Source of the DNA: Cyathus striatus
Lineage: Eukaryota > Basidiomycota > Agaricomycetes > Agaricales > Nidulariaceae
DNA: 64,000 nucleotides
Assembly: GCA_025738555.1 (NCBI GenBank)
Contig: JAOVFP010000012.1
Location: 2,418,001 to 2,482,000 of the forward strand
Reading direction: 5' to 3'
The notes beneath the pieces were generated by a model, which saw only the letters and a list, made by a program, of their open reading frames with translations, was not told the origin of the DNA and did not search any database. A program made the position numbers and the translations under genes. Position 1 is the first letter of the stretch. Each line of letters begins with the position of its first letter. Below, piece by piece: positions 1-64,000 of the stretch.

Positions 1-2300
1 GTCCAAAGGTCTCCATCATCTTACAATGTGGCACGAACATTACTAACTGCTAGGAATATAATACACGACTTATTCTTACCTAATGCGATCCTCTCTTCAA
101 TAGGCTTTGGTAGACCGTAGTCCATCATTGTAGGAACAGTTGAAAATGTATAGCCTGCAGTACGTGTCACCATTAGCTGATGCTACAGAAATGAATACGT
201 ATTTTATGCTTACAGTGATGTTCCAGTGGAGCTGGCGTACACGTTTGTAGCCCGTTGATATCCAGTGCGGAATATGTATCTGGAACGGTGATAAACTAAT
301 AGGTGCTAGGAGAATAAATATGCGAAATATTCTTACCTAATGTCATCCCCTTGCCAGTAGGCTTTGGAAGATCGTAGTCTCCCATTGGAGGCAGAGTAGG
401 AAATGTATAGACTACAGAACGCACCGAAATTAGTTGAAGCTATAGAAATGAATACAAGTTTTATGCTTACAGAGACCGCCCAGTGGAGTTGGCATACACA
501 TTTGTACTCCCCCAGGCATCATTAATTGGTCAGTGGGCTTTGAAAGGCTGTGTCCACACGCTAGTACGCACCAACGTAAATTATTACTACAAGGTGAATA
601 TATTATTAAAGCTTACCTGATTCCATACCCTTGCTAATGGGCTCTAGCAGTGTTGGTATTCCATTGATATCCAATGTGGTATCTTTGTCTGAAGCGGTAA
701 TAAATGATGTGTTCCCACAAAAGTTACAAGTAGCTCACGTGTAGTATTAGACTCAGTGTTAACTGATGTATGCTCGTTGACGAGCATAGTTAGGGTGTCA
801 GAGGGAGCATATTCCTCGTCGATGTGAGCCGACATACAGTCATCCTCTATTGGTGGCTCATGGGAAACATGCGTCGACGTAGAATCTACAGTATGTGGTA
901 ACATTAATTAGTGCTAGGGTAATAAATGTGCGAGTCATGCTTACCTGATGTCATCCCCTGATCAATGGGATGCACTTGTGGCTCAGTGATAACCGGCGAC
1001 TGCTCATCAACCGGTATAAAACCTCTGACGTCTAAGATACCAGAGAATATTAATTTATGCTATGAAAGTGAATATAAACACTAACTGGAATTATTATCAT
1101 CGTCAGTGGGATTTTCACTCACTGCCATCCCCTGATCGACGTTCATTTGTAGCTCAATGATAGCCAGTGGCTGCTCATCAACCGGTATGAAACCTTGGAC
1201 GTCTAAGATACCAGAGAATATTAATTTATGCTATGAAAGTGAATATAAACACTAACCGGAATTATTATCATTTTCAGTGGGATTTTTACTCACTGTCATC
1301 CCCTGATCGACGTTTATATGTAGCTCAGTGATAACCGGCGGCTGCTTGTCAATCGGTATAAGGCCTGCGACATCTAATATACCAGGGAACATTAACTCAT
1401 GTCATGAAAGTGAATATAGACACTTACTGGAATTATTATCATAGTCAGTGGGATTTTCACCCACTGAAGGAGTCCGTACATTGTCACACATATGGTTCTC
1501 CTCTACTGGAGACTCTTGGGTAACAGGCATCGATGTAGAATCTACAGTACGTGGTAACATTAATTGGGGCTAGGGTAATACATGTACGAGTCATGCTTAC
1601 CTGATGTCATCCCCTGATCAACAGGATGCATTTGTGGCTTAGCGATAACTGGTGACTGCTCGTCAACAGGCATAAGGCCTCCGACGTCTAAGATGCAGGA
1701 GAATATTAATTTATGCTATGAAATATACATAAACATTTACCGGGATTATTATTATCGTCAGTGGGAATCTCGCCCACCGAAGGAGCCTGTAGATTGTGGC
1801 ACATATGGTCCTCTACTAGGGTCTCATGGGGCACAGGCATCGACGTATAACCTACAGTATGTGGAACCGGTAACTGCTTGTCGACAGTCATAAGTCCTCG
1901 CACATCTAAAATATTAGAGATGTTAATTTAAGAAATGAAACTGAATACGAACACATACCAGAATTATTCTCATCGTTACTAGGCTTTTCACTTGATGAAG
2001 GAGTCAGTGGATTATCTGAAACTATTCCGGATATCATCTAATCCCCCAGTTACAATATAATGCCGATTTAACAGACTAAAGACTTACCGCCACCACAGGA
2101 GAAGTCTCATCTGAATTTGCAACTTTTTTCTTTTTTCGTTGATTCAGGAGGGATGTGTTTGTAGTAAAGGGGTGTGAACCCAGCCTGGAAGACCTTTGAA
2201 CAGGCACTCCCCCACCAATATTCGATGCGGAGCTCCTGGTCTTTGGTTTGGAAGAAGAGGATAATGGAGAAGACATTGAACTATAGATAGAGGAAAGCAT
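1..2300 (-). CDS. Repeated-exon protein of unknown function, 15 exons visible, 3' end beyond window
   Basis: I do not recognise the family. Translation starts at 2300 (MLSSIYSS..., Ser-rich, then a basic QRKKKK patch). Exons in reading order: 2300-2088, 2037-1959, 1905-1741, 1687-1601, 1541-1428, 1373-1257, 1202-1086, 1031-945, 885-739, 688-617, 560-471, 411-337, 279-214, 154-80 and 19 onwards. Every intron is 50-60 nt with GT..AG ends. From exon 3 on, every exon begins and ends in phase 1, so any of them can be lost or duplicated without breaking the frame. They fall into repeat classes: one with D-V-x-G-[LF]-[MI]-P-V-D-E-Q (exons 3, 4, 6, 7, 8), one with D-S-T-S and a P-T-D-[DY]-[DN]-N-N tail (3, 5, 9), one with ALDING/TLDING (10, 13) and one with YTF..P..DY.LPKP (12, 14). 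About 507 residues are visible, acidic and Pro-rich, with no membrane segment seen. Function unknown; confident as a spliced gene, not of its role. Confidence 0.72.
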
Positions 2301-3780
2301 GATAAGAAATGTCGTGAAAAAATGTCATTCACAAATAACTTCATTTGTTGTTTTATTTACATAGACGAAGTTGAACAAACACAGCATAGCCTTATTTCGG
2401 ACATCACTTATATTCGATTATAATCGAATAAATCAAGATCTGAGCATATGAAATGACGGCCGCCATGATTTGTATTCTGAACACATGGAATGCCGGCCGC
2501 CCTGATTCTTTAATCGAGATCTTACAAATCCTTTCCAAAGGATCGCAGATCTAAGTAGCGGAAATGTAATAAAATATTGCATTCCATAGTTTGGTCATCT
2601 TGCCCCCCATTCTCCCCTTTTATCCTCTCGCTCTCATCTTTCTATCTCTGAGACTCCTTTTCCTTGTGACAACTTGTAAGTTTTTATCGTTTTCTCCAGC
2701 ATATGATGTAACTTGAAATTGAGATTATAGCAGAGATGTAAGAGTATCTTCACCCCTGATACTTGACAGTGTACGATTTTCCCTCCAAGCTTAAGATGTA
2801 TCATTGACCCCATCTCATGTTATAGAGCCTCATTTATCTTTTATTTCACTCCTTGTACTTGACAGGGTACATATTTCCCTCCAAGCATAAGGGTATGATT
2901 GACCCCATGTCATTTTATAGGTTGGACTCGCTGATACTTGACAGTGTATTTTTTTTTCCCTCCAAGCATAAGACATACGATTGACATTTTGTTTTATAGA
3001 TTCTGATTTACTCTTGTAACAACTTGTACGTTTTTATTGTCTTCGCCGGTGTATGACATTACTTAAAATAAAAAATATAGCAACAATATGTGGGTATATT
3101 TTGACCCCCCTGATACTTGACAGCATACGTATTTTCCCTCAAAGCATAAGATGAACAATTGACCTCTTCATATTCTATAGATGAGACTCTGCTTCACTGT
3201 GTCTCTTGTACTTGGTTGACTATCACTCGACTTGTAAGTTTTAATCAGTTGTACGTTTTTATTGTCTTCGCCATCATATGACATTACTAAAATCGAAAAT
3301 ATAGCAAAGATGTGTGGGTATATTTCGACCCTCCTGATACTTGACAGCGTACATATTTTCCCTCCAAGCATAAGATGAGCAATTGACCTCTTCACATTAG
3401 ATGAGACTCTGCTTTGCTGTGTCTCTTGTACTCGCTCGACCATCGCTCGACTTGTAAGTTTTAATCATCTCCTACAATCATATGACACTCACAAATATGA
3501 ATACCTTCTGTATGTTTTTCCCTCTAAGTATAAAATGTAAGATTGAGCCCTGGTGCTGGAGAGGTCAGTATACGGAGGTTTATAGGTTGGTCAAATGTAT
3601 CAAAGGGGTCTCAGTGTGTCTAAAATCAGATTCATTTTCACCCCTTTCATGAGTCAGGAATTAGAGCACTGAGACGCTGTAATTAATGCTCGGTTTATTG
3701 CTTAGTAATATCATTCAGCCACAACCCCTTCTCATTTTATAGACAATACACTGCTTCGATGTTTCTCTTGTAGTTACCAG
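2301..3780. repeat. Degenerate repeats upstream of the repeated-exon gene
   Basis: No convincing gene. A motif reading TGATACTTGACAG followed by a TTTTCCCTCCAAGC stretch and then ATTGACC recurs irregularly near 2757, 2856, 2933, 3112 and 3330. A second copied block (3168-3260 and 3390-3470) contains the GAGACTCTGCTT and CTCGACTTGTAAG words. The interval 2301-2700 is the likely promoter side of the minus-strand gene ending at 2300. Short open frames here are shadows of the repeats. Confidence 0.6.
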
Positions 3781-3849
3781 AACCGTATATATTGGGGTAG
3801 TTATAGTAGTAACCCCCATTTCTTGTAGACTTCTCCCTAGATTTATACC

Positions 3850-4740
3850 AAGACTATATAATAGTAGTAATGTTTTTGAAATCCACAAGCATTAGGTTTG
3901 TATAGATACCTATAATACCTTACTTTCCTACCGTCTTAGATAGATGCAATATTATATTTAATGACGATATCCAGCCTTTATGAAGTGTCAGACACATTTG
4001 GTGAATGTGTTTAACTGGGATCTGTGTTACGAGCACTATAAGTATCTAATAGCCACCAAGTGCATGCCACACACCGATTTGTATATGTTACCCTACCTTC
4101 TGACCATCTTAGATAGTGGCAATAGTATATTTAATAATGATATCCAACTTTACACAGTGTCAGACACATTTGGTGAACATGTTTGACTTGGATTTGTGTT
4201 ATGAACACAAGTATCTAATAGCCACGAACCACATAACCCACACTGGTTTGCATACATATCTACATTATCCTACCTTCCAACCGTCTTAGATAGTTGCAAT
4301 AGTATATTTAATAACAATATCCAACATTTACGCAGTGTCAGACACATTTGGTGAGCATCTTTAACTTAGATTTGTGTTATGAGCGTTATAAGTACTTTCA
4401 GCTACCAACCGCATACCCCACACTGGTTTTTATATGTACCTGTGTTACCCTACCTTCCGACTGTCCTAGATAGTTTTAATAGAATATTTAATAGTGATAT
4501 CCAACCATTACGCAGTGTCAGACACATTTGGTGGATATGTTTAACTTGGATTTGTGTCATGAGCATTACAGCCACCAACCACATACCCCACACTGGTTTG
4601 GATATATCCTTATATTACCCTACATTCTGACTGCCTTAGATAGTTGCATTAGTATATTGAATAACGATATCCAACCTTTAAATGAGATTGCTGGCGTGAA
4701 CATGAATGATATGTATCACGCTCACGCTCATCTATAGTAT
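3850..4740. repeat. Tandem repeat, unit about 178 bp, nearly five copies
   Basis: The word GTGTCAGACACATTTGGTG recurs at about 3985, 4157, 4335 and 4515, spacings of 172, 178 and 180 bp. Each unit also contains TTAGATAG, ATATTTAATAACGATATCCAACC and a CCACACTGGTTTG segment. Open frames run through it in different frames per copy, which argues against coding. Confidence 0.85.
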
Positions 4741-4988
4741 ATTTTGGTAATGTAGTTAACTGTTATATATATCTTGAGTGTGAACAGTAAAATACCTTGA
4801 GCAATATATAATTCCATTCCCTTTTGTATCCGTATTACAAAGTTATACAATAAGATATATGTACAATAATAGATAGTATACAACTCTACTCCTGTCCTAC
4901 CCGTATTACCAAGATATACAACAAGATATATGTACATTAAACGATGGTCTACAAACTATATTATATTACAAACTATCTTCAAAGCTGA
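4741..4988. repeat. AT-rich spacer with a roughly 70-bp duplication
   Basis: The segment with CCGTATTAC, TATACAA and AAGATATATGTACA occurs at about 4828 and again at about 4898. Nothing else is recognisable here. Confidence 0.5.
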
Positions 4989-5374
4989 TCACAATCGTTG
5001 TTGAAGTCCATTCGAAGGTATCCTGAACTGCCCCATTTCGCTCCACCGTTCTTGTAATAATGCTCCCAGGTACGTGAATAAATATGCATCGTCGCTATAG
5101 CTTTTCCATTGCGTTTGAATCCTTGGAGCATAAAGTGTCACTCCGTGTCCGAATTACTGTCATGGAATGGTGCTCTGAAGCACGGGGATTTAGAGGAAAC
5201 ACGAAGGAGTAACTAAAGACTTACAACAGGACCCAGTGTCATATATTTCGGTGATTCCCCCGCCACATATTTCAATACACTGCGCGTCGTGCGGCTGCCC
5301 CTGCTTCCATTCGTTCGTGGCGGGTCATACGATTGCTTACTGGATGGTAGACGAGAATAGGCTATTACACACAT
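4989..5374 (-). CDS. Candidate small two-exon gene, unresolved
   Basis: The first candidate exon, 5374-5225, is exactly 50 codons from ATG (MCVIAYSRLPSSK..., Arg/Ser-rich) to a GTAAGT donor, and ends in ...SPKYMTLGPV. Downstream on the same strand an open segment (about 5146-4989) reads ...KSYSDDAYLFTYLGALL..., ending in TGA at 4989-4991. I could not find an acceptor that joins the two in frame, so either the splice model is wrong or the gene is broken. No family recognised. It stands between tandem repeats and a decayed gene, so a transposon relic is also possible. Confidence 0.28.
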
Positions 5375-6467
5375 TAAGTACGCGAAACTGTAATTGAAAA
5401 GAGAAAAAACATGCGGCCATTACATTGTTAGTTTGGACTAAAAGTAACAAGTTGTGAGAACAATAAATAGCGACGAATAGATAAAACTTACCAATGCTAA
5501 ACACGTTATGAGATTAGGAAGGACGAGAGTACGAGGTGGATAGGGATGAGTGTGAACTGTTTGTTGTGAGAATAACAAATAGTGACGAATAGCTTAAACC
5601 TACCAATACTAAAGAACATTGTAAGATCATGATAGACAAACAAGAATTTGGTAGGATGAGTGTGAAGTGTTTGTTGCGACTAGGAGAGAGATCAAGCAAA
5701 AGTGCTGTAAGGTGGAATCATTGCAGAAAAGGAAGTTGAGAAACAAAACGATAATCGAACATATGAAGATCTGTTAACAGCAAGAGAAAAGTAAGGAATG
5801 CGGCACGATCATCCATACCAGATGAGAAGGATATGTAAGACCATTTTTCTTTGCAAGCTAATAATGTATAGAGATTATGAGAGAACCAAGAAAGAGGTGT
5901 TACGAAGAGCATTATGACAAGCATATAGAATTGGTTTATAGGGACTTGATAAATAATAAAGAGTCGCTTGGATTTTGAAATGTTCAAAATGAAGTAGAAT
6001 GTTAGTTAACTTGGACGGTACCTCCTTGGTTATTCCTGAGACTTGGCATTCTGAACAACTGAACCATTTACTTTGCTTATATCTTTCCAGTGCAAGTCGA
6101 GTGACCAATCTTCCTTGCATATTTCTTTCAAATGGCATTCAAGCTACAATCGAGTAGCATTCGAGTTAGTGTTGCACCCGCTCCGCTCGAAAGCTTCTGA
6201 GCCGCTGAACTGAGCCAAAATTAAGCGAGTGGCTGTGACCATGGTGCCTTTCAAGTGTCCCCAGTTGGTTAGCAGCATACTGAATTTGGTATAAACTCCC
6301 TAGCTACATCTGACTGAACGGCTTCTGATCCATAGCCTGGGAAGCGAGTAGTTCAGAGGTAGTTCCGCTTTCAAGGCAACGCTAGTTTGAGTAAGAAAAA
6401 ATTCGAGTGACATACATTATAAGTGGAATTTCAAGCTTGTATAAAATCTACGATAGTACATAACCAA
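5375..6467. other. Non-coding interval with a duplicated ~110-bp block
   Basis: Two diverged copies of a block containing ATAGTGACGAATAG, ACCAAT and ATGAGTGTGAA.TGTTTGTTG lie at about 5445-5560 and 5560-5670. The 6140-6420 stretch contains several GAGTAGC/CGAGT words but no gene I can support. Minus-strand open frames at 5718-6138 lack splice signals and family resemblance. Confidence 0.45.
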
Positions 6468-7675
6468 TTATATATAACTATAGTCATCAGGTACTACGAT
6501 CCCATTGCTTGCCATCGTTGCAACTATACTACGTAATTTCTTATCTTGTTCGGAAATTAATAGCTCCTTTTGTTCTAGCTCAATTTTTCACTGCTCCAGC
6601 TCTTCCTCTCGTTGCTGCAGCTCTGATGCAAGCTTAAAATATTGAGCTTGTTTGGACTTTCGAAGGTCAGAAATCAGGAGCGTGAACTTGTTCACAATAT
6701 CTGCGGTTTGTTGGCGGGAAAATTCGGAGTCTTCAGATAGAGTTCGTGAGATGTAATGGATGGTACTGGTGCTCTCGCCGGAATGCTGCCCCATAACCAT
6801 AATCCAGGAGTGGGTCTCCTCTGCCAACCTTTCTGCCTAGGAATTACATTAGTACGGACCTAACAGACAAACTACCATGTACCTTTGCAATTACAATTCC
6901 AATCTCTCGATTGAAATGTTTTGTCGCATCTTTGCATACAGTGATTGGATTCCTTAAAGAACATGGCCTCCAAATGGCTGCAGAGGCATTACAAGTAAGT
7001 ATTATATATTAAATAACGATAGGTTTACCCACGATATTCTTGGTTTCCCTTTAGGACACCAATAACTCTCCCATGCCTTTGATATTTCTTAAATGACGGT
7101 GCAAGAACGTCAGAAGGTGAAGGCGATGTTCATTGGCTGCGAGAAGGTGATGATCTTTGGCTTGGCGAAGGAGAGTTTGTAGTCTGTTGCAGTATGTTTT
7201 GAGGCGATGATTGCTGGCTCTGGTCTAGAACTATAGCAGTAGGGGTACTTGGGTGGGAGGGGGGTTTGCTGTTTGTGACACTGAATGCTCACCTACCAAT
7301 AGTTGAGGGTCGATGTTAGGATTTTCGTTGCACTTACAAAATACTTCAATCAAAAAATTGGAAGCAATGAAAGTGAATTAAATTTACTCACCACGTTCTC
7401 TATAGTGGTAGGGGGTACTTGGTTGGGAGGGGGGTTCGCTGTTTGTGGCACTGAATGCTCGCCTACCAATAGCTGAGGGTCGATGTTAGGGTTTTCATTG
7501 CACTTACAAAATACTTCAATCAAAAATTTGGAAGCAATGAAAGTGAATTAAATTTACTCACCAGGTTCTCTATGTATTTTCGACCAGCTTTAGTGTGTAT
7601 ACACTCATGTAAGAATGGACGACCGACGCATGACCAGCATTGTCTATGCTTCTTTTTGGATGACGCACGAGGCAT
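6468..7675 (-). pseudogene. Decayed multi-exon gene with Cys/His N-terminus and coiled-coil C-terminus
   Basis: Start at 7675: MPRASSKKKHR followed by a CWSC...HECIH Cys/His cluster; exon 1 (7675-7562, 38 codons) ends at a GTGAGT donor. The next exon exists twice in tandem (about 7510-7395 and 7330-7077) with near-identical flanking intron sequence; each starts C-N-E-N-P-N-I-D-P-Q-L. The second copy has lost one C in a C run near 7248, which shifts it into a Ser/Pro-rich frame, and that frame has an in-frame TGA at 7130-7132. Further exons encode ITVCKDATKHF... and AERLAEETHSW..., then an Ala/Gln/Glu coiled coil broken by TGA at 6588-6590, after which the same frame stays open to TAA at 6468. 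Family unknown; possibly a transposon accessory gene next to the KDZ transposase on the other strand. Confidence 0.55.
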
Positions 7676-8019
7676 AATAACGAGAAGGGAAAGCTTTGGA
7701 TAAAAATGGATACAATGTTTTCAGCGTAGAGAGGTGAGAAGGAACGAGTTTTTTGATGTGGGGGGGTACCATATTCAACATAAGGAAGGACAATTTTTTA
7801 GCATATGTAGTCGTACACCGACAATGTGCCTGAGCAAGTCACCAAATAAATAGACGTAAACAAAGTTTAATCACCATTAAGCGATCACCCAATGATTGTC
7901 AGGGGTCTAAAGAACCTAGATATGATCTTAATGCTATGTCAGGAAAGTTTATTTATATTTCCTATCCCTGTAACTTACACCATAAAATATTTTTGCATGA
8001 TTCGTAACTGCTGCTTATT
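7676..8019. other. Divergent intergenic region
   Basis: This stretch separates the minus-strand pseudogene (start 7675) from the plus-strand KDZ gene (start 8020), so it would hold both promoters. It contains a short G-run near 7760. No inverted repeat or terminal motif of a transposon was found. Confidence 0.35.
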
Positions 8020-11000
8020 ATGTCTTCAATTCCTCGTTCTCGTCGAGCTTCCAAGCTAGATAATGTTCAGCTTGAAAGAGCTGTGCGCCCATGGCTACCC
8101 AACCCTCCAGAAAGCAATTCATCCTCACGTTTCATTGTCTTGTCTCCGCAGAAGAAACCACACCAGGTTAGAGGGAGAAAGACTACAAATACTGGATGAC
8201 ATTCAAAAAATACGAAATTGTCGCAGCCAAGTCCTCCTGTTTTGACAGGACCATCAATTGAAACTAGTTTTCACGTGGATTATGATATCAATATTAGCAA
8301 GCCATCTCAAAATGACGCAGTAGATAACATGCAAGCTGAACATAGCGGTGTCGATAATAGCTTTCAAGTATATCAGGACTGCATCACTTATGGAGATGTT
8401 ATGTTTGAGCAAATAAGCCATGAGCTGTTTGTTGTACAAGGATGGGATTATAAACGGAAAAGCGGGCAACATGTAAGTGATACTTATTCAAGTTACTCTT
8501 AGCTTACGCAAAATCAGTCGCATTGGTTTCATCTGCAGTGGTGGTTAGTAGATGGATGCATGACCGCCACTTGTACCTGCTGTTCGCATCAAAAATGCGT
8601 ACATGTACAGTATATTGACATATTTGGGAGAGAAATTTTTCTAAATGTTGCCGATGTTCCTAAAGGTATCCCATTTCATTGGCAATAATTAATTTCCATT
8701 ATTCACTCTTGTCTCGCAGTACCATCAGATATTAAGCTTTTCAAACTTGAAAAGACAGCTAATGGAATGCAATACTGGTTTACTGTTCGCTCAGGGGATG
8801 GTCTAACCGATCGAGTTTTTGTAACTTACGATGGAGAAAAAGATGGTACTGGTAATTGGGAGTGCCGGAAGTGCCGAATTTCTTGTGCACATATTCGTAA
8901 GGCACAAGAGCTGTTACCGCAGTCAACAGAAGGTTCGGCTGATGGTCTGGAGGCCACAGGTTCGGCATCATTTGGATTTGGATTTTACTCATCTGATCTA
9001 ATTGTCCGTAATAGACAATTCATTTGGCTCAGGTCCTGAACAAGATAAGGCCATATCATATCTGGCAATAATGCCCCCGATATGGGCATCTTCGCAATTA
9101 GACAAGCAGCTCTATGTTAGGCGTCGAAGGCCTTTTCAATTATTTGCCCCTCTAATTGAAATAGGGAGTGATGCCCGCTGTATATGTGGCGTTCAAAAAT
9201 CAGGTGAAGGACCATTCGTTGAACGAGAATGCACTATATATGGATTATGCAGCACTCAGAAGACTAAAATTCAACTTATGCAATGCACAGTATGTCCCGC
9301 ATCTGCTGGACGTTATATTGGCCCCGACTGCCAATGTATAGAAGTTCTTAATCTCAACAATAGGTACCTATTCATGCATGAGCTACTGGAACACTACACA
9401 TCCGTGTTCTCGACATCCCCAACACCATTTGTTGCCTTCGTTCAAAACATCTCGCACGCTTATGAGAGTTCTTTGGAAGGAGTTCCTTTTGTGTCTGACA
9501 AGATATTTTGTTCCGCATGGTTTTCTTATGCAGATCTTATTTCTTGGGGAAATGACCTGGCATGCCAACACTGTGGACCAACACCGGATGAAGTCATATT
9601 TGATGGGGTTTCCATCTCATTCAGTCGTAAGCAAGTTCGAAACACAATTAAGCCACCTACCGTGATTGTGGAGGAATCAGAAAGCAAAAACAGTCGCTAT
9701 ATACCTTCCCCTCAGCTAATAGAAAATCGGAAAATGCATTGGCTTGTGTGCAATATCGTTGGGCTAAAGTCATATCTGCGAAACTCTGACTTACAGCCGT
9801 GTATGGACGATGACACTGAAATTGGTACTGAGGACGATGATGAGACTGGACGGACTCAATCACGCATCCTATCCGCCAAGAGAAAAAGAATACTGGAAAT
9901 CAAAAGCTGGCTGAAGGATATTCCGTCGCTTCTGACACAATTAGAATCAGTCAACTCAAGTTTAGGGGCATTGGTGAGACGACTATTTCGGGAAAATATG
10001 AGCGAGAAAACAAATTGGCCACATTCATCTTACATTACCTTACTTCTTGAGGTGCGTGCTGAGAAATACTGAACCATATTTTACTCAATAATATCCACAG
10101 ATAGCTGCGGATGAATCCGTGGTTCAAATGGTGAACATGCCAGCACTTGTGGCACTGAAGGGATTTATAACCAAACCCGACGATAATGCATTATCACACT
10201 TGACTGGTATTCCATCTTTGTACTTGGTACTGCGGCATGAAAAACAAGTACTTGGCAAGTATTCAGATGATCTCTTTGGCGTATGTTTCTGGATCCGTGA
10301 TCGAGCAGAATTTTTGTTGGACAAGCTCATACGCCAAAGTTCTGCCCCACAGACACTTAGTATCCCGGAGGTCGAGTCTGAGGACTGGAAATTAGTAAGT
10401 ACTTCATATATATCTAAGCAATGATTTAACCCCTGTTTAAAATGCTAGACAGGATCATGCTATAGCATGCTGAAAGTTCGGAATAGACCACAATACCCGA
10501 ACTTGAAACATGATCAGGTAGAAGATAAGTCCATATCGGGAAGAGGTGAAAAATGTGCCAAGTACTATGCTCAATATTCACAGCAATGTCTAACGGGAGG
10601 AATCATGGTTGCATGGTGCACACATTCCATCTGTTATGGCTTTCATTGCATCCCGAGAAGTGAAGGTCGCAACGATGTCTTCTCAGCCTTGTATACCCAC
10701 TGGAAAGTCCCACCTAAGTGTGTTATCTACGATTTTGCATGTGCTTTGGGGCCTTACTGCATGACGAGAGAAGGAGGTTTCTTTGCTAACACCCAGTTTC
10801 TGATCGATCGGTTTCACACTTCAGGTCACATGAAGTGCTCCACCACATGCTTTTAGGAACATATCAGGTTGCTGATCCAAGACTGAAGACCCTCAATTCA
10901 AGTGCAGCCGAGTGTGGTAATTCAGTTATAGCATGCATTAGAAAGTCTGTTAGTTATATGAGACAATATCGAGCAATGTTGTACATGAGGACATTTCTTT

Positions 11001-11059
11001 CGATTTGGAACCGATCAAAGACAAGGAAAATGAAGGAGGGGAAAAGCGGTGGAACCTAG
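8020..11059 (+). CDS. KDZ-type transposase with Cys clusters; one frameshift
   Basis: DNA transposase of the fungal Kyakuja-Dileera-Zisupton group. Exons: 8020-8166, 8227-8472, 8518-8665, 8720-8959, 9015-10051, 10101-10394, 10449-11059; all phases close, about 907 codons. The N-terminal part has a basic stretch, then a WWLVDGC...CTCCSH..CVH cluster (SWIM-like) and WECRKCRISCAH. A central region has CICG and CTVC..C.C. The C-terminal catalytic region shows the family signature: LTGGIMVAWCTHS, YGFHCIPRSEGRNDVF, VIYDFACALGPYCM, FHTSGHMKC, NSSAAECGN and RKSVSYM. One base is missing from a T run at about 10851-10854, between CSTTCF and LGTYQV; this is either a real lesion or an assembly error. The first intron (8167-8226) also hides an in-frame TGA at 8197; without splicing the frame is open either side. 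No terminal repeats of its own were found. Confidence 0.82.
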
Positions 11060-11137
11060 CTTGATTAATATGCCATATCAATATATTAGTCAAAACATAT
11101 TAGAATAGATAACCTTTGAAATCGATGCTCGGGGGGA

Positions 11138-12088
11138 TTGGAATTTTTTCTAGAATGTTTCATGCGACTGGAGCTGAAAGTTCGGAAAATTAGTTATTAT
11201 AACTGTCTTTATTTGCAAAGCCATTTCTCTTGGTGTATTTTTTTTGCCGCATCCCACTTCTTTACTTCCAAACCTACTCGAAATCCTCTTCAAAGGTCTT
11301 TTTGCTCTGTGTGTCTTGAAATGTAAGACACCACATTTGAATTCTTAATCTACGAGCTAACTCTCAATGTATTAGGACATCCTACAATGACTTCTGAAAG
11401 AGAACGGCTGATGTGTTCGAAATACCAACTAGACAAGGTTTACTAAAATTTCGAACCTGCCCCAGCGGGGCAATATTCAACACATTCAATCTCATTGTTC
11501 AAAATGATTACATGGATGTGGTTCAGCTGCCAAAGCAGTTTGTGCTTCTTCCTGAAGGTGAATACACATTCAAGTGTTTGGTCTTTTGCGGGCCAGTAAG
11601 TCACATTAGTCACTCTGATGCGAAATAGTATACTAACATCTTAGGACTTCGATGAATGGGATACTGAAAAGCCTTGCATTAACCCATACATTCCTTTCAA
11701 CTTCACGGCATGGTCTCCGACAACTACATTCAGCTTGGATCAGTACGAGATCCTTCAGTACTTCTTAGATCAATGTACAGCTAATACATCAACCATGGTC
11801 TTTGACTCAGTCTCAGAAAAATGGACACCATGTTCTCAAAATGCAAGGCTGCTACTATCAGATCGGAAGGATAATGTGGTAGTTGTTTGGATTGGAGAAG
11901 GTTTTCTGGAAGATGGGCGACCTGGGTTTCCAAATCTTTATGTTGGACCAATTAAATGTTTCTGTACATACAACAGTGGGTGAGATTTTCTTTCTTCTCT
12001 ACCTATAGATCCATATCCAGACTCATTCTATGACTGTCTTCCTGACCCATTTGAAGAAATGGGGGATGTCAATTTTCGCAATGTTTAG
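11138..12088 (+). pseudogene. Broken companion gene downstream of the KDZ transposase
   Basis: Family not recognised. Solid exons: 11376-11595 (in-frame TGA at 11395-11397, then KRTADVFEIPTRQG...), 11645-11975 (starting DFDEWDTEKPC...) and 12009-12088 (ending ...FRNV, TAG). The donor at 11976 is GTGGGT and all phases close (introns 49 and 33 nt). An upstream exon ending at 11322 with CSVCLE joins in phase 2 to 11376, but its beginning is unclear; 11138 is only the first ATG of that frame. The protein has aromatic, beta-rich stretches (FVLLPEGEYTFKCLVFCGP, NVVVVWIGEGF) and no obvious transmembrane segment. It follows the transposase by about 80 bp on the same strand, so it may belong to the same mobile unit. 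TGA replaces a residue followed by KR; CGA to TGA is the simplest origin. Confidence 0.45.
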
Positions 12089-13283
12089 TAATTAGTTAAT
12101 AATAATATGACCTTGACAACATTTCATTAAGTGCAATACAATGACCGACGCCCAAGGTAGAATGCGTGGTTAGGGAACACTTTGATGTGCGTTTGATGCT
12201 AATTTCGGGTTTAACTCGGACTTAGGACTTCAACTCTCATTCCACTCTGAATCTCTGAGCTCACACAAATACTAACGCGAACTGCTATATGGTATTTCTA
12301 GAGGCACAGAAGGCTGCCTTCTACTACACAAATCTACCTATTAAATATGCTACAGAACATGGCTTTATGAACTATATTGTTCATAAAGTAAATGTTTTAG
12401 ACTGGACACACGCGTCTGGGATGAACCAGAGTAAATTAGGAATAGGCATACATATGAGCACCAAGAATGTGTCTATATGGAAAGATAGAGAAGTACAATA
12501 ACTAGTCCTGCAGGAAGAACACTCCATACGAAGGCGTGCTGCTGCGCGCTTTAACGCGTGGAAATGGGAACCGCTGAATAAGCCTGCCGGGAATGCCGAA
12601 TCTCAGGCCAGGCCAGGCGCCTATAACGTGCTGATGCATACAGCGTGGTTAGATAGCGGCGCTTGCCGTGAGCTTAGTTCTCATGCCTTTTCCTATGACG
12701 CAATAGCATGACTTCGATAATCTATTATTAGATTAGACGCGCGTGTAGCTTGATCTTCGGCCTTATGGGTAACTATTTCACACTGATGTCGAGAATAAGC
12801 TCTGACCTCCATGTTTCTATTCTTAGACGCTTTCCTACTTCAGCTAAAAATGTCCCTTATTAGTGCAAATTGTTCTCGTGCTAGCTAACGGCCTGGGACC
12901 TCTACCTTAGTTATTAAATACAACCCATATTGTTATACCATTTTTAAGTAGCGCATAGAATATAGAAATAATAATTTCATAGTAAGTAGCAGTGTGCTAC
13001 GCGTATCATCTCCCTCCAACCAATAAATGACTGTCCTCAGTCACTGTTCCTTAGTGTATGATTGCTGTTCACACGCCTCTAACCTAACGTGAAGTCCCCG
13101 CCTTATGTTATCTCATCTGGAAACCTGAGCTTAACCAATGACTCCAGCAAAAGAAAACAGTGCTTGTCTTATCGCCGACACCGTGCCTCTATTTAATCGT
13201 CATTTATCCCCCATCCCTTCTCCGCAAGCATTTATCGTTACCTGCTATACTTTTATCCCTCTGCTTTCTATCGTTCTCACTCT
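12089..13283. other. Spacer with a short GC-rich coding-like island
   Basis: 12508-12714 is distinctly GC-rich and open for about 67 codons (…EEHSIRRRAAARFNAWKW…, ending TGA) but has no start codon or splice partner; it may be an exon relic of something transferred or inserted. 12289-12501 is open in another frame without resemblance to a known family. The rest is AT-rich; 13140-13283 is pyrimidine-rich (CT) and is the likely promoter/leader of the gene starting at 13284. Confidence 0.35.
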
Positions 13284-14834
13284 ATGTCTGACATCATAAT
13301 CTCACCCGAAGACATGGCCCAATGCCAGGAGAGTAGCCGTGAATCCCTCATGTCGCCTCTGGCTGGCTTAGTCTCTTCATTTACGGCCCTGGACGCCTCC
13401 ACTGCCCCTCCTTCTCCCGCTATGGAGGAAAAGGATGAACTCCTTGGTAAGTCGCCTCTTCCTTTTATCCAATTCTTGCTAACGCTACTTGCTTCATTTT
13501 TAGAAGACAATGTTTCTCCCCGGCTTGATCTATCCACCATTGCTGCCGGAAAATGCAAAGCTGCTCCCAAGCCCATTACCACTTTTGCGCCAGCTTCCAA
13601 GCGTCGCAAGATTCCTGGTGGTGTAGAGACCACCGTCCCCTTAGAACAGATTATCCCTCTGCCTGAGCGTGAGTTTCTTTTTTATTATTTATTTTATTTT
13701 TCTGGCTATGTTTTAAGCTCCTACTCCTTCCGTGGCGGCTAGTGAGCCCAAGCCAGCGTCCGCTTCTGGATATCACCTTCGTGACCACTCCATTACTTCT
13801 GCCACAGCATCGACATCGCCATTCCATCCTTCCACCAAAGTCACCACCAGAACCCCCGCCAAAGTGGCTACTTCCAAATCTTCCAAGACCTCAAAGGCTT
13901 TGAGTAAAGCTACGGGTACTAAGGCAGTCAAGTGCACCCATGAGGATATGCCACAGCTTACCTTGGATGAGCCGATCAACATTGAGCTCTTGCAGAACAA
14001 CCTCCAGGAGCTCATCAAGCATTTCGGTGCTCGTGTCTGCATTAACTGTATCTCCCATGGCCGCCCATGCGAATTCCAGGGTTTCGGTGTCAAATGTGGT
14101 GCCTGTTCCCAAGTCTCTGTGTCTCACTGCTCATTCTCAATTCCTCCTCCTAACACCGAATTTGCACTATCTGTTGCTCACTGTGCTGGAGACTCTTCTC
14201 TTTTTGGTACGTTTTTCTTTTTTCACTTTTCTACTTTTTCTCTAACTAATGCATCGTTCCTTTAGGCTTAAATGAGGCGTGCCGTGCTCTCGACTTGAGC
14301 CGTACTCATGCATATCATGCATTGCTAGCAGCTGAGTTGGAGCAGGTCGAGTATGCTCAGAACTGCATCACAGTGGTCCGTCGTTTGCAGGACATTGCGT
14401 TCCTTCACTCCCCAGATCATCTGCACGCTGTTGAAGGCCTCTCTCTGGATTTCACTCGTGACACTCTGGTCAACCTTAAGGAGATGGCTGACAAGTTAAC
14501 CCCCTGGCTCCCTAATCCCTCTGCCATCTTTGCTCTCAAAAAGACCTTGGAGCGCTTGTTTGCCCTTCATACTTTCAATCTCCGTGCTACTTCTTCTTCT
14601 GAAATTACTGGCTTTCCTAACGCTAAAGAAACTGTTGCGATCAAGGATTTTGCCAAATCCCTTAAGCCTCGCAACCTTGGGAAACTGGGTGGTGTCTTTG
14701 GCAACAGCCAATTGTACCCCCTGTCACTCGAAGATTATTCTGGTGCCACACCTGGCCCTTCCGGTTCTTCTTCGGTCAGGGCTATTTGCGAAGGAAATAC
14801 TGAGCACTCAGTTGATTTGGGTAAGGAAGATTAG
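13284..14834 (+). CDS. Intact four-exon, 461-aa protein with a Cys-cluster; unknown function
   Basis: Exons 13284-13446, 13504-13668, 13718-14206, 14266-14834 sum to 1386 nt and all junctions are phase 1. The N-terminus is Ser/Pro-rich with a basic SKRRKIPGG patch (possible nuclear signal); the middle is Ser/Thr/Lys-rich; then comes a compact cluster CINC-x6-C-x8-C-x2-C-x7-C (about residues 215-245), a spacing seen in many basidiomycete transposon-linked and regulator-like proteins. The C-terminal half is alpha-helical (LDLSRTHAYHALLAAELEQ...). The CT-rich 150 bp before the ATG and the AATAAA after the stop make it look like an expressed gene. Its freedom from lesions contrasts with its neighbours. 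Could be a gag-like or captured host gene; function not inferred. Confidence 0.75.
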
Positions 14835-14905
14835 GTAGTAGCTTCATGGACAATTTAAATACTCGCATTGATGTACACGCCCCCCTATCCTATGGCTTCT
14901 CATAA

Positions 14906-14911
14906 AATAAA
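14906..14911 (+). terminator. Polyadenylation signal AATAAA
   Basis: Canonical AATAAA 72 bases after the stop of the 461-aa gene, followed by a T-rich stretch. Position and strand fit that gene. Confidence 0.5.
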
Positions 14912-15079
14912 ATTTTCATTCTTGGTCTAAACATGTGTGATTTACCACTTTAAATGTCTCTCAAGAATTAGCGAACTACTATCTTATGAATTAGTCGTTG
15001 TCAACGAAAGTCTGAGTGCTTGAAGTCATAGTGATGCGCACAGTTGATGTGTGATGCGTCTCGTCCACCAACTGATGCC

Positions 15080-17960
15080 GAAATTAACAGATCTCATCTC
15101 TGAGTTACATATAGTGGACTTCTCATATATGTCCACTTAGATTATGCATGTGTCATGATTGACTTCATCACTATCTTTCTAAACTTGTTGCACCTAGCAT
15201 GCTGTTCATGCGATTTCAAAAATGCGACTAAACCTCATGGAAATATCACATCATTGAGCGCGTCCATTTTAGTCCATTTTAAGGAAACATATCAACCCAT
15301 CAAAACAATCCAGATTTGGGTAGATAGCATCACTCTTCACGATCTTGTTGTATTCACACTACATTTAACGTATCTCTGTAAAGTACCCTGCGTCTCCAAA
15401 ATCACGAGTATACTTCTCTGAAGTGTAAACAAAGATGCAATACGCAATAAGCCTGCGTTCACGTAAATTCCCACGCTTCCACAGTGCTAGCTAACATCAC
15501 AATTGCAATATTATCAAGTGGTGATAATATCACACCATTCAACAACTGCATAAGACATGACTAAATGTTGTGGAATGGACACAACATTGCATGCATCTAT
15601 TTTTAGAAACATACCCATGCATCAAAACAAATCCGATTAAGGTAAATCCCATCACTCATCACCATCTCGTTCGATTTCCACGATAAATAATGTATTTCTA
15701 TAAAATATTCTGCGTCTTCCCATTCATGAACGTATAATTCTGAGGTGCTAACAATAATTCAATGCAATAAGCCTGCATTCATGTAAATTCACACGCTTCG
15801 ACAGTGCTAGCTAACATCACAATTGCAATATAATCAAGTGGTGATAATATCATGCCATTCAACAGCTGTATAAGACACAACTAAATGTGGTGAAATGGAT
15901 ACAATGTTGCGTGCATCTATTTAAAAAAAACGTACCATCCCATCAAAACATACCCATTTTGGGTAGATCCCATCACTCTATGCCATCTCATTGTGTTTCC
16001 ACAACATCCAACGTATTTGTACAAACTATCTTGCGTCTTCCCGTTCATGAACATGTTCATCTGAGGCGCTAACATTATTCCAGTGGAGTGAGCCTATGTC
16101 CACATAAATTCCTACGCTTAAACCGTGCTAGCTAACATCTCCATTGTAATATCATCAAATGGTGATACTATCACAGCATTCAACAGTCTTTTAAGGCGCG
16201 ACTAAATGGTGTGGTATGGACACAACATTCTTCATGTCCATTTTAAGAAAACATAACAACCCATCAAAACAAACCCAATTTAGGTAGATCCCATCTCTCT
16301 ACAACATCTCATTTAATATCCACGACATTCGTTCGCAATTATATTAGGTTGTGATAGTTACAACATACCATCCTGAGGTGCTAGCAAATGTACAATATAT
16401 TTTCCCTGTGTCCAGAAAAATTCCCACGCTTCGCCAGTGCTAATAAACATCTCAATTGGTATATTATCAGGTTGTGATAATATCATGGCATTCAACATCT
16501 GTATGAGACGCGTCTAAATGTTGTGTTTATTCCACAACATTGCGTGTATCTATTTTAAGAAACATATCAGCCCATCAAAACATACCCTATTTGGGTAGTT
16601 CCCATCACTCTATGCTGTCTCGTATAATATATCCATGACATTCGTTTGCAATTATACTAGGTCGTAATAGTTACACGAGATCAATTCATTGTTGAAGCGG
16701 CATAACATCGTGAGATCATCACAACATTGAGTGCATATATTTTAAGAAACATATCAACCCATCAAAACATACCCAATTTGGGTAGATCCTATCACTCTAA
16801 GCATCCCGTTATATTTTTGCAACATCCAATTTAATTCTAAAACCAATCCTTGATATATTTAATCATGTACGTACCATCCTAAGGCGCTAGCTAATGTACA
16901 ATATATCTAAGCTGTGTCCAGAAAATTTCCCACGCTTCGACAGTGCTAGCTAACATCTCAATCGGAATATTATCAGGTAGTGATAATATCACGGCATTCA
17001 ACATCTGTATAAGACACATCTAAATGTCGTGGAATGGACACAACATTGCGTGTATCTATTTTAAGAAATCATAACAACCCATCAAAACATACCCGATTTG
17101 GATCGATCCCATCACTCTATGCCATCCCATTATATTTCTACGACATCTGATTTAATTCTAAAATCAATCCTTGGTATATCTAATCGTATACGTATCATTC
17201 TAAAGTGCTAGCAAATGTACAATATATCTTCCCTGTGTCCAGAATGATTCCCACGCTTCGACAGTGCTAGTAAACATCTCAATTGGAATGTTATCAGGTA
17301 GTGATAATATCACGGCATTCAATATCTGTACGAGACGAGTCTAAATGTGTGGAATGGATACAACATTGCATGTATCTATTTTAAGAAACATATCAGCCCA
17401 TCAAAACATACCCTATTTGGGTAGTTCCCATCACTTTATGCCATCTCATTTAATATCCATGACATTCATTCGCAATTATATTAGGTTGTGATAGTTTCAT
17501 GAGATCAATTCATTGCCGACATGGCTTAACATTGTGAAATCATCACAACATCGTGTGCATCTATTTTAAGGAAACATATCATCCCATGAAAACACACCCG
17601 ATATGGGGTGGCTCATCACTCTTCCCCATCTTGTATTATTTCGCTATCTCGTTTTATTTACACTACATCTAATCCATTTCTATGAACTATTCTTGGAGTT
17701 TGAGATCATGAGCATACCACTCTAAAGCACTAACTAAGGTGCAATACATCTTAACAATGTCCAGCAACATTCCCACACTTGTCCCTGTCATGTCAAGTCC
17801 TTAATTGCAACATTATTAGGTAGTGGTATTTACACAACTTCAAATTACCGCTTAAAACACTACTAAATGTCGTGGAATTAGCACGCCATTTCGCGCATCC
17901 ATTTAAAGAAAGTATTCCAACATTCCCACCATTGTCACATGATTAGATGACTTCAACCTT
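15080..17960. repeat. Satellite-like tandem array, unit about 320 bp
   Basis: The marker CAGTGCTAGCTAACATC recurs at about 15486, 15806, 16127, 16437 (diverged), 16942 and 17266. A second marker, CCATCAAAACATACCC, recurs with the same rhythm, and each unit holds the small palindrome GTGATAATATCAC and a (T)TTGGGTAGATCCCATCACTC segment. One interval is about 505 bp, so a partial extra unit was gained near 16620-16800. No coding potential is consistent between units. Confidence 0.85.
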
Positions 17961-18728
17961 TTGGAGTAAATGTCTTTTCACCCACTCATAAGTCACTACC
18001 CAGCAGACCCATTGGGAAGCACCTGGCAGCAATCATAACCAATTTATGTAATTTCAACAGTACGTGTATAGTTCGTTTATTACATTTCATGTTATTGGGT
18101 TGTATATACTATGTACTGTATCCTTTTAGAGTATACAAAATTGTTATAAAATTGGGTTTTGTAGCGTATCCAACAGCTTTAGCTTCCCATGATTCTTCTC
18201 TGCTGCATAAAAACTTGACTGGTTGATGCAGCTACAGCTGCAAATCATACAGATTCCACAGACATTCTCGATGTTTGTAACAGTACCTTTTTCCATTGCC
18301 TATTTCAACGTGAACGTGTTTTCGCTTCCTGCGATCGTTTTTGCAACTCAACAGGAGGGACAGCTACTGCTGCTAATCACTTATATTCCAATAGTGTTTT
18401 CAACTTTTGAAATGGTACGTATTGTTGTGGTCTACAATTTTTTACATCAATACGAACGTGATTTGCAACCAAACGCATTTTTGCTTCCCCCGATCATTCC
18501 CCCGACACCCGACTACTAGTTGGAGGGCATTGTTCTGGCTGTGAGTCGTTCGTACTACAATTACCGTTTCGACGATTGCAACGGTATGTTTTTTAACTAT
18601 TTTGTGTTGAATATATTAACAACATGTTCATGCGATGATTCTTAACCCTTTACCACCACTTTCGTCTACCAGAACATCAATAGTAAGTTTTTTACTACAT
18701 TTTTCTTTCATTTCTTTATTCTTTTTAG
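17961..18728. other. Intergenic region with a duplicated exon-like block
   Basis: Two related segments (about 18223-18360 and 18361-18500) each contain a GCTACAGCTGC or GCTACTGCTGC word, a short open stretch and a GTACCTTTTT or GTACGTATTG possible donor. They may be upstream exons of the small gene at 18729, but I could not make a consistent model. The open frame 18223-18519 crosses both copies and is not trusted. Confidence 0.3.
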
Positions 18729-19080
18729 ATGTTTTTCATTACTAGAGCTGTGGCAGGCCGCATTAAAGATGCTTCAAGGCAGTATGCCGCGAAATGTGTT
18801 AAATCGGTCGTTGAAAGCAAATCAGTGTACATCTCGTCCGATGTAGCAAAATGGGTCGTCATGTATGTTTTTTTTCGTTTTTTTTCTGTTCTTTCGACTA
18901 ATATATGTTAATAGGTCCAATATGCATCGCAATAAAAGGGACAATAATTGTCATTTCACAGTCCGTGGTTTGGGAAACGACGGGGTGGGACTGCAGACCC
19001 TACATGTATACAATCCATATAGATTCTGGTCTTTTTCCGGGGGGAAGACTGTTAAAGCGGCTGATATGATTGTCATTTAG
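18729..19080 (+). CDS. Candidate two-exon, 99-aa protein
   Basis: Exons 18729-18862 and 18915-19080, with a 52-nt intron (GTATGT..AATAG), give exactly 100 codons including TAG. The product begins MFFITRAVAGRIKDASRQY and ends ...SGGKTVKAADMIVI; it is basic, with single Cys residues and no signal peptide. No family recognised. An acceptor-like TTTTTAG lies directly before the ATG, so the true gene may have further exons upstream. Confidence rests only on the clean intron and the phase match. Confidence 0.38.
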
Positions 19081-19474
19081 TTATATACAATATCTACACT
19101 ACACTACTATACCCTATTTCTTGATACCAATATGTATTCTTTTTTGGCGCATTTGTATTCATTTTTTATCCATTTTTTGGCGATATTCGTATGAGCGTCC
19201 TACATATTCTACACACTATGTATTCTACACTGATCGCTTTGATGGCTTCTATATTCGGAAATCGATATCCCCAATCTGGGTACTCCCTAAGCTTCAGCAA
19301 AGACGAATATCTCTCACGTGATCATGTTTTACTGTACCTAATCTATGCAAATATGGTACCCAATCTACATGAATATACAGTACCCCTATGACCCTGAATA
19401 TGGTACCCCTGTGACCCTGCATTCGGTACCACTGTGGAACACTATTCCGCACGGCTGCTATCTGCTGTACCGGG
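19081..19474. repeat. Short GGTACC-centred repeats before the kinesin relic
   Basis: Between 19355 and 19432 the words ATGGTACCC, CAGTACCCC, GACCCTGAATATGGTACCCC and GACCCTGCATTCGGTACC follow one another about 25-30 bp apart. No gene seen. If the kinesin was ever functional, this interval holds its promoter remnant. Confidence 0.45.
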
Positions 19475-21089
19475 TATGCCAACGAAGGGAGGGAGCACGA
19501 ATCAACCTAGGACACCAGTGTCCCTGAGGAAGGGGGAGGAGAGCCCTAGCTTGCTGCCTGTGACTAGCGAGATGGACATGAGTAATGTCAATCCGGAGCA
19601 GGTGCTGGTGGATGATCAGACTGTTAAGCTTGGGAATATGCTGTTTGATGCTGAGGATATGGTTTCTGTTCGGTGTGTTTTCCCCATCCCTTATTTCCCT
19701 TGCTAACAACTAATGATGGGATGGTAGTATGCACCCTTCGAACAACCCCAGTGCATGGTCCCCAAGCACCAATGAAATCTCTCTCCTGCCTGCGTTCCAC
19801 AAGCCCACCACCCCACCACCCACATTCACATTCAACTCCATCCTCACCGGGTCAGAAAACAAACCTATATACATCACCACCATGTGCAAACATGTACACA
19901 CTGCAGTGGAGGGGTAGAATGCAGTCGTCTTTGCGTACAGACAGACCACCTCAGGAAAGACATACACACTCACAGGAGACAAAACTGAGCTGGGCATCAT
20001 ACCCCACACTACACGAGACATCTTTGCGTACATCTGCAACATGCCAGAGCGGGAATACCTCCTCCACTGCTCATACCTAGAAATCTACAACAAAACAATC
20101 ATAGATTTCCTCGCTCCCCTCTCGTTAGCCTCAGCGAACCTGGTACAGGTCCAAGGGACAGAGAACGATATTACCCTCGTTCCACTCTGTGAGGAGGTTG
20201 TTACAAGTCTGGCAGGTGTGAATGGTATTTTTAAGAGAGAAGGGAATAGGAGGGCTGCAAGAACGGATTGGAATGAGAGGAGTAGTCGGAGTCATAGTGT
20301 TTTTCGGGTTGTTATTGAGAGTCGGGAGGGGGAGGAGGAGGAGAGGCATGTTACACCTGTGCTGCCTAGTGGGAGGCATATGCCTGGGTTGGGCGGGAGG
20401 CAGACTCCTGGGCTTGGTGGGGCTAGATTGCAGGCAAGAGGTGGGGGGAGTGTGAGGATGTCTGTTTTGGTTTATCTTTCTGCTTTATGGTGTGGGTAGA
20501 TGCTAACGAGGTGGTTGGTTGTTAGAGTCTTATTGATCTTGCTGGATCGGAGAAGGCTACATCTGATAAGGAACGGATGAGGGAGGGGAAGTATATTAAT
20601 ACTAGGTTTGTTGTTGGTTTTGTGGTTTGTTGTAGGATGCTGATGGTATGTAGTTTGTTGATGCTGGGAACTGTTATTGGGACTTTGGCGGAGAATGCTG
20701 CTAGGGGGAAGATGTATGTTCTTCCTAGCTAACTGTCAGTGTGCTTATTGGTGGATTGAGTGCAGAGATCACGTACCTTATCGCAACTCAGGGCTTACAC
20801 GCATTCTGCGGCCTTCCTTGTCTAGTAACACACAGATAAATGTGATTTGTACAATCAACCCCAATCCCTCTGCTGTCACTGAGAGCACGAGCACGCTGTT
20901 GCTCGCTAAGAGAGTCAAAGGAGTTCACGTATGTTTTACCTACCTTTGTTTGCTAGGGAGCGGTTTCTGATGTTGCTCTGTACCTCAATACTCAGAAGAA
21001 AGAGATCATCGATATGGACGCGCTCATTGAGCGGTATAGGAAGGAGATTGAGGATCTCAAGTGTAGACTTGCAGAGTGTAAAGCTGATG

Positions 21090-21095
21090 CTCCTG
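21090..21095. repeat. Target-site duplication CTCCTG, left
   Basis: Six bases directly abutting the CATAAGTG tip; identical to 26189-26194. Confidence 0.85.
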
Positions 21096-22690
21096 CATAA
21101 GTGCCAGCCATTCTGATCATATAACAGCAGTGTTATATGATTGCCCCAATCAAATAAGCCATGCCATTTTATGATTGGGATCATAAACAATCATTGAGGT
21201 TCTAATTCAATACTACTATTGTATGAATGGAATGTATTAAATGATCATAAGCAATCATTGATTGTTTCTAATTGGATATTACTATTGTATGAATGGCTAG
21301 GTGATCATAAACAATCACTGATTGTTTTTAATTGAATACTACTATTGTATGAATGTATTAGGTGATCATAGACAATCATTGATTTATCTAATTGAATATT
21401 AGTATGAATGGAGAGGCAATCATAAACAATTATTGATTTTTTCTAATTGAATATTATTATTGTATGAATGGTGAGGTGATCATAAACAATCATTAATCCT
21501 TACTAATTGAATATTAGTATGAATGGAGAGACAATCATAAACAATCATTGATTTTTTCTAATTGAATATTATTATTGTATGAATGGTGAGGTGATCATAA
21601 ACAATCATTGATCCTTACTAATTGAATATTAGTATGAATGGAGAGACAATCATAAACAATAATTGATTTTTTCTAATTGAATATTACTATTGTATGGATG
21701 GTGAGGTGATCATAAACAATCATTGATTTTTACTAATTGAATATTAGTATGAATGAAGAGGCAATTATAAGCAATCATTGATGTTTTCTAATCCAATATT
21801 AATATTAAATGGTGGTTAGGCAATCATAAACAATCATTGATCTTCACTAATTGAATATTAGTATGGATGGTTAGGCAATCATAAGCAATCATTGATATTT
21901 TCTAATTGAATATTATTATTGTATGGATGGTGAGGTGATCATAAACAATTATTAATTTTACTAATTGAATATTAGTATGGATGGTTAGGCAATTATAAGC
22001 AATCAATGATAACTACTAATTGGATATTGCTATTGTATGGATTTGTCACATTTCGTCACATGTCACAATTGTGACACATCTTCCCGCACGTCACGTTAGT
22101 CACATATATTCCCGCGTATCACGTTCGTCTCGCGCGTCACAATTATCACATATATTCCCGCGCTTCATGTTAGTCACGCGCGTTACATTTTCCTCACGCG
22201 TCACGATTGTCACACATATTCCCGCGCCTCACATATTTCCCGCGCTTCACACATTTCTCGCGCATCGCATATTTCCCGCGCATCACACATTTCCCACGCG
22301 TCACATATTTCACGCACGTCACGTTTGTCACGTTCTTTCGCGCGTCACATTTGTCACATACATTCTCGCGTGTCACAATTGTTGTCACATATATTCCCGC
22401 GGTTCATGTTTGTCACGCGCGTCACAATTGTTACATATATTCCCATGTGTCACGTTCGTCTCGCGCGTCACAGTTGTCACATGTATTCCCGCGCTTCATG
22501 TTAGTCACGCGCGTCACATTCGTCACAATTTTAGCGCTCGTCACGCTTTTCACATTTTTACATTTGTCATGCTTTGAAATCTTGCCTTTCTTGGGTATTA
22601 ATCTTTTGATTCACATTACATGTCCTATGTGTGTCACTCATCATGCTCTTTTCACATGTTACATTTGCCACAATTTTCACAGCTCAGTAA
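21096..22690 (+). repeat. Left inverted arm of the foldback element
   Basis: Tip and hairpin (CATATAAC-AGCAGT-GTTATATG, 21118-21139), about 0.9 kb of 55-60-bp subterminal repeats to about 22020, then the CpG-dense block 22030-22570 where GTCAC, CGCG and TTCCCGCG alternate. The arm ends in a unique stretch around TGCCTTTCTTGGGTATTAAT. Open frames through the CpG block (rich in SHIFPR and TIVTHIP-like strings) arise from repeat periodicity and are not genes. Confidence 0.85.
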
Positions 22691-23879
22691 TCTAATTTGG
22701 CCTTTGATATTGACAACATATCTAAATTTATACTATGTGAACTGGGGAATACTCAGCATATCACTTGTTATCCACTATTATCCTATCATGGTTTTCATTT
22801 GCATTATGTTTTTAATGCAAGTCACAGGTCAAGTTTGTCATGTTCTCAATATGCATCTCATTTGTCACATTTTGTGCATATTCATAAGATCACAAGATTT
22901 TTGGAACTTATTATGACATGTAGAACATTTCAACTTTGTTTGTCTGTCATAAGATATAACAACTTGAGCCAGTTATGTGTGTCTGGCTACCTGTATATCT
23001 ATATCATTGTTCACATTACAGAACAGAAGTATCCTAAACTGCAGAATAAATTATGAAAGCAAGGAAACATATATGTTCTTGCTAAATTGAAGGTTATGAC
23101 ATGGGATATTAAAATTAGTAAATTATGGAAGTCTAACAGTAAGAAGCAACTAGAATGAAAAATGTAGAGTGTGTATGTAAGCCCATTGACATTTTACAAT
23201 CAAGACTAGAGATATGATATAATGGTATTGAATTATGTAACTCTACATCACATCAAACTTACACATCTCAAACATTAGATGATCATGATTCTTGTATCAC
23301 TATTGGTTATACTGATATCTTCAATACACATTATTGAGTCACATATCTGCTTACTCTATATAATTACATGACAGTTTGCTTTATTGATACAGAGAGGTAA
23401 TGTAAACTATCTCCACTCTTACTGATATTGTGACACAATGTACAGCAGGCAAATTGCCTGTACCATAGAATTGGGCTTATTTCTCTTTTTGATACTCAGC
23501 TCACTACCATTGTTCTGTACCTATTTTAGTACAGTACATTACATTCATTAAATATAGGTGACTTTCCCTTACTAGTACCTGTGGATATATGGATGTGCTA
23601 TCAACTCACAAATTCTTTGTCTTAGAATTTCCTTCAGCTCAGAGACTTCTTCCATGACAATCAGGTTCACTTCTATACTGCTGTATGTGTTGATGTCTCT
23701 GATAAATGTTGCTTATCCTAGTACATGCATGGCTTAATCTTTGTGATAAGCATATGACTACTGGCAGAATGAATCAGGTAACTACTCAGACAGCATCAGG
23801 AAGTGGTCCATGCACATACCATTGCTAAGTATCCATCTATTAATATAGGTTTCAATTTGCCACCTATACTAAGAGCATG

Positions 23880-26188
23880 ACAAGTGTTATACTTACAAAG
23901 CATAACAAATGTAATGCTGTGAGAAATGTAATGACACACATAGGACATTTAATGTGAATCAAAAGATTAATACCCAAGAAAGGCAAGATTTTAAAGCATG
24001 ACCAATGTAAGAATATGAAAAGCAAAGTGTGACGCACGTGACTAACATGAAGCGCGGGAATACATGTGACAACTGTGACGCGCGAGACGAACGTGACACG
24101 CGGGAATATATGTAACAATTGTGACGCGCGTGACAAACATGAACCGCGGGAATATATGTGACAACAATTGTGACACGCGAGAATGTATGTGACAAATGTG
24201 ACGCGCGAAAGAACGTGACAAACGTGACGTGCGTGAAATATGTGACGCGTGGGAAATGTGTGATGCGCGGGAAATATGCGATGCGCGGGAATATGTGTGA
24301 CAATCGTGACGCGTGAGGAAAATGTAACGCGCGTGACTAACATGAAGCGCGGGAATATAAGTGACAATTGTGACATGCATAAAAAGCGTGACGCGTGTGA
24401 CTGATATGAAGCGCGGGAATATATGTGACAATTGTGACGCGCGAGACGAACGTGATACGCGGGAATATATGTGACTAACGTGACATGCGGGAAATATGTG
24501 ACGCGCGGGAAGATGTGTCACAATTGTGACATGTGACGAAATGTGACAAACCCACACAACAGCAATACCCAATTAGTAGTTATCATTGATTGCTTATGAT
24601 TGCCTAACCATCCATACTAATATTCAATTAGTGAAGATCAATGGTTGTTTATGATTGCCTAATTATCCATACTAATATTCAATTAGTAAAAATCAATGAT
24701 TTTTTATGATTGCCTAATCACCATTTAATATTAATATTGGATTAGAAAACATCAATGATTGCTTATAATTGCCTCTCCATTCATACTAATATTCAATTAG
24801 TAAAAATCAATGATTGTTTATGATCACCTCACCATCCATACAATAGTAATATTCAATTAGAAAAAATCAATTATTGTTTATGATTGTCTCTCCATTCATA
24901 CTAATATTCAATTAGTAAGGATTAATGATTGTTTATGATCACCTCACCATCCATACAATAATAATATTCAATTAGAAAAAATCAATGATTGTTTATGATT
25001 GTCTCTCCATTCATACTAATATTCAATTAGTAAGGATTAATGATTGTTTATGATCACCTCACCATTCATACAATAATAATATTCAATTAGAAAAAATCAA
25101 TAATTGTTTATGATTGCCTCTCCATTCATACTAATATTCAATTAGATAAATCAATGATTGTCTATGATCACCTAATACATTCATACAATAGTAGTGGGTG
25201 ACTTTCCGCTGCATTTAGAATCCCAGAATAAATTTCTAAATGCCTTAAGCGAGATTTGCCGTAGTGCCGTTGTCCTAATTTGTCTTAGCTGACAGCTGAG
25301 CTTAAAACTGACCCCATCCTAGATGTCAATCTGGAAGAGGCCTCCCAACCCCCCTTCCAGTTCTAAACAGCTCATTTTCGACCTCTGACGTCAACTGTCC
25401 CTGCAGGACCCTTTCATCTCAAGATTCCCAGTACCATACTCCCTCCTCCACAATAGTGAAAACTGTCGCTTCAACAACGAGTTTCCAACATTTCCATTGT
25501 GAGTTTTTGTTGCGATAAACTTTATAAACTCTGCTTATATTTAACATAATTTCCAACCAGCTTCTAGAGAAAACAATTGACATAGCTAATGAAATTGTAT
25601 GAAATTCTGACAGTTATGTACAAGACACAGCTCAAACTCCAGATACAGAAGTATATCATATTACCATTAACATGTACAATGATGTAGATATACATACCTT
25701 ACATGCTGAAGCATTCTTGAGACAGTACATTCACAATACCCATACTAATAGTCAATGTAGTCAGGAAGGAGGTGTGAAGGTAGCATATGATAAGATAACG
25801 ATCACGCTCAGGGATTTTGGAATTGACGTTTGTGATCTGAGAGAAGGCTGCGTTACGGTTAGAAACTCAAACCTATTTTTTTCGAATGCTACTCGCTTAA
25901 GGTTTAGAAAAATATTCTAGGATTCTAAACCCAGCGGAAAGTCACCCAGTATTCAATTAAAAACAATCAGTGATTGTTTATGATCACCTAGCCACCCATA
26001 CAATAGTAATATCCAATTAGAAACAATCAATGATTGCTTATGATCATTTAATACATTCATACAATAGTAGTATTGAATTAGAACCTCAATGATTGTTTAT
26101 GATCCCAATCATAAAATGGCATGGCTTATTTGATTGGGGCAATCATATAACACTGCTGTTATATGATCAAAATGGCTGGCACCCCTCA
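23880..26188 (-). repeat. Right inverted arm of the foldback element
   Basis: Reverse complement of the left arm, from TGCCTTTCTTGGGTATTAAT-like sequence (about 23970) through the CpG-dense block 24000-24560 and the subterminal repeats, to the hairpin 26144-26165. It is interrupted at 25196-25947 by another element. Confidence 0.85.
25196..25947. mobile_element. Nested 752-bp element with imperfect ~57-bp terminal inverted repeats
   Basis: Ends are GGGTGACTTTCCGCTG and its reverse complement; the match continues inward (TTTAGAATCC.AGAATA, then TTAAGCGAG) for roughly 57 bp with small gaps. Flanks carry AGT on both sides (25193-25195, 25948-25950), and joining the outside sequence recreates the uninterrupted subterminal repeat (ATAGTAGTATTCAATTA-like), which proves insertion. 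The open frame 25672-25920 (82 aa) overlaps the right inverted repeat and is probably not a protein. MITE-like; superfamily not assigned. Confidence 0.8.
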
Positions 26189-26194
26189 CTCCTG
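26189..26194. repeat. Target-site duplication CTCCTG, right
   Basis: Six bases directly abutting the right tip; the kinesin frame resumes here as Pro-Val-Arg-Asn. Confidence 0.85.
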
Positions 26195-26357
26195 TTCGTA
26201 ATTGTCAGTTGTCGGCTCACGAGGTACATTCCTTTCTCTTTCCACATTACCACCTGCGCTGATGGAGGCATTGAAGCAAGTTGATGAAACAAAGGCGGTG
26301 GGCAATTTTAACGCGCGCATTAAGCAACTCACAAAGCTCATTTTGACGAGACGTATC

Positions 26358-26776
26358 AGTGTGATCCGTACTATCAACCCCGACCCTTCAGCTGTCACTG
26401 AGAGCATGAGCACACTGTTGTTCGCTAAGAGGGTCAAGGGTGTTCATGTATGTTTATTCATTTTCTTTTCCTGAGGAACGGTTTCTAACTTTGCTCCGTA
26501 GCTCAATGCTCAGAAGAAAGAGATTGTCGATACAGATGCGCTCATTAAGCGGTATAGGAAGGAGATTGAGGATCTCAAATGTAGGCTTGCGGAGTGTGAG
26601 GCTGATGTTCCTGTTCGTAATCGTCGGTTGTCGGCTCATGAGGTACGTACATTTCTTTTCCCACGTTACCACCTGCGCTGACGGAGGTATCGAAGGAAAT
26701 TGACGAAACAAAGGCGATGGGTGATCTCAATGCACGCATTAAGTGGCTTATGAAGCTCATTTTGACGAGTCAAACT
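26358..26776 (+). repeat. Second copy of a ~418-bp internal kinesin duplication
   Basis: Starts at ATCCGTACTATCAACCCCGA and repeats the segment from INP(N/D)PSAVTES through the neck, APVRN/VPVRN, and the next exon ending ARIK..(M/T)KLILT. The first copy is 20838-21095 plus 26195-26357, that is, it was continuous before the transposon landed. This copy keeps the GTAG acceptor (TCCGTAG before LNAQKK) that the first copy has lost. The duplication must predate the insertion because the insertion divides only copy one. Confidence 0.8.
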
Positions 26777-27812
26777 GTGGATAATGAGAAGAGTAATGAC
26801 TCGAGGCCTGTTATTCCTACTAAGGTCGACTTTGATATGTCCCCATATCAAGTTTGTCTTTCTTTAGGTCGTGTTGTGTGTTTGCTTATTATGATGATAG
26901 CTTCAACAAGAGCTTCTTGCGCCCGCATGCAGATGGGGTCTCAAGCCAACCAGCTTCTGTCACTTGAAGATGTGCTGGTTATCGTCCACCCCTTCCGCCT
27001 ACTGCCTCTGAGAGTGAGAAAGATAAGCTTATCACTGAGCAGGGAAAGACGATCGGGGAGCTTGAGATCGTTAGGGGATACGAGAACCTGGGTGAGCCGC
27101 TTCGGAAGGTCAAGGAGGACGTTGGGCAGGAGTGGAAGGAGAAGTTTGATGAGGAGGTTAGGAAGAGGGAAGAGAAGGAACGGCGGGTGGAGGAGGTTGT
27201 TAAGCGGTTGGAGAAGGAGAAGAAGGTTGGTCTGTGTTGCTTCTGGCTGTTAGGCTTTGCTAATTGTTTTGGATATAGGCAAGGAAGCAGCTGGAGGAGC
27301 GTCGGGTGCTCGCTGCCTTCGTCAACAAGTTTGATGCATTGGGACTAGGGCTTGGTTCTGCACCTGTTTCCAAGCTACAGCCGCCAAAGCCAATCCCTGG
27401 AGGAGCGGCTATTGCTTTCTCCGAGAGACAGCAAAAGAGACATCTCTCCCTGTCCTCAACCTCCATATTTGGCTCCACCACTGCAAGCATGAGCAAAGTG
27501 CTGGAAGAGGAACAGCACGATATCACTCCTACTTCCTCTCCCGTGCCTCAGAGTACTTCTGTACTGATGGATAGCTCCCCTGTACAGCTCGAGCTTTCGT
27601 CGTTCCCTACTCAGCCCAGTCCGCCGGACCACGAGCCGGAATGGCCTGACGGAGAGATGAGCTTTGATTCTATCTTGGAGGTGGAGAATGCTATTTTGCC
27701 TCCACCACCTATGTGTGGGGTTAAGAAGTTGGATATTGGGCCTGCGACCCCACAGCGCCCTGTGAGGGAGGTGTTGGGTGATAAGGAGAATATTGCTCCT
27801 GCTGTGTGGTGA

Positions 27813-30800
27813 TGAAGCACCAGGTGGGAATTTGGATACTTATTATTAGGGAACTGGTCATCCATCTCAAGTTTTGTTTTTTGTTACTTTTTCGATTTAC
27901 TGTCGGTTCTTTGTTCGGAATGCTTTGTTGTATTTTTATTATATGGATCTGGAAAATCTACTCTCCGTGAGACTGTCAGTGGTTATTGTTGGTCTTGCTC
28001 ACTAAGAAAAGTTGAAGTAAAGTATATTGTATGCAGTAGCTGATTGGGGGAGCTTGCTCCCCCTATTTGTCTGCATTGGCGAGTGAAAATGCGTAGTGGC
28101 TGTGCATGTATGTACGGATTTTGCCGCCATGCTCGGATTTTTCTGCAATTCTCGGATTTGTCCGAAATGCTCGTTAGATTTGCCAGCCATGCTCAGAATT
28201 TTCCATACATGCTCGGGTTTGTCCGCTTTGTGTTGGTGAGTACTGGGCCAATACAGTGCATTAGTCAGCATTGCAATGGTGCATCGAATACACACATTTC
28301 CATTGTAAATACATCTCTGCTCAAACTTTAGATTCAACAAATGGGTACTTTTCACTAAGTTTGTACTTTCATATCACCTTCAAATACTATTGGATAATTG
28401 GTACTAGGCAACCAGTGCACCCATGCATTTAACCATAGTAGAAAAATTTGAGACAAGTATTATGTATTAGAATGAAGCAAGGGTATTTAGAGTGAAGGTA
28501 GAACAAATAAACAATGCACAGGCTATTAAAATAAAATTAGGACATCAGGACAAAAGTTGGACTACTATTTAGTATATAAAAATGGAGCACAAATTAATAG
28601 AACATTGAAGACAAGACTACTGATACAAAGTACATAATAATTATTCTGATCACATTCTGTTTCAGGCAATACTGTAAAATGTATATATTATCTACAGTAA
28701 ATTACAGTAAATTGTAATGTATGCATACTGTAAATTACCATAGGTTACCAGATAGGAAGTACTTAGGAGGCTGATTCTCATGTTCCTAGGGAAGCTGATG
28801 CACAAGGCATTCCTAGCAACCAGACAATGAGGTGTGCCTGCATCCCATGGCGGCAGGATTCCTGCCTTCTTTATGCCATCAAGCCAATATTTAGTACTTC
28901 TTTTCATTTCATCAATCATCTCAACATAATTAATTAACCAAAAGAAGCCATGTGTCGATGCTTAAAGCATCGTGCACTGGCCAATGCCCACAACCATCTG
29001 CATAAAATACAGGTTTCTTGGGTATTATTAAATGAGAATATGTATGAGAATATGTAGATCAACTAATTCTGGCTGTCCATAAAATATCTATATGTACGTA
29101 ATTGATTCAAAATACATACCAGTACATTTTGTTTCATTTCCATAAAAGATCACTTTTATTGAAAAAACATGTATATGAATTTGAATGTAGGCTTGTAGGT
29201 AAACCAATGAAGCATTATGAAGCATGAACTCCTTGAAATTTTAAGCTTATAAATGTATGTAAATGTTATTTTCAACTAAATTGGATGACATCCAGTCATA
29301 TGAATAGTTGCAATCTAATGGTACCTTTAGTTGAATTCTAAAGGCTTGTATGTTTTCATCAGACCAAAACCAAAAGTTGTAAAAAAGAGATCAGTGACAG
29401 CACATTTATTATTATATCATACAATAGGTTTATAGTACAGTAAATCCATGGCACTTTTCTCAGCAGAATAGTGTTGAATTGGTATTTTCATTTAGGTATT
29501 TCCTAAATCTCCATATGTTATGGCTGTACCAGTATGATCAAGGTAAGTACTGTGCAATGTGAGAGCATTAGGTAATCATGCTTTTCGGATTGTGATGCTG
29601 TGGGCATTTGGCCTGTGAATGTTTTTGGATTGAGACTAACAGATTGCATATGCCATACAGAATTGTTCACATTATACAATTATTATGAATATTTCAGAAA
29701 TTGGAAAATATATAAAGAATGTAAGTAAAGAAAAGAAATCAAAAATAGCTTGCTAAGTACTCATGAGATAGAAATATATTTAAGGAAATTATGGAAATGC
29801 GGAAAACATATATAAAATATAGATGAAAACATAAGGAAAACATACAATATGATATCCAAAGCATAAGGCTTCAAAGGATGCAGAGAAGAAGCAGATTGCC
29901 ACACATAATTCTTTAATGTCAATATGAAACACTTTGGGGACACCTTCACATCATATCTCCATGGTGGAACAAATTAATGCATGTAAGTCTGCTGAATTTG
30001 GAAGTGTCGGTATTACCATTCCTGTCATTGCACTCATAGACTACAGTGTATGTATAGTATAGATTTCACTTACATTTATTGGTAGTCCATTGTAATTATT
30101 GTACTTTATGTAGTATTACTTTCCCACTTGTAATTTACAGTGTTCATACATTACATCCAAGTTCTAATTACTGTGCATAATATACTGTAACGATCAAAAC
30201 AATTCGTCTGTCATGCGTCACGTTCAAAAATGACAAAGGTTTCAAATGGTCGCGCAAAGCTGCAGGTTCAAATTTTTTTCTTGCAGTGGTCAAACTCACT
30301 ATTTTGGCTTAAATTAACCTAAATTTTTTTCTTTTGCTAGTTCAAGTAGTGAAAGTGACAAAAAATTTTGGTGCGTCACGCAGGATCTACCAAAGTGACG
30401 AACTGATTTAATGGTTCAGTGTGTCACGCACTCAGAGGGGTGACGAATTGATTTGATTAATACAGTATTACATGCACGGTATCAGGTGTCTGTTTAAACA
30501 AAATTCAAGCCGAAATAGTGGCATTTAAAATATAGTGCAACAAGTTAATTTGGAATGTAAAAAAATATATATATAACTAAAAACTAGGATTCGTCAAGCT
30601 TGCCCTTTAATGTGTGTCGCGAAGCGATGTACATTACATGTTATTTAGGACCTCATGTATTAATGCATCACTACTTGATGTCACTGAGTTCCAAGAGTAG
30701 CCAGGTAGGAGTCGTAGCTATCATCTTGATCAATTGCTGTCAGCGACTACCTGAGGGTGCGAATTTCACCACACAGTTCTGCAGTGCTCAAGTCACTCGT

Positions 30801-31015
30801 TTCACTCTAAGCTGTCGTCTCGCTCATTATCTCTGCTCTTTTCCAAGTTATGCTCACTGAACATCCCTCTAGAACTTCGTCTCAAAGATCTGTCTTTCAT
30901 TGCGATGTTAAAACCTTGTCTGTCATCCGGTACATGGGTTGGCGGGTGGGGGGACATTGAGGTCGCAAAGTAGTTACGTACTAGATGTGGGCTACGAGTG
31001 GTTGTTAGCGAGATT
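27813..31015. other. AT-rich interval without a supportable gene
   Basis: 28046-28065 contains a perfect GC palindrome of GGGGGAGC and GCTCCCCC. 28100-28240 holds a small tandem set built on ATGCTCGGATTT/TTGTCCG words. 28690-28920 is open on the minus strand (…GIKKAGILPPWDAGTP…) but has no splice partner. 30180-30450 has several GTCACGC and GTGACGAA words in both orientations, suggesting a transposon edge. The remainder (28400-30180) is AT-rich with no recognisable structure. Confidence 0.4.
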
Positions 31016-31025
31016 AAATCTGTGT

Positions 31026-32247
31026 AGTCTCGGCTACCCATCTGTTGACACTCGTCCAAATCGGGATTTGCTATTGTCAATGTCTGGGATAAAACGAGCA
31101 ATGTTAGCAGGGGTATGCGTTCGGTGTTCTCGGGCTTCTCAAATGCTTGTCCACGTGCATTTTCGAGTATTAGTAATGTAATTAGTCAGCATCACGATAC
31201 GATAATCTTATCTGCATTGCATGCGTGTTCGCATCTTTATTCCACTCCTTCATCTATCCTCAATAACCTGCTTGTTCTACTTTTAATATTATGCCTCAGC
31301 TACCTAAATTCAGTGTTTATTTCCCTGAAGGAATGCATTTTCATTCTGATTACAGTGAACTTGAAGCAATGACTTTCCCTGGCCTACCACCTTCATCTCC
31401 ATTGCCTATTAACCCTGTTTTACATGGTGAATGTCTTCTGGCATTAAATACAATCTCAGAGCTACCAGAGGAAGATTACAATGATAAAGATTTTGAGGTT
31501 AAGAAAGAGAGAGTACCAGCAACAACTTTAGATCAAAAGGTTCTTGAAACTATTGCACATATGCAAAAGATGTACTCTAGATTGTGCTTAGCTGAATTTC
31601 TTAGTGGCCTTTTCAAATCAGAAGATATGTCTCTAAAGGTATCAGCTGGAATGTTTATGCTGAGAATTCACATATGAAGATGATGGAAAACTGGTGGAAT
31701 CAATCTGACTCATATGTGGGACAAAAAGATAACAGTGCAATGGTAGAATGGATTATGGAGAAAGCAACTATTATATGTGCTCATAAAAGTAGAAATCTCA
31801 CCTATATGGCATCTATTGGACCACATCCACAGAAAGATGATGAGCTTCACCTTCCTATTGCTAAAATCAATGTTGAAAATGTGAATAAATTCCAAATTAC
31901 AGCCATGATTCATCGTCAATTGACATATTAAAAATCACAGCTGGCAATTTTTAAGCTAGATGTGAATGAGTGTATAAATGAGGGTAGGATGCGAAGAGCA
32001 AGAAGAACACATTGGGAGTGGGTTACATGTGGATGTGCATGCAGCGCGCGTGCAATGCGGATGAGATTATCGTATCGTGATGCTGACTAATTACATTACT
32101 AATACTCAAAAATGCACGTGGACAAGTATTTGAGAAGCCCGAGAACACCAAATGCATACCCCTGCTAACATTGCTCGTTTTATCCCAGACATTGACAATA
32201 GCAAATCCCAATTTGGATGAGTGTCAACGGATGGGTAGCCGAGACTA
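31026..32247. mobile_element. 1.2-kb TIR element with 10-bp target duplication (Mutator-like size)
   Basis: Inverted repeats of about 210 bp at both ends (31026-31235 and 32035-32246), beginning AGTCTCGGCTACCCATC. Flanks: AAATCTGTGT at 31016-31025 and AAATCCGTGT at 32248-32257, a 10-bp direct repeat with one mismatch. Long TIRs with a 9-11-bp duplication are typical of Mutator-like elements; that assignment is inference because no MULE transposase is present. It encloses one small gene (31291-31931). Confidence 0.78.
31291..31931 (+). CDS. Small protein inside the TIR element, 199 aa, two exons
   Basis: Exons 31291-31638 and 31680-31931 with a 41-nt intron (GTATCA..GAAG), phase 0 to phase 0. 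The product starts MPQLPKFSVYFPEG, has an acidic middle (ELPEEDYNDKDFEVKKE) and a helical C-terminal part with NWWNQSDSY, VEWIMEKATIICAHKSRNL and ASIGPHP. The W-x(n)-V-x-W-I-x(2)-K-A..IC pattern reminds me of the N-terminal part of larger ORFs in agaric DNA transposons, but I cannot name the family. If it is such a fragment, the element is a deletion derivative. The alternative is a frameshift at 31639 rather than an intron. Confidence 0.5.
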
Positions 32248-32320
32248 AAATCCGTGTAGGCGTGACGTCAACGCTGTTACCATGAGCTGAGCGCAGAAAG
32301 AATCGTACAAACACACATCT

Positions 32321-32568
32321 GTCGTCCAAGACGTCGTCTTTGACTCTCGAGCTTCAATTGCCTTCACTCCACTGCAACAAGAGATCCACTACCGCCACAT
32401 GGCACACGCGCGCGTGACTGTGTCCTCTTCAAAATGAGTCTGCCCCCTCAAGAAGTCCTGCGTCCAATCAGAAAGTTTCGTCGAGGCACCTGGAATGGAG
32501 ATCGCGTCGGAGTGGTGTTTGAGGAAGTTCAAAGTAACGAAACAGTCATTATGAGATGCTATGTGTGT
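32321..32568 (+). repeat. Left copy of a ~245-bp direct repeat flanking the giant element
   Basis: Shares words such as TCGTCCAAGA, CGAGC.TCAAT, CAAGAGA.CCAC, GTC.CCCC.CAAGAAGTCCT, AGAAAGT and TATGTGT in the same order with 59447-59690. The two copies lie 0.4 kb and 0.9 kb outside the 25.6-kb transposon. Function unknown; an old interspersed repeat is the simplest reading. Confidence 0.65.
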
Positions 32569-32995
32569 CAGACGAAGATAGTGCATGCTAATGCGTAAGT
32601 AGAGCTAGAGATGGTGCAGCTTGAAATACAAGCGACTGTGTACTATGAGGCGAGTGTAGGTTTAAGTAGGGTGTACAGAAAAAGAGGCGAAGGAAAAATA
32701 CCTGTTGTGTTAAAGGTAATGTAACTTCAGCACACCCAGCGCAGTGAGTTTTACAATCGCCAATGTGAGTGCGTAAGAACGCTATCCTGTGATAAGACAA
32801 GGGGTTAGTGAGCACAGCGTTGATACATCATGAGACAGTGAAAGTGAAAATGGAAAGATGTTCAATGACTATATATCAGCAGCGAAGAAGAAACAAAGAG
32901 CAGAGAGGAGAAAGCACCTACTTTAGTTGTACCTGATAGCACCTTCTTCTCCTTCTCTACTCCCTCATAAACATGGATACTGCAACCTCATTGTT
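32569..32995. other. Spacer up to the giant element
   Basis: No gene found. A purine-rich tract (AGAAGAAACAAAGAGCAGAG) lies near 32880-32910, followed by TCTTCTCCTTCTCTACTCC at about 32945, giving local purine/pyrimidine asymmetry. Confidence 0.3.
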
Positions 32996-33001
32996 CATAA
33001 C
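32996..33001. repeat. Target-site duplication CATAAC, left
   Basis: Directly abuts the TGAGTGG tip; identical to 58589-58594. Confidence 0.82.
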
Positions 33002-34790
33002 TGAGTGGTGTCAGCCAGCGTAATCATTTTTTGCCCTGGTAAAATGATCGCCACAATCATTTTACCAGGGCAAAAAATGATCACTTAGGTGATCAAATGT
33101 GATCATTTATCATAGAACTAGCAGAATATTACTATGCTCAAATGTGATCATTTACCATAATACTAGCAGAATATTCCCATGCTCAAATGTGATCATTTAC
33201 ATAGAACTAGCTGATTGCTCATGCTCAAATGTGATCATTTACTATAATACCAGCAGAATATTCCCATGCTCAAATGTGATCATTTACATAGGACTAGCTA
33301 ATTGCTCACACTCAAATGTGATCATTTACTATAATACTAGCAGATTGTTCCCACGCTCAAATGTGATCATTTACAGTAGTACTAGCAGGTAATTTCCACA
33401 CTCAAATGTGATCATTTATCATAGTACTAACAGATTGTTCCCACGCTCAAATGTGATCATTTACAATGGTACTAGCAGGTAATTCCCATGCTCAAATGTG
33501 ATCATTTCCCATCGTAGCAGATTTTAAAAGATGATCAAATGTGATCATTTACTATAGTACTAGCAGGTAATTCCCACACTCAAATGTGATCATTTACAAT
33601 AGTACTAGCAGGTAATTTCTACACTCAAATGTGATCATTTATCATAGCACTAACAGATTGTTCCCACGCTCAAATGTGATCATTTACAATGGTAATAGCA
33701 GGTAATTCCCACGCTCAAATGCAATCATTTACCATAGTACTAACAGATTGTTCCCACGCTCAAATGTGATCATTTCCCATAGTAGCAAATGTTAAAAGAT
33801 GATCAAATGTGATCATTTACAATAGTACTAGCAGGTAATTTCTACACTCAAATGTGATCATTTACAATAGTACTAGCAGGTAATTTCTACACTCAAATGT
33901 GATCATTTATCATAGCACTAACAGATTGTTCCCACGCTCAAATGTGATCATTTACAATGGTAATAGCAGGTAATTCCCATGCTCAAATGTGATCATTTCC
34001 CATTGTAGCAAATGTTAAAAGATGATCAAATGTGATCATCTACAATGGTACTAGCAGGTAATTCCCACGCTCAAATGCGATCATTTACCATAGTACTAAC
34101 AGATTGTTCCCACGCTCAAATGTGATCATTTCCCATAGTACTAACAGATTGTTCCCATGCTCAAATGTGACCATTTACAATAGTACTAGCAGATTGTTCC
34201 CACACTCAAATGTGATTACTTACTATAGTACTAGCAGATTGTTTCTACACTTAAATGTGATTATTTATTATAATACTACCAGAATATTCCCATGCTCAAA
34301 TGAGATCATTTACTATAATACTAGGAATATTCCGATGCTCAGATGTGATCATTTACTATGGACTAGCAGAATATTCCCACACTCAAATGGATCATTTACC
34401 ATAGTACTAGCAGGTAATTCCCACACTCAAATGTGATCATTTACAATAGTACTAGCAGGTAATTCCCACACTCAAATGTGATCATTTACAATAGTACTAG
34501 CAGGTAATTTCCACACTCAAATGTGATCATTTATCATAGCACTAACAGATTTTTCCCATGCTCAAATGTGATCATTTACTATAGCACTAGCAGATTGTAC
34601 CCATGCTCAAATGTAGTCATTTACCTATTACTATTCTATTATTTCTGTAATCAAATATGATCATTTACCATAGTACTAGCAGATTGTTCCCATGCTCAAA
34701 TATGATCATTTACTATAATACTATCAAAATATTCCCACACTAAAATCTGATCATTTATATATAACTACAAACATTATGGAATTATTACAA
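33002..34790 (+). repeat. Left terminal region: tip, palindrome, 45-bp subterminal repeats
   Basis: Palindrome at about 33023-33084. From about 33085 the unit CAAATGTGATCATTTACnATA, GTACTAGCAG and TTCCCACACT repeats every 45-46 bp to about 34760, roughly 37 copies, with some ATGATCAAATGTGATCAT variants. GATC-centred palindromes within each unit (ATGATCA/TGATCAT) suggest regularly spaced transposase-binding sites (inference). Open frames with NVIIY strings are repeat artefacts. Confidence 0.88.
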
Positions 34791-34803
34791 ATTGCTTGTT
34801 TTA

Positions 34804-37800
34804 TTAATCCTCCAGTTCAAATCTATCTATATGATCATCAATATCTTCATCATCAGTGTCTTTATCAATGTATTCATCAACATATTGCTTATCCAAATTT
34901 ACCTTCTCATTAACGTGATATAAATTATCTTCCTCATCTAACTCTTTTTGATAATTTTCTTCATCAACATCATTCACATCATCCACATCCTCCCAATCAT
35001 TGCTGTCTTGAGCTGTCTTTTCATAGGCCATAGGGATAGAATTGAGATATTTAGCTATCCAATCAGGGGCACCATTCTGTTTTCTAAATGCTGGTAGCCA
35101 CCAATCTAGACAACTCTGTGCTAGCTTCTGACAAATTGATGCTTGTTTAAGAGCATATGCTTTTACCCCTTGCTTAATATCACCTTCTGTATTATTTTTA
35201 TAGCTTCTTATATCACTTATACTTCTCCACCATTCAGTTTTCCATTCAAGATATTGGATAACTCTTCGCATCTCTTCCTGAAGAATCAAAACTTCTTCAG
35301 CCCATCTATCTTTTCTTGCATGAGACTTTGCCCATTCAACTCTCAGACTTTCATTTATTTGATCTTCACTGTTTTCATTATCAGAAGAAGCACGTGGAAT
35401 TAGCCATATCCACGATATTTCAAATCTTCCATTACTTGATGTATCATCTGGATCCTTTCCAGGCCCTCTAATGTCCTCTTGCTTTAGTTCTCGAAAATGT
35501 GACTGCCAGTTTCCATGTGGTTCAAGCACAGATAATGCTGCATATGCCTTTCGATATTGATCAGCACAGAGCTGTATTTTATTATAAAATCTCTGATACA
35601 GTGTTCTCATACGTGTATTTGGTTTATTTCCTGTACCAGATGTATTTAACAGCTTGAATTGCCATAATGTTGAAATCATACGACGCAGACGTCTTATATT
35701 TGCTAATGCATCTTCAGCTTGTGCCTTACGCAGTCTTAGTTCTGCATTAGCAAGTTTTTGTAATCCAGGGTAATTTTGAAGATTCACTGAAATTGTTGAG
35801 GGCAGATAGATTGGAAACATTTCAGCTTTAATAGTATTATTATCTGTATTTGATGCATTTAGATCACATAGTGGTATTATTGCTGGAGCCAATATAGTTG
35901 CCACTTCTGGCATATAGGTGAGTTGTACTTCTTGCCATTTTTTAATACGAGTGGCTAGAGATATACATTTATCCTGAATATCAGCTAGTTTTTTTTGATG
36001 TTAGTGACTTTTTTTCTAATTTTGAAACTTCAAGTTTAAGTGCATGTCTAAATAAAAATGTAAGTTATGGATATATAGTAAGTCTTTTAACTTACTGTTG
36101 TTCTTCAAGCTCAAATGCAAGAATGAGAAATTTTGTTTGAGTCATTTTATGTTTGGGGATATCTCCTCTTTTAGCAGCAGCAGCCTCTTCATTAGTTAGT
36201 TCAAGTCTTACATCTTGCAAACTTGTAGCTATAAGAATATTAGTAATATTATTATTAGTACTATTATCTTATTTTAACTTACTGCATTCTGACTCATGAT
36301 ATGGATTTTCACCTTTATGGCTTTCATGCCATACTTTAATTTGAGATTCCCACTTTTCAATCATGTCTTCTGGAAATGTAGCACTAAATTTCTCAAATAT
36401 TTCTCTGTGCTTTTCTTTCATTGACAGAGCCTCAAGGTATCGCCTTAGAAAATGTTTGCCTGTAAAGACATACTTAGTAAGAAGATAAAGTAAATAACTG
36501 AATCAAGTTATGGAAACCAATTGTTTTTATAAAATTCCATGCAATCCAATGATCATTTAATACTTCATGACGGGAAGCTGGACCCATCTCTCGTGTACTT
36601 GGGCGGAGATGATTACTACTAGACCATGTTGTCTCAATCTCTTCTCCACATGTTCGGTCAGCTCCTGGCATATAAGCTAAAGCAAAGGTACTACGGCATG
36701 TGCTTCCATGGCCATTTATGTGCCAAGATGGAACTCCAACATCAATTTTGGTTTTAGAGGAAATTCTCATAGACTCTGGAAAGTGTTCAATTCTCTGTCT
36801 CAAATTTTTAGACCACTGACATCCAATATCATAAGTAACCATGATCCATGGAAGTTCAATATTTGAAAGTGTTGAAAGTATAATATAGTCAACATTGCAG
36901 TACCTTTTAAGTGATATAGTAGCTTTAAGCATGATAGTGATAGAGCTTACTTACCGTTCACCTTTTTGTAAATCACCTGCACCATTTCTGCGAATTAAAG
37001 AATGCATTGAACATATTACAACAGCTGTTCCAGTAACTGAATGACCTGGAGCTGAACGTATACCAGCCTGAAGAATTGCATCATGTGCTGATTCACATGT
37101 ATTAATCTAATTTTTAGTTAATCATAATCAGGAAGAAGAGTATAAACTTATAAGTACAACAAACCTCAGGATTCTCTTTGTGATTTTTAAGGTGTGTTTG
37201 ATAATTTTGTTCTTCAACATAAGGTTCCCATCCAGGCATAAGCTCTATATCTTGAATGCCACGTTCTTTACAACTCAATTTAAAATTTGCATCAATAGCC
37301 AGATACATAATATTTAAGAATCTACAGTTGATGCATGTTAACAACTTCTATTTATATATAATGAAATTGTACATGCCTCAATGATGGATCTGTGTTTTCC
37401 CAATCTTCAGGAAGATTTTTGTTGGGATGTGGACATGCAGGGCATTCAATTGTCAACTCTCCATTTTTTGTGCCCTTTATTCCTTCAGTAAACTGACCTC
37501 TACCACCACACTTACACAGAAAAAGAATTCGCCACATTCGGACAACATGTCGAAATTCATTGTAACGATTCTGAAATTCATATTAAGTTATTATGTATGA
37601 TATCTTATACAAATATAAGATATTACTCACTATATCATCCTCCAATTTGCATTTATCAGTTTTATGGGATAGAGTGTGATACCAGTCATATAATGTTGTC
37701 TTTCCCTGCAAGTTAAGTTCATGAAATGTATCAAGACATTCAAAAGTAAAAACAGTTTGAGGACGAATAAAGCTAGCTGGAAACCATCTTGCACGTAGCA

Positions 37801-38748
37801 ATTGAGTATAGCATGGAATAATTTGTTTTCTGCAATCACAGAAATTAACTGAGACTGTGTGAATTCCAGTACTATCAACCACCACTAAATTGACAGTAGA
37901 TTCAGCTGGATTATGACAGTTTTCTCCTCCATGTCCAAGCTGAATAACAAGTCCTAAATTCTTCAAAGAGTCTTTTTCAAAATAGAATTCATTCCATTTC
38001 TATGTAATGAGTATAATAAGCAAAATATCAAAAACTACATGTGGAAGTTGCATCATACCTCTATTCGATGAAGTGGTAAATTTGCATGTTCTAGAACTAT
38101 GCAGTTTTTGCATCGCAGTAAACCACCATTCAAACAATCTTTACACTTATAATAGCCATATTCTTTCTTACACAAGTAGCATTTATCTTCAGTTATATAA
38201 TCTCCTTTACCATCATGGCGGAGAAGTTCATCCAGAAAATCATCTTGATATTTAATCCAATCCTTTAATTTTGCCTATATAATTTGTTATAATATACACA
38301 ATTTAATATTCAATGTACCCACAGAAGATTTTTGATCTCGTTGACGTTTTGGCTTCAATGGTTGTTCACTGTCATGTACTGTTGAAACCAATTCCTCATT
38401 TTCATCAGGTTCTAATGTTTCAGATGGTGTCTCTGTATTCTTTGTAGTTTTTTTTTCTTTAAGAGAAATTACATTGCGCTGCCTTTGAAACTCCTTTGTT
38501 ATCTTACTCTTGCCATGAGTTTCCACAATTGTTCGTGAAGTAATTCTTGATGAGCGTGAGCTAGATCCTTGATTGTGTGTTGTTGTTGAGTGACTTGCTC
38601 TATTTCCACTATTAACAGCTGATGATGTTCCAGATCTTAAAACATGACGGAATTGAACAGTATTTGTAGCAATTGATGATCGTCTAGAACGTTTGTTGAT
38701 AGTAGCTTGAGCTTCAGCTGTAGGAGAGACGTTGCGCTTTGAGGGCAT
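34804..38748 (-). CDS. KDZ transposase with CxC2 cysteine cluster, ~1150 aa, one frameshift
   Basis: Main transposase of the 25.6-kb element. Exons: 38748-38323, 38274-38059, 37999-37631, 37570-37377, 37321-37165, 37106-36955, 36903-36518, 36459-36283, 36228-36096, 36047-34804; all phases close. A basic Ser-rich N-terminus is followed by the zinc cluster CYLCKKEYGYYKCKDC..C..C..H and PLHRIEKWNE, typical of CxC2. The KDZ core has LAIDANFKL, ELMPGWEPYVEE, GAGDLQKGERY, VTYDIGCQW, PSWHINGHGSTC, MPGADRTCGEEIE and RHEVLNDHW. The C-terminus is a coiled coil followed by an acidic tail (DDVNDVDEEN). Odd points: the intron at 37376 begins GC rather than GT; the donor at 38322 is GTGGGT; one extra A in an A8 run (about 35989-35996) shifts the frame between LTSKK and LADIQDK. 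Without that base the gene is complete, so a sequencing error is plausible. Confidence 0.88.
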
Positions 38749-41700
38749 TTCTGTAGTGAGGAAGTGCTAGAACAAAGATGGATTAAGAGATATCTCAATG
38801 AAAGCTCTATGGGTATTAATAAGATGGCTCTTGTGCGGTGTGCGATTCACCTCATTGTCACCTTCTGGTAGCTGCTTGAACCGAACCTAATATCTATTAA
38901 TAATCTGTGTGATCGTCCTCATGCTGCCCTTGAGGCATCGAATAAATGGACGGACACAGAATGTCACCTGAACCGTCTGATTGAACTGCCTTTACACACA
39001 GTGAACTATGAATAATATACGATGGAATCAGGCTTCGATTCTACGATTATACCTTGTCCTCCAACGACCATCTGACAAACCCTGACCCTGACCCTTATCC
39101 ACCTCATCCCCTCCACCCTTACTCGAACGGAAGATAGCTTGAAATTGAAATATGGAGTCTTGTCATTGGGGCAGTGGAAGCGTAGTGGATGTTGGCAAGA
39201 ATGTCGTGGTTGGGTGCTTAGAACCCAGTCAGAACATAGTGTTTGACTCGCACACATAAGTATGTGGGCAGGAAAGGGGGGAAAGTCAAGAGCAGAGACA
39301 AATCAGGTTGAGTTCTATGCGTCTGGATCAGTAATGACAGCGTCACACGACACTGGTCATGTCTCTTGTGGGATCAGAGAAGGTGCTTTATGGGCACATG
39401 TTCAAGCCAATACTATTAATATAGTATCGACCCCTCATTCAGGCCATGGTGCGAATGGCAAGGTGTCATATATTGCTCACATAAGTAAATCTATCACTTC
39501 ATCGAGTACGTATCTCAAGATCAGTTATAAATTAAATCCTGTAACTACACTATTCAGTAACTAGAAGCGCTAGGACATGCACTCACATCAGTACGCGCTC
39601 GGTTACAGGAATTCCCGGAGTTAACGGCTCTTTCTGCGGCGCGCATCAATAGTGCGTGATGGCATTGGTACAAGTTCTTGGCTGTTTCACGCGCCGTTGT
39701 CCATGTGGTTTTACGCATGTAAATGCAATAGTAATAAGCTGGCATATCAATATGTACGGTACTGGAAAGTGCTCAGAATAAATCACATAATTTCATGTGG
39801 CTATATCCAATACCCATCCATCCGAATGCATAACTTGGGTGGGTTTAGATATGATTCATGGTTAGAATATCGATATCATTTTATTTTTGGATCGAAGGTG
39901 AAAAGTAACGTACATTTAAGTATGAGATCGCACACTACTGCAATCTATCTATGAGATAATCGATGAATGAGTAAGCACAGACTGTGTATCATTGACATAA
40001 TAGGATTTGTTTAGTAACGAGATAATGATCATTATGATCTAGAGTCCTGGTTACACCTGTGCGGTATGCGACTCCTTGTCTTAGTCTATACTTATTGGCT
40101 CTACTTCGCATATGGCTCAAATACTACTTATCTAATCTGGTTGGCGAATGAATGTTAATTCTTTCACTAGTACTCTGCTCCAGTTCCGAGGTGAAGTGAT
40201 TATGTGATACAGTTAGGGTTGCTAACCGTAACGCCACCTGCTATTGTTCACCTTCTCCATAGTGCTGCTGTGAGGCGAGTTGCCCTCAATGCTGAGGTAC
40301 CTTGGGGTGCCAAAAATGGAAATTGTGGCGCCTCAAGGTACCTTCGAAACACCGAGGCTAGGCCGGCCTTAAGGTCCGAGACCAAACAAAAACAAGCGAT
40401 ATTCTGCCACCCGATTGGCTGTTATCATCGATTAGCGCTCAATTTCAAGACTACAGTAGTACATCGCGACGCGCGTCCAGCTTCAATCACTTCACTGAAT
40501 TAATAGGGCATATATTTGTTTTAAAAAATATACATGAATACCAATATATAGTAGTACCTATATATGTGGAAAATACAGGAATTCAGAATTACGATGCCCC
40601 GAAGTTATGACACAGCCGAATTATTTACACCTGGCTTTCATCCAATCACAAATTCAATTTGCACGTGCTACATCTATGATGAATACGAGTAACAGGGCTC
40701 ATGTCCGAGTTGTTCATCGAACAAATACATATATTTAGTGTACCTAACATATTATTTATACACTATCTGTTCTCTGTCATAGGTTTCAATTCGATAATGG
40801 ATGAGTTTGCATATTGCAGGTTTGCTGATAGCTCAGAAGACTTATTGAACAAGGTTGAAGTATATTCGAAAAATTAGAAAGAAGATTGTAATACTTACAC
40901 TCAACCACTATCTACATCAAAGCTAGTAGCACCATAGCATACAAGAAATATGGGTAGTATGTACCTAGTCGATGAACTGACGAAGGGTGAGAGACCCTTC
41001 GCAGCCGTCAGTTGACTGCCGATTATGCTGAACAACTAAGCTAAACCAAATTCGTAGGGTACCCCCCTACCCCCTTACCTAATACACGTACCAGATCGAA
41101 GGATCTGACACCTCTTGCTTCATACCATTCGGAGCGGCATAAGCAAATTTTTTTCGGTGGGCGTCATACTATATCTATCTGCCGTGTAAGCCTCAAGCCA
41201 GAGACTATTCACAATCTTATGATTGTAAAACACTACTGCAATCTTCACAGAGGTACTGGTGGTGTGAAGTAGTCTTATACTTACAACCTGTATTCTACTT
41301 ATGCATTTTGTAATGTTATATACATCTTGCATCTTACAGTTGTTGCCAGTGAGTGAATATTTGTGATCTTATCGCAGGAAGTCGGTATGTATTATAACCG
41401 TAAACCATAAACAGCTGTACTTGTACCCGTCTCATATCATAAACGATTCGAAAAATGTCTATATGGTACGGTTATGGCCAAAATCTGTATCATAAACTGT
41501 TATGGTACGGTTGGCAACCCTAGATACAGTCGATCTAGTGACACACTCTAACATGATGAATGCGCCGCTGCATGTTTCATACAATTATTACTGTGATTTC
41601 CAACTTGTCTAGGTCCATACTGTCCACTCTCTGCGTTTCCTACTAGCCCTTCCCACTTCTGGAAATTCACTATAATTCCAGTAATTTACACTCCCCCGGG

Positions 41701-42313
41701 AGGTCTGTACAGATCCGCACGGATCCGCACGGAATCCGTACGGACCTGAAAATTCCGTACAGATCCGTACAGATCCGTGAGGATACCATACAGAATTTAT
41801 ATAGTGGCTATTATTATTATTAGGGGTGATGATTCTGCACAGATTCCATACATATTCTGCATGGATCCTGTGTGGATTTATGCAGAATCTGTAAGATGTG
41901 TTTAATACCTTAATTTTCCAGTAATTTACACTCCCCCTGGGAGTCTGTGCAGATTCCATGCAGAATCAGTTTTGGTCTGTACAGATGCAAATTTCTGTGT
42001 GGATTCTGCACAGATTCTGCACAGAATCAGTATTGATCTGTACAGATGTAAAAATTCTGTATGGATTCCACACAGATTCTGCATGTATCCATACAGAATC
42101 CACATAGTTTTAAGTAGTAATAATATTTCACAGATTCTGTGCAGATTCTATGAAGACTTTTAATTTATAGAACTTATAGTGCAATCACCTACATATTTTA
42201 GTTGTTTAAAGTAACTCCTGCTCTCAAAGCTATTTAAAATAGTGTGATAATTGTTAATTCATAATCATTTCTACATATACTTGGCTAATATATAAAAACA
42301 TGACTTTATTTAT
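38749..42313. other. Interior of the giant element without a supportable gene
   Basis: Upstream (promoter) side of the KDZ gene at 38749-39000. A CCCTGACCCTGACCCTTA tract lies near 39081. 39262-39564 and 40204-40503 are open on the plus strand but show no splice or family support. 40270-40350 has a short inverted pair of GAGGTACCTTGGGG and CTCAAGGTACCTTC. The remainder is unstructured until the CCGTACGGATCC module at 41690. Confidence 0.4.
41690..42160. repeat. Dense small palindromes of GATCCGTACGGA / AGATTCTGTGCAGA type
   Basis: Words GTACAGATCCGCACGGA, CCGTACGGACC, TCCGTACAGATCC and then TCTGCACAGATTCTG follow each other continuously, CpG-containing in the first half and TG/CA-containing in the second, as if the second half had lost CpGs by deamination. 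Twin markers CCAGTAATTTACACTCCC at about 41669 and 41918 show a 250-bp unit. The same family is at 49615-49850. Confidence 0.65.
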
Positions 42314-44642
42314 TTAGAGGACTATATCTTCAGCTGGAAAGTCATCATCCTCCTCTGCTACATTTTCTTCCACTTCCAACCCATTAGCTTCCTGTTTTCT
42401 TCTTCTTTCTTGTCTATCTATAACATGTTTACTGTGATAAAACAACATGGTATGCAAAAACCAATCAAAATTGCTTGGAGTCATTTTTTTTAGACTAGAT
42501 TCAAAGCCACCAAGCCAAGCATTGAGCTGTTCACATGCCTATGACAAGTAGTAGTTTATGAAATATTTTTAAATAATTATAATATGAATCTCACCTGTGT
42601 ATTAAAAGCCCTCTTCAAATATGGATTTCCATTATTGTCAAAATCAGTTATAACTAGATTTGGAGCAGATCCATCTAGTGGTGCTGGATTGCAAAATATT
42701 CTGCAGAGAAAGTCTTTAACTCTGTGATTTGTATAATGATAGCTATCTACACTAAGTCTTGTAGTTTTTTTCCAGGTTTCCCATTGCTCTCTTCTTGCAT
42801 CATTAAGAAGATATCTTAGTACCAAACATGCCTTATCAATGCATACATAGTCTGGCCTGGATTCTTCAGTAGGATATACTTCCTCCAAAAATTTCATAAT
42901 ATTGTATGGTGATTCTGCCCCTCAAATTTTGTCCAGGCAATAACAACACCACAAGGTGCACATATTGTTTCCACACAGTAGAATTTACCTAGAGTAAAGT
43001 AATTCTTTGTTTTATTATTAGTTGACTGTTGTTGATCATCATGTGGCTGAACATTTCTTGGTCTAACTGTATTCCATGGGAGTTGTTCTCCTGGACGCTG
43101 AAGCATTCTTCTTACACCTGCATGATGAGAAGTGTTGCGAGTGGATTGAAACCTCCTCCACTCTTCTTGGTGATTATTGCAAGCTTGGGTACCCTGCTTT
43201 TTCATGTTAGTGCACCCTTGAATACGACAACATGCACCATAAAAGGTTTCATGTACTTCACAGAAAACTCCTCCACGTGCATTATGTAACTCACTTGTAC
43301 ACTCTTCAAATGCACAATGTGTTGGACCCATCATGATACCATCCAATACAACCATTTTGACAGGGGCATATTCATTCTCATTTGTTGCTGTATTGTCACT
43401 TTCAATATCTGCTACTGCTCTTTGTACATTTACAGAATTCATATCCTCCTGTGTACTTTCAGATTGTACAAGATCAGGAACTGCTCTATTTTCATCAACT
43501 CCTACCACACCAGCAGAGTCAATATCTGATATTGCATTAGATCTACTTCTATAAGCATGTGTGCACTCAGAACATGTATGCTTATCAGCAGATCGAATAA
43601 TTCCATTATCACCAAGTAAAGAAAATGCTTCACGTGTAAGATTATCAATTGAAAGACCATCTTCAACTTCCAAATTTATATCTCTTGAAGAGGCCAAAGC
43701 TCTAACAGTTTCTTGAATATATGCTTGCCAAACATGTCTGCGGGTGATGCTGTGTTCATCAGAAAAGCTATTGTTCCAAAACTCAGTATAAGCAGCAGCT
43801 GATGCATGAAAGCTATAAATTGCATTTACAGCTGCATTGGAAAATGTTCTGTCTACCCAAACTGACTGTCCTACTTTAACGTACTTTGCAGAATTGAGGT
43901 ACACTCGAGTACTCTTTCAATTTGGAATTGAAACTTTTTCTCTGTCAGCTGAGTATTGTGTTTTGCATCTTTTGCATACTCCTGTGAGTACTTGAACATT
44001 TTTTATAGTTTCAGTACCCCGAATTAAAGTAACATGAGGTATGTCCTGTGCATCTGTTGATAAGTGTAATGCCAATGAGGGGCATGTATTTGTTACACAT
44101 ATAGAAGTTACAGGGCAAATAACAAATGCTGGTGAAATCTCTTTATGAGATACTACTTTTAAATTTCCTTTAAATCTTCCAGATGATGCAATTGGATTAA
44201 GCTTTAGAGTCTTCATCAAGTTATCTAAGCTCAATGCCAAAATTGTATCCCTTTCATCATTAGGCTCATCTTTAAATAATTTGTTACATCTCTCTCCAAG
44301 ATGAACTTGCAATGCTCTAGATAAAGTGAGCATCCAAGCAGTCATTTGTACATTATTCTCCTCTGGATATCTAGGATTGAATTGCCTTGCATGAAGACTT
44401 AATAGATCACTGTTGTGTGTAACTGTAAATAGTATTACCAATGCTGTTGATAGGGAAATTTCTGAGCTATAATTACTACTGATAAATTTGCTGAAAGTTT
44501 TAAATGAAATGTCAGGGAAGGGCTGCATGTTTGCTGAAACTCCTGGCAATATCATTAAAATAACTGTGGTTATACTTCCATATTGTATCCAATTATTAAG
44601 TCTCAAAAGTGTGGTGGATATGAGAGTGAATTCCATTAGCAT
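42314..44642 (-). pseudogene. KDZ-associated gene with CxC5 and CxC6 clusters, two lesions
   Basis: Exons 44642-42595 and 42538-42314 (intron GTGAGA..CATAG). The order matches the agaric CxC5/CxC6 family: CPVTSICVTNTCPSL and GVCKRCKTQY (CxC5), the SxxAYTEFWN region, HTCSECTHAYRSRS (CxC6), then the core VKMVVLDGIMMGP, a Cys/His-rich block (CAFEEC...CRIQGC..), VETICAPCGVVIAWTKF, VYPTEESRPDYVCIDKA, DSYHYTNHR, CNPAPLDGSAPNLV, KRAFNTQACEQLNAWLGGF. Lesions: TGA at 43917-43919 inside the conserved region between VSIPN and KSTRVYLN, and one G missing from a short G run near 42914, before SPYNIMKFLEEVYP. With both set aside the model is about 757 codons. The start is uncertain; 44642 is the first good ATG and an upstream exon may exist. 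Role within the element: probably the second DNA-processing or DNA-binding component (inference). Confidence 0.8.
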
Positions 44643-44798
44643 GGAACATCCAGTTACAAGATTATACAGAACACATTTTTTATGGAGGAAAAAATGTACA
44701 AGGATTTGACATATGAAATAGAGTACAGAGATTTCAAATTTTATACTACATTGAAAGATTGGAGACATCAAAAAAGAGAAATTAAAACCAAAATCAAC

Positions 44799-47391
44799 TT
44801 ACTCTTTGGCCCCCTTTTTAGTTGTCTTCTTAACTTCCAAAACTTTTCCTTTTCCTTTACTTTTACCCTTACCCTTACCCTTCTCATTCTCTTTCTGTTT
44901 TCCTTTCCCCTTCTCCTTTGTTTTATCACTCTTCTTCTTTCTCATCATCATTTCCTTCTCTTCCTCATTATCAGTATTATCCTCCTCATCACTCTCCTCA
45001 CTCTCCTCACTACTCTCACTATCTTCTTCATCTTCCACTTTCTTCTTAATTTTATCTTTTCCCTTTCCCTTAATTTTCTTCCTTACTGCTTGGTCTGGAT
45101 CAAGTGTCCCTCCATTGTTATAAAACATCTTAAGATCTTCAAATGTATATTTTTGAGTCTTTTCATACCCCCATGCTTCCAAATCAGATGGAGCATTATC
45201 CCCTCCCTGCATCCATTTCATCAACAAAGGATAATTAGAAAGTTTTGGAAAGAGTTTTGTATGGTTGGACTGAAAGTATGAATAGGACAAGAAAATGTCA
45301 ACAATTGCCTTCTTATTTGGACGTTTTCCTTCCCATTGGTTGTTCATTACCATTGAGTTATAAATATCTAAATATTTGAGAGTGACCAAGTATTTCTGAT
45401 ATTGACCTCTGACTCCATCCTCATAGGTGCGATTAACCTCATCTGAACAAACACCAAGTCGAGCAGTAATTGTTTGGGACTCAGCATTTAGTTCTGTTAC
45501 AACAGGTGGAGCTATAGAAACAGATCTATGGCTTGTAGAAAGTGACGCAGAGCGAGATGGACCTGTAACTACTAGTGAACCTTGTTGAGCTGAAGGATGA
45601 AATGAAGACTATTTATATAGTTGAGTTTGAGACTACAAATATGAATAAAATACACTTACACATAATACATGTAAAACATAATTTTCCGTCTGAATCCATA
45701 TAAAATCCTCATTGTCATCAATAGCACACTCATAGCTACCTAAAAGGCGCCAATGTGGACTGTCATTGTCAACAATAAAGAACCATTGCTCAGATTCCAT
45801 GATAGGACTATATTTCTTAGCTAATCCTTTCAGAACAGGCTGCATTGAATTTACTGACACTGGAACTTTAATAAATGTCATTGATTTCATATTTGAAACT
45901 TGAAGATTTGTTGGATCAAGATTTGAAATGTAAAGGTATACAATTCCTTTTACATGTTCCAAATAGCCTGACTCCTTCTCAATGTCCTCAAAGTCAGCAA
46001 TATTATATGCATTTCCCTGGGCATGATGACGCATGAATCCACCTTGATATCATGTTATTATTTTATTATCTATATAAGAAAAATACTTACCAGTTACACG
46101 AGAAGATCCTTGTAAATTATAGATGTCTTTTTTTGGTGGAGATTCCATGTGAATATCACCTGCATGGTCACCTTTACTTTTCATAGAAATCTGAATCTCA
46201 CTGTTCTCACTGTTCTTCTTGCTTATAGCCCCTTTCTTTGGTGGGGATGTCATATGGACATCTACATTATCACCTGCTCTTATGGCCCCTTTCTTTGGTG
46301 GGGATGTCATATAAACATCTACATTATCACCTGTTCTCCCACCAGAAGGTTGATCCACCTCAGAATGGATGTTCTCTCCACTCTGGTTATGGATATTCTC
46401 ACTGCTCTGTATGTGAACTTCTTTTCCACTTTTTTGGTGAGTACTCTCACTGCCCTTGTTGTGAATGTTATCTTCTCTGTTCTTATTGAGAGTGCTCTCT
46501 CCACTCTTATTCTCTCCACTATAGCTGTGAGTGTTCTCACTACTCTGGTTGTGATTATCCTCTTTACTTTGGTTGACAGTATCTTCTTCTTCAAACTTAT
46601 TGTCACTGTCATTATTGGAGGAATTGACACTGCTCTTATTTGGAGTATTCTCTTTGCTTTGATTGGTAGTATCTTCTTCTGCAAATTCATTCTCACTTTC
46701 AGTAGATTTATCTTTTTCTCCAGACTTGTCCTTGCTTTCAGTAGATTTATCTTCTTCTCCAGACTCATCCTCACTTTCAGCAGATTTATCTTCTCCAGAC
46801 TCATCCTCACTTTCAGCAGATTTATCTTCTCTAGACTCATCCTCTCTTTCAGCAGATTTATCTTCTTCTCCAGACTCATCCTCACTTTCAGTAGATTCAG
46901 TTTCTTGTATCTCAGAGCGACGAATACGGCCACTAGTAGCACTCAGAGTCTGGGTAGCAGGAACTAAGCTGATAGCAGCATTACGGATTCGCTTAGGAGG
47001 TGCAACAGATGTTCCATCATCAATGATGTTCTGTTCAGCATTGGTTAATTTCACTGGTGGAGCAGCCTGAGAGTCTTCAGCAATACGTTGCATTGCAGAT
47101 TTACTTAGAAATAAAAAATGAATAAAAAATAATTTTACAAGTGAGTTATTACACACCGTCCTTTTCCTCCTTTTCCTTTTTCCCTTTCTTCTTCTGAGTA
47201 TCATTCCCCTGAGTATCACTCCCCTGAGTATCATTCCCCCCCTGTCCTTCATCCACATTACCCCCCTTTCTACCCTTCTTTTTGGCAGGTTGTGTGGCAG
47301 GATCAGTGGATGAAATAGTACGCTTGCGAGCATTTGTTTTATTAGCATTGTCCTTGGTGGATTGGTTGCGAGCAGATCTGCGAGGTGGCAT
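44799..47391 (-). CDS. Accessory protein of the giant element, intact, 807 aa
   Basis: Exons 47391-47153, 47103-46091, 46042-45662, 45589-44799 sum to exactly 808 codons with all phases closing. MPPRRSARNQ start with a basic N-terminus and GGNDTQGSDTQGNDTQ repeats; residues about 120-400 are low complexity: SAESEDESGEED repeats, then NQSSEN/NKSSEN repeats and three TSPPKKGAI/ESPPKKD units. A folded part (about 420-560) contains the segment GYLEHVKGIVYLYISN, a WFFIVDNDSPHWRLLGSYECA strand and EDFIWIQTENYVLHVL. Another (about 600-690) has YQKYLVTLKYLDIYNSMV and NYPLLMKWMQ. The C-terminus is Lys/Glu/Asp-rich (KGKGKDKIKKK, EEDSESSEESEE). It lies 156 bp upstream of the CxC5/6 gene on the same strand. 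Family not recognised; a chromatin- or DNA-binding helper is a guess. The antisense open frames here are shadows of acidic repeats. Confidence 0.72.
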
Positions 47392-47979
47392 GGTATGTAG
47401 TGGTGACAAATGTTAAGTGTTGGTATGGGTGGATGTGTAGGGATGTGTAACTGATGGTGGTTCAGATAAGAAAGGGGCATGAGGCGTGCACAGACCTAAA
47501 GGCAAGATTCACACTGTTTATTTTTAATCCTGTCTGTGTGACTTCACAGCTTATCTATAAAAGTAAGTGAATGTTCACATCATCTATTTTTAATCCTGTC
47601 TGTGTGACGATCACAATGTTTATAATTTAAGGAAAGGGTATGAGAGAATAGTGTAAGCAATCACAAGGAACTTAATGTGAGATCACCTCATTGCACCAAT
47701 CTATTCTCGTCTCATTGCATCAATCAATTCTCGCCCCATTGAACCAATAAATTCTCGCTCCATTACATCAATCAATTCTCACCTCCCTGCATCAATCAAT
47801 TCTCGCCTCATTGCTAACACTTTTTTGTGTTCTTACTTTGGAATGGATTTTATGTTCAGAAAATTATATATTTGTGTATCTAAAATGTACATGTGTGCTG
47901 TATTCTAACATATACTATAATACACTAAGCACTTCTCCCTTATCTTCTTAACCCACTCTTCCTACCCCCCTCACTCGTA
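47392..47979. other. Promoter side of the accessory gene and a 24-bp tandem repeat
   Basis: 47690-47815 carries about five copies of a 24-bp unit reading ATTCTCGCCTCATTGCATCA with small changes. The phrase TTTTTAATCCTGTCTGTGTGAC occurs twice (about 47521 and 47588). No gene seen. Confidence 0.55.
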
Positions 47980-48560
47980 TTGCCACCCATCGCTCATCAC
48001 CCTATTCTTAACCATTCCCTCCTATCCCATCATTGCGTATGTTGGCAGTATCAACACACGCGAGTCGACGGTACACCTATGCGTAAGGCGTGGCCCTGGC
48101 GTGCGGAAGGAGGAGTGGGAGGGGGAGAGCGACGGCGAAGCGAGGCGATGGTGGAGGGGGTGGGGAAGCCATGGCGCATATGCCACGTCAATGCGTGTAT
48201 GTCGATGCTGCACCTATACGTAGGCGTGGCCTTGGCTTGCAGAAGGCGGAGGGGGAGGGGGAGAGCAGAGGCGAGGCGAGGCGAGGGTGGAAGTAGTGAT
48301 GCCACGTCGACGCACGCATATAGGCGCACGTTATGCGTAGGGCGTGGCCTGGGCTTGCGGAAGGAGGAGCGAGGAGGGAGGGGTGAAGGTGGGAGTGGAG
48401 GGGCTCGGATGCCACGTCGACAGGCCTATGCGCCTGTGCTTGTGAGGGGGGGGGGCGAGGGGGCGAGGGTGGAAGAGGTGCGGATGCCACGTCAACGCAC
48501 ACACATAAGCGTACGTCGACGATACGCCTATGCGTAGGGGGGGTGGTGTAGCGCGGGGAG
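47980..48560. repeat. GC-rich minisatellite, units of roughly 110-130 bp
   Basis: Each unit contains TATGCG(T)AAGGCGTGGCC, a GGAAGGAGGAG purine tract and ATGCCACGTC(A/G)A(C/T)G; copies begin near 48075, 48215, 48320 and 48500. It contrasts sharply with the AT-rich surroundings. Long open frames on both strands come from the GC bias and change frame between units. Confidence 0.7.
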
Positions 48561-49156
48561 GGAGGAAGAGCTGGACAACACGACGCCGACGCCGACGCCG
48601 TTCATGCCAGCGGCGTTGCCATCTTCTGACGCTGCAGCACGGTCGGTTAGCGAACCCCACCACAGACGAAAGGGGGGAAACGGGGGAGGAGAGAAGACAG
48701 GAGGGGGGCTGAGTGACGTGGGCAACGGTGGTGTTGACACCGTCCTTGCCGTGGTGCCGCCGTCCCCATGACGCAGGGAGAAGGGGCTGGAGGGGTCCGG
48801 AGGACGTGGCGTCACCGCCACCATGCCGCAGGGGGGGGAGGTGGGAGGAGGGAGGGGTGTGTGGTCGCGATGCAGGGGAGGTGGGGGGCGGGACGATGTG
48901 GTGTTGCACATTGAGGCCGGGGAAACGTTGAGGTGGGAAGAGCTTGCGTCGTTGTTTTGACGCAGCAGCATGAAGGGGCGGCGGCGCGGGTGGTGGTTGA
49001 GATGAGAGAGCCTGGTGATGGCCGTCGAGCGAGAGCTAGGGCGTCTACAAGACCATAGACGACGCTGTGGGAAGGTCAGATAGCGGGGGATGGCGAAGCG
49101 AGTGGAGGAAGGGGCGTACCTGGTGACGGGCGACGTGGCATCAGTCTTGAGGGTGA
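48561..49156. other. GC-rich, purine-rich sequence without a gene
   Basis: Continues the GC-rich island, with (GACGCC)n near 48582-48600 and many GGGGGAGG tracts. GAGGCCGGGGAAACGTTGAG at 48911 is an isolated copy of the 17-bp unit found at 49157. Overlapping open frames on both strands have the same GC-driven composition and are not trusted. Confidence 0.5.
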
Positions 49157-49340
49157 CGCTGAGGCGGGGGACACGTTGAGGCAAGGGACACGTTGAGGCA
49201 AGGGAAACGTTGAGGCGAGGGACACGTTGAGGTGAGGGACACGTTGAGGCAAGGGAAACGTTGAGGCAAGGGACACGTTGAGGCGAGGGAAATGTTGAGG
49301 CGGGGGAAATGTTGAGGCGGGGGAAATGTTGAGGTGGGAA
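49157..49340. repeat. 17-bp tandem minisatellite, about ten copies
   Basis: Unit TTGAGGCAAGGGACACG, with variants GAGGCGAGGG, GAGGTGAGGG, AAACG and AAATG. Seventeen is not a multiple of three, so the repetitive protein-like frames across it are artefacts. Confidence 0.88.
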
Positions 49341-49479
49341 GAGCGAAGAGGAGGGGGAGTGTTGACAGTGGGAACGAAGAGCGACGACAGTGGTGACGCG
49401 TCACCGGTTATCGGTTACCGACGACCGGTGACAGAGAAGACAACGAGCGTTACGTTGTTGGCGGCTATGTTATGGCGTC

Positions 49480-49565
49480 AATGACACACTGGCTCAGTTA
49501 GTTAAGCGCGCCATATATTCGATGACTAAGCCATAGCGTAGACTTGGGTTCGAAACATATCCGAT
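49480..49565 (+). ncRNA. tRNA-like module (SINE head or tRNA pseudogene)
   Basis: TGGCTCAGTTAG at 49490-49501 fits a Pol III A box, and GGTTCGAAAC at 49547-49556 fits a B box, 46 bp later. The flanking bases do not fold into clean acceptor and T stems, so a functional tRNA is unlikely; a tRNA-derived SINE head followed by the AT-rich tail (49570-49615) fits better. Only one copy was noticed in the window. Confidence 0.4.
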
Positions 49566-49614
49566 GCAATTTGTTTTATTAATATTACAATAAATGTATA
49601 ATAAATACTAATAA

Positions 49615-49850
49615 AAGTCCGCACGGATTCTGAGGAAGTCTTTGTTACGGAATTCCGCGTAATCCGCACGGAATTTTCCATTCCGTATAAATCTGTGCGG
49701 AATCCGTAAGAATTCCGTACGGAATATTTCCTTCATTATACTGATACCTCAGCCAATTCTCGACCTCCCATATTCCGTACGGATTCTGCGTAATCCGCAC
49801 GGATCTGTACGGATTCCGTACGGATCCGTACAGAACGCCCGGGTAAGCGT
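49615..49850. repeat. Second module of CCGTACGGATCC-type palindromes
   Basis: Words CCGCACGGA, GGAATCCGTA, AATTCCGTACGGAAT and GGATCTGTACGGATTCCGT run through the segment, as at 41690-42160, with CpGs retained. Possibly a small hairpin transposon; clear ends were not found. Confidence 0.6.
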
Positions 49851-51223
49851 AAAGAGCTCTATAATTCAAACAAAATGTACTCACTAGTAGGAAAGGCAAT
49901 ACACATTGATCACGAGTTTAGATTACTTTAATAATACTTAGAATAGTTTCCTGATTCTAGTATGATTTAGTATTCTAAGTTCCCATGTACAAAGATTTTA
50001 ATAAGTTCGAGGGCGCGCGAATATCAATTCTTTTCAAAGGTAAACTAAAATAGAATGACTTGTATATTTTTAGAACATGCTAGGACTTCGACAGTTTATC
50101 AAGCACGAATTCAATCAAATACAATTCAATTCGGTACGTATATTTCTGTGTCTAATTCTGTTCTGATACACCGCCCTGTCTGTGGGGGTAAGAATGCCCA
50201 TGCAGTTCCTGGTGTTTTCTTCCCCCCTCGCTTGTCTATATACAATTACTCATGCGCTTATTTACAGCTCTCTATCTACTGTGCGGTCTTACCCATATCG
50301 TAACTTAGGCCTAGACTAGTAGTGCATCAACGCCCGGCATTAGCAATTATGTGTATAACCAATCACTGCGGCGCTTCCACATTTCCCTATCTGACGCCAT
50401 ATTACAACGGCGCGCGCTCACGCGGGCGCTTACATCAGCGCCTTCCTAATTGGGAAGTTGTGGCAATGATGCGTGATGCGCTCTCATCGATCTCTCATTT
50501 CCTCGATAACTCATCATCCTAACGGTCCTCCATAGTCATCCTTTGTTATCTTTCAGTCCGAAATATCCCCACATCATACAGCCTCAAGCTCATGTTATTT
50601 CTTCTGGTTCTAGGTCTAGGATCAGTCATTTCATCATATTGCGACTCTCGATGCCGGTATGTTGTTCTGGGCTCTAGTCTGCTTGTAAGTGCGAATTTCT
50701 GATATGCATAGTTTCTCATATATCGAATATATTTTTAGATTGAAAAAGGTAAAGTATTCGTTAAGTGTATAAAGTTCAGATTGAGAGGGAGTTGCCATTG
50801 TTTATGTTTTATGTAATTGTTTTTATCCCTTAGTAGTTGGTATGGGAGGCAACCCGGGAGCTCGGTCCCTCCCCTTCGTCTCTACCTTCTCAGTCTGAAG
50901 TCCATCGAAAAGGATGCGAAAATTAAACAGGTACGTTTGAATATAATTACATGTGTATCAATTACAATATGTATCAGTGATAATTAGTCTTCGCAGTTTA
51001 ATTCCCATTCGGTTAGGCAATACAAAATTTAAGTACCAAAGTCCATTATTCAAACATTAGTGTCCCCAGCCTCATAGCCCATGCCACGTCTAAACCTTGT
51101 TACACCGCAGACCATCATTAGGCATCAATCTGTGACACGCCCATTCCTTCTCAACTGCATCACACATTTGTTTACCTTTCCATTCCATCCTCGCACCCAC
51201 CACACCAACTGACCACAGACTCC
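49851..51223. other. Interval before the 621-aa gene
   Basis: 50055-50522 has short open frames without support. 51061-51223 is CA/CT-rich with many CAT and CAC words and is probably the promoter/leader of the gene starting at 51224. Nothing else recognised. Confidence 0.35.
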
Positions 51224-53529
51224 ATGACCTGGGCTGACGACGACCAATGGAAGTGGCTTCGTGCCAGAATACCCAGTTATATTGAAGCTAAGGAAAGCGG
51301 ACAATCAGCACCTTGGCTAAGGGGTATGTATGCTGATTGGGAGACTAAGTGGGGCGCACATGAGGATCCTGTACAGCGAAGAGAAATGCGTGATGTAAGT
51401 AATAGAAATCAATTAGCATGTGCAAATGACTGACAATGTTTCAGAGACTTAGCAGTTGGTTCAGAAATCACATATGCAAATCCAAAGCTAAAAGCTCGCG
51501 AGGTCTTCTTGATCCTAGTAGGCCAAAGTGTGTTAAACCAGAAGCTAAGCTTCGAGAATGGCAGGTTTACCAAATGCTGTATGGGGATTACGTGGACGAA
51601 CTCATCGAGGACGAGTGGAAAGAGTACGAACGCTCCCATCAAGATGGTCCCAAGCCGCTGAAGTCATACTTTAAGTTTAAAAATGAGGCGATCCAACATC
51701 ACTACAAGCAAGAAACTGAAGCTGTAAAGAACGAGGTGAAAGAACACCTAGATATGCTACGTCGAGAAGGCAGAGAGACGATGCCAGGGATAGAGAGCGA
51801 AGCTGAGTGCAATACTGCATATGAGGAGTGAGTTATGCACATATGTTCATGATATGCTGTCCCTAGTGCTCACTGTTCTTTTAGATCGATAAACAAGCTT
51901 GATGCAACCCTCGAAAAATGGATTCCAGGGCTGGCAAAGTTGACTGGATGGCATTTCACAGTTATCGGAGGAGGGCCACGCCCAAGCCGTGGAGGAAAGT
52001 TAGATACAGTGTTGTAAGTCAATGTCAAATGTGGTTTGTAGTATTCACTCACCAAAATCAAATAGTTACCACTACGGCAGTAATAAGGACGGAAACAACT
52101 GGGAGAACTGGATGGGACATGATGACTTCGAGGCAAACATTGGCTACAAGTATGACGACTTTCTACGTGAATGCTTCTGTAAGTGTACTCATATTTCAGT
52201 AGAACACGCTAATTAACTTACTATAGCTGTAGAAGACTGCAACTCACGCAGCCTTTCTGTATCGTTACAAGAGCCTACAACACCCACCACGAGCTCTGAG
52301 GACGACACCAGTAGTAAAGGTAAAGGAAAGGAAGAAGTGGGCGAGTGTAGTCCAGAACCTGAAGAGGAAGTCACTGACACATCCACTCCTGCCGAATCTG
52401 AGGCTGAGAGTCTCGACCATGACACTGGGAGCAACGTAAAGCATGGACACAGGAAGCCGAAAGACAACAACACTTCCTGTGAGGTGGCTCCTTGTAGATC
52501 TTCCCATATAGCTTCTGGTGGCGATAGATCTCCTACAGCTGCAGCAGGAAGTGGTAGCGTTGAAGGGTGCATTGCTGTCTCAATTGACATAATCATTCTG
52601 TCAATCATAATCTATTTCTAGAGCGAATTCCCGGCTACCGGATGACGCAAGTTTTAATGAGTCCAATGACCCGTGCATAGAAGGTGCAGCGACTGACAGC
52701 TCAGCGAGCAAAGCAAGTACCATAGCGAGCCCTAGCAATCAGGAGGGCTGCCTTACTCAGTATGTTTGTTCCCTTTTGTTATCTTTTGACATTGTGTATG
52801 ACTTTCGTACACCTCCCAGGAGTTCGGGTTCTGCTGAGGACCATGATATTAACTTGTTACCCAAATATGCCCAGAAATACATCGCATATTTGAGGGGTGT
52901 GTCATCTGACCCATGCTGGCAAGCGCTTGTGACAGAATGGAAGTACTTTGAGTTAACGAAGCCTGCAGAATCAGTAAGTAATCACTCCTGGTCCGTCCTC
53001 ATGAACTACACTAAATAAACTCCGATTTGATCGCAGGCTTTTCCTACTGCACACCGCCCCAAAGAAGTGTCCTGGTGGATTCGACGTCACCGCAGTGCAA
53101 CTGCAGTACCAAATGTAGTCATAGCTGAATTCAGTAGTACATGGGCTAAGTGGTGGAAGCACATCCAACCCGAATGGCGTAAAGATAGTCTTGTTAGGTT
53201 GGTGCCGTCAGGTAACTGTCAGTGGGGTTCACTGTTTCATGGAGGGGCTTTAGGAATATGTAGTATCATAATGTCTCTGTCATGGTGGGTCATTGGGACT
53301 AAACTGTCACCGGATGATTCACTAGAAGAACTCTGGGATGTGGTACGCGATGTGACATGGGTCTTACAGCAAGTTGGTTCTCTCCCAGAGCGAGTGGGAG
53401 GCAAACGAGGTGTTGAGGCGATAGCAGGTGCAGAGAAGGCAAGTAAGCGGTAAGTGATGCTTTCAATACTGATCGAAGGAATGAAATTGACTTACTATCA
53501 ACAGCCGAAAGAAGCAGGCAGCTCGATGA
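51224..53529 (+). CDS. Intact nine-exon cargo gene, 621 aa, basidiomycete family of unknown function
   Basis: Exons 51224-51394, 51445-51827, 51885-52013, 52066-52178, 52227-52566, 52622-52759, 52820-52973, 53037-53449, 53505-53529; total 1866 nt, every phase closes, TGA at 53527. The start MTWADDDQWKWLRARIPSYIEAK and the next exon's RLSSWFRNH, LREWQVYQMLYGDYV, FKNEAIQHHYKQE, GWHFTVIGGGPRPSRGGKL and YDDFLRECF resemble a large agaric/bolete family (SSWFRHH proteins) of unknown function that I know from many genomes. The C-terminal part WWIRRHRSA...WAKWWKHIQPEWRKD also fits. The middle (about 260-410) is Ser/Glu-rich and disordered. It is the only gene on the plus strand of the giant element and lacks lesions, unlike the transposase genes, so it is likely a captured host gene or a conserved accessory function (inference). 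The donor at 52567 (GTGCAT) is the weakest junction. Confidence 0.78.
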
Positions 53530-56524
53530 GGACTCCAGATTCTTTAATATTGACGGAATGAATGTGATTCCTTCACTTGAACTTCACTCGTTATCTTCCT
53601 TTGCTTATACTCTTTTTAATTGACTTACTACTTTTAATTATTATGATCACCTTAATTCATTAATTACGATCTTATACATACTACACTCATTTACAGTAGC
53701 TTCAAACCCACTCTACACTCTTTTACACTCACTTAAACTAATACTTTATTGCATGCCAATTCAAATAATACCAGTTTTTAGAATGTTTACTATTGTTTGT
53801 GGATGTGTGTCAGAACAGCAAATGAAAAGGCTATCGAGAGAATGCACAAGAACAATCAAAGGCCAAACTGTTGGTATCGGCGGTTCTCATCCAATTCAAA
53901 TCGGTAACCATGAATGAACTTAAAAGGTGGGTGTCAACCTATAACCGGGGCTGAGACGATCACTAAATATGCTTACTATATGCCCAGGCCCCAAATGATC
54001 CCTATCTGAGCCCTATAATCACATCGTTCCGAATAAGCTGCGAGTAGAAGGGCAGTTATTGATAAGACATGAGAATCTAAACATAGGTCATCAGTAAGTT
54101 ATGGAAAGGGGATACTAAAGAGCTCACCTTGATTGAGCCAAATGTGACAGAGTGAACATTGTGTGTTATTGTGAGAGTGTGTTTGTTGTTGGGTGATAGC
54201 GAAGAGCAAGAGATTGTGATGGTGTGAGTACAAGCAGTTGATGGAGGCGGCTAGGGAAATCAAAGCAAGACCAACTGTGATGAGTGTGAGGAACCGAAAT
54301 TATAGTGCGTGTTAGCTGTTTGTCTTGTTGTCCTTAAAGGCAGGTCTACTGGCCATGATCATACACTTACTGTAACTCATTGGACTTTAGAGTGACTAGC
54401 CACATTGTATGAGCCCTATCATAGTAAATATGAAATTGATAATAGCCTAGAAATGAAATGATCAAGAAAACATAATGACAACGAACCAATTAAATACACC
54501 ACATTTCCTTGACCTGAGTCCCAGTTCCTTCCATCAATCAGCATGTTTTATGCTTAAGTTAAACATCCATTCAATGTGCTGCCATGATCGGAATATTGGT
54601 CTTGAAGTCATGACGAGTAGCTTGAGGTGTAGAGAGCCTGACAAGGTAAAACCCAAACACAAGTGTCTTGAGCCATCTGAATGGCGCATGGTACCCAAAA
54701 ATGGTGAATACAGTCTAAAACACTTGGAATCGACAAAAATGTAAAGCAGAGGGGTAAGATAAGGAGTAACCGAGACACATCGAGATGTATCACCTGTCTG
54801 CATCATGTGATGTTTGGCAAAAGCTTCCCACTGTTTGGTGAAGCTGTGTCGTGTCTGTAAGGCCACGCATTAAGAGAAACATGAAGAAAAGTAACAGTGC
54901 GCTTATGCAGCACTTCATAAGGCCAAATTAAAAGTCTCATGAGTTTTATTTCAATTATCATAATTCATAGAATATAATTAATATAAATAGAAATAGAAGT
55001 AATCTACTGGGTTATGCCACATTAGAACACTACCAATGTTGTTCTAACTTCTTTAGAACAAATACAATATCGTTATAATGCTTGGTAAAATATTGTTATA
55101 ACGAATCCAGCTTCGTTTAAATGCTGCCAACTCCATTTTGACTTCATTCTAACAGATGTAGCAATCGTTAGAATGAATACAGTATCATTATAACGAATCG
55201 AGCTGTGTTAGAATGCTACCAACCTCGTTCTAACATCCTTAGAATAAATAAAGCCTCATTATAACGAACCCAGCTTCATAAAAATGCTGCCAACTTCATT
55301 CTAACGGATGCAGCTTCATTAAAATGAGTACAATGTCGTTCTAATAAATACAGCTTCGTTTTAACCAATATAGTGTCATTCGAACAAATAAATCAACATT
55401 ATAATGAATAAGTACAGTGTCATTACAACAGTGATACATTTTAATTTCTAATTACACTACCAGCATCATTCTACTAATGAAATCTTTATTGTTATACTGA
55501 CACTTGGCGAGTTAGATATTAAAATATGTCATTGAATATTTGAATACTCAATTAAACTTCTGTGTTCATATAATTGCATTTATATATAAGCAAACCCACA
55601 GGTTACCTGCAACCTGTAGCACTCATGCTAAAAATACCCATAAGTTCACGGGTAAGGGTTCAAATGGGTACAGGTGTGTGTCTGACTAAAAATACCCGCT
55701 GGTTACCCATGCACTTCCCTAGTTACACTAGTAAACAAACTACTTCCTCGAAGAAAGTACCCGGTGTAATTATCATATATCTCCGCCATTTGTGATTCAT
55801 TCGTTTCGTAAATTGGCATACAGTTTACACTTCTTACAATCTCAAGAACGACGTATTGACAATACATTTCGGCGCTTTCTAACTAGTGCTATCGAGTTTT
55901 CTACTATTTCTTCCACAAACTAACAATTATTATCATTTCACCACCATGTGTGGTCTATTTTTTTTGTAAATTGATATATAGCTAGCACTATATCGAAAAT
56001 TGAGATGGATGAATTGAATTTTAATTTTTTTTTTGGTGTTCAATTTCTAACAATATCTATTTTTATACCATTCATTCCCCACACAAATGATTTATTATCA
56101 TTTTTAGTATATGATTAGCCCTCATTGCAATGTTTCAAATAATATATTAATCAGATAATTCGGACTTTTCCTTCAAATATTATGATTTATTGCTTCCTCT
56201 CTACCCCCCACTAATGATCTAAGACTTTAAAGTCTAAACTCCTTTCTTGTATTAATGTATGCACAGGCACATTCCATTTGTAATTCAAGCTGTGTGCCTT
56301 GTATATATACTACTACTACACACCACACTGATATACTATACAATTTATTTTATTTCTCCTTATATATCTTTTATTTAGTGTGAATGAAATGAAGTCACAA
56401 TAGCTTTCTGAATAGGAGTATTTTAAGAAAATGCACAGTGACATGAAACAATTATGTGAGCAAGAGTGTTGCAAAAGAATGTGCACTTAAAATATAGACT
56501 TGTGAATGTATGTGAGTACTAGAG
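53530..56524. other. AT-rich interior between cargo gene and right terminal array
   Basis: 55020-55440 is a field of short degenerate repeats built on CGTTATAACGAAT, CAGCTTCGTT and TTCTAAC words (period irregular, about 30-45 bp). 55590-55760 contains several GGGTA/TACCC words resembling those at 59750 and 62150. 54475-54870 is open on both strands without splice or family support. The rest is unstructured and T-rich. Confidence 0.45.
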
Positions 56525-58588
56525 TATAATTGTAAATGATCTGCTAGTACAACTTTAAATGATCACATTTGAGTGTGGGAACAATCTACTGGTGCTATGA
56601 TAAATGATTATGGGAACAATCATCTAGTGCTATAGTAAATGATCATATTTGAGCAACAGATCAATTTGCTAGTATTATTGTATATGATCACATTTGAGTG
56701 TGGGAATTACCTTTTAGTGCTTGTAAATAATCACATTTGAGTATGGGAATTACCTGTTGGTGCTTGTAAATGATCACATTTGAGCTCAGAATTATTACCT
56801 GCTAGTACTATGGGAAATAATCACATTTGAGTGTGGTAATTATCTACTAGTACTATGGAAAATGATCACATTTGAGCATGGGAACAACCTGATAGTACTA
56901 TGGAAAATGATCACATTTGAGTGTGAAAATTACCTGCTAGTACTATTGTAAATAATCACATTTGAGTGTGGGAACAATCCACTAGTACTATTGTAAATGA
57001 TTGCATTTGAGCATGGGAACAATTTACTAGTACTATGGAAAATAATCACATTTGAGTGGAATTATCTGCTAGTACTATGTAAAATGATTACATTTAAGTG
57101 TGGTAATTATCTGCTAGTACTATTGTAAATGATCACATTTGAGCATTGGAACAATCAACTAATACTATAGAAAATGATCATATTTGAGTGTGAAAATTAC
57201 CTGCTAGTATTATTGTAAATGATCACATTTGAGCGTGGTAATTATTTGCTAGTACTATTGTAAAGGATTGCATTTGAGCGTGGGAACAATCTGCTAGTAC
57301 TATGATTAATGATCACATTTGATCATTTTTTAACATTTGCTAGTACTATGGAAAATGATCACATTTGAGCATGGGAATTACATGCTAATACAATGGAAAA
57401 TGATCACATTTGAGCATGGGAATTATCTGCTAGTACTATTGTAAATGATCTCATTTGAGTATGGTAATTATCTGCTAGTTCTATTGTAAATGATCACATT
57501 TGAGCGTGGGAACAATCTGCTAGTACTATGATTAATGATCACATTTGATCATTTTTTAACATTTGCTAGTACTATGGAAAATGATCACATTTGAGTGTGG
57601 AAATTGCCTGCTAGTACTATTGTAAATGATCACATTTGAGCGTGGGAACAATCTGCTAGTACTATGGTCAATGATCACATTTGATCATTTTTTAACATTT
57701 GCTAGTACTATGGAAAATGATCACATTTGAGTGTGGAAATTGCCTGCTAGTACTATTGTAAATGATCACATTTGAGCGTGGGAATAATCTGCTAGTACCA
57801 TGATTAATGATCACATTTGATCATTTTTTAACATTTGCTAATACAATGGAAAATGATCTCATTTGAGCGTGGGAATTATCTGCTAGTACTATTGTAAATG
57901 ATCTCATTTGAGCATGGTAATTATCTGCTAGTTCTATTGTAAATGATCACATTTGAGCGTGGGAACAATCTGCTAGTACTATGATTAATAATCACATTTG
58001 ATCATTTTTTAACATTTGCTAGTACTATGGAAAATGATCACATTTGAGTGTGGGAATTATCTGCTAGTACTATTGTAAATGATCTCATTTGAGTGTGGGA
58101 ACAATCTGCAAGTACTATGATTAATGATCACATTTGAGTGTGGAAATTGTCTACTAGTACTATTGTAAATGATCACATTTGAGTGTGGGAACAATCTGTT
58201 AGTACTATGATCAATGATCACATTTGAGTGTGGAAATTGCCTACTAGTACTATTGTAAATGATCACATTTGAGTGTGGGAACAATCTGTTAGTACTATGG
58301 TAAATGATCACATTTGATCATTTTATAACATTTGCTAGTATTATTGTAAATGATCACATTTGAGCATGGGAATTACCTGCTAGTACTAGTGTAAATGATC
58401 ACATTTGAGTGTGGAAATTGCCTACTAGTACTATTGTAAATGATCACATTTGAGCATAGTAATATTCTGCTAGTTCTATGGTAAATGATCACATTTGATC
58501 ACCTAAGCGATCATTTTTTGCCCTGGTAAAATGATTGTGGCAATCATTTTGCCAGGGCAAAAAATGATCAGCATGGCTGACACTTATG
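56525..58588 (-). repeat. Right terminal region, inverted copy of the subterminal array
   Basis: Same 45-bp unit in reverse complement (AATGATCACATTTGAG, TGGGAACAATCTGCTAGTAC), about 43 copies, then the palindrome at about 58508-58570 and the tip. A higher-order subunit containing TGATCATTTTTTAACATTTG is interspersed every few units. This side is slightly longer than the left array. Confidence 0.88.
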
Positions 58589-58594
58589 CATAAC
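58589..58594. repeat. Target-site duplication CATAAC, right
   Basis: Directly abuts the right tip, which reads CATAAGTGTCAGCC inward. Confidence 0.82.
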
Positions 58595-59889
58595 TTGCGA
58601 AGAGGACTGAACGATGTGCACGTATGTGAGCACCTCGACTCAACTCGACTCGATTCCACGTCCTTCTAGGCCACTCGAACAGTAGGGCCTACGTCACATC
58701 CTCCTCACGCATGTGTTCAAGTACAATGCACTTTGCACGCCGAGGTAAAGTCTACTCATATGGTGCTTTCAAGATCCAAGTAGCATTATCGTCGAGCATT
58801 GCGGATGTACGGGCAGTAGAGGTAAGCTCTGTAGGAGGAGTCAGGACAGAGCTGCTCATGCACATAGACAACAATGTGTTCCTTCTACACGTGCCACCAA
58901 CCAAGCCCCACTCAGTCCTCTTCGTGGTCATTGTAGTGTTAGAGTGAGGAGCGGAGACGGCATTGACATAGGTCTGGACTGTAGTACACGTTGGAGAGGG
59001 GACGCTGAGTACGCGTGTGGCGGAAAGGGAGATAGTGCGGGAGTCGGGGATGACACCGGATAAGAGTGCAGTGAAAATAGCCTGCTGCTCCGTACAAGGC
59101 CTTCGTGGTGGGAGTCGCAAGGTGGTTGATAACGGTATTCAAGAGCTTCGGTGGAATACATGTAGGCGCAATGTTAACGTCTATATCATGGGATTTGCGC
59201 AGACAGAACAGTAGTAAGAGCGCACGTCTCTCGTCCAAGGAGGAGCCCAGGAGGGCGCGGTGAAAAGAGCCTCCTGCTCCGTACGAGTTCTTCGTGGTGG
59301 GAGTCGCATGGTGGTTGACGCTGATATTGGGTACAGCAGGATGTTGATAACGTTGGTGAAGAGCTCCAGTTGAATACGTGTAGGTTCGACGTTAATGCCG
59401 CCACCATGGGCTATGCGTGGGGGGCATGGTACAAGCGCTCGCATATCGTCCAAGATGCCTTCTTCGACTCCCGAGCCTCAATCCCCCTTTCGCCCCATAG
59501 AACAAGAGACCCACCGCCACTTCCACCACACGCACGCAAGACTATATCCTCGTCATCGAGTCTGTCCCCCCAAGAAGTCCTACATCCCATTAGAAAGTGT
59601 CATTGTAGGCATAAGGAGCGGAGACAGCGTCGTAGAGGAGGTTGGTGAAGTTCCAAATAACGGAATAGTGGTTACGAGACGCCGTATGTGTAGTGATGAG
59701 CAAGGGGTCCATGGGTAGGGTCTAAGAGGGGTAGGGGTACGGGTCCAACTTTTCCAAAATGTAAAATACTTACCCGTACCCTTGCCAAGGGTATCAGTGG
59801 TCTTCCCTACTAAAATCATTTATTCTTTCTTCGTTGATGTTGTACCATAGCAAATTACGATATATAGACATAATATATAGTAAAAGTAG
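58595..59889. repeat. Repeat-rich flank to the right of the giant element
   Basis: Blocks containing CTGCTCCGTAC, TTCGTGGTGGGAGTCGCA and GGTGGTTGA recur at about 59085 and 59275. 59447-59690 is the second copy of the ~245-bp repeat found at 32321. At 59691 that copy is cut by TAGTGATGAGCAAGGGGT, the start of a short hAT-like end. Open frames on both strands (58711-59720) shift between copies and are not supported. Confidence 0.55.
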
Positions 59890-60910
59890 TTAATAATATG
59901 TACAATAGGCTTTAAACGATAACACAAAGTCAAAGTGTGTTAGGACGTGCCTGGGAGAAGGAGATACTGGTGATAAGGTTAATTGCATAACAACGAAGAG
60001 TCTTACCATGGTGGGTGTTTGTGCAGCACGAATATGTCTGGGTGAGTAATACATACCCATACTTTCGAGGGGAGAGGATTTGAAATGACTATGGAAAGTC
60101 GAAATGTGTTCTGAGGTGGCTGTGAAGGAGAGATCTAGATATATTGCATATAACACCAGAATGCGTCGTCGAATTATAGTGATCGTTAGCACTTCGCGAA
60201 TGTATGATGAATGATGATAACTAACATAACTTACAAGAGAAGAGGGCTTGAAATGACTACACAAAGTTGAAGTGTGCTAGGAGGTGCCTGGGAAAAGGAG
60301 ATGTTGGTGATAATGCTAATTGCGAAGCAACGAAGAGTCCGATCGTCAAGGGTGTTTTTGAAGCGCGAACGTATCTAGATGGGTAATACATACCCAGGAT
60401 TTCGAGGTGAAAGGGCTCGAAATGACTATGAAAAGTCGAATTGTGTTCAGAAGGTAGCTGTGAGGGAGTGATGTAGGACCAGGTAGGTATATTACTTATA
60501 GTGCAAGAACGCGTGGCCTGAATGTGGTAGTTGTTAGCTTATCATGAACGTATCACGAGCGACAATAACTAACCTAGTTCATGAGATGTGAGGGGGTGAA
60601 ACGACCACACAGAGTCAAAGTGTGCGAGGAGGTAGGTTGAAAAAGGAGAAGCTGCTATATTGCTTGTGGTGCCAGAACTAATGGTCCGATCATGGTGATT
60701 ATTGGAGCGTTGTGGACATATATGAATGAGTTATAAGTACCCAAGTTTACAAGTGAAACGAACTCGAGCTGACTGCAATGTGTTGAGGTGTAATGGGGGA
60801 GGCGATGGTGATGTAGGTGTAGATAGAGCTTGGAACTAGGTAGCCAGTCATTATAGTTTTGGTGTGGTGTATGCATTGCTTAAAGGTCTATATTCACCGC
60901 AAATTTTAAG
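59890..60910. repeat. Tandem repeat, unit about 330 bp, three copies
   Basis: Markers GAAATGACTA, AAAGT.GAA.TGTG, GGAGGTGCCTGGGA and GCAACGAAGAGTC recur near 59930, 60260 and 60600. Each unit also has a GGGTAATACATACCC-like word and ACTAACNTA. No coding pattern is shared between units. Confidence 0.75.
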
Positions 60911-61099
60911 AGCAGAGAGCTTGAACTCATGATACTAGTGGAGGATTGGTGAACATGCAAGATTCATGGTTATTGGTCACAGCTGCGGCAACCAAGACAT
61001 GATTAGCGGGGGGGTTCAACACTAGCTTGGCGATCCACAGGCCATCGATATCAGTGCTCTCATCCAAACCACAAACTATGCTCTTGCATACACATAGTA

Positions 61100-62085
61100 A
61101 TGGCACCTCGAGATCAAGTTGATCCTTCTCTCGTTACCACTGAGCCCTGGAAGCGAAAACTGGCAGAGAAACTTCGAGATCAGCCTGAAAAGCAACCTAC
61201 AAAGAGAAAGAAACCACTTCCCAATGCTTCCCAAAAGCAATCGCTATCCACTGGTCCATCCAAGAAGGAACCAGCCCCTGCAAATGAAGCACGACACTCC
61301 CAATCCCTTTCAATCGAAGAAATCAATGATCCTGAAGCAGGTGGTGCAGCCAGAAATCAACCACCTCGTAACACTCAGCACATAATCGAGTTGGATGATG
61401 AAGTAGATGTGGATAATGGAGAGGATATGGTGTCGAGTGATACACCAGAGACAGATAATGAAGCAGAACAAGGCCGTGCTATCTTCACCTGTAGTAACCA
61501 TGGCTGCAAGAATCCAACACAGCACCGCTTCTTCAACACAGGTGATCAAACCTCAACAAGTAATCTTTGTAAACATACTCACAAATGTTGGGGAGAGAGC
61601 ATACTCGAGCAGGCCTATGGTACAGAAGGGGTGAATATTGCTACAATCCGAAAGGGATTGCAGAACCATAAGAGAGGGATTGATGGATGTATTGAAGCAG
61701 TGTTTGCTCAGCAACTTGAGGGAGGAAAGGGAGGCCCTATAACCTATTCAAACCGGGCCTTCACATATAATGAAACAAGGTACGCCCTACATTCTATAGT
61801 GTTTCTCTAAACATGCTCAACCATATGTTCAGAATTGAAATCATCAAATGGGTTGCAGAAAGTATGCGTCCATTGAACATAGTCGAAGATTGAGGATTCA
61901 AGCTTCTTATGAAGACTGGACGCCCACACTACCGTCTCCCATCTCGGTTCACTGTTGCACGAGATGTACATGAGGTTTTCAAGCATACCAAAGTGTGAAT
62001 TTCGAAGATGCTTAAGGTGAGATTCATATAGAATTCAATAACATTAGTTGAAACTTATGTTCATTGTTCATCTCAGGAATATGAT
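61100..62085 (+). pseudogene. 5' fragment of a hAT-family transposase with nonsense codons
   Basis: Exon 61100-61779 encodes a Lys/Ser/Pro-rich N-terminus, an acidic stretch and a BED-type zinc finger region (FTCSNHGC...STSNLCKHTHKCW). After an intron (GTACGC..TTCAG) exon 61833-62016 continues IEIIKWVAESMRPLNIVED, KLLMKTGRPHYRLPS and ARDVHEVFK, matching the usual hAT order in agarics. TGA at 61891-61893 and at 61996-61998 replace the Arg normally found in EDRGF and in the R-I-x-K-M-L segment. The next exon starts EYD at 62077 and ends in TAG, where TAGTGATGAGCAAGGGGT begins: another element has truncated the gene. The catalytic and dimerisation parts are missing. Confidence 0.75.
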
Positions 62086-62486
62086 TAGTGATGAGCAAGG
62101 GGTACACTATACCCCGGGGGTACAGGGGTAGGGTATAGTAGGGGTACGGGTAAGGGTCCAATTTTTTTGAAATGCAAAATACCCATACCCTCCACAAGGG
62201 TACAAGGGGTCTGGCTCAGCCTAAAGTCTATCATTAGCATCATTTAGGAAGTCAATACTATTAAACATATTTTATACATATTTTCGAACTTTAATAGGGC
62301 TATACGGAATGTGATCTGAGTATGCACAGTAAGTGGCATGTCAGAAGGGGAGAGGTGAAGATATATGTCATATCTCAAGAGCAACATGGCTCATTGGAGT
62401 CATTGTTTGTGCTACACAACCAATCATATGTGGGGTATCTGTACCCAAATTTATGAAAGGAACAGTGACGATCTGGGCATATGAAA
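62086..62486. repeat. hAT-like terminal sequence and GGGTA-rich segment
   Basis: TAGTGATGAGCAAGGGGT here (62086-62103) also occurs at 59691-59708; both are followed by a run of GGGTA words and then TACCCATACCCT / CTTACCCGTACCC within 100 bp, so each forms a short foldback. It truncates the hAT transposase gene. The remainder up to 62486 is unstructured. Confidence 0.55.
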
Positions 62487-64000
62487 TCGAGGTGTGTAGG
62501 TGATTTTGATCAAATAACAGCAGTGCTATTTGATTGTCGGCAATTGAATTCACCCAGCCATTATTTGATTGGGATCATAAACAATCATTGAAGTTCTAAA
62601 TCAATATTACTATTGTATGAATGTATTAAGTGATCATAAACAATCATTGATGTTTTCTAATCCAATATTAATATTGAATGGTGGTTAGGCAATCATAAAC
62701 AATCATTGATCTTTACTAATTGAATATTAGTATAAATGGAGAGGCAATCATAAACAATCATTGATCTTTACTAATTGAATATTAGTATGGATGGTTAGGC
62801 AATCATAAACAATCATTGATCTTTACTAATTGAATATTAGTATGGATGGTTAGGCAATCATAAACAATCATTGATCTTTACTAATTGAATATTAGTATGG
62901 ATGGTTAGGCAATCATAAACAATCATTGATCTTTACTAATTGAATATTAGTATGGATGGTTAGGCAATCATAAACAATCATTGATCTTCACTAATTGAAT
63001 ATTAGTATGAATGGTTAGGCAATCATAAGCTATCATTGATATTTTCTAATTGAATATTATTATTGTATGGATGGTGAGTAGTATTAATGGTTAGGCAATC
63101 ATAAGCAATCAATGATAACTACTAATTGGATATTGCTGTTGTATGGATTTGTCACATTTCCTAATGTGTCACGATTGTGACACATCTTCCCCGCGTCACA
63201 TATTTCCCACACATCACGCTTTTCACGCACGTCACGTTAGTCACATATATTCCCGCGTGTCACGTTCGTCTCGCGCGTCACAACTGTCACATATATTCCC
63301 GCGCTTTATATTAGTCACACGCGTCACGCCTCTTACGCATGTCACAATTGTCACGTATATTCCCGCGCTCCATGTTAGTCACGCGCGTCACATTTTCCTC
63401 ACGCGTCACGATTGTCACACATATTCCCGCGCCTCACATATTTCCCGCGCTTCACATATTTCTCGCGCATCGCATATTTCCCGCGCATCATACATTTCCC
63501 ACGCATCACATATTTCACACACGTCACGTTTGTCACGTTCTTTCGCGCGTCACACTTGTCACATACATTCGCGTGTCACAATTGTCACATATATTCCAGC
63601 GCGTCACGCTTTTCACGCGCGTCACGCTTTTCACGTGTGTCACGCGCATCACTTTTGTCACACATTTAGCGCTCGTCACACTTTTCACATTCCTACATTT
63701 GTCATGCTTTGAAATCATGCCTTTCTTGGGTATCAATCTTTTGATACACATTACATGTCATATGTATATCACTCATCATGCTCTTTTTATATGTTACATT
63801 TGCCACAATTTTCATAGCTCAGTAAATCTAATTTGACCTTTGATATTGACAACATATCTAAATTTGAAACTATGTAAAGTGGGGGATACTCAGCATATCA
63901 CTTGTTATTGACTATTACCCTATCATGGTATTCATTTGCATTCTGTTTTTGATGCAAGTCACATATCAAGTTTGTCATATTCTTAATGTGCTTCATGTTA
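62487..64000 (+). mobile_element. Third member of the foldback family, running off the window
   Basis: A tip resembling TCGAGGTGTGTAGG, ATTTTGATC, hairpin CAAATAAC-AGCAGT-GCTATTTG (62511-62532), then subterminal repeats with AATCATAAACAATCATTGAT (62570-63130), the CpG-dense CGCGTCAC/TTCCCGCG block (63140-63700), and then unique sequence matching 22680-22870 of the 5.1-kb element to the end of the window. Five near-identical units of about 57 bp (62715-63000) show recent local amplification. The target duplication cannot be checked because the right end is outside. Confidence 0.82.

Follow-up and report, generated by a model that had tools for sequence, protein, structure and literature searches.

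A KDZ transposon of Cyathus striatus enlarged by a nested transposon, with inward-pointing terminal arrays and a conserved partner gene

Introduction

KDZ elements occur widely among mushrooms, where they have received little attention. Among the closest described systems, the Kyakuja lineage of KDZ is represented in Laccaria bicolor by Kyakuja-1_LB and Kyakuja-2_LB, for which 7-bp target duplications are given (Kojima 2025, PMC12730594); the same account reports 5'-CA..TG-3' termini with no terminal inverted repeats, and in the families that it describes the second gene encodes a TET/JBP dioxygenase. For Cryptococcus, the elements KDZ1, KDZ2 and KDZ3 are described as about 9-11 kb long, with a CxC1 domain, terminal inverted repeats (TIRs) of 139-241 bp and duplications of 8 bp in KDZ1 and of 4-8 bp in KDZ2 and KDZ3 (PMC12810828). 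The poMSH4 insert of Pleurotus ostreatus is reported as a 6.8-kb multi-copy segment with a CxC5/CxC6 protein, linked there to Copia elements, and in this species CxC2 is said to accompany KDZ whereas CxC5/CxC6 does not (PMC7641404). Among plant CACTA/En-Spm elements, Tgmt* is given as 20.5 kb long, with a tnp2 transposase, a 3-bp duplication, CACTA tips and 4 and 24 subterminal repeats (PMC2613891), and the Starship elements of the Pezizomycotina are described as tyrosine-recombinase based, up to ~700 kb long and endowed with many accessory genes.

Here we analyze a stretch of 64,000 nucleotides from Cyathus striatus (the window), in which the initial annotation had read one long segment with inverted ends as a KDZ transposon that may act as a gene carrier. 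Our analysis leaves us confident that this segment, which we call the outer element, is a two-gene DNA transposon of the CxC2-KDZ, Kyakuja-like kind, that it integrated as a single unit with duplication of a 7-bp target, and that it contains a nested CxC5/CxC6 transposon.

Results

The outer element spans 33003..58588 (25,586 bp with the nested element and ~17.4 kb without it) and lies between two copies of CATAACT, at 32996..33002 and 58589..58595, which form a perfect (7/7) target duplication. A 6-bp duplication, CATAAC, and a start at 33002 had been proposed earlier; the direct repeat at both ends and the right bound hold, while the duplication is 7 bp long and the element begins at 33003. 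Its ends read GAGTG...TTATG and show inverted similarity across the 130 bases compared. On the left, the tip GAGTGGTGTCAGCC and a palindrome of ~63 bp occupy 33003..33086 (plus strand); on the right, the palindrome and the tip (CATAAGTGTCAGCC, reading inward) occupy 58506..58588 (minus strand). The 45-bp repeat arrays that had been noted next to them are also borne out. The left array (33093..34757, plus strand) holds 37 copies of a 17-bp core, CTCAAATGTGATCATTT, in one orientation, and the right array (56624..58498, minus strand) holds 43 copies at ≤3 mismatches, or 41 at ≤2, in the opposite orientation, all copies at both ends pointing inward. At ≤2 mismatches the forward/reverse counts are 37/0 on the left and 0/41 on the right, with none in the interior. 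These long inward arrays make the ends the unusual part of the element.

Inverted ends together with a target duplication agree with the KDZ superfamily, and a duplication of 7 bp agrees with the Kyakuja lineage; the ends themselves, GAGTG...TTATG with inverted subterminal sequence, differ from the 5'-CA..TG-3' termini without TIRs of Kyakuja. Membership in CACTA/En-Spm is contradicted by the GAGTG/CATAA tips, the 7 bp and the KDZ domain. An Rfam scan returned nothing at gathering scores, and the segment 38767-41670 had no match elsewhere in a genome search.

When the two flanks of the outer element are joined, they match end to end at nine places on the same chromosome. We read four of these nine paralogous empty sites, and all four are ungapped through the junction, with the target present once, as CGTAACT. 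Because the duplication is perfect and the empty sites are contiguous across the junction, the outer element is a single insertion, as had been claimed; the sequence that it entered is a local repeat of chromosome 12. Could the two ends instead be independent insertions of short non-autonomous copies around unrelated DNA? Short elements bearing these tips are frequent in the genome, but here the two inward-facing ends, one GAGTG and the other CATAA, share a perfect 7-bp duplication, and empty sites uninterrupted at exactly that junction refute such an origin, whose probability we regard as negligible. It is also extremely unlikely that two distant element halves were misjoined in the assembly. 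Large near-identical repeats are prone to misjoining, and the exchanged flanks of the C9 copies described below could be such misjoins, but neither matching duplications nor flanks contiguous at nine paralogous sites would be expected from one.

The KDZ transposase gene lies at 34804..38748 on the minus strand, with several introns and approximate exon bounds. In a Pfam scan its KDZ domain (PF18758) reached E 1.9e-37 and 129.5 bits against a cut-off of 26.6, with a second exon contributing a KDZ match (E 2e-4) that on its own falls below the cut-off, and its cysteine cluster matched CxC2 (PF18803) at E 5.3e-42. A CxC2-KDZ protein of Laccaria bicolor is 47% identical to this transposase; a search for such proteins found 237, and the 120 listed span many mushroom species.

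Within the outer element, the segment 41679..49859 (8,181 bp, with ends CAGTAATTTACAC.../...GTAAAGAGCTC) is a separate transposon of another kind. It is bounded by an 8-bp target duplication, TATAATTC, at 41671..41678 and 49860..49867 (8/8), and close copies occur on C7 and C10. The C7 copy, 100% identical across 6.0 kb and 93% identical over the remainder, has a duplication of its own, CCATTTTG (8/8), and none was found around the C10 copy, so that two of the three copies examined carry one. The nested element contains a CxC5/CxC6 protein gene on the minus strand (42317..44798, bounds approximate), whose frame meets a TGA at 43917-43919, and a second minus-strand gene (44799..47480), initially annotated as 807 aa, whose DNA is common to other copies of the nested element and whose scanned pieces had no Pfam match. 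Two KDZ-type genes and an intact 807-aa accessory gene had been placed inside the outer bounds; a KDZ gene does lie there, as does the 807-aa gene, but the second supposed KDZ gene is the CxC5/CxC6 gene, and both it and the 807-aa gene belong to the nested transposon with its own 8-bp duplication. The poMSH4 insert and this nested element are perhaps of the same kind.

The remaining gene, at 51224..53453 on the plus strand, had been described as an intact 621-aa gene, and its frame stays free of stops when read through the introns; with hand-checked exons, the model that we chose from ~20 stop-free ones gives 642 aa, and an alignment suggests two further short introns. It is a core gene of the outer-element family and no passenger, and we call it the partner. 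At 33 of the 38 KDZ loci listed, the window included, it occurs downstream of the KDZ gene with the same orientation, in 32 of these 33 pairs within 13.1 kb, against a chance expectation of about 0.35% per partner locus. It is absent nearby at the other 5 of the 38 loci, and 14 of the 47 partner loci listed have no KDZ locus among those listed. In one partner exon, the close copies C9a and C2 show no third-position excess (7/6/4).

What does the partner do? Its protein had no Pfam match apart from weak ones below the cut-off. AlphaFold yielded poor models (mean pLDDT 50.7 for 690 aa and 66.4 for 67 aa), with block means of at least 84 only at residues 1-50 of the 690-aa model, and Foldseek found nothing significant for them (best E 1.1 and 5.1). 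Neither domain nor structure in these Pfam, AlphaFold and Foldseek results supports DNA binding. We did not take weak helix-turn-helix-like Foldseek matches as evidence, and we set aside as a long-helix artefact the similarity to Apolipoprotein A-I (E 0.017 and 0.029). The partner could be dispensable for transposition, a linked anti-silencing or regulatory gene, the role proposed for TET/JBP in other Kyakuja elements, and we give this reading close to an even chance, if slightly below it. In Agaricomycetes, Kyakuja and Zisupton elements are reported to carry TET/JBP genes (PMC12730594), and outside this genome only one homologue of the partner was found, in Cyathus striatus, as against the wide spread of CxC2-KDZ proteins among the mushroom species listed. 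On the other hand, the partner is almost constant within the family, at the same 33 of 38 listed loci, and the scanned pieces matched neither TET/JBP nor any other Pfam domain, though these tools could miss a distant dioxygenase; a genome-wide PF12851 search was silent, as were its controls.

Other copies sharing both tips, which the view of the segment as one unit called for, do exist in the genome. A tip pattern of 32 columns (26 fixed bases, ≤3 mismatches) occurs 57 times, and its reversed-pattern control not at all; 41 of the 57 places have ≤2 mismatches, and the 16 with 3 resemble other families. Of the two 14-base tips, one is present 142 times (control 1) and the other 378 times (control 0). 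Among the 41 places, 21 have no counterpart tip among those listed. Flanks were compared for eight close tip pairs, of which four have a 7/7 duplication, two have 6/7 and two have none because both of their ends are of the same type. Five other copies with the same tips measure 17.2-17.7 kb, like the outer element minus its nested element, and none of the five keeps a duplication of its own. Of the 31 GAGTG ends on C1, C2 and part of C3, 24 have an inward-facing CATAA counterpart (23 distinct), with 17 of the pairs spanning 2.3-5.0 kb, whereas the flipped-strand control gives eight pairs, all of at least 18 kb. The 17-bp core recurs in these relatives, with 16/14 cores in the C9a copy and only 7 and 5 in the C2 copy, and it is common to another family whose repeat unit is otherwise different. 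Near-identical 17.7-kb copies on C9 lie on one chromosome with their flanks exchanged; provided that the assembly is correct, these copies would be breakpoints of inversions.

Larger units also occur. One copy on C2, the sole oversized one besides the outer element for which we verified a duplication, is 37,066 bp long and has a perfect target duplication, AGAACAT (7/7). Further candidate pairs span 23.4, 32.5 and 38.9 kb. We treat a 38-kb pair on C3 and a 36-kb pair on C1 as chance rather than giant elements, because their ends come from different families and share no duplication, and the flipped-strand control agrees.

Do the KDZ ends, then, mobilize unrelated host genes, in a logic like that of Starships? 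The outer element is a single insertion, and the 37,066-bp unit, its interior mostly unsampled, exists with its perfect duplication; both would suit such a carrier. Yet the candidate cargo genes are either genes of the nested transposon or a core gene of the family, and two 600-bp stretches sampled from the 37-kb copy gave Ty3/gypsy RNase H in one case and no Pfam match in the other. Apart from the KDZ-associated domains, no scanned inner piece of the outer element exceeded any Pfam curated cut-off; a Herpes_U15 match in a short reading frame (E 0.09, below the cut-off) was taken as chance. The combination that marks Starships, a tyrosine-recombinase captain with variable host-type cargo, is not found in these pieces, where the only domains above cut-off are KDZ-type. 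The outer element is 25.6 kb long because a nested transposon sits inside it. Since genome searches identify 41679-49859 as a separate repeat and show the 621-aa gene accompanying the KDZ gene, the excess length is a transposon and the supposed passenger is a core gene; we have therefore abandoned the gene-carrier reading and consider cargo very unlikely.

Discussion

Alongside the observed bounds, duplications, empty sites and nesting, the conserved gene pair and the conserved, oriented core, we consider how such an element might move. The outer element is of a two-gene type, with the KDZ transposase transcribed towards the left end and the conserved partner towards the right end. The KDZ protein would cut at the tips, and the arrays would be bound by the transposase or by the partner, which would allow the two ends to pair. 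Elements of 2.3-5.0 kb that share these tips would be non-autonomous, using the KDZ and partner proteins in trans. By analogy with En/Spm, the outer element may thus be a two-component KDZ transposon, in which a CxC2-KDZ transposase acts with a partner that may bind the arrays; the conservation and orientation of the core, a putative binding repeat, agree with a function of this kind. More specifically, and more tentatively, we suggest from the sequence that the partner might bind the 37 and 43 inward copies of the core and unite the ends for the transposase, the ~2-kb arrays serving as a handle that would tolerate insertions enlarging an element by half or more than twofold, as in the 25.6-kb and 37-kb units with their perfect duplications. 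We think this possible, with the balance of probability somewhat against it.

For a large KDZ family, these results define the ends exactly, together with the duplications and naturally occurring empty sites. They indicate that apparent cargo can consist of a nested element together with an unrecognized core gene, and they offer a candidate second transposition protein with a candidate binding site, both concrete and testable.

How does the locus compare with known systems? With Starships, as they are described, it shares being a large fungal mobile unit, but none of their recombinase, size or accessory genes is seen here. The nested element, unlike the poMSH4 insert, for which the account describes no target duplication, has clear ends and 8-bp duplications in two of three copies (PMC7641404). 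Like the mobile elements KDZ1, KDZ2 and KDZ3 of Cryptococcus, the outer element is a KDZ transposon whose ends are inverted repeats and whose transposase carries a zinc-chelating CxC domain; unlike those elements, described with CxC1 and with no mention of arrays or a partner gene, it has CxC2, arrays and a partner (PMC12810828). With Kyakuja it shares the 7-bp duplications, an Agaricomycetes KDZ transposase and the presence of a second gene, and it differs from the elements described under that name in its GAGTG...TTATG inverted ends, its long arrays and a second gene without a recognized domain (PMC12730594). From Tgmt*, with the 4 and 24 repeats given for it, it departs in having 37 and 43 repeats, a KDZ transposase and a 7-bp duplication. 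Yet as in En/Spm, a large element combines subterminal repeats with a transposase and a second protein, and the binding of the repeats, described for En/Spm (PMC2613891), is what we predict here.

Results

Our analysis indicates that the outer element, a CxC2-KDZ (Kyakuja-like) transposon, is best read as one insertion. The initial annotation of a KDZ transposon of 25.6 kb was a sound observation, with its bounds of 33002-58588 corrected here to 33003-58588; its target duplication, given there as 6 bp, is 7 bp, since the left junction reads CATAACT followed by GAGTGGTGTCAGCC and the right junction GGCTGACACTTATG followed by CATAACT. The 303 bases to the left and the 288 to the right were joined, with a single copy of the target retained, and used to search the whole genome (a 107.45-Mb assembly of 24 contigs). 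Nine places on C12, the contig of the window, gave matches of 87-91% identity that span all 591 bases (590 in one case). In the four that were fetched, the alignment runs ungapped through the junction and there is one copy of the target, CGTAACT. These empty sites, paralogous rather than allelic, show the target uninterrupted and bear out the earlier proposal that the whole segment is one unit. Because they match the joined flanks, the flank itself (32700-33002 and 58589-58890) belongs to a repeat local to C12 that has ten copies or more, at least nine of them lying elsewhere at 2.35-3.34 Mb. In the window copy, several of the differences close to the insertion are CG to TG/CA, and the CG-to-CA change in the target is probably older than the insertion, since both duplication copies read CATAACT.

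The suggestion that the element carries cargo does not hold: the extra length is that of a nested element, and the 621-aa gene is a core gene of the family. When the genome is searched with the interior of the outer element, long matches begin and end at two shared points. They bound a CxC5/CxC6 transposon (41679-49859) of 8,181 bp framed by an 8-bp duplication, with TATAATTC followed by CAGTAATTTACAC at one junction and GTAAAGAGCTC followed by TATAATTC at the other. A copy on contig C7 is 100% identical over 6.0 kb and 93% over the remaining 2.2 kb and has its own duplication, CCATTTTG (8/8); one on C10 is 99% and 96% identical, and comparison of its flanks gave no duplication. Both the CxC5/CxC6 gene, whose reading frame runs into TGA at 43917-43919 (an intron or damage), and the 807-aa gene fall within the nested element; at least 8 of 25 scored candidates match more than 5 kb spanning both, and Pfam found no KDZ domain in the scanned pieces. 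Pleurotus ostreatus MSH4 is reported to carry a 6.8-kb CxC5/CxC6 insert, linked there to Copia elements (PMC7641404); our results suggest that inserts of this kind may themselves be independent transposons.

Once the nested element and one copy of its target are subtracted, the outer element measures 17,397 bp, an ordinary size for its family. Four copies with the same tips on contig C9 (C9a-C9d) are 17,645-17,704 bp long, three of them matching C9a at 99.6-99.9% identity; a fifth copy, on C2, is 17,194 bp long and about 97% identical outside the arrays; the KDZ genes of all five share 75-76% DNA identity with that of the window. A point against our overall reading is that none of these five 17.2-17.7-kb copies keeps a duplication of its own. 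The left flank of C9a equals the right flank of C9c (TCTCACA, 7/7), the left flank of C9c the right flank of C9d (GCAGTAC, 7/7), and the left flank of C9d the right flank of C9b (6/6), the copies sharing a flank lying in opposite orientations. This chain looks as if inversions had occurred between copies, and misassembly of near-identical repeats would look alike.

Inside the outer element, 38767-41670 has no match elsewhere among 38 candidates scored, and its seven reading frames of 75-109 aa have no Pfam match. The stretch 49913-50979 (~1.07 kb) partially matches ten other places (71-91%). Three of the ten are no more than 5.2 kb away from a listed KDZ or partner locus, so this stretch may be ancient backbone sequence of related KDZ elements, not an insert. 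Further dispersed repeats, about 68-85% identical to other places, occupy 55098-55723 and 55768-56361.

Genome-wide, a 32-column tip pattern has 57 occurrences, against 0 for the control: 41 with at most 2 mismatches and 16 with 3, the latter resembling other families. Twenty of the 41 make 10 inward pairs (nine spaced 0.9-3.8 kb, plus the outer element); the other 21 are without a listed partner. Flanks could be compared in eight pairs: four have a 7/7 duplication (CATAACT for the outer element, CATGAGC, TACCCTT and GTCTCAC), two agree at 6/7, and two have none because both their ends are of the same type. These last, the short elements C5:6040732-6044497 (CATAA/CATAA) and C13:1577917-1581214 (GAGTG/GAGTG), are read as rearranged or recombined copies. 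We take a proper unit to have one end of each type, GAGTG and CATAA. There are 378 CATAA tips and 142 GAGTG tips; in some families both ends may be of the CATAA type, or GAGTG tips may decay faster. We counted inward pairing among the first 100 of each on C1, C2 and C3 up to 6.2 Mb, a region complete for both, setting aside the other 69 listed GAGTG tips (three on C3). Of the 31 GAGTG ends here, 24 have an inward-facing CATAA mate (23 distinct CATAA ends in all), and the spacing is 2.3-5.0 kb in 17 of these pairs. As the flipped-strand control yields 8 pairs, every one at 18 kb or more, widely spaced pairs count only with a duplication. One large spacing passes, a 37,066-bp unit at C2:2326621-2363686 (AGAACAT, 7/7); of two 600-bp samples from its interior, one contains a Ty3/gypsy RNase H (E 6.7e-25) and the other an open frame with no Pfam match.

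The 45-bp arrays of the outer element (33093-34757 and 56624-58498) hold a 17-bp core, CTCAAATGTGATCATTT. At up to 2 mismatches, all 37 cores at the left end are forward, all 41 at the right end are reverse, and the interior has none; with three mismatches allowed the counts are 37 and 43. Their spacing is 42-47 bp, with two exceptions, of 88 and 80 bp. The C9 family has a 102-bp repeat unit, unlike the 45-bp unit apart from the shared core, which occurs 15-16 and 14 times at the two ends, pointing inward; the 17,194-bp C2 copy has 7 and 5. All 30 tip-pattern end loci examined have the core within 1.5 kb of the tip, 29 in a single orientation (at the remaining one, L016, 6 of 19 are reversed).

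The outer KDZ protein (gene at 34804-38748, minus strand) has 237 matches, the best at 60% identity in Cyathus striatus; the best 120 of the 237 are from mushroom-forming fungi, judged by names. Scoring 38 of 368 KDZ candidates gave 38 loci (45 segments, 7 being further pieces of the same loci), and scoring 64 of 279 candidates for the 621-aa partner gene (51224-53453, plus strand) gave 47 (96 segments, 61 used, the rest further exons of the same loci). The partner lies downstream of the KDZ gene, in the same orientation, at 33 of the 38 listed KDZ loci, that of the window included; the distance is at most 13.1 kb in 32 cases and 36 kb in one. Conversely, 33 of the 47 listed partner loci have a listed KDZ locus no farther than 60 kb away and 14 do not, where chance would give about 0.35% per partner locus. 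Between the window copy and C9a, changes by codon position in two partner exons are 42/28/63 and 49/34/65, the third position being commonest, the pattern that constraint on a protein would produce; the close pair C9a and the 17,194-bp C2 copy has no third-position excess (7/6/4 in one partner exon, 8/6/8 in a KDZ exon). The sole homologue in a protein search, which reaches only relatives sharing short exact words, is a 690-aa Cyathus striatus protein with 41% identity over the whole length; the partner protein matched no Pfam domain and gave no usable structure.

The window holds other elements. One of 5,092 bp at 21096-26187 has related ends (CATAAGTGCCAGCC / GGCTGGCACCCCTC) and 55/115-bp arrays, in which a search for the 17-bp core found none; its flanking 7-mers GCTCCTG and ACTCCTG agree at 6/7. 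A segment at 20041-20496 codes for a kinesin motor (PF00225, E 2.2e-17); the element lies just downstream and may interrupt that kinesin gene. Similar arrays at 62500-64000 mark the apparent start of another copy, running past the window end. An ORF at 9071-10072 with a KDZ-associated CxC4 cysteine cluster (PF18717, E 1.9e-34) is a further KDZ-type gene.

Discussion

The moderate interest of the outer element lies in its arrays and its uncharacterised partner protein. In the parts of the KDZ literature that we consulted we found no description of this partner gene or of such arrays; PMC8290104 mentions characterised KDZ ends, detailed in its supplement. A core that alone is conserved, and in one direction, is the pattern that a protein-binding site would give. 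We propose that the KDZ protein would cut at the tips, that the transposase or the partner would bind the arrays and so pair both ends, and that the elements of 2.3-5.0 kb that share these tips may borrow the KDZ and partner proteins. Such array binding would be comparable to that in plant En/Spm, where TNPA binds the subterminal repeats (PMC2613891).
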